A DNA stretch of 64,000 nt from Temnopleurus reevesii (Eukaryota > Echinodermata > Echinoidea > Temnopleuroida > Temnopleuridae). The position numbers were made by a program, and so were the translations under genes. Positions 1-64,000 of this stretch are shown here, piece by piece. Every line of letters starts with the position of its first letter. The first letter of the stretch is position 1. The stretch is taken from the NCBI GenBank assembly GCA_036244855.1, contig BQKZ01001605.1, positions 1 to 64,000 on the forward strand. The letters run 5' to 3'. The notes below the pieces were generated by a model, which had not been told where the DNA came from, ran no database searches, and saw only the letters and a program-made list of their open reading frames with translations.

Positions 1-22
1 CGACATAAACCCCTCTCACTCA

Positions 23-272
23 AGGACCGACTCACATCTTTGCGTGTTAGCCTGCGTCGGCCCAGCGTTTAAAAAAAAAAAAAAAAAAACGTTTCCTGGA
101 CGCGCAAAGACACAGGTCATACGATGGACTGATGTTCGGCGTACGCTCCTTGAGCGCAAGCCGGACGTCAGTCCACCGTCTGATCAGTGTATACCGTGCG
201 CTCTTGGAACGTTTTTAATTTACAAAACGCTTGGCCGATGCAAGCTAAAAATACAAAGGTGTCAATCGGCCT
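23..272. mobile_element. Palindromic TAA-type MITE, family 1 copy A
   Basis: Terminal arms AGGACCGACTCACATC and GATTGACACC (inverse of GGTGTCAATC near the right end) pair over about 45 bases. The centre is a second inverted repeat around the inverse pair TTCGGCGTACGC / GCAAGCCGGACGTC. The left arm holds an A-run at 69-88. Flanks read TCA (20-22) and TAA (273-275). Full-length member of the ten-copy family, with no coding capacity. Confidence 0.8.
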
Positions 273-275
273 TAA

Positions 276-726
276 TATTCAAGGTTTAACAAGCTTTAAT
301 CGCACCGCGTTTCTCTGTCATGGGCACTCGATCGGAAGATGCACTGCGCACGTCAGGAGTGATTTTACGCGCCGCTGGGACTTCGATAATATTTTGACTT
401 TTTAATTCGAGTTCCGCGAAAAAAATCCTCTTAATCCGAAGACCGCATGTACACTTCCTGTCGATAGTTCATAAAACCCTCAAAACGGTGATCTGGGAAC
501 GTTTTCACATATGTTCAACAAAATGAAATTCAAAACATTGAATATTATGTGTTTATCACTAAATTTTCATAAAGTCTAAAATACATCACTCTCACCCTAT
601 AACCCCATTCCCAAATCAAAATAATATATGCGAGCTCCTATATAAAAAGGTTAAAGACACAATATTACAGGTCTGTCCTAGACGTAAATTATCTTTTTGA
701 CTGGTGTACAACGTCTTTCTCCCTCC

Positions 727-775
<49 letters not shown>

Positions 776-1669
776 TCTTTCTTAAAGACACGCATGTATA
801 CACTAAAATATAATTATACGCGAGCAAACACACAAACATACACACATACAACGTACATACACCAACCTACCCACACAAACTGGCTAAAAACTGTCAATTG
901 CACTCATTAATCTGTTTTTGAAAGCGTTGAGTAACATTAAAAAACTAAAAAGCTGGATTATATAATTAACTGAGATATATAAATTGCATCTATTATTATT
1001 ATGATTACTATTAAACTAAATGCAACTACTGGATACTATGCTATATGATATATATATATGACGGTGTTAAAGCCCAAAAATATTTGTGGTAAATGTTTGA
1101 AAAATGTGAATTATTCGGGATGTTTATCACGACATACTTTATATCTGTTTAAAAAATTTCGAGATTTCATGAGCTGACTCTTTTTGAAAATTTAAATCGT
1201 ATTTACTTCTTAGCTATCTCGGTAATGATTTTTCCCTGTTTAATCGGCATGGTTAGTATATTTAAATTTTTTGCTTTACTTTTTAGGACCTTGATGGGGG
1301 AAAAAACTTTAGCTGATCATGTATTTACCCTGTTGGGATATAAATAAATAAATACATAAACAAATAGATATCACACAGTTTAGATTTTCAATCAGTGGAT
1401 AAATAGTATCACGCCAATTAGACAAATATTGGAGTTTCTGACAGAAGCTGTCTTATATTTTTATATTTATTGTTCATGTTTTTCCATGCTTTTGTTCATA
1501 ATTCAGTATTTCATAAAAAAGTAATCAATGCATGTGGCTGTCTATATTAATTGAATCCCCCAAATAATCCTAACATTTTTGTGCCTTTCATCTTACGAGG
1601 TCCGCCGAAAATAATACAGGTTGGCTCAATGTGAAACTATGGCAGTTTGCATGGGCAGAAGATTAAAAA
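276..1669. other. AT-rich, no gene seen
   Basis: Apart from the CT microsatellite, only short frames and AT-rich sequence with small A and TATA runs were seen. Confidence 0.6.
731..778. repeat. (CT)n microsatellite
   Basis: About 20 perfect CT units, then CCCTCTC. Confidence 0.95.
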
Positions 1670-2070
1670 AAAATCGTCTTAAAGGTATAGATTCGTAATG
1701 ACCGGGATGCAGAAAGTGATGTTAAACGAGCTGATGTATTCACAAGTTGCTTTACATGCCTAAATATATCTGTGTAGGATATTAGGAGTACATTTTGCTC
1801 GTATTCTGTGTATTTTACGTCGAACACGTCAATCAGCCATTATTCCTACGGTGTGCTAAGAGCTTTTGCACGGGGGAGCGTCGGCCTGAAATGGGCGGTG
1901 TGATCGGTGTTTAATGTCTGCGGTGTGTGAGTTCGCGTTCATTTTGTACGAAAAGCATGTCACGACCGCAGCATAATTTTTTTATTTTGCGACAATTAAG
2001 CCATTTCTAGGTCGATATCATTCAAACAAACTATGAACATGCTCTAATATACTATTGAAAAACTGCATTA
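1670..2070. repeat. Dispersed repeat, copy 1 of a pair with 7390-7745
   Basis: Both contain AAAGGTATAGAT-like starts, GGATGCAGAAA, TTCACAAGTTGCTTT/TTCACAAATTGCTTT, GCCATTATTCCTAC/GCCATTCCTATACC, TTCATTTTGTACG-like sequence and a right end ATTCAAACAAACTATGAACAT. Diverged, same orientation. Class unknown. Confidence 0.6.
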
Positions 2071-3620
2071 TGGTAATAATTTTACTGCAGCTCGCAAACT
2101 AGTTAAATATCTCAAGCGCCCTCCTCCCAAAACTGGTCTATCGCTTTAAATCATGTGGAAGCAATCTCTATTGTGGGAAGGCATAGATCTAAAGAAAAAT
2201 CACGTTTCAATCACGTTACAAGTCTCCGTGTTGATATATCTATGGTGTTACTGACCTCACTTGACTCTAGCAGCTCATTTATTTTTATCCTCGAGGAAAT
2301 AAACGAACCACATTTTCCTTCCAATTATTGGCACTTTCACATGGCCGGATGAAACATAACACGATCGCTATCAGCTGCACGTGATCGATAGCATAACACA
2401 ATGTTTGTGGTACATCAGCAATATCGATGGCACAATCTGCTTGGGAAATATGTATTGTCGAGTGAACGCAAAGGCCCAAGCACACGTTTGCAATAGTGGT
2501 CGACGCGTGGTTTGCGTAAATACAAATTATGCTTATTTTGTGGAGAAATACACAGGACAGATGATTGACTTGTGTTGAAATCAGTTCTGGTTGAAAACGT
2601 TGAGTCTACGCACTCCGACCACCTCTATATATCGAAATTGAGGACCAAAATATATTTTCAATTTATTTGATCAATAGGTTTTCCATTTCATAAATTCATG
2701 CAAAATAGCAAGATTTGAAGACGAATTTGCAAATACATGATATAATATCAAGACTTTAAATGGGAACTTATATTACTTGAATGCACAAGCATTGTTATTG
2801 ACAAAAGAGTAGAGAAACACGAATGACCATGCAAAATGGGCAAAACTTATGAAGTCAAATGTTAAAAACAACATACAGAGCCAGACACATCATGAAAACA
2901 TTTACAGACCTTCGTAAACAGTGGTAACAGTACGATTTTATCAAAAAAAACTTTGGCTGGTGAGCTATTACTCGAAGACAATATCTCATCACCTCGTCCT
3001 CAGATGTGTGTGCTACAGATCCCTTTTTTTACACCATTGATCAAGAGTTGAAAAATATGTTTACAGATAAAAAGTAATTTTCCTGAATTGAGGATTGAGT
3101 TAAAAAGGTTCTGCTAAAAACTGTTTGAAATATAGGAAACCATTCTTGTTAGATTTTTGGTTATTAGAGGTTCTTCTTTCATCATGTTCATATCTTATAA
3201 TGTCTCCGTATAGGTATACATTTTTGCAGGTGAGGGAAAGAGCGAGCGACCCACGAAAACATAACCATCGTGGACCCGTTCGGCAAGAGAGAGGTATATA
3301 TTATATCCTATTTACCCACATGATATCAGTCATCCAATCATCTTTGAGATAGCACAAGACAGCCGGGGCAATAATACCAACTATACCACGTTGGCCCGTA
3401 TGAAGCTTTAATCAAGACCGGATTATCCCTTGCACGTGGGAATCCAATGAGATTAAGACCAAAGTAGATGTGACGGGCTATGTATACGTTCATCAGGAAA
3501 AGAAGGGGAAGGTAGAGTACATCAAAGCATGGCGAAACGTCCCACAATGTTGTTGCTTTTTTTTAAAGGCAACTGGAAGATGATTATCTTTTCTTGACCA
3601 TGACATATATTTTGAAAGAG
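2071..3620. other. No gene seen
   Basis: Overlapping short frames on both strands at 2155-2578 arise around a small palindrome near 2360-2395 (ACGATCGCTATC / GATCGATAGC). Otherwise featureless AT-rich DNA. Confidence 0.55.
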
Positions 3621-3623
3621 CAT

Positions 3624-3930
3624 GGTATTCGGAACAAAGAAGCATCGACAAAACAAACAAAAATAAACGAAACAAAACAAAACACCTGCGTGGTTCAGGA
3701 GTTGAACCTTGAGTTAATTTTTGAAGGAAATGTTTCTTAAATGGTTCTGATGGATTATGATTATCAGTTATTGAACCAAAAACAAATATTTTTTAAAAAT
3801 AATGGTATTCCGAACCAAGCAGCATCGACAAAACAAACAATACACAAAAGCAAGAGAATTCACCTGCGTGATTCAGGATTTGAACCGTGAGTTCATTTTT
3901 GAAGAAAACAGTTCTTAGTTCTACTGGTCA
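3624..3930. repeat. Tandem duplication, ~180-base period
   Basis: GGTATTCGGAACAAAGAAGC (3624) and GGTATTCCGAACCAAGCAGC (3803) start two units with shared CATCGACAAAACAAACAA, CACCTGCGTG and TTGAACC..TGAGTT. Moderately diverged. Confidence 0.7.
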
Positions 3931-4129
3931 TGTATTTTGAATCTATAAGGATACCCAAAAGTTGGTAATATGCCTGGATTACAATTAGTTCATAATATAC
4001 TTCACAGAGTACTTATTCATGGTTACGTAAATATCATTCGTAGAGTTGACAAATGTATGAAACAACAAAACAAAATTAAGTTATTTACTGATCTGAATCC
4101 TCGATATTTCTCTCTTACAAATGATGTCA

Positions 4130-4770
4130 TCTTAAAAAAAGAATATTGATTTGTAATATGATGTCATGTCAAATTTCAACATTACGCTAAATGATAATGG
4201 TCATTTTCATTTTCGTTATGGGTGACGAAATATTAAGAAAGTAAAAATGTTTCATGTCAGACAATTATTTAGTATAATAATTTGATAACAATGATATCCA
4301 TTGACTTGCATGTTATAACTTATTGGTTCAGACATTTGTTTGCTTCGAGAAAAACCAGCAAAAACAAAAATATACCCATTTTTATGGATCAAGCTGTCTG
4401 TGTTCATTTTTTATCGCTTCTTTATTCAATTACTATAAAGTCATCTTCGAAAAAGAATAACGATTTGAAATATGATGTCATGTCAATATTGCGCTAGATG
4501 GCACTAATCTTCTTCATTTCCGGTGTGGGTAACGACATATTATGAAAGTAAATATTCACATTTTGTGCGAATTATTAAAAACATTTCCATCTTGTTTCAT
4601 ATCACAACTTCTCGGTTCAGAAATTTGTTTACATCTACATGAACTACCAAGAAACAAAAATATACTAATTCTTATGTATCAAACTGCCTGTCTTCATTTC
4701 CAGCGCTTCTTTATTCAATCACTAACAAATTTACAATATGTGGGTCGCAAATTTATCGATGGACCATGTA
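4130..4770. repeat. Tandem duplication, ~320-base period
   Basis: TTGTAATATGATGTCATGTC (4151) and TTGAAATATGATGTCATGTC (4463) start two units sharing GGTTCAGA..TTTGTTT, AACAAAAATATAC and CGCTTCTTTATTCAAT. Overlapping ORFs in each unit differ and are not conserved. Confidence 0.75.
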
Positions 4771-5457
4771 AACAGATTGCATTCTGACTATAAAAACAGA
4801 AATACAATATAAGTATGCGGAACGGCCCTATTGAGAAATATAACTCTATACTCTCGGCTATTGATTGCTCACACGTGAACAATATAAGATGATTTTGGCG
4901 TATGATTGATTTTGTGAAATATGGATATGGTTCATTATATTCCTGCATTGTAAGAAATGAGAGTTTTATGACATTCGTGTTGCTGCTATGTTAAACGTTG
5001 ATCAATGGAGACACCGTGCGTGTTGGTTCTTTATTGTTCATCGGAAAAAAATGCTTTGGGTAGCGGAATAACGATTTCTTTTTGTTCGACAATGTTGTGG
5101 AAAAGGTCTTGACGTAATGGAGAATAAAATCTCTGACATAATAAAGTTATCGTTTTAAAGGCATAATATACAGCATACGCAATGGAACGATATAACATTT
5201 TCGTGGATTTGCTACTTTACATGATTCAACCATTTTTAAGCACTTTTGAGCAAAAATGAGCTAAATGGTAACAAAGGTATATTATCAAATTTGTAATATA
5301 TATTATAGAATAATGGATTAATAAATAAAATTTAGTCAACAAAAACCCACTTTTTAAACGTTAGGCAAAAGTATATCCAACACCAAGCGAAATACGTATG
5401 TATTGAACGTCATATTTTATTATTGAATTTTACATTTCAACGGGAGTTGGGCAAATT

Positions 5458-5540
5458 GATAATAATAATAATAATATAATAATATAGATTATTTCTATAG
5501 CGCTAAAAACAGAGAGTACCATAGCGCTTTACAATTTAAC
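5458..5540 (-). mobile_element. SINE-like element, tail fragment
   Basis: AAT/ATA repeat, then TTTCTATAGCGCTAAAAAC and CATAGCGCTTTACA, as in the tail-side end of copy 1 with the rest missing. Confidence 0.45.
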
Positions 5541-5710
5541 AGAACAAGGAAAATCAAAACAATTTGATTACTGTGATACGATAAGTTGACTAAACTATGT
5601 CTGACTTATAACTAAACTTTCACCATAAATATTTTGACCAATAGTTGTGTGTATAGTATCTTACCCTGCGTTGAATAACTTTTCTCCATTATTTTTAAAA
5701 GATTGCACCA

Positions 5711-5861
5711 TAACCCTTTGACTACTGGAACCGGGAATTCATACACAAATTTAAGGGTATTACAAAATTCAGTACCCAATGGGTTAACCCTTTTACTACT
5801 GGAACCGGGAATTCATACACAAAGTTAAGGGTATTACAAAATGCAGTAGTCAATGGGTTAA
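5711..5861. mobile_element. Two family 6 mini-elements in tandem sharing TTAA
   Basis: Each ~77-base unit runs from AACCCTTTGACTACTGG to CAGTAGTCAATGGGTTAA (first end reads CAGTACCCAATGGGTTAA). The shared junction GGGTTAACCC is at 5781-5790. The two units are about 95% alike by eye, so a tandem duplication or insertion into the end of a sibling is likely. Confidence 0.75.
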
Positions 5862-6363
5862 ACTAACAACCAAAAAGCTAAAGGAGTGAAGAAATGTGGG
5901 CGGTGAGAAACAACACGTTAACGTTTTTTTTTATGGAAGAAAATTGAAACGTATCAACATGTCAGAAAGGTCTCGCCCAGAGTGAGACATTAGCAGCACC
6001 AGAAAAATAATAACAATATAAACAACAACAAAAATCCTCGGAAATGCAATACAAATTTTAGATGAAAGTATTTCATTTCAGATTTTCCCGTTCTGTTTGA
6101 ATAAAAAGAAAACGGAGAAATGAAAAAAATGATGCATTGAGTGAAAGCACAATGTATTTTAGCTGATCAACGATAGTGAAACTGATGCATGGAAAACTGA
6201 AAATGAATCTATAGAAATGTGTTCATTCGGACAAAGATAGATCCTCAGAAAGCATGATTTCCACAAGATACAGACCGGAATTTTCTCAGAAAATGATACA
6301 TTAACCAACGACACGATTCATCTTTGCCATGAACATCGAACTATTCCCCAGTTTCTGATACGT

Positions 6364-6537
6364 CAGGGTGGTGTTTCATGAAGATAAGAAAGACTTTAAG
6401 AACGACCCAACGTTCGACTGGTGTCCTTTCTTGTGCGTAATTGTTCACTACTACGCGCATTCTGCGCAAGAATTGATACTAGTCGAACTTAAAGTCGTGC
6501 GTAACTTTAAAAACGTATTGGTGAAACACCACCCAGG
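6364..6537. mobile_element. Family 4 MITE (GGGTGGTGTTTCA), copy 1
   Basis: Ends CAGGGTGGTGTTTCATGAAG and GGTGAAACACCACCCAG are inverted repeats. Inner segments AAGAACGACCC..ACGTTCGACTGG and TACTAGTCGAACTTAAAGTC also pair. The 73-codon frame across it is not a gene. Confidence 0.75.
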
Positions 6538-6885
6538 TATACCGGCAAACATTTTTTCTCTGTTCTTTTCTGAAATACCACAATTCTGACCTTTTCCTGT
6601 CGGAGTAGATAACGCGGGATAAATCGAATCTTTCGGTTGAATGTCGCGATTCTATTGAATTATTTGGATGTCAAGACCCGGATTGTTATGCCTTTAGTCC
6701 CAGTAATTGTGATTTAACGAGGGCCAGGATGCTGAAGTCAAGCGCCCGACATCAGTTCGATGGATGGTCTTTTGTTAAAAGCGAGTCCTCGGTAGAAGGT
6801 TGGTTTTCATTCGAAAGAGGAGATTGCACTGGCCCGCTTTGATAGATAAGACGAACCCTATCCATAAGCTACTTTGTAAGCATTA

Positions 6886-7018
6886 CCTGGGGCATGTTAC
6901 ATAGAAGATGCAATTAGACTTACGATGAATATTAATCGCTAGTCTATGACAAATGTGTACACGAGAGATACGATTAATTGCAAAATTAATCGTATCTCTT
7001 TTATGTTAAAAGCCCAGG
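6886..7018. mobile_element. Family 5 MITE (GGGCCTGTTACAT), copy 1
   Basis: Ends CCTGGGGCATGTTACATAG and TTATGTTAAAAGCCCAGGGG. It contains CTTACGATGAATATTAATCG and a second hairpin GAGATACGATTAATT..AATTAATCGTATCTC. Confidence 0.7.
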
Positions 7019-7194
7019 GGTTGTGTTTCATAAAGCTTTTCGTAGATGTACCAACGACTCTAAGAACGACTGGTGACCCTTTCTAAGGTGCAATTCGGAA
7101 CCACGGGATATCTTTGAGTGCAGGAAAGGGTCACCAGTCGATCGTAGAGAGATGTGCCCTTCTACGAACAGCTTCATAAAACACAAACCTGGGC
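7011..7194. mobile_element. Family 4 MITE, copy 2
   Basis: Ends AGCCCAGGGGTTGTGTTTCA and the inverse of TAAAACACAAACCTGGGCT. Inner inverted pair CGACTGGTGACCCTTTC / AGGAAAGGGTCACCAGTCG. Its left end coincides with the right end of the family 5 element at 6886-7018. Confidence 0.75.
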
Positions 7195-7389
7195 TCGAAA
7201 ATCCCTTCCTTTACGGACTTTTACATAATCCATTCCTGGCCCGTATATAGAGAATAAACAAATAAATACTTAGGACAATTAAGTATGGTGCCTTGCTGAC
7301 TCCGTCTCAATACTACGGGCGCCGGAACACTTTTCAATAGCCATTTTGGCACCGGAATCCTTAGCTGGTTACTCCAAATCTTATTGACC

Positions 7390-7745
7390 CTTAAAGATAT
7401 AGATGAATAATAGTTAGGATGCAGAAATCAATCAGTTGATCTCTTCACAAATTGCTTTTGACGCAAAAATCTAAGTGAGAAGGAAATTAGGAAAAGATTT
7501 TTGCACGCATTCTGACTAGTTCCAGTTTTAAAAATACCAACCGACCGCCATTCCTATACCGAGCCCTAGAGGTATGGACCATTAGCGGACACAAGACATG
7601 ATGAATGGATGTTCCAACGGTTTTGTGTGTGGAGTGTGAATTCACATTCAGTTTGCACGTGATGCCATGACGCAGGCATTCGCGATGATTCAGCAATTTC
7701 TTTGTGAATTTCATTCAAACAAACGATGAATATACTGTAATTTGC
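7390..7745. repeat. Dispersed repeat, copy 2 of a pair with 1670-2070
   Basis: Ends with CATTCAAACAAACGATGAAT, like the other copy. The 75-codon minus-strand frame inside it is not preserved in the partner copy, arguing against coding. Confidence 0.6.
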
Positions 7746-10700
7746 TATTGATGGGTATATATATTGATGGGTATATATATGTTTGTTTCTGCAGCTTACG
7801 AAATATATCCATAAAGTTCCTTGGCAATTTCCTCCAGGTTTCTAAGAAATTTTACCAGGCGGGTGACCGGTCACCTCCAGGGGACCGTATATAAGCCGCA
7901 CCTATGTGTAGGTGAATGAGAAACGCCTTTAAATATAAATTCATCATCATCATCACGCGGGAGCCCAAAAAGATAGCACAGAAAGCTGAAGCTCGACCTC
8001 TGCACCTGACCAAAAACTTCATTAATGTTTACTGGATACTTTACGGACGTCTTAAAACACTTGACCACGCAAGCTGTAGAAAATATTGAAAAAGTTGGTT
8101 TGTAGCATCCATGACAATCCTTCAGGAGGTGAAATTCGCGTTCTTGGAATCCGAACCGTGTCATTTGATTCCCGAGGTTGATCTGAATTTGAGAGAGTTG
8201 GAAAGGCAAATAAGGAAAGTAATGATTTGATAATTCATATCAATCACAGGCTGGTTAGTCTTCACGGGGTCACCACTTGGCATTACCTAAATGCCACTAA
8301 AGAAACTGTATCTCTAAATTAAACCTCTTCGGTATTTCCTTACATCCCTTTGCGTATTGTGTGATAGATATAGGCAAGTGTATGTGACTTTTAACGCTAA
8401 ACACCAGCCTTTGGGAGATAAAAAATTAGTATTTAATTGATACTTAAATTGGCAACGTGAATTATTTCACCGTCTATTAAGTTTAAAATCTAACACTATG
8501 CAACAGAGGAGTTTTGTAAAGAAAAAATATGCCAAAGTTAACGTACCAAAATAACGAGTGTTTATTTTCCTTTGCGTTGCCGATTAAACGACTATAGCGA
8601 TCTGCAACTTTCGAACTGCTGTTATTCAAAAATACAATGTCATAATGCAGTATAAATGGGCTGAAACATTGGTAGCGCATTTTACTCTTTATAACCATGA
8701 CATGTGTTGTGTTAAATGGGAAGCTCTTGGGATTGAGATGCTGCCAGAAACGTCGATAAAAATATTCTCCTCTGCTAAGCATAAGACAAATTGAAAAAAA
8801 AACCCACCAAACTATAATCGAAATTTATCATTTCCATTGAACAAAGAGAGCTGCATTGATGAAACCATCATACGTCACTGAAATACTTGGAATGATGCCA
8901 TGCATGATTCAAATGTAAAACACATATCTTTTTGTGACGTATGTATGACTTTTTTCCTTTCGTTGTAATTTCTCACTTATATCTCAAGATAAGTGATCAT
9001 TCATTTCAAGGAACCAAAGTGCATGACAGTTCCTGGTAAAAGCTCTATCACACATTTGTGTTAATAACCAATGCCTGCCTCATGTTCATTAAAAAAAATG
9101 AAACCTAAAAAAAAAAAAAAACGGAAACACAAAAATGAAGAGGAAGTCGGAGAGCTGACGCGTATCAGTTCGTTGAGCTCAAGGCAAATGACTTCATCGT
9201 CGGTCAAGCGTCTTTTTCAAAATATAAATGCAAAAATGTGATTGAATTTCTTAGGACTACTTAGGACTACGTAACTCGTGTTTCTATTAGATTCCCTGGG
9301 GGAAATAAATAGGGGACACGTTTGGTTATAAGATGTACACGCCAAGAGCCAGCCGAACAAATCCAGCGTTAGCCATTCATATCCCCCGTGAAACTATGCG
9401 CACATAAACCGGAACGTTATTCAATTTACAATGGACATACGAATTGTATGCGAGATACTATGTGCAACTGAGCCTCATTTATGTTGACTATATTCACATC
9501 TTCAGTAGATCATTCAAAAGATCATTGCTCATAACTTCTAACTGAAAACTTCTGCTGAGATTAAAGGAAAAAATGGGCATGAACAAGAACAAAAAAAAAT
9601 ACAATTTCATCACTATACTAAAAAAGGTCAACTCAGTTTGTTTTTCGGTTTTGGAACTCATACTCAACAGCATATTTTTTAGTAGATCATACAGTTTTCA
9701 TTGCTCGTAATAACCTGCCAAAGGAAAAAAAAAAGGTTTTTTTTTTCATCATAAGTTTATACGGACAACGCTTTAGATGCATATTGGGCACGAGCGAGTA
9801 AAAGAATAATATTCCAAGACTACTTGAAAAAAAAGCGTAATATGGGACAGTTATTTCTGTTTTCGGAACGCCAATGCTAATGCGATAATGGGCCTTACAT
9901 AGACTTTTTTCGTATCTTCAGTAGCTCATTCAGTAATCTCGTGTGATTCACATTTTAGGAATGATTTGGATTTTTCGGAACGTTGTCCTTTGATTTATAG
10001 GCAAGAAGTCAGTCACCGATCAGCCATCCCTTTTATTCAATAAAATTTAATGATGACAATAAAGAAACACGTTTTCCTAGCCAACTTCCATTGTTTTTCG
10101 ACATATGTAACTTTTCAATCATATATACATTTTTGTAGTTACTAGAAAAAAAGATGTGTTGTATAAGTTTACTACAGACGAAACAAGATGATCGAATCTC
10201 TAACAACAGCGGGAAAATCTGAAATTTCATCAATCAATACTTATTATTAATTTTTTTATTCAGAGTACATTGAATAGTATTACAGAATTACTGAAAAATT
10301 TGACTTTAATTTGTGACCACAATACCCAACATTTTCACACATTTCCAGCATTAATACATTCACTGGATTCAATATAACCTCACCTAACGATCATAAAAAA
10401 GAAGATTACGATTTCAAGTATGTTGAGAACATGTGAATTGTATAGCGTGCCTTTAATCGAAAATATTGAAAAAGCGATATACCCTCATGAGGATTGATCG
10501 TTTAAAAAAGGTGAACACTTCGAGAACCGATAGATTAAGGGACGGAGAACCCCTTCAGTGTCGATTCCAAACTATTATACAGATAGAACATGATGCGAAG
10601 CGATATCAAGAGTCACGATTATTGAGACACCTCGGCTAGACCGATACCCTCTGCGATCGAAGGCGCGATCAATGTCACGTGTTCATTTCAAACGTCAATA

Positions 10701-11151
10701 GTTACTCGAGGCAGCGGTATTCACCTTTACAAGGTACCACTCACACGCAGGCATTATAGCCAAAGCCTACCCGGCATATATGAATTAAAAATATTCTCCT
10801 CGTGCTAAGAAACATGAAGGGGTAATGCACGACTGACGTTGAATTCATTTTGTTTCTGCTCGACATACACAGATGGCCGGGTCAGCAAGGCATTCACACT
10901 TTTTTTTAGCCTAGGGGGAACATTTTTTTATATATTTGTTTGCAATGTGTTGGCTATATTGATCGAAGAGCAAGGAGTCAGCTTACTAGTGGTTGGGGCA
11001 TCATTTGTCAATAAAAATGTGCAGATAAACTCATGGCAAGATGAAAAATACTTATAACAGCAGCACCCTCACTTGCACCTCCTCCTCTTTTTCAAAATGT
11101 TCCTTGGTTATAAACACAAATATGACTGTATCTAGGGAAAAGAGTATACGA
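7746..11151. other. No convincing gene in 3.4 kb
   Basis: Contains a 14-base palindrome GGTGACCGGTCACC (7863-7876) and loosely related segments at 9490-9560, 9660-9710 and 9890-9950 (each with TCAGTAGATCATTCA-like sequence). The 112-codon minus-strand frame at 7871-8209 has no recognisable domain and no clear splice context. Confidence 0.5.
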
Positions 11152-11154
11152 TCA

Positions 11155-11400
11155 GGTCACACCCTTGCAATTTTAGCCTGCGTCGGCCCAACTATTTTTA
11201 AAATAAGAAACGGTCGCTGAGCGCACGCTATACGCTGATCAGACGGTAGACTGACGTTAGGCTTGAGATCAAGGAGCTAGCGTACGCCGATCGTCAGTCC
11301 ACCGCATGACCTGCGTCTTTGTGCTTCCAGGGTGCGTTTGTATTACTAAAAAACCGATATGCCGACACAGGCTAAAAAACCCAAAGGTGTGAGGCGGCCT
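11155..11400. mobile_element. Palindromic TAA-type MITE, family 1 copy B
   Basis: Diverged copy: arms GGTCACACCCTTGCAATT and GGTGTGAGGCGGCCT, outer hairpins AACTATTTTTA... and CTAAAAAACCGATAT, central arms ACTGACGTTAGGC and the inverse. Flanks TCA (11152-11154) and TAA (11401-11403). The open frame on the minus strand across it is an artefact of the repeat. Confidence 0.75.
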
Positions 11401-12163
11401 TAAACTCCATTGATCTCGTACCAGTAAAGGTTTCAAGATTTGACCGCATTTAATCACATTGCGAAGAGAAGTGTAAACAGACGATCGCAGATAATGGCGC
11501 GAGATCGATGCTAAGGAGGCTGGTCAATTTCAAGTTCTTGTTTTAAAGGAAAGTACCAATTTTCTAGAAAGCCTTCCAGCAGACAGTTTCGATCTTGTTT
11601 GCCCTATTTTCAATATGGTCAAAGGAGATAAGAATGTCGAAGAAGTAGGAAGTAAGCCATAGGGGTGTTGCTTGAAAGTTGCGATCGATTGGAAGTTCCA
11701 GTTAATTGGCAAGGGCGAATAGAAATTGTTGTTTCATATGCGTCTCCTTAATGAAATGTTCCATATATCAAAAGCGCAGACATTGCGCGAATGAAAACGC
11801 GCGGACCAATATGCATCTGATTTGCAATTAATTTGCGATTAATGGAACCTTTGAAGCAACCCCTATATATTAATTGGTCAATAATTTAGCTAGCTTCCGT
11901 ATCCCAGGCGATGCGATACGTATCAAAATCTGGAGATGTGTATTCAAGGTAAAGCCAAAAAGATAAGTATCCAAACCGAAGGGACACGTAACAAATAAAA
12001 TATCATTCACAAACATCAAGGGATATTTACATAATTAGCATTTGAATTCGTTTCCCCAAAGTTGCTATGAGTATATACTCACATTTCGGCGACATACGTA
12101 ATACGTGTTCCAAATGACCATTTCCCCCTTCGCATAGAAAATGTTTATGATATGTGAAATCTT

Positions 12164-12286
12164 GGGCCTGTAATACAAAAAAAATGCAATTAAACTTTCG
12201 ATAAATATTAATTGCAAGCCTATGGCAAATTGTGGACCAAAGAAATGCAATTAAATGCAAAATTAATCTCATTATGTTACAGGCCC
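12164..12286. mobile_element. Family 5 MITE, copy 2
   Basis: Ends GGGCCTGTAATACAAA and ATTATGTTACAGGCCC. The internal GATAAATATTAATTGCAAGC and repeated ATGCAATTAA match the other members. Confidence 0.75.
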
Positions 12287-12769
12287 GTTGTCATGCAAAC
12301 TACAAACTTAAACCAAAATCGTTATTACATTTATGGTGTCAATTGTGCTTTCTGTACAGCTGTGAATGTGAACGTCTCGAAAAAGGAAGAACAAGTTGAC
12401 ATTGAGTCCATCTGTCGATGGATACTCATACGGATTAAAAGTGGGGCCGAGAATATCCTCTGCTAATCGCTTGGATCTAAATCACAAACAGTCTAGACGA
12501 GTAGACATTTTTATGACGAAATCATAGACTCTGGAGCAGACATTTCACTCGACATTTAATCAGCTAATTGCGCAATAGAACTTCGCCTACTTCATTCTTA
12601 ATTCTATGCTACATGAGTACTAGGGTTTTATACTTGTGCCATAACCAGGAGCTTTTAACATGTTTAAAGTCTTTATAAGCTCCGTACTTTTATGTAGGAC
12701 CTTTTCTTTCGGGCTCTTGATAGAAACATCTAACATTCCTGAGCACAGACGGAGCCTGGTATATGTTTT

Positions 12770-12865
12770 TGTGCGTAATTATTGGTAATATTATGCGTAT
12801 TTAGCACAAGAACACCACTCGTTATTGAAGTCATGCCTATATTGGTGAAGCACCGCTCATGAGAG
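12770..12865. mobile_element. Family 4 MITE fragment
   Basis: Resembles the middle and right end of the copy at 6364-6537: GTGCGTAATTATTGG.., GCACAAGAACACCACTCG, then ATTGGTGAAGCACCGCTC. No clear left end. Confidence 0.45.
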
Positions 12866-13504
12866 AGCATGTATATTTTCTTTCGCTTTATTCCTACGCG
12901 AGAGAAGTAAGGGTAATTTAAAAAGAATCGTATTCATCCTAGATGAATATGTTATTATCGCCTTTAAATAACATACAAGCTACAACTTAGTTTTTTGTCA
13001 ATGTTTGGTCATTATTGGGTCGTTTTATAGGTCTGCTTGGCATACGTATCGACTCTCTGTAGTATTTTTTTAAAGGTACCGAGATTTGTTATTTTCTATC
13101 AATCGCCACTGTGCCACGATGCACAATAGGTGGATGGAGGCTTGTGGGTGGTAGACAACGAGTGAGCACATGCAATCATGTTTATTAATTGCGCACATCA
13201 GGTGCGCAATCATCTTTTTTTTTTTGTTTTACTGTCGACCAGCCACTGGCCACCGATTTTGAAAACCAACTGCCAATCTTCTGTTGACCATTTGAGCGTC
13301 AAAATTTTAGGTAAGTATGAACATCGCTAATATTTACCGCAAATGTTACTTCTGTGCAATAACGCGTAAGTTGCCCCGTCCAAGACATTTTCACTTCTTC
13401 TCCCAGATCCCGTGCACTGAATTACGTTTCCTCCGCTACAGTTTCTTTTCATATTATCGCATTACGGCCACTCTATCGTATCATGGTATACAATTCGAGA
13501 ACAA

Positions 13505-14305
13505 ATGAATGTAGATAGTTCTATGTCAGAGTGGATGACCACATAATTGGACACCATCATCCGAACCATTTTTAGCAGGTACGTCCGATATTCATCCTCC
13601 ATCGGGAAAGAGCATTGGCAACATTCAGCAGATTTGGTTAAAAATTAAGTTCCACGAATGCTACAGTATGACAGTGCTCTAGAAATTAAATGTTTATTGT
13701 TTGACTTTTCAACTTGACATAAGAAAATAACAATAACAAAAGGTCGATGAAATTTGGCTCCTACAAAATTAGAGCAGGCCCTAAATCTGTTGTGACATTT
13801 AATACATGTAGCATGTTAAGTTTTTCAGCTGCATTCTGAATCGAGTGATATAATTAACAAAAAATTGATTTTTATGTTTGTAATCATCATATGATGTTTC
13901 AAAAATATACAACCATATATATTTCATAAAGTTATTTAATCACGTGTAGTATATAAAAATACTTTTTTTTAGATAGTTCTATGCAGATTGCATGACCACA
14001 TAATTGAACATCGTCATCCGAACCATTTTTAGCAGGTACGTCCCATATTCGCTGCCATCGGGAAAGGGCATTGGCAATATTTAGTAGATTTTATTAAAAA
14101 TTCAGTTCAATGAATGTCACGGTATGGCAGTGCTCTTGAAATTAAATGTTTATGGTTTGACTTTTCAACTTGACATAAAATTATGAGAACAACAATAACA
14201 AAAGGTCGATGCAATTTGCCTGCTGCAAAATAGGAGTAAATCGTACACCTGTTGTGACATTTAAAAGTATGTTTCGTTTTTTTATCTGCATTCTGAACAG
14301 AGTAT
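13505..14305. repeat. Tandem duplication, ~463-base period
   Basis: GATAGTTCTATG, CATCCGAACCATTTTTAGCA, CATCGGGAAAG, GACTTTTCAACTTGACATAA and AACAAAAGGTCGATG occur in the same order from 13512 and from 13973. About 90% alike by eye over 330 bases. Confidence 0.8.
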
Positions 14306-14561
14306 TACAAAAATAGAACAAAAAACACAAGAAATGAATGTACATGTTTTTAAAATTTCCTTGACGTGAAATACATGTATATATTTGAGTTTGCTGAGAA
14401 CCGGGCGAAACATTCATTTTCATACGTAGCCCCTCAAACCATACGATTATTTAATTTTGTCCACTTATGGATTACACAACTACTTGTAATAGTTTAAGTT
14501 TCATGAATATATTAAACGTTTGGGGCCTAAACATAAATGATGCAATTTACGTTTGGGTTTT

Positions 14562-14685
14562 AAGGGTTGTGTTTCGTAGAGGCACATTCAACTCAACAAA
14601 CGACTGGTGACCATGCGAAAAGGGTCACCAGTTGTTCATAATGTCGTGTGTACCTCTTCGAACAGCTTTATGAAACCTATCCCTG
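14562..14685. mobile_element. Family 4 MITE, copy 3 (short)
   Basis: Ends AAGGGTTGTGTTTCGTAGAG and AGCTTTATGAAACC..CCCTGG. The centre is a near-perfect hairpin AACGACTGGTGACC..GGGTCACCAGTTGTT with a short spacer. Shorter than other copies through loss of the middle. Confidence 0.7.
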
Positions 14686-14689
14686 GAAT

Positions 14690-15697
14690 TTCTCTGACAG
14701 AAATCAACACTCCTATCAACTATAATTAATTCTATTAGTCTGTATTTTCGAAAACTTGACGGACATTTGTGCAAGAGTTAAACTATAACATAATGTTGAT
14801 TTCGGAATTTCACCTTTCAATGCAATAAAACAAACTGGAAAATGAAATTTATTGGCCTAAAAAATTCCAAAAATAACCCTCTAAACATTTCTGATGCAAA
14901 ATAGTCCACGTAACTGTTTTGCAGCCGTGCAGTCGCTCACAATAACAATCATGTAGGTATGCCATCTTCATCAATCGGCCATCCTCTCTCCGGCCTGTTT
15001 CCAGATTTCTTTTCGACGTCATGTTTTTATAAAGAGAACCTAATCAGCGCGACATCAAAAAGAACCATTTCATTCTCATAAATGAGAGGGAATTGACTTT
15101 TTATGAAAATGCAGCAGGCCTGACAGTACGGCAACGTAGGCTTTGCAGCGGACCACCTCTTAGGTGAATCGGCCATGTGGGCAGCTGTTTATGCAGGATG
15201 AGATGATGGCGTGGCGACATACTTTGTTTTGGGGCTTTTTATTTGAAAATCCGCAATTGTTTTCAGGCGATACAATTCATTATAACGAAGGAAGAATTAT
15301 CTATGATTAAACAAAATGCAATTAGATACATTATTTTTTCATGCAAAAATGCACAAGGAGTGCATAAACAAGTACAAAACTATTTTTTTTCGGGCTAGAC
15401 TTTGGTTGTTACATTTTCCTATTCATACTCAAGAAAAATTGGCTATCACTAACAGAAGTAAAAAATGACGGGATAACAATGAAAAGTGTGCTTTCCTCTT
15501 TTCTCCTTGTTTACTTCTCGGACGGCACTCAACTTCTTAAGGTGCGACGTCCTTTTTCCCGACGTCCGTTCGGCTTGAAAGGTGTCTTGAAGATATTAAA
15601 ATAAGAAATAAATCGTGTTATGAGAATGAGCGCAAAAAGCATCGAAAAGTGGATTATGCGATATACAATTAGCCGCTCTTACAAGAACAGATAGTAG
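14690..15697. other. No gene seen
   Basis: AT-rich sequence leading into the 15.7-19.9 kb array; no inverted repeat or long frame noticed. Confidence 0.5.
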
Positions 15698-16164
15698 GAG
15701 AAGATGTAAACTCGAAATGCAATGTTCTTATAGGGGATGCGTCTCACAATCTCCCTAGAGCCTCCTCCAGCCTTGTGATGATGCGGGAAGAATTCAACAT
15801 TCCGATGTCTGGTTTTGAAGGTAGCTCTTCCTCCTTGAAAACGAAGTTAGTAGTGCTCTTGTGCTACGATCGATTCGGATTGGAATTTGACGTAATTTGA
15901 CGTAATAGCAGTACATCTATCTCCTTTAAAAAAAGTATTGTACTACAGTCGCTTGGGTTGAACACATTTTCACTACTTGTGCATAAAGAAGTTTTCAAGG
16001 TGTGTCACTATTTTACGTAAAAAACATACCTTTTTCCTCCTTGGAAAAAAACCAAGACAGTAGTACTCTTGTACTTCGGTCGCCTTGGATTGAAAGCCTT
16101 CATAGACCTGACTAGTGCCCAAAGACGTTTTCAAGGTGTGTTCGCTGTCTGACGGCACTCATCT

Positions 16165-16269
16165 TGAAGGGGAATTAACCGCATACTTTAATGTGCTCTC
16201 AGTGAATGATGATCAAACTGTGAAAATTTGAGCAAAATCGGATGATACGTTCAAAAGTTCTGAATTGTG
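16165..16269. mobile_element. Solo left end of a family 8 element
   Basis: AAGGGGAATTAACC at 16168 and AAACTGTGAAAATTTGAGC then AAAATCGGATGATACG match the 57003 arm. The sequence stops at the ambiguous base at 16270 and no right arm follows. Confidence 0.55.
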
Positions 16270-16299
16270 NATATCAATTTAAAGGTATAGTGATATGCT

Positions 16300-16540
16300 C
16301 TTTGATTTTAAGTTTATGATGAAATTCATATACATGTACGTTATTTCAAAAGTTCTTTAAACTTTTTATAAAGGGGCCAGGCTCGACTAGCACTTGTGCT
16401 ATTTTCTGGCCCCATTTACCAGCTATAATTGTATGAGTCACAATGTAAAGATATACATGTACTATTTCATATATTGTACATATGTGTTTTATTTGTTGGT
16501 GAATAAATTCAATTCAAATTCAATTCAATTCAAATTCGAC
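16300..16540 (+). mobile_element. LINE-like 3' tail
   Basis: Hairpin GGGGCCAGGCTCG..CTGGCCCC (16374-16415), then AT-rich sequence with GAATAAATTC and an imperfect AATTC/AAATTC repeat at the end (16505-16538). This is typical of truncated CR1/L2-like LINE copies. No ORF remains. Confidence 0.5.
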
Positions 16541-16964
16541 CATGAGCTTATAACGCAGACGAAGATGTAAACTAGAAATCCAATGCTCGTTTAGGGGACG
16601 TATCACATCATCTCCCCAGAGCCTCTCCCAGAATTGTGTTGAAGCGGGAAGTAACTCAACATCCTGATGTCTGGTTCTGAATGAAATTATTCCTCGTTGA
16701 AAATTGAAGTTTGTAGTGCTCTTGTACTACAACCGATTTGGGTTGGAAACATTTGACGTAACATCAGTACCTCATCCTCCTTGAAAAAAAGAACAAGTTA
16801 GTATTAGTAGTACTTCTGTGTCACAGTCAGCTTGGATTAAAAGCCTGTCATTACTATAGTGTACAAAGAAGTTTTTAAGGTGCGTTTCCTGTATGACCGC
16901 AGCACTCAACATCTTGCTGTCTGGTTTTAACGTAACAGCAGTACCTCTTTCTCCTTGAAAACCT

Positions 16965-17119
16965 CAACAAAATAAAGTCGGTCGAAGAATAATAGATACG
17001 TTCGACGTGAATAGAACTGTGCGGACAAAACAATGACAAGCCGATTACGATTTGAATAACATTACAAAGAACCATTGAAATGGTGTTCGACTTTATTTTT
17101 CGAAAGTTTATATCGTGTT
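16965..17119. mobile_element. Family 7 MITE, copy 3 (inside the 15.7-19.9 kb array)
   Basis: Core TGTGCGGACAAAACAATGAC and CGATTTGAATAACATTACAA, right end TTCGACTTTATTTTTCG then TTATATCGTGTT. It interrupts one array unit, so it arrived after that unit formed. Confidence 0.7.
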
Positions 17120-19993
17120 TTCAAGTTAGTAGTAGTAATCTTGTACTACAGTCGTCTTGGATTTTAATACTAGTGCCCAAATAAGTTTTCAAGGTTCGTT
17201 GTCTGTCTGACCGCATTCTTCAACATTTGTAAAAAACAAAAACAAAAAAGGAACATGGTGATTAATTTTAAATTTTAAATAATTCGACGCAGACGAAGAT
17301 GTAAAATCGAAATACACTGCTCTTTTAGAGGACACATCACGTCATCTCCCTGGAGCCTCTCCCAGCCTTGTGATGATGCGGGAAGTACCCAACATTCTGA
17401 TGACTAGTTTTTAACGTACCTCTTCCTCCTTGAAAACATAAACAGTATTATTCTTGCGCTACAATCGATTTAGGTTGGAAACATTTGACAGCAGGTCATC
17501 TTCCTCCTTGAAAACTCAAGTTAGTAATTATTCTGTGCTACAGTCACCTTGGATGAAAAGCCTTTTACCTCTAGCGCCCAACGAAGCTTTCAAGTTATGT
17601 TCACTGTCTGACCGCATCCTTTTTTATTGAAATTGAAATCAAAATTTGGTAAAAAGGGAACATGCTGATTTCTTTCAAATAATTCGATTGTCAGATTGTG
17701 AACATAACGCAGGCGAAGATGCAAACTCGACATGCAATGCTCTATTCCAGGGGACGCATCATGCAATCTTCCTTTCTCAACTCTTGGGAAAAGGGAACAT
17801 GTCGATTAATTTCAAATAATGCGATCATGAATATAACGCAGACGAAGATGTACACTCGAAATTAAATGCTCTTTTAGGGGACACATCACATCATCTCCCT
17901 AGAACCTGTCCCATCCTTGTAATGTGTTGATGCGATAGGTACTCTACATTCTGGTGTCTAGTTCTGAACAAAACTCTTCCTCCTTGAAAACAAAGCTAAC
18001 AGTGCTTTGTGCTACTATCTATTTGAGTAGGAAACATTTGATTATTCGTACCAAGACGATTTCGATTTTTTAATAGATTTGATCGGTGTTAATGGCATCC
18101 CTCTCAATACTCAGATACAGCAACGCGGCTAATGTTTGTCGGATGTTATGGTAAAGACCCAATACAGACATCTTTGCCTTTTTATACTAAGGACCATCAT
18201 TAAAGGGAGTCTATACAAGTGATCATTTTGTAGTGCTCAGTTACTACAAGCAACTATATTCTATTCTAAAATTTTAGATTATTTGGTAGTTGCCAGATGG
18301 CATCCCACTTGACTTTTGAAAAAAAAATGTTTAATTCAATACAAATAATTCGCCCAAGAATATGACCGTAGCAGAAAGGGGGAAATTCCCAATGCAAAGC
18401 AGTCTTAGAGAAAGCATCAAGCCATCTCTCTAGAGCTTCGTCCAGCCTTGTGTTGAACATGCGGGAAGTACTTACTGTTTTGTATTTGACGTAACAGACA
18501 CACATCTTCCTTCTTGAAAACGAAGTGAGTAGTACTCTTGTTCTAAAAGTGATTTGGGTTGGGAACATCTTAGGATAGAAGTGTTCATGATATATTCATA
18601 GTAAGATACAGCAAAACTGTTTATGCTTAATACCGGATGTTATCATAATGGAACAATAGAAATAAGATTTTTGATCCTTTCACTTTGGACATCAGCAGGG
18701 GACGACGTCTAACAAATTTGTTTTTAAAGTAGAACTACGGCAAAAAATGACTGGTATATGGTATTATATATTATACTCATAATATCCTCAATAATTTTGC
18801 ACAGGAACTGATACCAGTCATTCATTCTGAAGGTCGTTCTAAACGTAACGTTGTCAAGTGTAACGGAATGGTTCACCAATCTACAAGGTCTATGCATTTG
18901 TGGCATCATAAAGGCATAAATTCTAGATTAGTTGGCCGCTGTTTGATTGGATTCATCTTAATTATGTAATTAGGAAAATGATGCACTTTTGAAAAAAAGC
19001 TTAACTCACTGTTAGGTAAAAAGGAAACATGTTGATTCTTTACGAATACTAGTAATTTGCTCGAGAACAAGCACGTAGGATAGGACAGAACTTCGCATTA
19101 CCATGCTGTTTGAGAGGACGCATCACTTCATCTTCCCAGAGTATTCTTCCAGCCTTGTGTTGATGTTGGAATCCCGCAACATCCCGATCTTTAGTATTCC
19201 TCCTTGACAACAAAGTTAGTAGTACTCTCGTGATGCAATCGCTTTCGGTTGAAAACAACAAATGATTGTTAGCACCAAAAAGTATTCAAGATTATTTCTA
19301 GATTTTCTAGATTATTTGATCGGTGTTAATGGCATCCATCTCAATCAGTATGGTAATTGGAAGATACCGTTTTTACGGTACAGCACACGTTTAATGTTTA
19401 GAAGACGTTATGGTACGGACCCATTAGCGAGAAGTTTGCTTATTTATTCTTAGGACCGGTATTGAATGCAGTCTTCTACAAGTGGTCAATTGTTATAAGC
19501 AACCGAACAGCTAGCAAATTTTCAATGCCTATATGCCTGTGTGCCATCATAAATACAGAAGTTCTAGATTATTTGGTCGTTGTAAGATGGCATTACTCTA
19601 ATAATTGTATAGGAATTTGATGCACTTTAAAAAAAAATGCTTTGCTCAATGTTAGATAAAAAGGGAACATGTAGATTCATTATTCAATCGAGAACAAGAA
19701 CGTAGGAGAGAGCAAACGTTCGCCATGCTGGTTTAGAGGACGCATCCCACTATCTCCCCGGAGTCTTCTTCCAGCCTTGTGTTGATGCGGGAAGCTCGTA
19801 ACATCTTGATGTTTGGTATTGGATCAACCTCTTCCTCCTTGAAAACCAAGGTAGCAGTACTCTTGTGCTACAATCGACCCTTACGCAAACCCAGGGGAGG
19901 AGGCGAACGAGTACGGACCGACGCGCCGACTTCCAAAATATCAATTCAAGGGAAGGACAGAGTGAATATAAAATGGGTTGAATCTTCCTCTAA

Positions 19994-20243
19994 AGGCCGA
20001 CTCACACCTTTGTTCTTTTAGCCTGCATCGGTAGGGCGTTTTTTAATATTAAAACGCTTCCAGGGCACTCTGTATACGCTAAGCAGACGATGGACGGACT
20101 TCGGCTTGCGCTCAAGGATCGTACGCCTAACGTCAGTCAACTGTTTGACATGACATGCGTCTTTGTGCGTCCGGTGAGCGATTTTAATAATAAAAAACGC
20201 TAGGCCGACGCAGGCCAAAAACGCAAAGGTGTGAGTCGGCATT
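19994..20243. mobile_element. Palindromic TAA-type MITE, family 1 copy C
   Basis: Arms AGGCCGACTCACACCTTTG and CAAAGGTGTGAGTCGGC match almost perfectly. TAA occurs on both sides (19991-19993 and 20244-20246). The inner arms around 20088-20135 carry the ACTTCGGCTTGCGCTC / GCCTAACGTCAGTC pair. It sits just right of the 15.7-19.9 kb array. Confidence 0.85.
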
Positions 20244-20365
20244 TAAGTGGACCCAAGAGTCTTGCGATGTTTCGTAAAACATGCGATGGAAGAGGTATTC
20301 GACAGGTAAAAATAAAGAAGGAATTCTCCCCATCTAGTTTCTTGGGGATACTATCAAACACGCTT

Positions 20366-20496
20366 AATCCCCAGTCACATAGAACCCCTGAAGCAACACG
20401 ATTCACCCCGACTCGTTGTTCTGAAGTAGTTACATGTGAATTAACAAAGAGTCGGGGTGAATCGTGTTGCTTCCGGGGTCCTAGGTGACCGGGGCT
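20366..20496. mobile_element. Family 2 MITE (GCCCCGGTCACATAG), copy 1
   Basis: About 130 bases, almost wholly palindromic. Left arm ATCCCCAGTCACATAG then AAGCAACACGATTCACC; right arm GGTGAATCGTGTTGCTT then TAGGTGACCGGGGCT. The central spacer contains GTGAATTAACAAAG. Frames on both strands are artefacts of the palindrome. Confidence 0.8.
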
Positions 20497-20714
20497 TTAG
20501 CTTTGTTCTCGCGGGCAGTGTTCTTTTCGCTTCGCTGTACAGAGAACATGCTTTTTCAAAAGGGAAAGGTACAGACAACTTTTGTAACAATTCACAAGTA
20601 GCTGACGTAAATGTAGAGTCGTTAAACCCAATTGCGTATGGACAGTTGAACTGATTCGCATCTTTGTATGAAATATGTATGGCAGTCGCCTACGCAACTA
20701 TTACAAACATGATT

Positions 20715-21250
20715 CAGGTCGGTAAGGGGGGGGGGGGGCGAGAAAAGACCCATGGTTCCCTGAACCCTACATAAGTCGTAGAGAAATTAAGGGCCTGTCG
20801 GTAAAAGAGTATGAAACTTTGTCGGCTGAAAGTGTTGTATACTATTTTATAATCACATAGGCTTATGTTCAATTTTCTTTTATTGTAACTGCTATTTATA
20901 TTTGTATTATTTTTTCTCGTATAATTGACGTATAGTAGCCGATTATATTTGGAAAGTGGAGCTTTTCCTTGATCTTTTTTTTTCTGTATCAAAGATGTAT
21001 AAAAGTCATTTACACAACTATAAGATACGTGGTTCGTGTTCATAGGGGCAAGGGAGGGGGGGGGGGAGTTCCATGGTTCCCCGATTTCTACAAGACATCA
21101 ATTTTCACATAGGTTGGGAAATGTGAGAGACCGTCGCGACGCGTCGGTAAAAGAATACGAAAGTTTGGCCGAATGTGATGTACACAATTTTGTATTCACA
21201 TGAATTAATTCATTATTGGATTGTAACTGACATTCATTTTTTGCTCGTTA
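20715..21250. repeat. Tandem duplication with poly-G starts, ~340-base period
   Basis: A poly-G tract (20726-20738; 21056-21066), CCATGGTTCCC, TCGGTAAAAGAGTATGAAA / TCGGTAAAAGAATACGAAAG and TGTATACTATTTT / TGTACACAATTTT recur. The second unit has an extra CGTCGCGACGCGTC. Confidence 0.65.
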
Positions 21251-22213
21251 GCTTGTGTATGTTATATTTGAGGAAGATTTAGTCATCTAATAAAGGTCGA
21301 GTTTAGAAATCCTTCTTCAAATATATCTTATATTTCTTATTTTATTGTTAATAGACTGCTTAGTTATTACAAAACGGCAAATTCTCTGACTTAATTCTGT
21401 TTCCGATATTCTACAATACTTCAGGCCAACATAAGCTTTTTTCCTTCTCATTATGTTATCACATATTGTATTCTACATTACAGGGATCGTTGAGATTCAC
21501 TGACGTATAACAAAAAAATATGTACCTAAAAATAGCATGTAATGTAATTCCGTTACCGTCTCTTTCGTACTTTTGTTATACAGAGTTTTATTCAACTTTT
21601 TTTTGTAAATGTTCATTATACACTGTATTATTTCTGATGAAGTGAAAATAAATAAATTGAATTGAATTGAATTTCGTAATGCACCTATGCATAGTGTTCT
21701 TTAGTATTTGATGCGTTCTTAATTAACATTATAATTAGTTTTCCATCTATTCTCTCCTTTGTAAGGAAAACAACAAATTTCCCCGATCAAATCATCGTAT
21801 ATGCGTATGTCTTCTCTTTTTTGTTCCTGGGCATCAAAAGACAAAAAAAATGAGCTTATTTGCAGCCTTTTCAACATTGATTAATGCACACTGATGGGCA
21901 GACAGCGTTGTGATCAGTCATCTTCATAAATAATTACACGCAAGTGTTGGAAATTTTAATGAGTATCGCTCATGTCTGGAGCTCTTTATAGACATCCAAA
22001 GAAAAGCAGCAAAAAGTCGATAACAACCACAGACGTATATAGAACTTTCTCTTCTACACTACAAACAATATCGTTTAATGATTTATCATCATCGGATAGG
22101 TTCACAGTTGTAAGCCATATGATTGGTCAACTGACGTGACTTGGTATTTGCATTAAATGTTGCAAGCGCCATGAGCGCCCATCTGAGGAAAATACCGGCG
22201 CATTACAGAGGCC
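21251..22213. other. No gene seen
   Basis: Holds the LINE-like tail at 21570-21674 and otherwise AT-rich DNA up to the CAT repeat. Confidence 0.5.
21570..21674 (+). mobile_element. LINE-like 3' tail
   Basis: TTATACACTGTATTATTTC, GTGAAAATAAATAAATTG and an AATTG repeat end, the layout of a truncated LINE copy. Confidence 0.4.
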
Positions 22214-22403
22214 ACCATCCTCCTCCTTCTCCTCCTCATCATCATCTTCATCTTCATCATCATCATCATTATCGTCATCGTCATCACCATAATAATCATC
22301 CTCCTCCTCCTCATCATCATCATCTTCATCATTATCATCATCATAATCATCATCCTCATCATCTTCATCATCCTCATCATCCTCATCATCATCTTCATCA
22401 TCG

Positions 22404-22457
<54 letters not shown>

Positions 22458-22520
22458 GTCTCCTCATCCTCATCTTCATCATCATGATCATCACCATAAT
22501 CCTCCTCCTCCTCCTCCTCC

Positions 22521-22613
<93 letters not shown>
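22214..22613. repeat. Imperfect CAT/CTC trinucleotide repeat, 400 bases
   Basis: Mostly (CAT)n with CTC and ATA variants. It gives long low-complexity frames in several phases (poly-Asp/Glu on the minus strand, poly-His or poly-Ile on the plus strand). Simultaneous openness in several frames is expected from the repeat alone. Confidence 0.95.
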
Positions 22614-22769
22614 ACGTGCAAAGCAGGTACTGGTTAAAATATATTGTCACTTCCTCCAATAGTGGCCGATATCGACGAGCTACTACATCGTTTATAACGC
22701 AGACGCCTTGCGCGCAGCATGGTTGTCGCGAACTTATGGCAAAATTACGAGGAAATTGCATGAAAATGG

Positions 22770-22936
22770 CATAAATATGCTATGAAATGTAGTACAACGC
22801 CCAATAAATGGTTCTTTGTAAAGCTATTCAAATCGGAACCGGGTTGTGATTGTTGTGTCCGCACAATTCAGTTCTCAACGCACTGGTACATTGTCCCATG
22901 ACCCACTTTATTTTACGAAAATAATTTATATCGCAA
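22770..22936. mobile_element. Family 7 MITE, copy 4 (degenerate)
   Basis: Retains GGTTCTTTGTAAAGCTATTC, AATCGGAACCGGGTTG, TTGTTGTGTCCGCACA and a right end TTATATCG. The left terminus is not clear. Confidence 0.55.
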
Positions 22937-23630
22937 TACTATAATAGCACAAGTATGCTATGAAATGTAATTATGTTAACAGCAAGGAAATAATATAGAA
23001 GAAATATTGCTACGCCTGTCAACGATTCAATATTATTTTATGTTCTATATATCGGGAGCTAACTAATAGGGATATATAGCGAATCCAATCAGATCACCAT
23101 AAATTTGCTACGTTTCCGTGAAGTTTGACAAGGTTGTAAATATTGTGTACATCAATAAAAGTAAAAATACACTTACTGGCGACATGGATATAAACTTGAC
23201 ACGAGGATCATTGTACGGGCACTTTGTGTCACTCAACATTAAATCAAAATGAAGTTCATCTATTAAAAAATTGGCTTCCAAACTCTAAAACAGGACAAAA
23301 ACACGAACATCAAATATTTGCACCTCTTGATATACAATAGAATCCCACTCTTATGAATCACTCTATTTAATTCAGGACATGAATGACAATATAGATTGTG
23401 ACATCCAATATTTTGTGTGTGGATATCACTTTTCATAGCTACAGGCCTTTCAGAGCTATAGGATTTCACCTTTTTATACAACAATTAGCATTAGTACTAC
23501 TATACAGCATTATGCTTCTAAATATGTTTCAAAATCTAAATATTAGAATCCCACCTAAAGTTATAATATTAGAGACTAATGCCAGGATACTTCAAGCACA
23601 AATTAGAAGATATATATTGAACACCTAAAC

Positions 23631-23671
23631 ACAGAGAGAGGGAGAGAGGGAGAGAGAGAGAGAGAGAGAGA
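23631..23671. repeat. (GA)n microsatellite running into an assembly gap
   Basis: GAGA and GAGG units end at the N-run starting 23672; the true length is unknown. Confidence 0.9.
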
Positions 23672-23824
23672 NNNNNNNNNNNNNNNNNNNNNNNNNNNNN
23701 NNNNNNNNNNNNNNNNNNNNNNNNNNNNNNNNNNNNNNNNNNNNNNNNNNNNNNNNNNNNNNNNNNNNNNNNNNNNNNNNNNNNNNNNNNNNNNNNNNNN
23801 NNNNNNNNNNNNNNNNNNNNNNNN
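23672..23824. other. Assembly gap (153 N)
   Basis: The run of N directly follows a GA repeat. Confidence 1.
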
Positions 23825-23989
23825 ATAAAATGGAATTAACTTACTTGGGGAATAAATTGAAAATAAATTTGGTACCCTATCCCACCCAAAGCACATGGAT
23901 TCGTCAGGGGCTGAATGCAAAAATGGAACAAAAAAGAGATGGATAGAAGGAAAGATTGATTGATATATGGATATGGAGTGGGAAGGGGG

Positions 23990-24050
23990 AGAAGAGGGGA
24001 AGGTGAGAACGAGAAAGAGAGATAGAGAGAGATAGAGATAGAGAGAGAAA

Positions 24051-24086
<36 letters not shown>

Positions 24087-24220
24087 CAAAGGGCAGAGAG
24101 AGAGGGAGAGAGAAGAATCCCCGAATATCACTTTATGGTGAGAAGGGAGAGAAGGGGGATAAGAGGGGCAAGAGAGAGAGAGAGAGGGGGAGAGAGAGAG
24201 AGAGAGGGGGAAAGAGAGTC
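23990..24220. repeat. GA-rich low-complexity block with a local duplication
   Basis: GAGA/GATAGA runs surround two copies of AGAAGAATCCCCGAATATCA (24112 and 24221). Flanking GGATTCGTCAGGGGCTGAAT (23898) and GGATTTGTCAGCGGGCCGAA (24271) are also related, so a ~375-base unit was duplicated. Confidence 0.85.
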
Positions 24221-24659
24221 AGAAGAATCCCCGAATATCACTTCATCGAATTTGGTAAAAAAAACGACACGGATTTGTCAGCGGGCCGAATGCCAAAACA
24301 GAACACAAAGTGAAGAAAAAGAAAAAAAAAAAACGACATCAACAAACCTCAGCACACACAGCATACATCACCCTCCTTGCTATGGATTTTGGTCAAATCA
24401 ATTCTACAATTTCTGCGGCATTGATTTTAACCCGTGGCTTGCCAGGTGATCGCCTTGTGTTCAATATTCGGTAAGGGGCAGAGAAGTGGGTTAAAACACA
24501 CCCCTTGTGTTTTTTCGGCCCATATAACTCGACCATGGTACATGCAGGGGTCGATCTGCGCCCCAGATGCAGTTGATTTTGTGGGTTTGGAAAGGGAGGA
24601 TTGCATCTTACACATCATCTAAATCACTACCCATGGTCTATAAATGCTTTTGGTCCATA

Positions 24660-24816
24660 TTTAAGATGGCATCAATCATTTCTTTCATGTTGGTTTCAAT
24701 AAGTAATATAGTATGTTTGTATCTTGTATTGTATTATACAAAGTTTTGCTTTATACATTGTATTATTATGTTGGAAATGAAAATTGAAAATTGAATTGAA
24801 TTGAATTGAATTGAAT
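24660..24816 (+). mobile_element. LINE-like 3' tail
   Basis: TTTGCTTTATACATTGTATT, then GGAAATGAAAATTGAAAATTG and five AATTG units at 24790-24816. Very similar layout to the tail at 21570-21674. Confidence 0.4.
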
Positions 24817-24819
24817 AGC

Positions 24820-25529
24820 ATTCATAAATCAATAAAATAATATAAAAATGCCTTTCGCTATAATGCACTTAAAAACCTCCGATGCGCTCAATAATAACAC
24901 GACATTTGCTTTGAAAAGGGTTACAAATCCTATTGGGTGTTTATATAAATGAGGGGGGGATCAGTTTCTGACATTTTGATGTCCATGCTATGCATGTGAA
25001 ACCACATCATTTTCACGACCCTGCGGACTTGGTTAAGATTTGAATAATCAAGAATGCAAAACCTAATTTAGAATCAGCTTATAATCTCATTCCATTATTT
25101 GTTTCCTTCCTAAATCCACTGGGCCATGGAAAGGGTGTGATTACACAGTATAGTGTAATAAGAATATCAAAACGGTCCCTCATCAATAGAAACACTGCAT
25201 TGCAAAACAGACTTTTCTATCCTCCTAGGAAAATGTCTTTGCAACTTTGTTGTATAATTCAATCTGAAACAGATGGCTAGATGTCTTAAGAAAAAGCCCG
25301 CGTAAAATATCCTTTCGATACCATCAGAAAGGCTAAAAATCAATATTCCTTTATGGTGGAATTCGTTAAGATAATCGCAATCTGTGTACTCCTCGTCGAT
25401 CTATTTAACATACAGACCCGCACCCGTGACACAGATTGACATGTACTGGCTAACATTTGATTTATAGATATATTATACATTGTAATTTACATACTAGGAT
25501 CGTCCTGTATTATTTTGGTATAAATACTT
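24820..25529. other. No gene seen
   Basis: AT-rich stretch between the LINE-like tail and the ~280-base array. Confidence 0.5.
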
Positions 25530-25999
25530 TTAGTTCAATTGTACGACAAATATCTTGGTTTTTATCGAATTCATACCAGCATTTCTGAAAAAAGCATCAT
25601 ATACGACGCCATTTAAAATAAATAAATAAATCAAATCACAATGCTTACTACGTTTTTATGATCATTTAATATGTAATGCCTTGTAACAAATAAAGAAATA
25701 TACCTGGAAAAGGAATCGTTAGATATACACAAGTAATGTTTATCAATTCAGACATCCAATTACCTTGGCATGAATTTATAGTTTTAGTCACAATTGCACT
25801 TTAGGTAACTTGTGCGTCAAAAAAGGTTTATGTTCATGCATTGTCAAATTCATACCAGCATTTCCAGAACAGTACCATATTCAACGCCATTATTAAGATG
25901 AATAAATAAATGAAATCACAATGCTAAAACATTTTCATTATTAATAAACATGTAATGCGTTGTAAAAGAAATAAATATCCGGAAAATGGATCATACGAT

Positions 26000-26621
26000 A
26001 TACATAATTATTATCAATATGAGCGTTTTAAGCGGTGCATTTAATTCGCGTATTGTATCCCTTCATTTCCCGTCATCCAAATTTTTACCATAATACAAGA
26101 CAGAACAAATTCCCCATAGGCTCCCGTGTTTTATTTGCCTCCAATATGAGGCCATATTGGACATTTCACGGCTTCAATTTCACGCATGCGCAAATCAGTG
26201 ATCAGCTGCGCGAAGAACTCTCACGAAATCCCATAGGCTTTATACGTGTATCGATCGCGCGAAATTTGTTTTGATTTTGTTCGTGATCAAAATGGCAGCG
26301 AATAGGTCTCGATTCGCTTCGTTAACCGAGGACGATTTTGAGGAGATTATAAGATTAAAAGACGCGGAAAATTATTGTTATTTACATTTACAAGACAGTG
26401 TGTCATGGGAGATCAGCCTTCTGGTACTTCTACAATAATACCGGTAAGTCAAAAGCTAGGCTTAATCATAGTTTAGCAGGTCCCCAGCATTCACTTTCCA
26501 CAGTATAGCTTTATTCAGTGTACGCAGTGGGGACCTCAATCCACCGCCATAGACTTGCGTGTAAAGAAATGCGTGCAACCTCTGCGAGGGGGGACCTAAA
26601 GTACGATATCGCCAGATAATA
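26000..26621 (+). mobile_element. Insertion within the ~280-base array carrying promoter-like and exon-like sequence
   Basis: The array is interrupted here by unrelated, CG-richer DNA. It includes CACGCATGCGCAAATC (26181, NRF1-like), a short ORF from 26292, and ACCG|GTAAGT at about 26448-26457 resembling a splice donor. The right edge is the hairpin at 26622-26768. No matching left inverted terminus was found. Confidence 0.5.
26292..26438 (+). pseudogene. Short ORF resembling the N-terminus of Crypton-derived KIAA1958-like proteins
   Basis: The 48 codons begin MAANRSRFASLTEDDFEEII and continue RLKDAENYCYLHLQDS. The start (RFxxLTExD...I...KDAxN) is like the opening of tyrosine-recombinase (Crypton)-derived proteins of the KIAA1958/QRICH1 type, from memory of that family. 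It stops at TAA 26436. A donor-like GGTAAGT follows 13 bases later in another frame, suggesting a frame change or a decayed first exon. The catalytic region is absent. Confidence 0.35.
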
Positions 26622-26768
26622 ATAATTATATTGGATGGCTTTATTTCATGAAATACCGGGAATATTGCACTCGTTAGGGCCAATATTGCACTCATCTTCG
26701 ATTCGTGCAATATTGCCCTAACTCGTGCAATATTCCCTTGTATTCCATTCATTGCCATCCAATATAAT
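26622..26768. mobile_element. Hairpin element (TTATATTGGATGGC)
   Basis: Arms TTATATTGGATGGC / GCCATCCAATATAA frame a nearly continuous foldback. The inner arm CACTCGTTAGGGCCAATATT pairs with AATATTGCCCTAACTCG, around a loop CATCTTCGATTCGTG. It forms the right edge of the insertion in the 25.5-27.3 kb array. Confidence 0.75.
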
Positions 26769-27674
26769 ATAAGTAATGTTTATCAATTTGGACATCCGAT
26801 TATCTTGGCATGAATTTATAGTTTTAGTCACAATTGCACTTTAGGTAACTTGTGCATCAAAAAAGGTTTATTTTTATGCAATGTCAAACTTATATTAGCA
26901 TTTCATGAACAGTATCATATACAATGCCATTTTAGGAGAAATACGTAAATCAAATCACACTGCTTAAAACATCTTCAATATTAATGAATATGAAATGTAT
27001 TATAACAGAATAAAATAAACAGATATCTGGACAAATTAATCGTTCAAAAATAAACAAGTAATGTTTATCAATCCAGACATCCGATTACCTTGGCATGAAT
27101 TTATAGTTTTAGTCATAATTGCATTTTAGTTAACTTGCGACAAAAATGTTCATTTGTATGCATTGTTAAATTTATACCAGCATTTCCTGAACAGTATCAT
27201 ATACAACGCCATTTAAAGAGAAATCAATAAATCAAATCACAGTTTTTATACTATTTATGAATATAGAACAGAAAACAAAAGAAATCAGGACAAATGGATC
27301 GTTAAAAAAGCATGAGTTATGTTTATCAGTTTAGATATCCGATGACATTGGAAACTGTTCCTTAAGGTTTAACTTTGGGTATGGGTTTCTAAAGTTTCTA
27401 AATTCTTTGAACGCCCTTTCTTAGAAACCTTTTATCATACAGTAGTTTGAGCATAAAATAAAATTTTAGGTAGGTTTCAATAAGGAGCAAAAAGTTCTAT
27501 TTTACACCCTTTCTTCTAAGAGTGAATGATCATTTTAACAACCCCTGTCCCGGTCAAAAGCCCTTGGTCATTTCTACGGTACCACATTACCATTAAAATT
27601 GTTATTGAACTGTTGTAATTAGTTGGGATATTGAAGTGGATGCCATTATCGTTCCAATAATCATCTTGAGTGGA

Positions 27675-28545
27675 TGTCACACTACGTTTTAGCCGACTCA
27701 TGCCCGAGATACGAAATTTGGCCTAAAAGTCGTCATATGCTGACTATTTTTTAATTCCAGGGAAATCCAAAGCGTATTGCATCACGTATTCACAACAAAT
27801 TGAACGTATGCAACGTATGCATAACGTATTGCTATAGTATCTAAAAAAATCATCAATGTATTTCAACGAATGCTTAGCGTATCTCTGGTGTTTTTAAAGC
27901 TTATTCTTGTTGCTTCATCTCGCTGTTTTAGACAGTGTATATGCGTAAGCGCGACTTATCTGACGAAAACGCCGGCATTATGCAATCATCGACACACATT
28001 CACGAACCTTACTCAAACGTTACTCATAAATCGAGATACGTCGAGATAATGTTTTCCCAAAACGCATCCGTAACAATTGCATAACTTGCGTACATTATGA
28101 AATCGTTGCCCATAAGTTGTGAACGCAAAGGAAATACAACACATTCGTCGGGATACGTTACCCATAAGTTATAAAACCGTTCTAGAAAACGTTACGTGTA
28201 CATTCAAATCGTTATGAATGCGACATGCATACGTCTATAGAGTTGACCGTATGCCGATGTTTTGAAGAAATACGTACGTTGGGAATACGCTGACTAACAC
28301 GTCATGGTGTGACGTGTTTCGCCATGACCGTTTGTGAAAGTCTGCTGGCGATTGCCTAACGATGCTTATGAGCTGTAATCCGGCCATACGTCGAAAGCTG
28401 TTCTTCTTGTATTTTTTTCCTCGAAACACTCGCCTCGCAACGTACATGTAAGTATGCAAAACGTACCCGTAACGTATTCAACGAACGCCAGTGCATTTGC
28501 AAATTACGTCAGGCATGCGTCGGCTAAAATATTTTGGTGTGACAC
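27675..28545. mobile_element. Family 9: ~870-base inverted-repeat element rich in ACGTATGC-like words
   Basis: Left end TGTCACACTACG..TTTTAGCCGAC and TCATGCCCGAGATACG. The right end, read inverted, is GTGTCACACCAAAATA.. then TTTTAGCCGACGCATGCC. The interior has many CGTATG, ACGTAT and AACGTT words and a locally raised CG content. No frame longer than 75 codons is convincing, so it is probably non-autonomous. Confidence 0.7.
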
Positions 28546-28748
28546 TCCCATACTCAACACAAAGTTAAAGTATTTTATTACTACAACTGTTTACGCAAAC
28601 CACATCAAATGGTATAGACCTAGTCATTTCATTTATTTGTAGCTTGATAGCCTAATTATTCATGTAATAGGGCACGGGCGCGTCTTGTAATATGACTTGA
28701 CATCCTCTAAAGCACCGACTGGTCATCGGCCTGCTTGAGAAATGTGTT

Positions 28749-29330
28749 TACTCTTAGAAAAAGACGGTTCTGAAGGGGTGCGACACTTGGCCTGTCTTTG
28801 AAACCTTTAAAGGTGCCCCTCATTGTTTTTAAACTGCTGCTTGTATGGTCCTCCAAAGGCATAACCGTTTAAGGTTCTTGATAACCTAAAGACTTAAAGG
28901 ACTTCTATCATAAACATTTATCGAGGTTTCCAAATCTAGAAAACAAAGATTCAAATGTTCACCTTCTTTCTATATGCGTGAACCATGAACAGTTTAGTCA
29001 GCGATTTCTCTTGTAAGTTGCACATTAAAGAAAATGATGCAGCTCTGCAAATTTCGAAAAGATACAGATGATATACACCTGTTTTGGTATCAAAGTGTAT
29101 GCCTTAGGGGAGCGTTGCTAGAAAGTTGAAATCGATCGAAGACCAACTGCAGATTAGTTGGAAACTGAAACGCACATTTTTCATTTGTACTCTGTCTGCA
29201 GTTTTTTCCCCAAAACCCCTTTGAAAAAAACCCTCATATACTGCGCCTTAACCGGTGCTACCAGTATTGCATTTAAAGGTGCAAAACTGTCTTAGGTGCA
29301 AAATTGCACCCTTTTTCCTGAGTGTGTACC
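28749..29330. mobile_element. Possible inverted-repeat element (TTTACTCTTAGAAAAAG)
   Basis: Left end TTTACTCTTAGAAAAAGACG..GAAGGGGTGC and right end TGCACCCTTTTTCCTGAGTG are loosely complementary. A similar right end (ACACCCTTTCTTCTAAGAGT) occurs alone at 27507-27526, left of family 9. The arms are short and diverged. Confidence 0.35.
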
Positions 29331-29551
29331 CAAATCCGTTCATCTCATTGGCTGACAACCGCTTATGGCTGTCATGGCATATTGATACGAGACCGACCCG
29401 CTCGTATCAATTCCTTGCCCGATTTTGTAATGCCTTTCCGGAGTCTGTCAACTTGTCGGTATCATGGAACAGTCACCCTAATGAACTTGCTGATTTCCTC
29501 CCTTTTCTGCATTTGTTTCTTATTTTAAACGAATAAAGTTATCAGTTTGGC

Positions 29552-29577
29552 TGACGTCATTGGAAACCATGGCAACC
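29552..29577. promoter_or_regulatory. CRE, CCAAT and X-box cluster
   Basis: TGACGTCA (29552-29559) is a perfect palindromic CRE. It overlaps ATTGG (29559-29563), an inverted CCAAT box, followed at once by AAACCATGGCAAC (29564-29576), close to the RFX X-box palindrome GTTGCCATGGCAAC. A second ATTGGG is at 29611. The sequence to about 29730 is less AT-rich than its flanks. No exon could be assigned. Confidence 0.5.
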
Positions 29578-29730
29578 CGTTCTTCTCCTTCATTCGAGTC
29601 GTCATAGTTCATTGGGGTTTGGTATACAACACATTAAGAGGCGAAAGAAAGGCAGAGCGTTACAAGAACAACCGTTCTCGAAAGCAACCCATCTCGAATT
29701 CGGAAATTTCTCTCATCTATAATGGATGAG

Positions 29731-31561
29731 AGGCTAAAAAGTTCTAAAGAGTTTTTTGTTTAGGACCAGTTCGTATGAAAGCTTAAAAGTGCCACACAGA
29801 TGCACAGATACTTATTTTGGAAGTCTACAGGGAAAAAATCGGATATCATTATGTACAATTAATAATAATGATTAGATGACGTGATCCTAAATTCTAGATT
29901 ATCTTTTTGATTGTTAGATGGAGACCCCAAGATATATATGTGCAACTACGTGGTACTTTTAAGCTTCCATAAGTTGTTCCTTGGGTTTAGGTTATAATCA
30001 CCGTGTTGTAGGACTACCAGGTGCAAACTGGCCCAAAGGATAAATTAAAAAAAATCGGCTAAATTGTCGTGATATCTCGCGCTTTCAGCATTATATATTA
30101 TATTTCAACTTTTGCGATGTTCTATTGCAAAATTTAGGGATATCAAATTTTTGAGAGAAACAATCTTTACAATTTCAGAGCTCAGGATTAACGTCATCTC
30201 CTAATCTTGGTTAACACAGTTCATTGTGTTTTGAGACTTTGTAAGACTTCGCAAGGCACATCGGACGTTAGATTATATTTTAACGAAGGAAAGTGCACAT
30301 TGTTCATCTGTGTTAGTCATTTTCCTTTCATCTTTCATCCTTATTTTTTTTTTAATGAATAATGAAGTTGATTATTTCATGAGTTATCCCAAACTCTGAA
30401 AAATGCACTGTGATATAGAATAAATATATCATCTAAAGCAATTTTATGAAACAGATATTTCCCTCGATTAGTATAGTAATTAATAAATTTCTATACCTTT
30501 GCATCAGGGTCAGTTATTCTGTCATCTTCATAAACAAGACTGTCAAGTTACTATGAAAAGAATATGGTATAAAACATTTGTACTAGTAATGCATTGCGTA
30601 ACAACACTTCATTTAGAGATCTTAGATTTTCTAAGAATTCTCGATGGATAGAATTAGTTGTTGGACAACATTGTATTTTCAAGTAATTGTTGTTTGTTCA
30701 TACAACGCCTCGTTACCAAAGTAGATTACATAACAACATTTTGTTTATATATTTAGAGATCTTAGATGTATTTATTCACGATGGAGAGAGGTTAGCAGTT
30801 GGACAACATTGTCTTTTCAAGTAATTGTTGTTTGTTCATTAACAAAGCCTCGTTACCAAAATAGATTACATAACAGCATTTTGTTTATATGAGATCTTAG
30901 ATGTCTTTATTCTCGATGGAGAGAATTTAATAACTGTGTTTTCAATTAACTGCTATTCGTTCATAATTATCAAAGCTTCAATAAATGTTATTTTCTGGTT
31001 AACAAAATGAACAATGGTTATAACATGCTTGACTATCTTAATCTCCTTTCTTTAATTACCATTGTATTAATACAATGATGATTTAGTCCTTTTCTACTTC
31101 TAAAGATATAGAGAAAAATATGAAAAGAGGAACAAATTGCGTGTACTCTTTGTCGGGGGAGTTCACATTCAATATTTAAGGGTACAAAATTTGATCTGAT
31201 ATTGATTTTATGTCATGTCAAAATATTTGCTGGTACCCATTCAATAAAATATATTTATAAAATGATCGAAATAACGATTTCATTTAATAAAGATAAATGA
31301 AATGCAACGAAATATTTACCTTATTAAGCCCTTTTCACAATTGTCAAACAAACAGCTGTCGACCATTTTATTTGACGCAAGATTGTCAATTGTCAAAATT
31401 ATCAATTGTATACCATTACCTGATATGCACATACCACGTGACATGAGTTAACCAACCACATTGCTTACAATTTTTGAACCCATCTATCAATGTTTTATAT
31501 CAGAGTCTTCGAAGAAATTTGTGAAATAAAATTATCCATTGTCTTAGGCTTGTGTGCACGT
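29731..31561. other. No gene seen
   Basis: Contains the three-unit repeat at 30594-30960; the rest is AT-rich with no frame above 60 codons. Confidence 0.5.
30594..30960. repeat. Three-unit tandem repeat, ~140-base period
   Basis: Units contain GAGATCTTAGAT, CTCGATGGA, GGACAACATTGT, TTTTCAAGTAATTGTTGTTT and GCCTCGTTACCAAA. They begin near 30596, 30725 and 30865; the third is truncated. Confidence 0.75.
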
Positions 31562-31564
31562 ATG

Positions 31565-31597
<33 letters not shown>

Positions 31598-31640
31598 ATG
31601 TATGAATGTGTGTGTATGTGCGTGTGTGTGTGTGTGGATG
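31562..31640. repeat. (TG)n / TATG microsatellite
   Basis: Two TG runs joined by TATGTATG-type sequence. Confidence 0.9.
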
Positions 31641-31925
31641 CATCCAATTGACTTCAACCATGGACCTGTGTATGAAATCACATCTACAACTGAGGACACC
31701 GTGAATGAACTGTGGACGTCCACACTCTTGCATATACATGATATATATACCTCGATATATTCTTCTCCATAAGCACATTTAATATCTCATTTATATTCTC
31801 ATTTTCTATTCTGTAATCACAAAACACCTGCCGCGGGGCAAGGATTTATGATCATTAAGGTTTTTTTTTTTTGCAATCTTCAAAAGGGAACAAGATTATT
31901 TTGAAGGGGAAAATACATTTATATT

Positions 31926-31998
31926 CTCTCTCTCTTTCCCTCCCCCTCTCTCTCTCTCTCTCTCTCTTTGTGCGCGTGTGTGTCTCTCTCTCCTCAGT
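31926..31998. repeat. (CT)n microsatellite
   Basis: CT runs with a short GTGTGTGT interruption near 31970-31982. Confidence 0.9.
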
Positions 31999-31999
31999 T

Positions 32000-33149
32000 C
32001 TCTCAATTTCTGTCAGTCTCCTATATAATAACTATTCCGTACATTTATGCATTACTTTTGTATATATATCCATATATTCGTTCATTTATATAGTCATTAA
32101 GTTATTCATTCATTTGTCTATATATTCAAACTTATATTTGTTCGCATATATTCTTACATCAATGCCCTGATAAAAAAAAGATATAAGGGAATATTAAGCA
32201 TCAAACAACTACGACAAACAAAAATACCAATAAATATGAAATAAATATTCGGAGAATATTCGACAATAATTTACAACCCTTTACGAAATCATGATGTTAA
32301 TATAATAAACAAAAGGAATTTAATTCAAATTAAAGCTAATAAAACCGTAGATTGTTTTGAAATATGTACTCAAATAATAGCTGAAAAATAAAGCAATGAA
32401 AACAATGCTAATATTCTTTTTGTATTGCAAGAGAGGGAGAGAGAAAGAGATGATTATACTTTATTTAGAATATACAAGGGGAAACCAATCAATTTGGATA
32501 CCATAAGATTATATGTATTCCCTATAATTAATTGCTCTTAAACGAACCTCTATAAACAGCTTTTGGAAAGTATTCATAAAACAGAGATCCCAATTTAAGC
32601 TGGAAAATCTGGTAAAAAAGGTTTCACCTTTTTCGGTCAGGCAAAAGTCAGGGAATTTTGAAAATAAAATCGTGAAAATCAGGAATATTGATATTTGGTA
32701 TAAACTGAGGGTGCATTAAATAGATTGAAATGACAAAATTATTTTGGCAACGTCATCATGACATCTTGGAAATTCATCATGGAATATTGTTCTCCTTAAA
32801 TCGTATGAACAATGTAAATTCATCTATCAATGGGCAAAGAGAATGGAATATTCATGTCATACAATGATTTGCCACCCATCATTTCTATCTTACGAAAGTG
32901 AGAGATTCCAGATCTCTCCTTTTTTTTCTTTCTTGTCCTAGCATTGTTTTTTTTACGCGACTTATCGATCATAATACAGTTACCCCCTTCAAAAAGCCTA
33001 GGGCAAATATCCATGACTGATTACAAGCTGAACGAAACCTTTCCCAAGAATCGCAGCTCAGAAATCACTCCTCATGATCTTTTTCTTATCAACATGCATA
33101 AAATAATCATATGAGAGTGAATATTTCATAGTGCACACGAAATCATACC
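32000..33149. other. No gene seen
   Basis: AT-rich with a short GA run near 32431-32450. Possible distal upstream region of the GABA-B-like exon. Confidence 0.5.
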
Positions 33150-33152
33150 TAA

Positions 33153-33388
33153 AGGTCGACTCACACGTTTGCGCTTTTAGCCTGCGACAGCCCAGCGCTA
33201 TTGAAGATAAAAACTTTCCCTGGACGCTGGTCATACGGAGGAGTGAAGGTCGACTTACGCTCCTTGAGCGCAAGCCGAACGTCAGTCTTTCGTCTGACCA
33301 GCATGTGCTCTGCGCTTGGGGAGCGTTTTTTAATTGTCAAAAACGCTTGGCCGACAGACGCTAAAAACGCAGAAGTATGAGTCGGTCA
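33153..33388. mobile_element. Palindromic TAA-type MITE, family 1 copy D
   Basis: Arms AGGTCGACTCACACGTTTG and AGTATGAGTCGGTCA, with identical TAA flanks (33150-33152, 33389-33391). All three internal hairpins are recognisable. It lies 660 bases upstream of the GABA-B-like start codon, so it could affect that promoter. Confidence 0.85.
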
Positions 33389-33469
33389 TAAAGAGGACTG
33401 CGAGAGGGTCGCGAGATGTATGACTTTGAAATGCACAATCTCGTTCTTTTAAGTTCCTCGGTCGCATCT

Positions 33470-33730
33470 GTGGTGAAAGTAGTTTCTGAGCATGCGCAGG
33501 AGTATTGAGAAGTTAATCGAGCAGACGACCAATGCGTATAGGGCGGATTTTTTTCGCATTTTGGTTTCGCGCGCTTCCTCATTAACCGAGAGGGGGACAC
33601 CGAGCGAATCCTTTACTCGGGAGCGATGATGATTGCATCCCAGTTTTCTCCGCTCATTCGCTCGTTCGCCTGTTCTTTGCCAAAGAATGACAGCAGAGCG
33701 ATCCGTATTTTTCTGAACCACTTCTTCGAA
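33470..33730. promoter_or_regulatory. GC/CpG-richer stretch upstream of the GABA-B-like exon
   Basis: This stretch is richer in CG dinucleotides than most of the window and contains GAGCATGCGCAGG near 33488, close to the NRF1 consensus GCGCATGCGC. It lies 320-580 bases before the start codon and downstream of a palindromic element ending at 33388. It could hold the promoter or 5' UTR. No TATA box or initiator was identified with confidence, and the open frames here look incidental. Confidence 0.35.
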
Positions 33731-34049
33731 TATTCCGAGCAGATAATGACTGTTAAATGGAATAATCAGCCGTTTTATTCACCCTAAACCAGAAATGTGT
33801 TATAGTGTTGGCGTTATCCGAGGATATTGAATCGTTCAACTATTGCTAAGCGGGACAATTTAATATATTTTTGATTATCTTGCCGACGTTGGGAACATTA
33901 CGTGTTCATAGTCATTTACTTATGCAAGATAATATTTCTTATTCATTTTTCCCCGTGCTTTAATTGAAATATAACAAACAAAGCAGTCAGTGTACGAGAT
34001 ACAGTAACGAATTCCTTATCGTGCCGTTTTGTATACTTTTCGAATCGAA

Positions 34050-34361
34050 ATGGAATATTTCATCACGCTGTTGTTTTGGTGGATGATTCTGATGTTGCGG
34101 AGGAGCCCGGTGGTCGTGGCAAACGGTCACGAGAAGACGATCTCGTGCCCCATCCAAATCGACGGGGTGGTCGCCCCGGTGAATGACGGCAGTAAAACAG
34201 ATCTGGAGATATTGGGCCTTTTCCCGCTTGAGCTCGCGGGGAATATGTTTCATATCGGGTTCTCCACCTATATGTCTGCTTGCCTGGCGGTGCAGCATGT
34301 TAATCGGGATCGGAACATTCTACGGGATTATCATCTTAAACTGGTTCCTAAGGATACCATG
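34050..34361 (+). CDS. First coding exon of a GABA-B-like class C GPCR (partial)
   Basis: The 104 codons from ATG 34050 end exactly in phase 0 at a strong donor, ATG|GTAAGT (34362-34367). This is the first ATG after an in-frame TAA at 34005-34007 and has good context (GAAATGG). Residues 4-16 form a hydrophobic leader; a cleavage site near Ala24 is plausible, although Arg17-Arg18 directly after the core is unusual. Residues 52-60 (LEILGLFPL) and 77-103 (ACLAVQHVNRDRNILRDY, then HLKLVPKDT) match the opening beta strand and first helix of the Venus-flytrap ligand-binding domain. In GABA-B receptors this region reads GxFP...PAVExALxxVN...ILPxYxLKL...DS, followed by a Cys-Asp-Pro that would start the next exon. 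The segment is visibly GC-richer than its flanks. Family members are plasma-membrane receptors signalling through Gi/o. Binding-site residues and the seven helices would lie in later exons, none of which I found up to 64000. Another receptor with the same ligand-binding fold, such as a natriuretic-peptide or orphan class C receptor, is possible. Confidence 0.75.
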
Positions 34362-34367
34362 GTAAGT
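34362..34367 (+). other. Splice donor of the GABA-B-like exon
   Basis: GTAAGT follows codon 104 directly and is a full match to the metazoan donor consensus. Read-through would add an unrelated tail and stop at 34464-34466, which supports this as the true exon end. Confidence 0.75.
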
Positions 34368-35019
34368 TCATTTATTTTCTTATCGTCGCTTCCTCTAAAC
34401 AGTGAGAAATATTTAAACATGAGCTCATACTATAATCACTTCTTTAAGTTTTGCATGTATTTGTAACTCTTTACTTCATACACAAGCATTTTTATACAAG
34501 AATTGCATTTTCAATCAAGTAATCTCCACTTTCAATCCATTAACTTTCGAATAGTAATTTGTGATATTATGCTATCAAGACAAAATCAATATCTTAATAA
34601 TTTGGTTACTTGTACATTATAAAAACACTTATTAGAAGAGAATCTTCAAATGAGACGACAATAAAGTACATTATGATTTATGCTCCAAGATTTTGTAGCA
34701 ATCCATTTAAAATTGTATATGGCTTTAATAGGCAGATTTGTATCACGTGGAATAAAGGCAGTGTACCCTTGTAATGTTTCAGCATTTATTGAGTATAACT
34801 GTTGTTTATTTACGTCGACACAGTCCTATGAATGCCCCGAAAGACATTTAATGTGTGTTCTTTTTTTGTAGTGGTGAAACTGTCTTTACCCCTTTTTCAC
34901 TACCTGGCACTACGTCACTCTTGCATAAGGATTATTAAACCGCTTATTTATATGAAACCTAAACTTAGGATAACATAAGTAAACGTTTGTCAATATAAAT
35001 CTGGTAGCATTTTGCATAA

Positions 35020-35271
35020 ATGTCGACTTACACCTTTGCGTTTTTGGCCTGCGTCGGCCCAGTGTTTGTTATTTCCATATGAAACACGTTCCCTGGATGC
35101 ACAAAGACGCAGGTCATACGGTGTATTGACGATTGGCGTAGGTTCTTTTAGCGCAAGCCGAACGCCAGTCCACCGTTTGATCAGCGTAAACTGTGCGCTG
35201 GGGGAGCGTTTCTAATTTTTCAAAAACGCTGGGCCGGCGTAGGCTGAGAACACAAATATATGAGTCGGAAT
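35020..35271. mobile_element. Palindromic TAA-type MITE, family 1 copy E
   Basis: Arms ATGTCGACTTACACC and ATATGAGTCGGAAT, with TAA flanks (35017-35019, 35272-35274). It lies about 650 bases into the presumed first intron of the GABA-B-like gene. The coding exon is thus bracketed by copies D and E. Confidence 0.85.
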
Positions 35272-35858
35272 TAATATGCGAAATATGATTTGGAGAGACA
35301 GAGCGCGAGTGACTGTTGCTCCATATTGTCATTTTTATTAAACTAGTGCACGTCGAAGCATTTATTTGTAACTAAAAACGTTCTTGCTCTTTTGTATCGA
35401 AATTTCTAGAGCGCATTCTATAACTTAATTTTGTTGATGTGTTGACCTAATATTATCGGATAGTCAAAGGGTAGGCTGGTTTTGCAACGTTTCCAGAAAT
35501 TCATAATCCACTCGTGCTATTTGTGAGTTGTAATAGACATATCTATCTCAGGAGAGCTACAACATTGTTTGTGTATAATTTAAGCAAATATTTACTCGTT
35601 TAATGTGATTTCGAAAAGTGCGATCTTTCTTACGAACGGGATAAGTCTAAATATTGATAGTCCAATGCTTAAAATATAAAACGATTGTTAAACGGACTAG
35701 TGTAAATATAAGTCAGAGTGTAGTATTGGAAAATCATTTTCATGAAGGTAAATTTGACACGATTATTATGGCAGCGATCGCATGTCTAAAAATAAATGAT
35801 GCTCAACGGAAATAATAGTCTATTGAGTGAATGAGAGAATAAATATCTTTGGTTCGCC

Positions 35859-35982
35859 AGGGGCTTGTGACATAAGATATACGATTGATTCTGCAATTAG
35901 TCTTTGATACACATTCTGCGATACACCTACGATGAATATTCATCGCAGTCTTTAATTTGATATTTTGTCTTACATACCTCAC
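35859..35982. mobile_element. Family 5 MITE, copy 3 (diverged)
   Basis: AGGGGCTTGTGACATAAGAT at the left, CTTACGATGAATATT-like sequence (CCTACGATGAATATTCATCG) in the middle and TTGTCTTACATACCTC at the right. Confidence 0.55.
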
Positions 35983-36015
35983 AGTAAGTTCTTGATAGAC
36001 ACATTGACCACATTC

Positions 36016-36192
36016 AACACGATATAAACTATTCCGAACAAATTAAGTCGAACGCAAATTCAATGATCCTTTGTAATGCTATTCAAATCGGAACCGGCTT
36101 GTCATTGTTGTGCCCGCACATTTGAATACACGACATACGGATCTATTGTCTGCGTTCGACTTAATTTTTTCGGAATTAGTCTATATCGTGTT
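36016..36192. mobile_element. Family 7 MITE (AACACGATATA), copy 1
   Basis: Ends AACACGATATAAACTATTCC and the inverse of GGAATTAGTCTATATCGTGTT. Sub-terminal arms AATTAAGTCGAACGCA / TGCGTTCGACTTAATT. The middle has ATTCAAATCGGAACCGGC and TTGTTGTGCCCGCACA. This is the clearest member. Confidence 0.8.
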
Positions 36193-37045
36193 ATTCGCCT
36201 ATTATTCTGAGACAAATTTGACCCAGGCTACTTTAAAGTTCCAACGCTTGATCAACACAATAAATTTACGTTCATTTAATGCAAACTCGAGTACTTAAAG
36301 AGTTCTATATATTGAAAAAATATCGTTTTTTATTAAACTCGATGGTACTTTCTATTGCAATTGAATGAGGAATTTAAAATAACGATATGACTGGATTAAA
36401 TGGCATTATTTTATTTTCCGAAAATGAGTAAAGTCGTCTTGAAAACATTATGATTATTAATATTATTAATATTCTTATTATTGTTTTATAGAATAGTATA
36501 GTATAGTTTATTCAAAACCTATCAAACATTATGCATCTCTTTTACTGCCTTCATAGAAACCTGCGTTGAAAGTGCAAAATATCATATTTTATATCCATCA
36601 TATCATCCATGCTTTTACGAAGTAACGGTAGCCAATTGGACATTTTGTATGAAGGCAAAGAGGTCCCGACATAGCAACATAATGTTAAAGGCTATCATAT
36701 TTAAATACGCATTAATTGTACAGAAGAACATATTTCAATGAATTGAACCCACACAGGGATTTTTTTTGCGGAATATTGCAATTTGACCATCTCTTGAAAT
36801 CAATGGCGAAAATGGTGATATGAAAATGTGCATATTGTGTATAAAACCTGATAAAAACACCCTAAAGGCGCTTGTCTTTGCCTGTCTTCTAGAAGGTACC
36901 AATGCTCGTCAGTTGGCTGGTTCTCACTGCTTTGTAATGCAGATGAAACACAATAAAATCGTAATCTCATTTTTATGCTGCCCGGTAACCAAGACAACGA
37001 ATGTACCCACCCGTGCACATTCTTTTAACTACCATTTGCCTATTA

Positions 37046-37284
37046 AGGCCTACTCACACCTTTTCGTTTTTAGCCTGCGTCAGCCCAGCGGTTTTTGAAA
37101 ATCAAGAACGCTCCCTGGATGCACAAAGACGCAAGTGGACTGATATTCGGCGCAAGTTCCTTGAGCGCAAGTTGAACGTCAGTCCACCGTCTGATCAGCG
37201 TATACTGAGCGCTCGGGGAGCGTTTTAAATTTTTAAAACTCTGGGCAGTCGCAGGCTAAAAACCTCAAAAGTGTGAGTCGGCCT
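37046..37284. mobile_element. Palindromic TAA-type MITE, family 1 copy F
   Basis: Arms AGGCCTACTCACACC and AGTGTGAGTCGGCCT, with flanks TTA (37043-37045) and ATA (37285-37287). The centre reads GGACTGATATTCGGCG and the inverse GTTGAACGTCAGTCC. About ten bases shorter than most copies. Confidence 0.82.
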
Positions 37285-37828
37285 ATACGGTGTAATGGCT
37301 TGTAGTCAAGCTCTTTATGAGTCAAATGTGCTTAAACACATGTTCATTCATTACGTCTATTTGTATTTTTGTACCAGAAAATAGTGAAATTCTGCAAGGT
37401 TTATGACCCCCTCCCTCCACACATCAATAAAACAAAAAATATGATTATTATTGTTTCAAACAATGCGGCCTGTATTGCACCAGCAAATGGTATATATTAC
37501 ATGCAATAAAAGAATGTCAAACTGATAGTAATATCAATTAATGCAGCTTTGTTTTGCATGTTTCTATTAACAATATCTGGCTGAATAGGATTCTTTTTTT
37601 CATTTACATAAATACAGAATTGAGTAACTGTGTGAACAATCAGTTCTATACTAATATCAAACGAATAAATTATTCGATCGCTCAAATCCGCCAATATTAC
37701 ACACGCACACTACGTATTCTACGCAAAATCAAACGCTTACTTGAAATGAAAGGGTTTTTTAGAAATAGTTTGATATTAAGAAAACCTATAATCATTCCTA
37801 ATACAATTCCATGTTAATCAATATCAAT

Positions 37829-38075
37829 AAATAATAATAATAATAATAATAATAGATGCAATTTATATAGCGCACGTATCCACTCTGCTGAGTGCTCAAG
37901 GCGCTTTACATTATTATTACCCTGGCTTTAGCCCGGCAGACATTCACGGCGCACTTGGCATTTCAAAGAATAAATATTCCTGCCAGGTACCCATTCACCT
38001 CACCTTGGTTGAGTGCAGCACAATGTGGATGAATTTCTTGCTGAAGGAAATTGACGCCATGGGTAGGATTCGAAA
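37829..38075 (-). mobile_element. SINE-like element with AAT tail, copy 1
   Basis: (AAT)n at 37829-37853, then GCAATTTATATAGCGCACG, GCTCAAGGCGCTTTACA, GGTACCCATTCACCTCACC, GAATTTCTTGCTGAAGGAA and a B-box-like GGATTCGAA near the right end. Read on the minus strand it would be a tRNA-like head (GGTTCGAATCC type) with an ATT tail. The tRNA origin is inferred. Confidence 0.65.
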
Positions 38076-38846
38076 TGGCGTCTTTTGTACGGAATCATAC
38101 GTTCTTATTCGACACACAAAAATAGAATAAATCATTTCTTAATATTAATATTAGTTTCAGCTCCCGAAATACCTATACTTGTTTACTACACCCGATTAAG
38201 ATTAATTCTGATATACCAAATCAGACATTTATGGATTTTTTTACAACTTTTACACCACATTCAATGTTTTAGATGCATTCAACCCCGCAAGTGCATTGTA
38301 CTTTATTCCACATTGAAATGGTCAGAGAGGCATATTATTTCAGTTCTGTCTCCCGCGTTCATTTTGGGGCAGAACGGCCCAGAACCTAATACGCTTTTGA
38401 AGAAATGAGGTGCAAAATTAGATGCCTAAATTTATAAAACGATGAAACCCAATATATGCAAGCCATTGCGACCTAAAAACTCAAGGTTTTGAGGGAGATT
38501 TTAAAGTGTTTGAGGCAGATAGTGAATCGCTTCTGTGAAATAATAGAATGAGTAAGTAATAGTTTGATTTATTTCATTCAAGAGCAAAATTGATGGTGGT
38601 CATAATATCAAGATATATTTTTTTTCTGATATAGATGATTAATAACTAATTCAAATTGTAATAAGGCAGTATGATTATTTGAAATGTTTAAAGCAATAAT
38701 CATAATTTGATGAATACCACGATAAATTGAATCTATATTATCAGTAAAAAGTTGGTATCATTTTTAATCAAACCGTTGAGATTATTTTTATCTCTAAATG
38801 AGACGATGCTATATTCAATATAAGTCCCACTGACTTTGTTTTCAGA

Positions 38847-39209
38847 GCCGAAATAGCAAGCTTTTAGAAACTTCGACAGTCCTACGGAAACTCATACGTG
38901 CAACGCAAAGGCGAGTTTGTACAAGTCGCCTTATCGCCTTCTCATGCAAAGCAGGGTGCTAAGATGAGCGCCCACAAGATGCCTTCTCGCATTCTCTTCT
39001 TGTACAGGTCGCCTTATCGCCTTCTCATGCAAAGCAGGGTGCTTAGATGAGCTCCCACTAGATGCCTTCTCGCATTCTCTTCTTGTACAGGTCGCCTTCT
39101 CACCTTTCCGATCAAAACCAGTCGCCTTTGCAGGTTGAATAACTCGCCTTCGCTTTACGTATTAACTTCCGTATGACTGTCATAGTTTCTGAAACATTAA
39201 GGTTTCGGC
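38847..39209. mobile_element. Family 10: inverted-repeat element with an internal tandem duplication
   Basis: Ends GCCGAAATAGCAAGC and TTAAGGTTTCGGC. Long arms TAGAAACTTCGACAGTCC.. / ..GACTGTCATAGTTTCTGA and ACGGAA / TTCCGT. Inside, a ~92-base unit beginning CGCCTTATCGCCTTCTCATG (38928 and 39010 onward) occurs twice with few differences. Confidence 0.75.
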
Positions 39210-39759
39210 GATAAGTGTAGACATGCTTAATGTCCTCATACCAAAGCACTTTATAAAAACAATGCCGCTATTATCGATTCCCAGTGTTTAACGGGAAAAC
39301 CCCCTTTCATAACGCTCCGTGCCTTGAAGTACAGATACCTCTTAATCTCATGTAAATTTCATAGGTGCATTAGATGATATCTAAACTTAATAAGAAGATT
39401 TTTTTAGAGATCGCGAATAAAAGCGGCTTGTGAATAGAGGCTTTCGGTCTGCTGCAGTGGATTAAAATACTGAGAAAGTTCTAAGCGTGTCATCATAATC
39501 TGTTGGCTTGAAAAAAAGGGGATTCTACCTTATGGCAGTCACACCAACAGACTGATCCCTCCATGCTCTCAAATTGCTTCATTGTCTTGCTGTCTCATAC
39601 CCGTTGATGATGTATGGAAATGAGTTTTGTGTGTTTAGTAACAGAAAACTAGGCAAACTAATAATTACATTTGTTGACTTAAAGGCGATTATGAGATTTT
39701 ACTCATAATGGCTTCAATTTACTCAGGTCGGTACAAATTAACAGAAATTGTTTGTTTTA

Positions 39760-39972
39760 ACCCGTTTCATAAAGCTGTGTGTTGATCCCTTCTGGCATTT
39801 AACCCATCGACTACTGAAGTCTGTAACTTCCATAAACTTTATGCAGGGTTTACACGGTACCAGTATAGTCAATGTGTTAATGAAAACCCCTGGCGCTGAA
39901 TTGCACCAAATAAAGGATCACTAGTCGTTCGTACAATCGTGCGGAGATCGGCGCGCTGCTTTATGAAACATA
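39760..39972. mobile_element. Degenerate family 4 MITE interrupted by a family 6 element
   Basis: The left end CCCGTTTCATAAAGCTGTG and right end TGCTTTATGAAACATAG pair. GATCACTAGTCGTTCGTAC resembles the conserved CGACTGGTGACC core inverted. The family 6 mini-element at 39799-39880 sits inside and explains the extra length. Confidence 0.5.
39799..39880. mobile_element. Family 6 mini-element, nested copy
   Basis: Ends TTAACCCATCGACTACTG and CAGTATAGTCAATGTGTTAA. The internal sequence is diverged. It lies within the degenerate family 4 element. Confidence 0.6.
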
Positions 39973-40396
39973 GTAGGTGCGTCAAGTATGCAATCCATTT
40001 TTAAGAGTGTAAACTTGCTATTTATTAAAAAAAACCAAAACTTAATAATCAATCATTGATATCAAGATTTCATTGGCGTTACATGATCTCTTGAGGGATA
40101 AAGATTTTAAGACATGATTTCGTGGAAGCTGTTCTTTTGACTTTTGATCTGGGATGGATTGGTGTTCGTCTGTATAAACAAAATTCGAAGGGGTGCCCGT
40201 CTGATTAAAAAAAACCTGATCAAATTCCTTGGACAAGAGTTAAGCAAACTAAAGTAGATGTTTATTTCTTTGGATCGCACTTCAAATTTGTCTAATTTGT
40301 CTAACTTACGAGAGAGTTATTTGTTATTTCTGTATTGTCTGTGATTTTGCTTGTGTCTTTTGAAATTTGTGCGCCGGTGTATGCGATTTTGCGTCC

Positions 40397-40700
40397 AAGC
40401 TTATCATTTCGTGAGTGAGCTTATCATTTTGTGAGTGAAAATATCATTTGGTGAGTTAACTTATCATTTTGTGATTTAGCTCATCATTTTGTGCACGAGC
40501 TTATCATTTTGTGAGTCAGCTTATAATTTTGTGTGTGAGCGTGTCATTTGTATGTGACCTTATCATTTTCAGCGCAGTAGAATATTTCCATAGAGTGACT
40601 GCGATACATAAATTATCTTATTATTTATTATTTTGTGCGCGAGCTTTTCATTTTTAGTGCGAGCTTATCATTTGTGAGTGAGCGTATCATTTGTGCGTGT
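40397..40700. repeat. Minisatellite, ~20-base unit GCTTATCATTTTGTGAGTGA
   Basis: About nine diverged units at 40399-40575 and four more at 40617-40700, separated by a 40-base non-repeat piece. Unit length varies from 19 to 22. Confidence 0.8.
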
Positions 40701-41016
40701 GTGCGGTTTGCAAGTGTGCATATTACGTATTCGTTTGTGTGTGTGGGTTGGGGAGGGGTAAGGCGTGACAGAAAATAGAAAGAATGTTAGAAAGACATTC
40801 GATTGATCGGCCTAGATACTTGACGGGCCAGGGGAGACCCGTTTCTGCATTTTCATTGATTCTAAACTATTCAAACTCACGCGGAATCATTCAAAAGCCG
40901 AAATACTTAGCTCCCATTGAAAGACGAGCCACTGCTATTCTCTACGCGAATGTTAAACATCTTTGAAGGATATGTTGTAAATCTGAGAGGAGAAGATGTA
41001 CATACGGATTCATTTG

Positions 41017-41275
41017 TGTGTGTGTGTGTGTATGTATGTGTGTGTATGTGTGTGTGTATGTGTGTGTGTATATGTATGTGCTAAAGCGACGGGGGATAAG
41101 GTATATAGGGAGAGAGAGAGCGGAGAGGCAAAGAAGAGACGATGTAGGTCGAAATACTCTAACGAGATAGAGGAAGCAAAATACATAAACACACACACAC
41201 ACACACACACACACAGGGTAGAGACAGATAGATGAATAGATAGGAAGAGAGAGAGAGAGAGAGAGAAAGAGAGGG
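41017..41275. repeat. Cluster of TG, GA, CA and GA microsatellites
   Basis: TG/TATG at 41017-41082, GA at 41109-41122, CA at 41189-41214 and GA at 41247-41274. The TG and CA runs are mutually complementary and could form a long hairpin. Confidence 0.9.
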
Positions 41276-41715
41276 GGTGGCTAAGGGGTTAGGTGTATTT
41301 TTAGCCATATATGAACAAAGATATGAAAACTCACTAAAAGCCAGTAGAAATTTGACAGATTGTTATAAGGAAACGGAAGCATCATCAGAAAGACAAATAT
41401 AACATATGCCAAATCTATTTACTCTTCACAGAATCAATACATACAAATCATTTCTTCTGCCCCACTCAACCACACATCGGCAATACAAGTAAGATATACT
41501 CTGCCTACTCCCAAAAGATTTATCGAGGAAAACATTTCAGAATTCCGTGCTCTCAGTTGAACCCTAAAGCCTGAAAGACGAAGATTTGCTAAACAGACAA
41601 CCAAAATGTTTTTTTGAGGGATGCATCTCGCTCTATCTTGATGTAATTTAGTAATTTAATAAGAACGATTGAGACACGCAATTCAATCCACGCCCTGACC
41701 TTGGGATATCTTTAA

Positions 41716-41958
41716 AGGCCGACTTACACTTTTGCGTTTTTAGCCTGCGTTAGCCCAGCGATTTCAGAAATTAAAAAAGAACGCTCCCTGGACTGTGCAC
41801 AACAAACGCAGATCAGCCGGTAGACTGACGTTTGGCTTGCGCTCAAGTAGCGAACGTCTACCGTCAGTCCTCCATATGACCTGCGCCCGAGGGGCGTTTT
41901 TATTTAAAAAAAACGCTGGGCCGAAGCAGGCTAAAAGCGCAAAAGTGTAAGTCGGCCG
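41716..41958. mobile_element. Palindromic TAA-type MITE, family 1 copy G
   Basis: Arms AGGCCGACTTACACTTTTG and CAAAAGTGTAAGTCGGCCG are exact complements over most of their length. Note the compensating change CTTACACT/AGTGTAAG relative to other copies. Flanks TAA (41713-41715) and TGA (41959-41961). Confidence 0.85.
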
Positions 41959-42359
41959 TGAGGAAATGTCGCGCCAAATTACCAAGATCCTTGTTCATTT
42001 ATTGAGAAAGGGAGACGGGGAAAAAGTTTGCCGAGTGGGAGACTTAAAAAGGAGGGCGCAAAGAACCTATCAAACAATTACCTGAAACTTCAAAGTCGCA
42101 TGGAGGATGGTATCATTAGAGCAGCGAGCAAACAGATCTACTTCGATTTAATGTTTCTCAAAAGTTTAAAGACATTCATAAACGAGTAGATAAAGAACAA
42201 AATATCTATAATGCAACCAACAAATGATTTGTATATGTTCTGGAATAAAGGGAAGAATGATATTTCCAAATATTGTTATGTAACATTGCGAGGTGTGTGT
42301 AATGCGCGGTTGGTAAAATGGCAAGCAGGATGGCATTACGACCTGAAATAAAGAGATAC

Positions 42360-42489
42360 AGCCCCGGTCACATAGGACCCCGGAAGCAACACGATTTACC
42401 CCGACTCGTTGTTCCGAGGCAGTTAACTGTGAATTAACAAAGAGTCGGGGTGAATCGTGTTGCTTCCGGGGTCCTATGTGACCGGGGCT
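42360..42489. mobile_element. Family 2 MITE, copy 2 (best preserved)
   Basis: Arms AGCCCCGGTCACATAGGACC and GGTCCTATGTGACCGGGGCT are perfectly complementary. Inner arms AAGCAACACGATTTACCC / GGGTGAATCGTGTTGCTT differ at one site. This suggests recent mobility or strong constraint. It ends about 200 bases before an assembly gap. Confidence 0.85.
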
Positions 42490-42686
42490 TAAACGACAAA
42501 CATGACAAAGTACACTCACGTCAGGCAAAGTAATATTCATGTTTGATAACAACTTGGAAGTCAGCAGTTTAGAATGTCCAGAGTTGTGTAATAATTGAAA
42601 CACGTCCACACGTTACGGTACATTAGTTCATATACGTAGACAGAAGTGATGGGGAATTTAAAGGGTCATGGACTACCGCCCCCCCC

Positions 42687-43582
42687 NNNNNNNNNNNNNN
42701 NNNNNNNNNNNNNNNNNNNNNNNNNNNNNNNNNNNNNNNNNNNNNNNNNNNNNNNNNNNNNNNNNNNNNNNNNNNNNNNNNNNNNNNNNNNNNNNNNNNN
42801 NNNNNNNNNNNNNNNNNNNNNNNNNNNNNNNNNNNNNNNNNNNNNNNNNNNNNNNNNNNNNNNNNNNNNNNNNNNNNNNNNNNNNNNNNNNNNNNNNNNN
42901 NNNNNNNNNNNNNNNNNNNNNNNNNNNNNNNNNNNNNNNNNNNNNNNNNNNNNNNNNNNNNNNNNNNNNNNNNNNNNNNNNNNNNNNNNNNNNNNNNNNN
43001 NNNNNNNNNNNNNNNNNNNNNNNNNNNNNNNNNNNNNNNNNNNNNNNNNNNNNNNNNNNNNNNNNNNNNNNNNNNNNNNNNNNNNNNNNNNNNNNNNNNN
43101 NNNNNNNNNNNNNNNNNNNNNNNNNNNNNNNNNNNNNNNNNNNNNNNNNNNNNNNNNNNNNNNNNNNNNNNNNNNNNNNNNNNNNNNNNNNNNNNNNNNN
43201 NNNNNNNNNNNNNNNNNNNNNNNNNNNNNNNNNNNNNNNNNNNNNNNNNNNNNNNNNNNNNNNNNNNNNNNNNNNNNNNNNNNNNNNNNNNNNNNNNNNN
43301 NNNNNNNNNNNNNNNNNNNNNNNNNNNNNNNNNNNNNNNNNNNNNNNNNNNNNNNNNNNNNNNNNNNNNNNNNNNNNNNNNNNNNNNNNNNNNNNNNNNN
43401 NNNNNNNNNNNNNNNNNNNNNNNNNNNNNNNNNNNNNNNNNNNNNNNNNNNNNNNNNNNNNNNNNNNNNNNNNNNNNNNNNNNNNNNNNNNNNNNNNNNN
43501 NNNNNNNNNNNNNNNNNNNNNNNNNNNNNNNNNNNNNNNNNNNNNNNNNNNNNNNNNNNNNNNNNNNNNNNNNNNNNNNNNN
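42687..43582. other. Assembly gap (896 N)
   Basis: It follows a run of C (42680-42686) and ends beside the tRNA-like sequence. Frames crossing it are meaningless. Confidence 1.
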
Positions 43583-43590
43583 TCATAGGC

Positions 43591-43663
43591 TGTACCGGGT
43601 GGGACTCGAACCCACGACCTCTGGATTGCTAGACCAGTGTCATAACCACTAGACCACCGGAGC
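43591..43663 (-). pseudogene. tRNA-like sequence, anticodon position AGC, probably tRNA pseudogene or SINE head
   Basis: A 73-base cloverleaf can be drawn on the minus strand. Acceptor GCTCCGG/CCGGTAC has two mismatches (pairs 2 and 3). The D arm GTC/GAC has loop TAGTGGTTAT. The anticodon stem CTGGT/TCCAG has one T-T mismatch around loop CTAGCAA. The variable region is five bases, and the T arm GTGGG-TTCGAGT-CCCAC is perfect. A-box-like and B-box-like motifs are present. Three mismatches and a D arm unlike animal tRNA-Ala make a working tRNA unlikely. It abuts an assembly gap at 43582, so a 3' extension as a SINE body cannot be seen. Confidence 0.55.
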
Positions 43664-43754
43664 GCCCTAGCGATAAGGTTCTATGTGAATCCAATGTGTT
43701 TGAAATATTGTTATTAATTCCGCTGGGTGACGTAATGATAGATATTATTTTATA

Positions 43755-43860
43755 GACGTTTATCCACTATTTGCTGCACTCAACCCAGGTGAGGTGAATC
43801 GGCACCGGCTGGAATTTATTGTAGACGCGCCTAATTGGCAGCTATGTTATGGCCGAGTAA
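43755..43860 (+). mobile_element. SINE-like element, copy 4 (inverted fragment)
   Basis: GCTGCACTCAACCCAGGTG and AGGTGAATCGGCACCGGC are the reverse complement of the middle of copy 1. What follows (GTAGACGCGCCTAATTGGC) does not match well. Confidence 0.5.
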
Positions 43861-46093
43861 CAATGTTAAATAATTTGTCTCTCACCTCTGCATAGGTGAT
43901 TAGAGAGATGGCGTATTTAAATACTATATACTTCGTGTTTTCACAAAGTGACGGGAGCCAGAAGGTACTGTTACACGAGATGAGTTACAAATCCATTGAA
44001 ACGTGTCCTTCGATAGAATTAACACATTGTTTCTATAGGATGCCCGTTGAATTGGCGCTATGTCTGGATTTACTTGTCCTCATGAAACAATACTCTTTGG
44101 CTACCATCACTTCGTAAAAGCAGGGACAATATTATTATTATTATTATCACGTCGTATGCAATTGTAATGCACCTGCCTCTAAACACACGCAAAGGTGGGT
44201 CAAATATCCTTCCTTGACCTAAATCTCCAACGTTCTAGGACAAGGTTTTATTTGTCTTTGTTGAGAGAAAGTACACCCCAATGCCAAACTCATTGTCATT
44301 CCGACTGGGGTTTGACTCTAATGGACCGGGCATACGCCATACCCCTCGGCATATAGATCGAGAGGTCTTATTACCCCTATTTCAATCCTAATTTCAGCTT
44401 CCCCTCCTCCTCCAATGCGCCCTTCATCAAGCCAAATACATGTAACATGTGGACATTCAGCTCAATTTTCCTTTTGATGCAATACTATTCACCGCACATG
44501 ATTCTACTTGCATTTTACGAGAATGTGGATTGCCTTTCTTATGCTAGGTTTTTCTGTTTTATTTTCCACTCTCTTACTTTCTTTTTTTTTGTGCGCGTCT
44601 TGAGCACTAATTCTTGGTGGATTTTGCGCCTTGTAAGTCACATGCATTATTATCATTATTATTATTACTATGATTTTAGATAAAAGCGACTATACCGAGG
44701 CATGTAACTAGTCACAAAAGCACGGTTTTTCTTATTTCGCTTTTGATTTGCTGATGACAAGTTTCAGAAATGGATTCTTAATCTATAGCCACCAAACTTA
44801 GAATTACAAAAATCGAAACCAGACGAGCTTGATGTATGAAATGAGTTATTTCATTACAACCCGGTCGTTTTCATATGAAAATGGTAACCTCAGAAACACT
44901 GTGATAGATTCAAAAGGGAATTTGGAAAATCGGATAAAAAATGATAAAAAACACGAATGGATGAATGTCCATGTAGTACTAGTCTTTGTACAGCGTTAAA
45001 GCGTTTGCGTGATTCACATATGATTCTAAAAGCCGGTCGCAGGTTACTGCAGCTTTCTCGGGCTGATCAATGACTAAAGTATACATCGTATGGGAAACAG
45101 TGCTGCATACAAATTGCGTGTCAGTTGAGCGTAGAAAGTTGTCTCAATATGTGAAAAGTAACGTAGAGATATGACGACGTTTCGACTTCTACATGCTGTC
45201 TTTGTCAGGCGATGAAACACCGGTGATAGGCTGCTGGGCGCAATTGTTTAACTTCAGGGAACTGTACAAAATGACAACTATAACTTGGGACACCCTGTAA
45301 ACGCAGAAAAGCGAAGGGAAGACGATTGACCAACGTTGGAAGCATTCGTCTGGTGCTCGACCTACGCACGCGCCAGAGTCAGCTAAGCGTCTTTCTTCCG
45401 CGTTTTGGAAGACGGTGACTGTGAACACAAAGTAATAATTGATCCTTTAAGCAGGTAGCCATGTGCGTTTCTATGATATTCCGAAAATTTTCTTCAGGAA
45501 AGATCACTTTAACCCCCTTAGAAATTAGAAAAAGAAAATCAAAATTAATGCAGGGACGATTTGACTTGCAGAAAATTGATCAACCCATTATTGTTAACTC
45601 ACATGAAATTTCCTCGTCAGACAGATTTTCAGAAAGCGCAAGACATCATAATTTAGCTAAGGACGGTGCATAAAATGATTTCAGAATGAACATTCGGTTG
45701 AGTAGTTTTGAATCATTTCGCCAACTTCACCCAAAACAGGGACGATGCATGTTATATACCTGAAATCAATTCACAACTCAAATGTTCAACGTGTAAGTGA
45801 TTATTACTGGCCTGGTCCAATACTATGCGGTTAAGGTTGTTTAAATCGATGGATAATTAAAGAAAATATGGCTCTTCCATCGGAGGATTGTAAGTGATAG
45901 GGGATTGCACAAGCATATAGAAAAGGCGATAAATTGAAGGTCATTGAATGTATATATTTGGGAGCTTTTAGCATCGACCTATCCCTGCTTTTAAGGAAAG
46001 TGCCTTCACATCAGGCCGGGAATCAATTTACCCTTTAAGAATACCAAGGGAATATGGTGGAAAATGCTGGAGTTTTGATTGCGACGAGGCGGT
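43861..46093. other. No gene seen
   Basis: Short frames only. The 79-codon minus-strand frame at 45189-45428 overlaps the hammerhead-like motif and has no recognisable domain. Confidence 0.5.
45168..45214 (-). ncRNA. Degenerate hammerhead-ribozyme-like motif
   Basis: The minus strand reads CCTGACAAAGACAGCATGTA then GAAGTCGAAACGTCGTC. The layout CTGAnnA, GAC..GTC stem, CGAAACGTC resembles the hammerhead core found in repeats of Penelope-like retroelements. The CTGATGA core is changed to CTGACAA, so it is probably inactive. No reverse transcriptase frame is nearby. Confidence 0.3.
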
Positions 46094-46097
46094 TTAA

Positions 46098-46282
46098 GGC
46101 CCGGGCACACCAAACACGGCACGGCATCACTGATCACGGCACGGTATTTTCGCAATTTCTCCCCTGTGATTGGCCAATTGTGAAGCATCCGTTGCGAGGA
46201 TAGAGCGCGCTGACCAATAGCAACCAAGATAGCGCGTAAATACCGTGCCGTGATGCCGTGCCGTGTTTGGTGTACCAGGGCC
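46098..46282. mobile_element. Family 3 MITE (CACCAAACACGGCACGGCA), copy 1
   Basis: Terminal arms GGCCCGGGCACACC / GGTGTACCAGGGCC and long sub-terminal arms ACACGGCACGGCATCAC / GTGATGCCGTGCCGTGT. TTAA lies on both sides (46094-46097, 46283-46286). The 60-base centre holds GTGATTGGCCAATTG and GACCAATAGC, i.e. CCAAT-box-like motifs. Confidence 0.8.
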
Positions 46283-46746
46283 TTAACTCTGTATTCCCCT
46301 AATACCCCGCCCAGACGCTATCTCTTTTAGATGTGAAGTTATTCGGATTAAAGCTTTCTAGTATTCACTGCTTGCATAAAGCACTCGGGGTTTTACGTTT
46401 TTAACTTTATTAAAAGCATTTGAAATTAAGGCTTGTTCATATATTTTCCTTTTAATGGTGGCTATTTGTAAAGCGTACAGGTCCACCTTAATTGTTCATG
46501 GAGCTCTTAAACAATACAAAATCCCTTTATTATAGGCTTACTCCTGTTTTATCAATTTGATCATTACATTCCGCCCAATTCACGTTCGCATCAATCTGCC
46601 CATAATTTTATGTATTCTACGCAAAATCGTGTAGGCGAAATATTGAAAATAGTTGATAATAGTTGAAAATTAACTAGGAAGCCTATATCACTCTTATCAT
46701 TAGCCAAACCTACCTCCTGAGCGGAGGGATCATCAAATAAATTCAG

Positions 46747-46826
46747 TTAATCCATTGATTACTGGAACCGGGCAGTCCACGTACAATTTCTGTAGGAATT
46801 TTAGAAATCGGATGTCAATGGGTTAA
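46747..46826. mobile_element. Family 6 mini-element, copy 4
   Basis: Ends TTAATCCATTGATTACTGG and GGATGTCAATGGGTTAA, plus the conserved GGAACCGGG next to the left arm as in the 5.7 kb pair. Confidence 0.65.
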
Positions 46827-47217
46827 CATGGTTAAAGCATGACATTTGTGTGATGTTCACATAACTGTGTATATGCGTCTTGAAAACACATATCTCGTTC
46901 TGTGCCTAAAAAAATGCCTTTTATGCATTTTCACTGTAATCACTCAATGTTCGCACGGAGGTGTACTATACGATTAGTCGGGCGCATAGAACATTGATAG
47001 AGATAGTATATTTCTCTACAAGACATAGTATTTAAATCATAGTTGTGTTGAAGTGTTATGATATATGTACTATTATTTCAAGGCTCATAAATCAGTGTGT
47101 GTGTTGATGCAGATACATAACTAGCGCTATTGAAATGTTCAACTCCTATGCCGAGCTATGCAAAGAGGTTGGGGATGGTGATTAAGGCACCCTCCTAAAA
47201 TTATTCAAATTGACAGA

Positions 47218-47505
47218 TTTAATGAATAAAAATAACAGTAATAATTGATGCAATTTATGTAACACACGTACCCACTTTGCAAAATGCTCAAGGCGCTTGC
47301 GGGACTATAATTACCCTAAATTTAGCCAGGTGCACACCAGCGCACATGGCATTTCAAGGGATTAATATTCCGGCCATGTACCCATTCACCCCACCTGGAT
47401 TGAGTGACCTCGATGTGGACGAATTTCTTGCTGGAGGAAATCAACGCCATGGACGGGATTCTAACCTACTACCCTCTGGTTGAAAGGCGAGAGTCGGACC
47501 ACAAT
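47218..47505 (-). mobile_element. SINE-like element with AAT tail, copy 2
   Basis: Same order as copy 1: GATGCAATTTATGTAACACA, GCTCAAGGCGCTTG, CCATGTACCCATTCACCCC, GAATTTCTTGCTGGAGGAAA, GGGATTCTAACC and a longer right end CTCTGGTTGAAAGGCGAGAG TCGGACC. The 68-codon frame here runs through the repeat. Confidence 0.65.
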
Positions 47506-47713
47506 AACGTATTGACTCCTTTGCGTAATTCTGATTGAAAAATTAAGGAGTCTGGTTACAAGTTGCGAGATTTATGATTGATTTAACTCCAATCTCGCTA
47601 CTTTAAATTCATTTTTTTAAATTCATCTAAGTTATTAAATTGACTTTGAATAGGAAAAAAAAAGAAAATTACCCCTTTCAGAGAAAAAAAAAAGTATGAT
47701 GGTTTCGAATACA

Positions 47714-47833
47714 GGGCCTCGTTACATAAAGCTTTTCAATCGATCGTACGATTGTATGATATCAATCGTAAGTTAATGAAAAATAATGTACTATGGATTT
47801 GCAATTGACAGATCGCTTTGATGTTACAGGCCC
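47714..47833. mobile_element. Family 5 MITE, copy 4
   Basis: Ends GGGCCTCGTTACATAAAGC and TTGATGTTACAGGCCCC. The centre contains CGATCGTACGATTG and a poor match to the family core. It lies 160 bases left of the second family 3 element. Confidence 0.65.
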
Positions 47834-47992
47834 CAAGACTCTCTATAGGAATTGAATTACAGACGCGCCCCAAGAACAGAGTGCAAGATATAAATCCTAA
47901 ATTATTTTTACCCATGAGGCTAATTGGCTGATGCAAAACAAATTGTTTACAAATGCATGCTTGCCCGAGCAGAGAGTTTGGATGCCAGTTAA

Positions 47993-48169
47993 GGCCCGGG
48001 CACACCAAACACGGCACGGCATCACGGCACGGTATTTACGCGATGTCTCCCCTGTGATTGGTCAATTGTTTAATATCCTGTGCGCAGAGGAGTGCGTTTG
48101 CCAATAACAACCAAGATACTGCGTAAATACCGTACCGTGATGCCGTGCCGTGTTTGGTGTGCTCGGGCC
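47993..48169. mobile_element. Family 3 MITE, copy 2
   Basis: Same arms as the copy at 46098, with the centre GTGATTGGTCAATTG and GCCAATAACAACC conserved. Flanks read CAGTTAAGG on the left and CCAGTTAG on the right. The target duplication could therefore be TTA or AGTTA rather than TTAA. Confidence 0.8.
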
Positions 48170-48236
48170 AGTTAGAGTGATTCATGAGACAAGGTGTTTT
48201 TGCTTGTGATGATGTTTGCTTAACACCGGCGCGCCA

Positions 48237-48438
48237 ACCGTGACAGGCCCATCAGTCGTTCAGCCCGCCCACTGGTCACCATATGGCGCCTCCACACATG
48301 GTATTTGTTTGGTAACGTGCGTGACATAGATAACGCCGACCGTGACAAGCCCATCAGTCGTTCAGCCCGCCCACTGGCCGCCATATGGCGCCTCCACATA
48401 TGGTCTTTGTTTGGTAACATGCGTGACAAAAATAACAA
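48237..48438. repeat. Two-unit tandem repeat, ~102-base period
   Basis: ACCGTGACAGGCCCATCAGT (48237) and ACCGTGACAAGCCCATCAGT (48339) start units sharing TTCAGCCCGCCCACTGG, CCATATGGCGCCTCCACA and TTTGTTTGGTAAC. GC-rich relative to the flanks. Confidence 0.8.
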
Positions 48439-48695
48439 CGAACATTAATTTAAATCGGCTGTATTTCTCTCAGTAACAGGCCGCTCCGCAATATATTGGG
48501 GAAAACATTACGGAGTGTAATTTACTGTAATTTTGCAATCAAATTTTAATCGAACAATTGATACTTTTGTGTAGCCTGACACATACTTGACAGACGTGAA
48601 TGATTTTTGAATGGGAGATCATTAGATATGTTGCATTATTATATACACACAAGGGTGCAACATTGCACCTTTGGATGTTAAGTAATTAGATCTAA

Positions 48696-48945
48696 AGGTA
48701 AACTCACAACTTTACGAGTTCATCCTGCGTCGGCCCAGCGCTTTCTAAAATTGAAAATGCTCTCTGAGCGCACAATATACGTGATGATCTGACGTAAGCT
48801 TTGTGCTAAAGAAGTGCCACAGATATCATTTCACCGTATGACCTGCGTATTTCAGCGACCATGGAGCGCTTGTAATAATCATAATAATAATAATAAAAAA
48901 ACGCTTGGTCGACGCAGGCTAAAAGGCAAAGGTACGACTTGGCCT
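48696..48945. mobile_element. Palindromic TAA-type MITE, family 1 copy H
   Basis: Diverged copy: arms AGGTAAACTCACAACTTTAC and AAGGTACGACTTGGCCT, with TAA flanks on both sides (48693-48695, 48946-48948). The right hairpin loop contains an ATA/AAT simple repeat expansion at 48873-48898. Confidence 0.8.
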
Positions 48946-48948
48946 TAA

Positions 48949-50789
48949 AACATTGCTTTAAGAGAAAGGCTAAACGTATCCAATGCCCTAATTCATTTTT
49001 CATGGGCCTCATCGATCAAACCCGACGCGAGGAAAAGCCTTTCATTCCGTCTAATTATATATCTTTGCGCTTTGATATTGAATAACAACCACATAAATCG
49101 CGTATACTTGAAAGGAAGCACCTTCGCATGAGCTGTTAAACCGCGCACTTTGGATGGAATAGATTTTGAAGTGCCTTGTTTATGCCCCGAAATGAAGTTA
49201 GATAAAACGAAATGAACGCAGTGGTGAAAAGCATCCAAAAAGCTACGTAAATCTAGAGCATATTTTGATTTATGCAGTGCGGTATTTTTATCCGATGGAG
49301 AGGCTCGCATCATTTTGTACATTCTTGGGGTTTTACTATTATTACAGGCACAATTCACAGTAGAAAAAGAAATGATGGTTGAATTAATTATCTATAACAA
49401 CATTTCTGTGAGAGAGAGTTCCCTATACATTTTGCCAAAGAGTCGATGAGCATTAGCTACCATCTTTTAAGGGGGGTGGGTAGGTTCAAATAACCTTTTT
49501 TTTTTTGCAGTTTCATTGCAGGTAGCCCCAATGAATGCAGTTGCTCTCTGTTGCATATGCAACTAAAAAATTTGAATACTTTACCACTGTTTATTTGGTG
49601 ATCAATAGTTATATAATGTGTTTTTTTAAGGATCTCCATCGTTGTAATATGTCTATGTAGATACAAATCGCAATGTTACAACGTTGCGCCTAGGGGGACT
49701 TGACCTGATAATGCTGCGTGATGTGGCTCATGCATAGTCTACATAATTTGCTGTGTGGTGACGCTAAATAATGATAACGATAATGATTTTTTATGATTAC
49801 AAATGATGATCTAAATGAATGACGACCTGAATCTTGTTCAGAACTTTTCAGACATATCAACAAATAATGCATGGAATTGAAATTGCAAGTGTTCATTTTC
49901 AACCAAAATGTTTGAATAAATGATTAGCACTCGATCCACTATACGATGGTTGCTAAGAAACAAACATCAAGTTGTATGTACTCAATGCTGACAAATGATG
50001 TCAAACTTGTTTTTCCATATACCCTTTGAAGACACCATAGGGAATAGTTTCTACTACTGTTACTATTGCCAAAACGGAGAAAAACACAACTGAGTGTGCT
50101 TCACATTTTCCTTTTCCGTCGTGGAAAATAAGAGATGCTTTTCCAATTAGCCTACTCTCGCGAATTAATTATATTAGTTATCTCGCCCTATTCCTCAGGC
50201 TCTCCACCCCTATCAATGCTACACAGAGAGTGCAGGCTGGGGCAAAATGTCGTAGGACCTTTGTTCTAATGGCCTGTGGCAGTAATTGAAGATTTCTATT
50301 CGTGTACGGGGTTTCTTGATTTGTATTTTATTGCTTTATGTATTCATTACCGGTGACATTTTAACTTTTGCTCTCGAGTGTAAGTTAGTGGCATACATGT
50401 ATATATCTATAAAATATGCACGTAATCGTAAACATACTGCAACAATTTCCTACATGAAATGGCAAAGAATATTGTTATATGAGGTGTACCACACGAACAC
50501 TCAGTTTAAAGACCATTGTTTTTGGACAGATGCGAAGAAGTTCTTGTTTTAATTTTAATCAGTTAATGGCTTATGCTTACATTGCATATTCACAATAACA
50601 GAAACAAAATATCTATTGAAACATATTAACGAATGGTATTGATATACCGTGTAAGAATTTGACAGCTTTATTGTAGCTACTCAACCTTTATTATCTTTTA
50701 ATCTTTCCGCATCCCAATTTCCATACTTCATTACTTTTTTCTATCATCACAATCGCCGTCGTCGTCATCATCATCATCAACCTCATCAT
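48949..50789. other. No convincing gene
   Basis: A 121-codon minus-strand frame (48993-49358) has no recognised domain. An 88-codon plus-strand frame at 50286-50552 starts at a non-ATG codon and has a hydrophobic N-terminus; without splice or homology support I do not call it. Confidence 0.45.
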
Positions 50790-50895
50790 CGTGTTGTTGT
50801 TGTTGTTGTTGTTGTTGTGGTTGCTGTTGCTATTGTTATTGTTGTTGTTGTTCTTTTTCTTTTTCATCTTCCTCTTCTTCTTCGTTCTTCTTTTT
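50790..50895. repeat. (GTT)n then CTT-rich repeat
   Basis: GTT run 50792-50850 with GCT variants, then a TTC/TTT-rich stretch. It gives an Asn/Lys-rich minus-strand frame that is not a gene. Confidence 0.9.
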
Positions 50896-51237
50896 CCACT
50901 TGTTCTCATGCTTCTTTCCCCTATATCTCCATCTTTTAATGTCCTCATCATATCTTAACCTTCACTATTCAATTTAATGTCATTGTCATCATAACCCTTG
51001 TATCTATATATATATCCTTGTATCTATATTACAACTCTGCTTCTATATATATTTTATGTTCTAGGGGTTTCCCTCCTTAATTTTGTTCTTGTCTCATTTG
51101 CTTGTTCTAAATTAGTTATTCAACTGCTAATCATTACCATTAAACCATTTATATAGTTTTGAACCATTCGCGATATAGTCACATTGCTGCAATCACCATA
51201 CCTATTATCGGACATATTTATCGTTGCATAATCATTA

Positions 51238-51484
51238 AGACCGGCTCACATCTTTGAGTTTTAGTCTGCGTCGGGCCAGCATTTTTTTTTAAATTAAAAA
51301 CGCTCCCCGAGCGCACAGTAAACGCATTTCAGACGATGTACTAACGTACGGCTTGGGCTGGTGGAGAGTACGCCGAACGTCAGTCCACCGTATGACATGT
51401 GTCTTTGTGCGTTCAGGGAGCGTTTTTAATAAAAAAAAAACGCTTGGCCACTGCAGGCCAAAAAACAAAGGTGTTAATCGGTCT
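51238..51484. mobile_element. Palindromic TAA-type MITE, family 1 copy I
   Basis: Arms AGACCGGCTCACATCTTTG and CAAAGGTGTTAATCGGTCT, with flanks TTA (51235-51237) and TTT. Hairpins at 51278-51306 (CAGCATTTTT...AAAACGCTC) and 51417-51448. Open frames on both strands here are palindrome artefacts. Confidence 0.82.
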
Positions 51485-52080
51485 TTTCGTGAGCGGAAAT
51501 TGTTTATATGCAAAATTATTCCGTGTACTGTGAAATGAAAGAGCGAATAATTTGCGACTATTTCATTACCTGTTTTTGTCACGGCCGAGGTCGGGACATC
51601 AGCTGGGGCCTACAATTAACACTGATGAGGCTTATTGTGATGTTAGGAATGGGCAGATAGGTTTGTTAATTGGATGTCGTCTTAGCATCACTTGGGAAGG
51701 TGATTCAAGGGAGTATTGATGACAAATAGTTATTTTAAAATATTCAATGTTTTTTATTACAAAATGGAGAATGCCAGATTTCCAAATCACTGTGATTTCA
51801 TGAGGATTTGATTAGGAATAATAATACACTGATAGATTAACAAAAAACTTAACGGGTTGCGTCTTACTTTTGCGTGGGTATGTGTACATGGTGTATGTGT
51901 TTATCTCAACTTCATTCTTTTAGTTGTATATCAGAGCCTTTGCCTTATGTTGAATAAAATGAAATAAATTACTTGTTGAAATAAATTAGATTCGCTCATG
52001 GACACCTTCAAAATTTATCATTGGCTTATTCCTCTACATCAAATCAATAGACACAAGTTTCCCCGTCACTGGGAAACATA

Positions 52081-52345
52081 CACTGCAAACACGCTGGTGT
52101 TAAATATAACACCAACCGGAATCTATATATGACAACACCACACAAGGTGTTATAAAATAACACCAGTTTGGAATCCATTTGATATATTTCAATACCAACT
52201 GGTGCTGTTTTAGGCCTTGAACAACATCAGTCGGTGTTTAAATACATTGATTTGATTCCGAACTGGTAATATTCTTACACCTTTCTGTTGTTGTACGATA
52301 TAGATTCCGGTTGGTGTTGAATTTAACACCAACGTTTTTACAGTG
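52081..52345. mobile_element. CACTG-type MITE
   Basis: Ends CACTGCAAACACGCTGG and CCAACGTTTTTACAGTG. The arms include GTGTTAAATATAACACCAAC and the inverse TTGGTGTTGAATTTAACACC, with ACCGGAATCTATAT / ATATAGATTCCGGT next. TA borders both ends. Its middle repeats AACACC / GGTGTT many times. CACTG ends are known from animal EnSpm/CACTA-like elements; the assignment is inferred. Confidence 0.75.
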
Positions 52346-52637
52346 TACTATCCCGGCTTCTATGTGACACAATATTATTGATGCTTTGGCATGACATTTC
52401 TGTCTTCGCTGCTTGCATCAGCTTGTCTAATTTTGCAGTCATTTTTTACGTTTGTTAAAAACCTATTAGAATATAATAACAAGAAAATTGAACAGTATGG
52501 GATATGCTTTATTCAAACAGGTAGCAAAAGATGGGGGAGGGAATAGCCTGAAGTGTACACCTACATTAGGTTGCACCCAAAGGATCGTAGGTAAAATCTT
52601 CCAAAGATAAGGATTTTAAAAATGGAAAACAGAGGCC

Positions 52638-52808
52638 GATTGCTCGAAATGGTCTTAGCTATCCTTTTCTTGCTAAGACGTCTTGACTTCTTGTGCCATC
52701 CTCGAAACATAGACATTAGCGTCGATACGCCATTGTTAGGAAGTTGGCGCAAGAACTTAAGACGACTTAGCATGAAGAAGATAGCTAAGAACATTTTGTG
52801 CAATTGCC
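52638..52808. mobile_element. Hairpin MITE (GGTCTTAGCTATC)
   Basis: Left arm GATTGCTCGAAATGGTC.., TTAGCTATCCTTTTCTTGCT, AAGACGTC and the right-arm inverse AGCATGAAGAAGATAGCTAA pair over ~65 bases with a ~35-base loop at 52690-52740. Both apparent frames (+ and -) spell related peptides because of the palindrome and are not genes. Confidence 0.7.
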
Positions 52809-52849
52809 TCAAGGAGGATAATGGGAACGTCACATCCCCATCTCCCAGG

Positions 52850-53844
52850 GGGAGGATATAAGTAGTAGACCCTTCGTGTGAAATCCCGCTCTCAGACCCG
52901 TCACAGGCGAAAGTATGATGTCTGTATAAATATACACAGAGCAATCGCAGTTTTTGCTCGCTCTCTCCCCAAACTGAGATTTTATGTCTCCCCGAAGAGC
53001 TTCATGTGCGTGTTAGCATTGGAACACTTCGCATTGAAAATTTTAAGCGACCAGAAAAATGCAAATACTAAGGTCCACTGCTGAATTTCGATTAAGTTAT
53101 CATCATTTCATATTATTTTATATATGTTGAATAAAAATAAAAGTAATCATACAATGGAAACTTGTTCACGTACCTCCAATGACCAATACATTCTTTAAAA
53201 ATTGACAAAAATTTTACCAACACTTGGGCAACATATTGTCTATAGATCCATGGACCAAAACATGTTCATCTTACTGCGAAATTGTACAATTTTATCAAGC
53301 AAAACGTATGGTACACAGCTCTTCGTTTGAATCTCCAATTGCGTAAAAATCTTAGCTACGAAATCGCTGGGAAATTTGATTTACCTTTTTCTCATAAAGA
53401 CATTTACTATAATTATCTGAACTGAGTAACATTACTTTTTACAAAATGATATGATTAAAATGGGTTTTCTCATTCGCATTCTTTGTTTGAAGTAGATGCT
53501 CGATAAACTGAGTGTTAGTTGAGGGTGGGGGCGGATGGGTATCCGTTATGCATACCATACCATGCGCAACCTTTTGTTATTATTATCATATATATATATT
53601 TTTTTCCGTGGGTGAGAATGAAGATGTGCGAAACTTTAAGTAAAACGGTGGAAAAAAATTGCCGAGGGGCGCCAAATTTCATGTAATGTCGTAATTGTGC
53701 TTGTCAGCTTCTCAGGGCCGCACTGAGGAGGCTTGCGTGCAAAATGTGATATACAAGGAGTTTTCTTTTGCATGTCAGCTCCTCGAAGGAGTCGAACCCC
53801 TTCTCCTCGAATCGCGAATGTAGGATACCATCTCGTAAATGTCT
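52850..53844. other. No gene seen
   Basis: AT-rich with a TATATA run near 53588-53600. Confidence 0.5.
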
Positions 53845-54000
53845 AGGTGTCATTCCTGCTTGGTACTTATTCACTTCCCCTGGGTTGAATGCAGCACAAT
53901 GCGGAAAAATTTCTTGCTGAAGCAAATTAACGCCGTGGTATGTGAGATTCGAACCGCAAATCTCTAGTTGAAAAGCGAGAGTTGGACACACATCACTACA
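53845..54000 (-). mobile_element. SINE-like element, copy 3 (lacks the AAT tail)
   Basis: GGTACTTATTCACTTCCCC, GCAGCACAATGCGGAAAAA, TTTCTTGCTGAAGCAAATTA, GAGATTCGAACCGC and GAAAAGCGAGAGTTGGAC match the right half of the other copies. Confidence 0.6.
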
Positions 54001-54032
54001 ATGCCTCTGGAAGTGTAAATGTGACATGATAT

Positions 54033-54826
54033 CCTCGTAATGCTACCTCCCAGAAGGCCTCTTTCGTGCTTTGGTCCCGGTCACATAGAGGCCCGGAAGC
54101 AAGACGATTCAATACGACTCTTTCTCAATTCACAGTTAACTGCCTCAGAACAAGGAGTAGTGTTAAATCGTATCGCTTCGGGTGCCCTATGTGAACGGGG
54201 CTTTACCCTTCCCCACTTTTCAATAACGCCATCGTGCAGGTTTACCTTGGGAAGTGATATCAGAATGGACGCCAGTATTAGCTGCCTGTGAACAAAGAGT
54301 CGTGTGAAATCGTGTTGCTTCCGGGGCTCTATGTGACCAGGGCTTAACATTGACGAGAGCTTCTCGTAATGCTACCTCCCAAATGGCCTCTTTCGTGCTT
54401 ACCCCTTCCCCCTTTTCAATAACGCGATCGTGCGCGTTTAACTCGGGAAGTGAAATCAGAATGGAGGCCAATATTAGCTGCCTGCGAACAAAGATTCGTG
54501 TTGAATCGTGTTGCTTCCGGGGTGACCGGGGCTTTACCCCTTCCCCCTTTTCAATAATACGATCGTACAGGTTTACCTTGGGAAGTGAAATCAGAATGGA
54601 CGCCAGTATTATCTGCCTGTGAACAAAGAGACGTGTTGAAATCGTGTTGCTTCCGGGGCTCATGTGACCGGGGTTTAACATTGACGAGAGCTTCTCGTAA
54701 TGCTACCTCCCAAATGGCCTCTTTCGTGCTTACCCCTTCCCCCTTTTCAATAACGCCATCGTGCGCGTTTACCTCGGGAAGTGAAATCAGAATCGACGCC
54801 AATATTGACCCACTCAAGGTGAATGT
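54033..54826. repeat. Tandem array incorporating half-copies of the family 2 MITE
   Basis: A ~330-base period is seen for the unit starting CATTGACGAGAGCTTCTCG (54349 and 54679), with a shorter sub-unit starting CCCCTTCCCCCTTTTCAATA (around 54206, 54401, 54537, 54732). Each sub-unit ends in the right half of the MITE (AATCGTGTTGCTTCCGGGG) at about 54315, 54505 and 54640. Frames up to 153 codons here follow the repeat period and look non-coding. Confidence 0.75.
54073..54202. mobile_element. Family 2 MITE, copy 3 (diverged), at the edge of an array
   Basis: Arms GGTCCCGGTCACATAGAGG and GCCCTATGTGAACGGGGCT. The central part is inverted relative to copy 2 (CAATTCACAGTTAACTGCCT). The array to its right carries several right-half copies of the same element. 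Confidence 0.75.
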
Positions 54827-55032
54827 TGGGTCCTAAAAAAGAGGCAAACATTACGGATCGTTGCACTTTTCGGAGTTAAATTACCGAGTACCCACAATGT
54901 TTTCTTCATATGACACTCAGTACCAAAAGAAAAGGCTGACGGTATTGGACAAGGAGCACTTAAAGAAAATAAGATCTGCCAATGAAGCTACAAATCCGCA
55001 AAGTATATTGGACCCTACGTTTTTCAAAATGG

Positions 55033-55212
55033 AACGACGATATATAATATTTCCGAAAAATCAAGTCAAACGCAAACAATAGATCCGTACACCGTGTATT
55101 CAACTGTGCGGACGCAACAATGACAAGCCAGTTCCGATTTCAATAACATTACAAAGGAGCATGAATTTGCGTTCGACTTAGCTTTTTGAAAATAGTTTAT
55201 TATCATCGTGTT
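55033..55212. mobile_element. Family 7 MITE, copy 2 (opposite orientation)
   Basis: Ends AACGACGATATATAATATTT and TATTATCATCGTGTT. The middle is the reverse complement of copy 1 (TGTGCGGACGCAACAATGAC). Arms CAAGTCAAACGCAAA / TTTGCGTTCGACTTAG. Confidence 0.75.
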
Positions 55213-57002
55213 TTCGTTCTAAAGATGTTTTCTTTGTGTGTGTCATCTGAAATATCTTTGATATTTTTTCTGCAAAATAAAACAAAATGGCCGTTTCTTG
55301 TATAATCATGATTCAAAACAATGCTCGCCATCATTAGTGCCGATCGACCGATCTAGCTAGGTGATTATGTTTTGTTTTGCTTTCCACCACACACTTATCT
55401 CAGGCAAAATTGTTATTTGTAATCATTTCTATGCATAATTTAGAACAATTGTGTAATTCTTTTAACAGACAAAAAAAAAATAAAAGAATTGTATTCACAC
55501 CCTCAACTAAAACTCAGTTTATCGAGCTTCTACTTTAAGAAAAAAATGACGAAACCTTTTCGATTGGAATTACTTATATAAAAACATTATTCAGTCTAAA
55601 TAATTAAACGTTTTTTTATGACAAAAATGAATCAAATTCCTTAGCAATTTTGTAGCTAAGATTGTTACGCAATGGTTGCCTCTTAAAAGGTAGAGGTATG
55701 ACTCTCAAGCGAGCACTTGGAAAAAATAGCAATCGAATGGTCATTTTGCAATTGAATTTATTATATTATAAAATACATTATCATGGTTAATAATAAACAA
55801 AAGAAAGCGAGAGTCACCAATATACAAAAAACATTGTTTCATAACTGCAAAAGACAAAATGATAAGTTATTAGAAACGAATAAAAAAAAGTTCGAATCAC
55901 CAACAGTGTTCAATATAGATGAAAGTAATTTCGTTACTACTTTTTTAACTTCGCAATATTTCATATAAACAGGTTCTTGCCCCATAAGAATCTATTAAAA
56001 ATAAATCCAAACATGGGGAGGTTTATTAAAGCATATGTTGTAGAGCTCTACTAAGCCCCTTATAACAATTTCAAAATTAAAACACGGTTAAAGACATAAA
56101 AACGTCATAAAAATGAGGAAATTTTTTTCTTAGAAGAAGAAAGCCCCGATGAATATAATCAGTTGTCTACTAAGTGATAGCAAATAAAAGTATTCACAAA
56201 TGAATTTTCTTGCAAATAAGAGATACAGTTATTCCAGTCTTCTTTCAGATAGTACACCCTTTATGATGCATATGAATTAAATTAATATTCCCACTGCAAT
56301 AAAACACAAATTTATTAAAAAACGCAAACAAGAACACCTTTAACTGCAAATGAAAATCACACGGTGGAACGCCAATAGCCCGAAGAGAGATTATTTCATT
56401 ACACTCTAATTTCATTATCAGCAATGCAAAATACTTTTTGATTAATGTTGTCAATTTAATATCATTAGCGGAACTGAGGGTTCATAAAGTTGTCAAGAAT
56501 ATGATAAATCAAGCTAGAATCAATATACGCTGGCATTATTTTACGACGGTATGATATAGGGAAGTTGGGTGAATGTCTCTTTTTCAGAGAACACATTGCA
56601 GGCAGTTTTTTTTTTTTTGCCGTAGTAGTTCTTTTTTTCCCTTCTAATCATGGCTACTCTGCATGCTTTAATTTTTGTTATCTTGTTATTTTGTTACACA
56701 TTTTTTTTCTTTCATCCTCTTTGCCGCACTCACACATATACACGTACATCCCATACGCGCGAATTATTAAACACACCTATGACCCCCACGCGCACCCCTT
56801 CTCGCTATTTTTTTGCTTTCTCTCAGGCATATACACACACATATACCTCCAAATAGCATGCACATACACCAACGACACGCATCTGCATTCTCTTTTCTCT
56901 CTTCCTGACATATATTCACACATTATATGAAATTAGTATAAAACACACGCACGCAAACAAAAGGCGTACAAAACTTATGCAACTGCATATAAATATACGT
57001 TA
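55213..57002. other. No gene seen apart from the weak DDE-like ORF
   Basis: The frame at 56565-56930 runs through a CA/TA-rich low-complexity stretch (56730-56930). Confidence 0.5.
55783..55968 (+). pseudogene. Short ORF with a faint DDE-transposase-like motif
   Basis: The 61-codon ATG frame is lysine/asparagine-rich and contains SPTVFNIDESNFVTT (residues ~40-54), reminiscent of the P..IFNxDETGF block holding the first catalytic Asp of pogo/CENP-B-like transposases. No flanking homologous sequence was seen. AT-rich chance coding is the main alternative. Confidence 0.2.
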
Positions 57003-57600
57003 TTAAAGGGGAACTACACTCAGAGATTAAATTGTTATCATTAAATGAAGAAAAATAAGATGAACAAACTGTGAAAATTTGAACAAAATCGGATAATCCA
57101 TTCAAAAGTTAAGAATTTTCAAAGTTTTGATTTACACCCCTCATGGGCTCCTTAAATTGGCAAACACACAGGCACAAAATGGCTGCCAACATGGAGAACT
57201 CTCCATTCGCTTTGTACACAAAATTTCACATTTTCCTCTTTTTCCAGAAAAGTAAACAAAATTTTGTTTCTTTGGTTAAATATATTATAGCCACATCAAT
57301 TCTGCAAGCATTCCAGAAAGAACGGAGTGTATTTCTCATTTGAATTATTATATTGATCCATTTTCAATAAATTTATATACAAAGTGAATGAGGAGTTCTC
57401 CATGTATGACATCACAGATTATGCTAATTGGCTATACGTTGCCAATTCAAGGATGCTCAGCACAGATGGAAATGATGACTTTGAAAATTCATAACTTTTG
57501 AACGGATTATCCAATTTTGCTCAAATTTTCACAGTTTGTTCATCTGATTTTTCTTCATTTACTGACAGTACATTATTGTCTGGGTGTAGTTCCCCTTTAA
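57003..57600. mobile_element. Family 8 non-autonomous DNA transposon with ~115-base TIRs
   Basis: TTAA flanks or begins both ends (57003-57006, 57597-57600). The arms pair over more than 100 bases, e.g. AAGGGGAACTACACTCAGA with TCTGGGTGTAGTTCCCCTT, and AACAAACTGTGAAAATTTG with CAAATTTTCACAGTTTGTT. A second inverted pair GGAGAACTCTCCATTC / GAGGAGTTCTCCATG lies inside. There is no transposase frame. Confidence 0.85.
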
Positions 57601-58659
57601 GCAAACGTTTAGTAAATAGCAAAAGTATATAATATCTAAACAACTATTTATCAAAATAGTCCAAATTATGGTGTAATTTTTAATGTGTTGACTTATTCAT
57701 AAAAAGCAGGTTAGTCTCATTCAAGCCACATGGGATCACTTTACAAGGGATCCTTGCTGTAAAAATACGATTCAATTAAATTGTGCATTTCCATCAGAAA
57801 ATGGGGCACATTTGAACCAAAAGTGTGCAAAATATGTCCATCAAATGGTCTTAGTTTGCAATTTCACCATACGTTGGAGATGTTTTGACCAATAATTTAG
57901 TGTACAGTATATGTTGCCCAGTCGTGGGTAAACTTTTCAAAAGCCAAACTCTCTTTGCCATTACTCCCTTTTTTGTCGTCCACCCTTTTCCATCTTCATC
58001 TTCTTCCCTTGCCCATTCTATTTTTCTTTCTTTCCTTCCTTCTTTTTTCTTTCCCCCTTCTCCTTCTCTCTTTCCTTCTCTTTATTTTCCCTTTGTAATT
58101 TCACTTCCTCTTCGTAACCTTTACTCCTACTCCCCCCGTATCCCTCATTTCCTTTCTCTCCGAATCCCGATCCTACCCATCGAGTCTCATCGCAATTTGC
58201 AAACCTCAACCTAGATCCGCTTACATCCTCCTTTTCTATGTCCCAAGTAATTCTCGTTACTTGCGATTAAAACCTGAATCGGGCTAAAAAAATCCCTGTT
58301 CAGCTCGAGCAGCGTGACCATGGCTTCCATAATCACATTTTGATTAAATTTCAATCTGGGTAAATTCTAAATCCTAAAGTAGACCAGGCTATTCGGTCAT
58401 TGAGCACGTTTGCAATACATATTTGCAGACTGAAGTTGACCAGCGCAGCGAAGCCCCCCCGCTTCGGTTGGTATGGTGTCGTTGAAGGAAATGGTGTTGG
58501 GAAAACATTTGATGTGGGGGCTCGTGATAATGGAGGGTGTCTCAAATATCATTTTCTTCCCACATCATATCAGTGATATCATGGCTTTTCAATTCCAAAG
58601 TACAGGTATAGCATGTGGGTGCCTCAGTCCTTAGATAATCTATTATACGTACATTCTAA

Positions 58660-58703
58660 GCGGAAGTTTCGGTTTCCTTTTGTTCAAATTGTGCGCATGC
58701 GCA
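58660..58703. promoter_or_regulatory. ETS-like and palindromic NRF1 sites
   Basis: GCGGAAGT (58660-58667) matches the ETS/GABP consensus and TGCGCATGCGCA (58692-58703) is a perfect NRF1 palindrome. A CCATTGG lies at 58771-58778. This pairing is typical of broad promoters. No reading frame or splice signal beside it could be tied to a gene. Confidence 0.45.
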
Positions 58704-58904
58704 ATAAGATGTATTGCATGAAGCAATGTGTAAGACTTTGGTGATCAGACAAATGTCCCTGTAAAGATACAATGCCATTGGTCGTGCATATTGACCACAC
58801 TTTGGTGTATTTAGCATCTACAAATGGTTAATCTACCAATAATAGTCAAAATTATAGTATATACAATATCTACATTATCTATCTAATCAGTCCATCTTTC
58901 AAAT

Positions 58905-58950
58905 CAGTCAAATTCAAATTCAAATTCAAATTCAAATTCAAATTCAAATC
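58905..58950. repeat. TTCAAA hexamer repeat
   Basis: About six and a half perfect TTCAAA units. On the minus strand this could be the tail of a LINE (ATTTGAATTTG). The 94-codon minus-strand frame includes the repeat (LNLNLN) and is not convincing. Confidence 0.8.
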
Positions 58951-60385
58951 TTTCGTCCTAGGTAACCAAAGGAAACACTTAAGAGGATCCAGTTTGTCAT
59001 ATAAAACACAACATAAATTCAAATAAGATATTACACAAAAAGAAGAATGAACCTCAATTCTTAAACCTACGGAGATATAAACCGATGCGAGATAAGATCC
59101 ACTCGAGATGATAACAATAGTGTGAAACTGTGAGAAAGCCAAACCATTCGACCCAATTTCCATTTCGATATCATTTACACAATCTCCACCATGTCCACAG
59201 CCTTTTCTGGCGTCCGCATATGGACTGTAATGACACAGATCTCACCATTGAAAATCGAACATGTCCAGCTGGAGATTACCTCTCTTGACAGATTCAAAAA
59301 CCTCTTTCAAACATCAATTGTGGTTCCATCCACAAGCCTTTAACCGAATTACGCAAAGCCCAAGGGTTTCTCTGTTTGTTGCTAATGTGTATCGGGGGCG
59401 TCTCGGTGACGCAGCCGCGAGAGGACAGGACCTGGGTTCAGGGGAATCCAAGCCTCCACGCTGTAAAACTTCAAGATATTTTCCCCCCTAAAATGCTCGT
59501 TTTTTGAGGAAGATGGAAAAGACACGTTTATCAGATCTGTGACCATTACTGTTAGCTCCACAAAGTTCGTTGTAATTTGGAACTTTTCGTGAAAACTGTA
59601 CTTAATATTAAATTCTTATCATGGATTCGTATCTAATGTTGCGGGGCGATGGATTTATAATATTAAGAAAGGGGGGGGGGCAAATTTTCTTCCCTCGTTT
59701 TTTTTTGCTTTCCAGGGGCTTGATGAGAGGAGCGTCCAGTACGAAAAAACGTGGATACGTACAGACTTATGTGTATACCACCTCATATGTTTCTGTGTTA
59801 ACGATTCATTATTAAGCATGTATGATAGACGAACCTAAATGTTTATGAAGTGTCCCAAAACTAAATAAGGAATTTTGCAAATATACTCATCGGCTATGAA
59901 CTGAAAAACATAGGCACTCTGTTTTACCATATACTTAAAAAAAAAAGATTTAAGGAAAGTATTTATAATTATATTGCATTATTTTCACTTATATTCTCGC
60001 CTTCTTATGTCCTAAATTCGGAAAAGGTATAAATCAACCGCATAGATTATCTTAGTTGTTGTAATTTGTGTTAACTCAATGCCAGGTTTTTCGAATAAAT
60101 TTATTTTAAAAGGGTACATGAGCGAATTAAAACAAGTTGACGAAACACTAACAAGTCTTTTGCATTACTAAAAACTCGTTTATAAATCTCTTTTTATTGC
60201 GTTGGTGTAGAAGTAAACTTTTTTTGTACAAAACGCGGAAAGACAAGTCGTGGGATGCGATTTCTATAATTAGGTTGTAGCCAGTTTGCCTCATTTTATC
60301 AAGGTAATATAATAAGCGATTTGCAAGTTGGGTTAATGTGAGGCACTGACGGTGTCATCTTTTGTACGTGCTATAGGTTGTGGTA

Positions 60386-60621
60386 AGGGCCGACTCACAC
60401 ATTTGAGTATTTAGCCTGCGTCGGCCCAGCGTTTTTAACAATAAAAACGCTCCCCGGACGCAGGTCATACGGAGGACTGGGGGTAGACGTACGCTCCTTG
60501 AGCGCAAGCCGAACGTCAGTCTACCGTCTGATCCGCATACGCTGTGCGTCGAGGGAGCGTAGTTAATCTCTGAAAACGCAGGGCTGACGCAGGTTAAAAA
60601 CGCAAAGGTGTGAGTTGGCCT
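60386..60621. mobile_element. Palindromic TAA-type MITE, family 1 copy J
   Basis: Arms AGGGCCGACTCACACATTTG and CAAAGGTGTGAGTTGGCCT, with flanks GTA and ATA. The three hairpins are clear: CAGCGTTTTT..AAAACGCTC near 60427, the central AGCCGAACGTCAGTC pair, and GAGCGTAGTT..AAAACGC near 60558. Confidence 0.83.
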
Positions 60622-60624
60622 ATA

Positions 60625-62966
60625 GATTTGCTGGGGGCGGCAGCATCTATTTCGCAACCATCCAACCTCAAACAAAAACATAAATGTACTAAAACTCTTG
60701 TTGACATTTAAATTCCCCACTTCCATTATCTGTGTCACACATAATATGATGTGCGGATTGCAGTTGTGGCTTTCTCTCGCATTCGAACGAGTTCGGGACA
60801 TCGCTGTGAGATATTTACTTCGTCAGACACCCTTCAAATTAAAAAATCACATCTGACATTCATAACTGTGACAGTTCCCATTGATGTGTTGGAGAAAATT
60901 GATCCCTGTCCCTATTACATATCCACCGTGAGCAGTTTTTAATGGAAGTGTGGGGCATATTGCTGAAAGATATTTTATTTTCGTCAATCACCTTTCAACC
61001 AAATAAAAATTACGGGGACGATCAAAACTAGAACTGTCATGATTAACAAAACACAAATTCCCCTTTGAAAGTGACGTGACTTTTGAACAGAGAGGTACCG
61101 AGATACAAGATTTTAGAAAGGAGGTCATTTATTGATTTGGCTCACTTTGTTTGAAAATCACAATGACCACGCATGAATGAATCAACATTTAACGGAAACA
61201 TTAACCTGTCAAATCAAATCAAAATATAATGAAAAATAAATTACAAAGTTCAAAATCAATCAAGATAATTCAATAAATTCATACATTAAAAGTAAACATG
61301 TGGTATAATAGTAAAAGTAACTGATTCGTGTTGCTTTTAAGGAAAACGCAAGCCAGAAAAAAAGACAAATATTTATGCTCTACATCATTACCAAAAAAAC
61401 AACTCGTTGAAAATAGTTCACTTTTTAGTGAGCGGGGGAACTGCATTTTTTGGTTGTGATGGCACACAGAAAGTGATTTGCCTCACCATACTGCTCCTAG
61501 TTGTATATACAAATTTTGTACTTAGCAGTAACAATAAGGGAGGTGGAGCAAATCAATTTAATAGATGGAAATGGATTTCAATAATTGGTGATGGTAATGA
61601 ATAAACCGATGGTTTGATAATCATAGTCAAGAGAGGCGCTACCGCTAGCGAATTCTATTTGGTAGAGCTGAGTGACATAATTTGAGAATTTTAGAAATCG
61701 AATCATAATTGACCTATAAAGAAATGTTCCCAATGGGGTTTATTTACTTATCTATTTATTTTAACTTTGTGTTCTTTAATCAGCTTCTGTGCAAATCAAT
61801 TAAATTTCAGCTTCTCATAATGACAGAAGCGTCACGGTGCTGAAATAGCTTTCTAAATGAATTTAAGCAATCTAAAAAAAGAAGAAATCAAAAGATAATA
61901 TACAATGAAAGAGACAAAATAGATAAACAAATGGAGGGAGTAAAAGGTGGCAAAACTATATCAAGTGGTAATAAATAAAGAGGCAGAAANNNNNNNNNNN
62001 NNNNNNNNNNNNNNNNNNNNNNNNNNNNNNNNNNNNNNNNNNNNNNNNNNNNNNNNNNNNNNNNNNNNNNNNNNNNNNNNNNNNNNNNNNNNNNNNNNNN
62101 NNNNNNNNNNNNNNNNNNNNNNNNNNNNNNNNNNNNNNNNNNNNNNNNNNNNNNNNNNNNNNNNNNNNNNNNNNNNNNNNNNNNNNNNNNNNNNNNNNNN
62201 NNNNNNNNNNNNNNNNNNNNNNNNNNNNNNNNNNNNNNNNNNNNNNNNNNNNNNNNNNNNNNNNNNNNNNNNNNNNNNNNNNNNNNNNNNNNNNNNNNNN
62301 NNNNNNNNNNNNNNNNNNNNNNNNNNNNNNNNNNNNNNNNNNNNNNNNNNNNNNNNNNNNNNNNNNNNNNNNNNGGGGGGGGGGGGGGGAGGCTGGACAA
62401 GGAAAGATCGCTTTGTGGATTAAGGGGCCGAGGGACCGCACCCCCGTAATCGGTTGTCACAAATCTTACTTGTATTTTCATTTATTTTGTTGCTAATTTA
62501 TCAGCAGCCCTTGTTGTTTTTGCTCCCATTTATGCATTTTTTTTTTGCTATTGTGTTGTGTTATCACGGTTTTACAGTTTTGAGACAGAATTTTTTTGTA
62601 ATATTCTACAGTACGAAAAGAAACTGATATCATGAAAATAAAGTAAAGGACGAGCCTGCAACGTAGTCCGCAATAGTCAGAGAGCAAAATGTATAATTTG
62701 GGGAAGGCTGTACCGACTCATTTTACTCGGGTACGACTAGGAAAAAAAGAAAAGTAAAAAATGACCTTGTGATTGTAACATTGTACACCTTGGCATCGAT
62801 TATTTGTATACTGAACGGCCGGCTTTCATTTTATTCAAATACAAAATAATCCTGTAAGAGGACACTCGTATGAATTAAAAGAATAAATCATACAAATAAT
62901 CGAATAGCAGATATCACGGCTTGGTTGTGAAATAATGGACATGCAACATTGACAAAAAATCCCTGT
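60625..62966. other. No gene seen
   Basis: AT-rich DNA with one assembly gap and a poly-G tract; only short incidental frames. Confidence 0.5.
61990..62374. other. Assembly gap (385 N)
   Basis: It ends at a poly-G tract (62375-62389). Confidence 1.
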
Positions 62967-63146
62967 ATACTATACTACTACTACTAGTACTGCTGCTTCT
63001 ATTACTGATACTACTACTTCTACCACTAATATTACATTAACTAATGCTGCTACCACAACTACTCATATTGCTGCTACGACTACTGCTGCCGCTGCTACTA
63101 CTGCTTCTACAACTTCTACTGTTGCTAGTACTAGTAGTGCTGCTAT

Positions 63147-63184
<38 letters not shown>

Positions 63185-63318
63185 TTGCTGCTATACGACT
63201 ACTGCTGCCGTTGATGCTGCTACTACATCTATTACTACTACTACTACTTCTACTACTACTTCTAATACTACTACTTCTACTACTTCTACTATTACTACTA
63301 CTATTACTTCTTGTACTA
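62967..63318. repeat. Imperfect ACT/GCT trinucleotide repeat, 350 bases
   Basis: ACT units with GCT, TCT and ATT interruptions. A non-trivial segment CTCATATTGCTGCTA followed by CGACTACTGCTGCCG occurs twice (63061 and 63179), showing a ~118-base duplication inside the repeat. Confidence 0.95.
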
Positions 63319-63980
63319 ATGTAAATAAATCTAGACTACCGTGACTACAATTCAGCAACATTCAACTCCTGACGTTGTAAGGCTAACTTAAATCTTCCTT
63401 TCACTATAATAATATTCAACTACTTCTTCAGTTGCAGTCTTTTTATAAAATGTGAAAAAAATATTAAGATGATTACAGAATTGGAGCGAGAAAAACAGAA
63501 ACAACATCAAAATTTGACATTTAGATATGAGAAAAGGCCAAAAGAACTTGACAGTTAGAGTTGACCTTTATTTTTTTGAAGGATAGAGATGAACTCTCGC
63601 GATTCTTGCAAGGTCCCGAAGGGAAAATAGTATTGGCTGCAATTGATACCTTTTAAATTGACACAGATATTGATATGGGAAGGTCGTGTTGTCTTAGAGA
63701 ATACTAAGAAAAGAGGCGAATGCAAAAAATATTGAGAGGTCTCTCTCCTTTTTTAATGTTTGTGTTGACGTACTGGTTGCGCAGAAAAAATACATTTCAG
63801 TTTTTCAGGTCGCTAATAGCCCTATTTTTCCGGTAAATTTGACACTTTGGTAAATATACGTCCGATATCACTTCCAGTATGACGCCATGTTCATTTTACT
63901 CCAACTGCACTCTGGCTAATCAAGAATTGTATACACTAAAGAAGCCAAGGTGTTAATCTTGCAGTTTACATTTCCAGCAA

Positions 63981-64000
63981 CTGGGCGGTGTTTCACAAAG
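63981..64000. mobile_element. Left end of a family 4 MITE cut by the window edge
   Basis: CTGGGCGGTGTTTCACAAAG matches the terminal consensus of the other copies. The rest lies beyond the window. Confidence 0.55.

Follow-up and report, generated by a model that had tools for sequence, protein, structure and literature searches.

Two questions are raised by a 64,000-nucleotide stretch of the Temnopleurus reevesii genome: how did ten copies of one palindromic repeat come to lie in it, and are the two folds which these copies can adopt maintained by selection? The stretch, here called the window, comprises bases 1 to 64,000 of contig C1604 in an assembly of 558 Mb and 10,433 contigs. Our preferred explanation, to which we assign a probability of about 0.8, is a non-autonomous, Tourist-like MITE, palindromic and ~246 nt long, which is mobilised in trans by a transposase of the PIF/Harbinger type with a 3-nt staggered cut at TWA. 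This explanation draws on a dispersed family with symmetric ends, a TWA duplication, a palindromic extended target, unrelated flanks and arms free of covariation. At its length the MITE cannot code for a transposase; a PIF/Harbinger-type enzyme and cut-and-paste movement of the element are inferred.

Copies in the window

Searching the window by blastn with the ten copies as queries recovered these ten places and one 15-nt match. The same ten were found by nhmmer, together with a weak match of 166 nt (9048-9213; E = 2e-4). Furthermore, a 15-mer from the end of the element, with up to three mismatches allowed, matched the window 17 times against 0.41 expected. Both programs thus bear out the ten copies of the preliminary description, with lengths of 235-252 nt. 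The start positions given there hold in general, except that copy 2, whose left end is damaged, starts near 11153 and copy 10 at 60387. The copies are:

23..272, plus strand: MITE copy 1, flanks TCA / TAA
11153..11400, minus strand: MITE copy 2, end at 11153 damaged, the model reaching 11149
19994..20242, minus strand: MITE copy 3, non-matching flanks TAA / TTA
33153..33388, plus strand: MITE copy 4, matching flanks TAA / TAA
35020..35271, plus strand: MITE copy 5, matching flanks TAA / TAA
37046..37284, plus strand: MITE copy 6, flanks TTA / ATA
41716..41958, minus strand: MITE copy 7 ('copy G'), flanks TAA / TGA; close to its ends it carries two paired changes
48696..48945, minus strand by profile score: MITE copy 8, matching flanks TAA / TAA
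51238..51484, minus strand: MITE copy 9, flanks TTA / TTT
60387..60621, plus strand: MITE copy 10, flanks TAA / ATA

The copies at 23, 33153, 35020, 37046 and 60387 share one orientation; those at 11153, 19994, 41716 and 51238 have the opposite one. For the copy at 48696 the orientation is ambiguous by blastn, and its profile score places it in the latter group. This copy is the most diverged of the window (74% identity to a 19-copy consensus) and the foldback is not its lowest-energy fold. The view that all copies keep the same ends and hairpins was therefore too strong. Likewise, TAA on both sides had been counted for at least four copies; with symmetric ends, it is present in three of the ten (33153, 35020 and 48696). 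Flanks of 500 nt are unrelated among the copies, save for one shared repeat which starts no closer than 127 nt to the elements.

Distribution in the genome

Loose searches of the genome with two query copies yielded 3160 and 4169 candidates, 40 of which were scored per query. Exact 21-mer ends occur 761 times genome-wide and the reversed control gave no match. The MITE family is widespread in this genome. Two further copies lie in the remaining 18 kb of C1604, which brings the contig to 12 copies in 82 kb. By simple arithmetic, this density predicts ~16 copies in 110,821 bases. Twenty fixed-position stretches offering that number of readable bases (7 of the 20 are all N) contained one weak match (E = 1.1e-5, 21.4 bits) which lacked blastn support. 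Compared with this small sample, the contig looks copy-rich. Other clusters may exist, since two additional partial copies were found at seven other loci taken with 1.5-kb flanks.

Local duplication was considered as the origin of ten copies in 64 kb and rejected: the flanks are unrelated, the one separate repeat aside, and for 12 of 12 copies on the contig the nearest sampled relative lies on another contig. Mean identity to the consensus is 0.846 for the C1604 copies and 0.894 for the other sampled copies, a comparison in which the latter had been fetched as best matches. The ten repeats are old, independent insertions of one small palindromic element. As expected of a MITE, the element is shorter than ~600 nt, non-coding, bounded by inverted ends and present in numerous dispersed copies.

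The following analyses use a set of 81 copies. It was obtained from 92 profile matches, of which 82 were full-length and flanked, after one duplicate insertion had been dropped; most of the 81 were picked by similarity to two window copies, which counts against our preferred explanation.

Foldback and paired changes

The consensus of the 81 copies is 246 nt long and forms a single near-perfect palindrome with 110 Watson-Crick pairs. Both of its ends read AGGCCGACTCACACC. Calculated for the consensus with DNA parameters, the foldback reaches -140.2 kcal/mol and the three-hairpin stem -123.9 kcal/mol. Each arm of the long palindrome contains one local palindrome, and this is what makes the three-hairpin 'cloverleaf' possible. 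When arms were shuffled base by base, 7% of 300 shuffled arms held an equally or more stable 30-mer hairpin. Keeping two alternative folds had been regarded as unusual for a simple MITE. No particular maintenance is called for, since a long palindrome with one local palindrome in its arm can adopt both and shuffled arms match it at the rate just given. The three-hairpin form is probably a by-product of the palindrome.

Nevertheless, selection acting on the folded DNA or RNA might maintain the hairpins. In favour of this, the consensus folds well in both forms, and the copy at 41716 carries two paired changes near its ends. We counted Watson-Crick double changes in the 81 copies and compared them with 500 shuffles in which the letters of the 3′ side were redealt. 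Over the whole foldback, 59 double changes were observed against 58.3 ± 6.8 in the shuffles, 239 of which reached 59. In the outer stem the count lies slightly above its control (22 vs 17.0; reached by 54 of 500 shuffles), which speaks for selection, and the middle of the stem (10 vs 7.8) and the inner stem (27 vs 33.6) lie on either side of their controls. Hairpin 1 shows 1 double change vs 2.1, hairpin 3 shows 10 vs 7.0 (reached by 77 of 500 shuffles, not significant) and the centre shows a deficit, 0 vs 7.0. A count by paired cells gives slightly raised values, reached by 22 of 500 shuffles for the outer stem and by 47 of 500 for hairpin 3. A smaller test with 19 copies gave 15 double changes against 16.1 expected. 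Thus, neither the 81-copy nor the 19-copy set contains an overall excess of compensatory changes over the shuffles. The preliminary description had itself named the lack of such an excess as the result that would speak against selection on structure, and this is the result obtained. Selection on structure is not supported, and with no excess over the whole foldback we regard it as very improbable. The paired changes of the copy at 41716 are real, but across the 81 copies such changes are no commoner than chance. CpG decay was also considered as a driver of paired changes and rejected, the contrast being small (CpG transitions 8.0% vs 5.9% elsewhere). The case illustrates the ease with which covariation is read into the paired changes of a palindrome when a shuffled control is lacking.

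Insertion signature

In the 81 copies, the three bases at each side are mostly TWA. Left and right bases match in excess at positions -2 and +2 (45 vs 32.5; p = 0.0018 by permutation). This excess of +12.5 is the highest among 64 position pairs, which range from -9.9 to a next-best +6.6, and we take it as the mark of a 3-bp duplication with a variable middle base. Of the 162 flanks, 146 have A or T as their middle base; one copy has TGA on both sides and one has TCA. Exact tests led us to reject a 4-bp duplication (p = 0.08) and a 2-bp duplication, for which no excess was found (8 vs 11.7; p = 0.96). Identical 3-mers on both sides are present in 25 of 81 copies (17.8 expected; p = 0.021), 23 of the 25 being TWA. 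That the number is only 25, and that many copies with TWA on both sides are mismatched (12 of 35, see below), counts against our preferred explanation.

Preferences extend beyond the duplication. With both ends pooled, position -4 favours C (59 of 162; p = 5.5e-5), mirrored by G at +4, and position -5 favours T (p = 1.5e-4). Together they support the palindromic target TC-TWA-GA. Further out, the preference for A at -6 (p = 0.023) does not exceed that for C at -7 (p = 0.025). PIF/Harbinger elements are described as having TWA duplications and ends which mostly begin with A or G (PMC4482050), and for PIF and mPing the preference spans the duplication and 3 bp on either side (PMC2836001). The present family shows a 3-bp TWA duplication, inverted ends whose first base is A/G and a preference reaching past the duplication. 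The suggestion of PIF/Harbinger-type insertion is thus supported: TWA flanks, the match of the middle base and the extended target agree with it.

The outer C raises the question of whether the element should be placed in NuwaII, a group of the PHIS superfamily with the described target C|TNA|G (PMC4482050), and not in PIF/Harbinger proper. The preference for C at -4 and G at +4 would suit this group, as would the TGA/TGA and TCA/TCA copies. However, a middle base so rarely other than A or T does not, and C at the outer position is preferred without being a rule. We consider membership of NuwaII improbable.

Search for a partner and for longer relatives

The genome contains 46 coding matches to DDE_Tnp_4, several of them within long open frames, and their presence speaks for our preferred explanation. 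Six of these loci were read in part, namely 5.8 kb around one and, for each of five others, 0.7 kb on the downstream side; at one of these five, L111, 311 of 701 bases are N. In the parts read, MITE ends within four mismatches were absent except for one four-mismatch match at L111, and no transposase-encoding element with MITE ends was found at these six loci, a point against our preferred explanation. Its PIF/Harbinger assignment rests on the insertion signature.

A search pattern for longer elements sharing the ends, designed to pass over the MITE but one base out of register, matched 90 places, most of those displayed being variants of the MITE. In stretches of 1.2 kb read at four of the 90 places, three proved to be MITE copies, one of them truncated, whereas at the fourth (L104) a divergent left end continues into a different repeat. 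Among the first 100 of the 761 exact ends, a 380-bp end pair on contig C156 proved to be the MITE with another inverted repeat inside. A 25-mer of the MITE had no match in viral contigs, a collection from which records close to the source genome were possibly left out.

One-sided mismatch of the flanks

TAA or TTA flanks both sides of 35 copies, distributed as 13 TTA/TTA, 10 TAA/TAA, 11 TAA/TTA and 1 TTA/TAA. The middle base is therefore mismatched in 12 of the 35, and the imbalance of 11 vs 1 is significant (two-sided binomial p = 0.006). Orientation cannot produce it, because reversal leaves both TAA/TTA and TTA/TAA as they are. Within the copies, interchange of A and T amounts to 3.9% per A/T site, from which about two mismatches, in either direction, are expected by decay; the probability of at least 12 at this rate is 8e-7. 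TWA duplication plus decay alone does not explain the mismatches. The TAA/TTA copies are not older, with a mean identity of 0.890 vs 0.882 for matched copies. Among exact 10-bp ends genome-wide, 16 places read TAA...TTA, two of which, on contig C6371, display the same letters and look duplicate; 29 places have matched flanks (14 forward, 15 reverse).

A different reading of these flanks is a 2-bp duplication, TA, made by a TA-specific mover, e.g. Tc1/mariner, the true ends being AAGGCC...GGCCTT with the terminal base often lost. TAA...TTA flanks (11 of 35 copies and the 16 exact-ended places) would then be TA with a symmetric extra A/T, and TA is indeed kept in some damaged flanks (ATA, CTA, GTA, TAC, TAT). 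Yet the match excess at -2 and +2 falls in the middle of a 3-bp duplication, the 2-bp exact test is without excess, and TAA/TAA and TTA/TTA together outnumber TAA/TTA (23 vs 11; exact-ended 29 vs 16). A TA duplication is unlikely, and with variable ends it is a weaker competitor of the flap retention described below.

In yeast, excision sites of mPing are rejoined more precisely with TAA/TTA than with TTA/TAA duplications, and 3-nt 5′ overhangs were proposed by the authors from this difference (PMC4561436). A cut leaving such overhangs would provide the excised element with 3-nt 5′ flaps of the donor duplication. For a TAA...TTA donor, both flaps would read 5′-TAA. If a flap were sometimes retained and paired with the overhang of the new target, the middle base at each end would come either from the donor or from the target. 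With TAA and TTA as targets, the outcome would be TAA/TAA, TTA/TTA and TAA/TTA, and hardly ever TTA/TAA. Replacement of the new site's middle base by donor 5′-TAA flaps kept at insertion is a tentative proposal, which we hold to be possible but doubtful. It fits the flank table, but the mismatched copies behind it number 12, and source copies situated in TAA...TTA would be required.

If true, a cut-and-paste transposon would keep a one-base memory of its donor site, readable from genome sequence alone. In a natural family with roughly one TWA/TWA copy in three mismatched in this one-sided way, counting would also be a means of studying what becomes of the 5′ flaps. What deserves follow-up in this otherwise ordinary family is the TAA...TTA excess. 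Among titles and the openings of abstracts, we recognised no published account of the family or of a natural TAA...TTA asymmetry.

Comparison with known systems

The Angel elements of fish are palindromic foldback MITEs. Like them, the present element is an inverted repeat over its whole length and able to snap back, a likeness of architecture and not of compared sequence. With the mPing-type Tourist MITEs of PIF/Harbinger it shares the short length, the inverted ends, the 3-bp TWA duplication and a preference past the duplication (PMC2836001). In contrast to these, the whole element is one palindrome, and about a third of the TWA/TWA copies have non-matching duplications. NuwaII elements (PHIS) resemble it in the 3-bp duplication of the form T..A and the preferred outer C (PMC4482050), whereas here the middle base is almost always A or T and the outer C/G is merely preferred. 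Set beside the named families by description, the repeats of the window are a new MITE family of a known kind, palindromic and Tourist-like.

Copies of the MITE on and off the contig

Full copies of the MITE number 12 in the 82 kb of contig C1604 (the window and the remainder of the contig); among the 110,821 readable bases sampled elsewhere there was at most one match, a weak one. Two of the copies on C1604 lie past the window, in stretches L029 and L030, and a copy in stretch L105 of contig C156 encloses a second inverted repeat, apparently a nested insertion.

L029:6049-6300, MITE copy past the window
L030:495-740, MITE copy past the window
L105:28-407, MITE copy with inner inverted repeat (~195-329)

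Other repeats in the window

A shorter second repeat family (~130-145 nt) is probably a further palindromic element, since its copies match one another on both strands. An inverted repeat with 79% identical arms, spanning ~600 nt, is a possible additional foldback element. Further repeats comprise a dispersed family of ~110-180 nt, with four copies in the window, and tandem-like arrays in which the direct repeats, several hundred bases long, have decayed.

20361-20502, 42354-42495, 54076-54205, second repeat family
57003-57225 and 57369-57600, inverted repeat
16969-17122, 22785-22914, 36016-36189, 55037-55215, dispersed repeat
13512-14303, 15700-19880, 25513-27351, 54136-54806, tandem-like arrays

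Genes and open frames

34008-34466 (+), open stretch
43591-43663 (-), tRNA-Ala, anticodon AGC (Rfam, 58.2 bits)

The open stretch may be a GABA-B receptor exon. This identity is unproven, because the Pfam search of the stretch gave zero matches and comparison with the PDB returned GABA-B receptor subunit 2 at only E=0.5. The tRNA-Ala gene adjoins a run of N.
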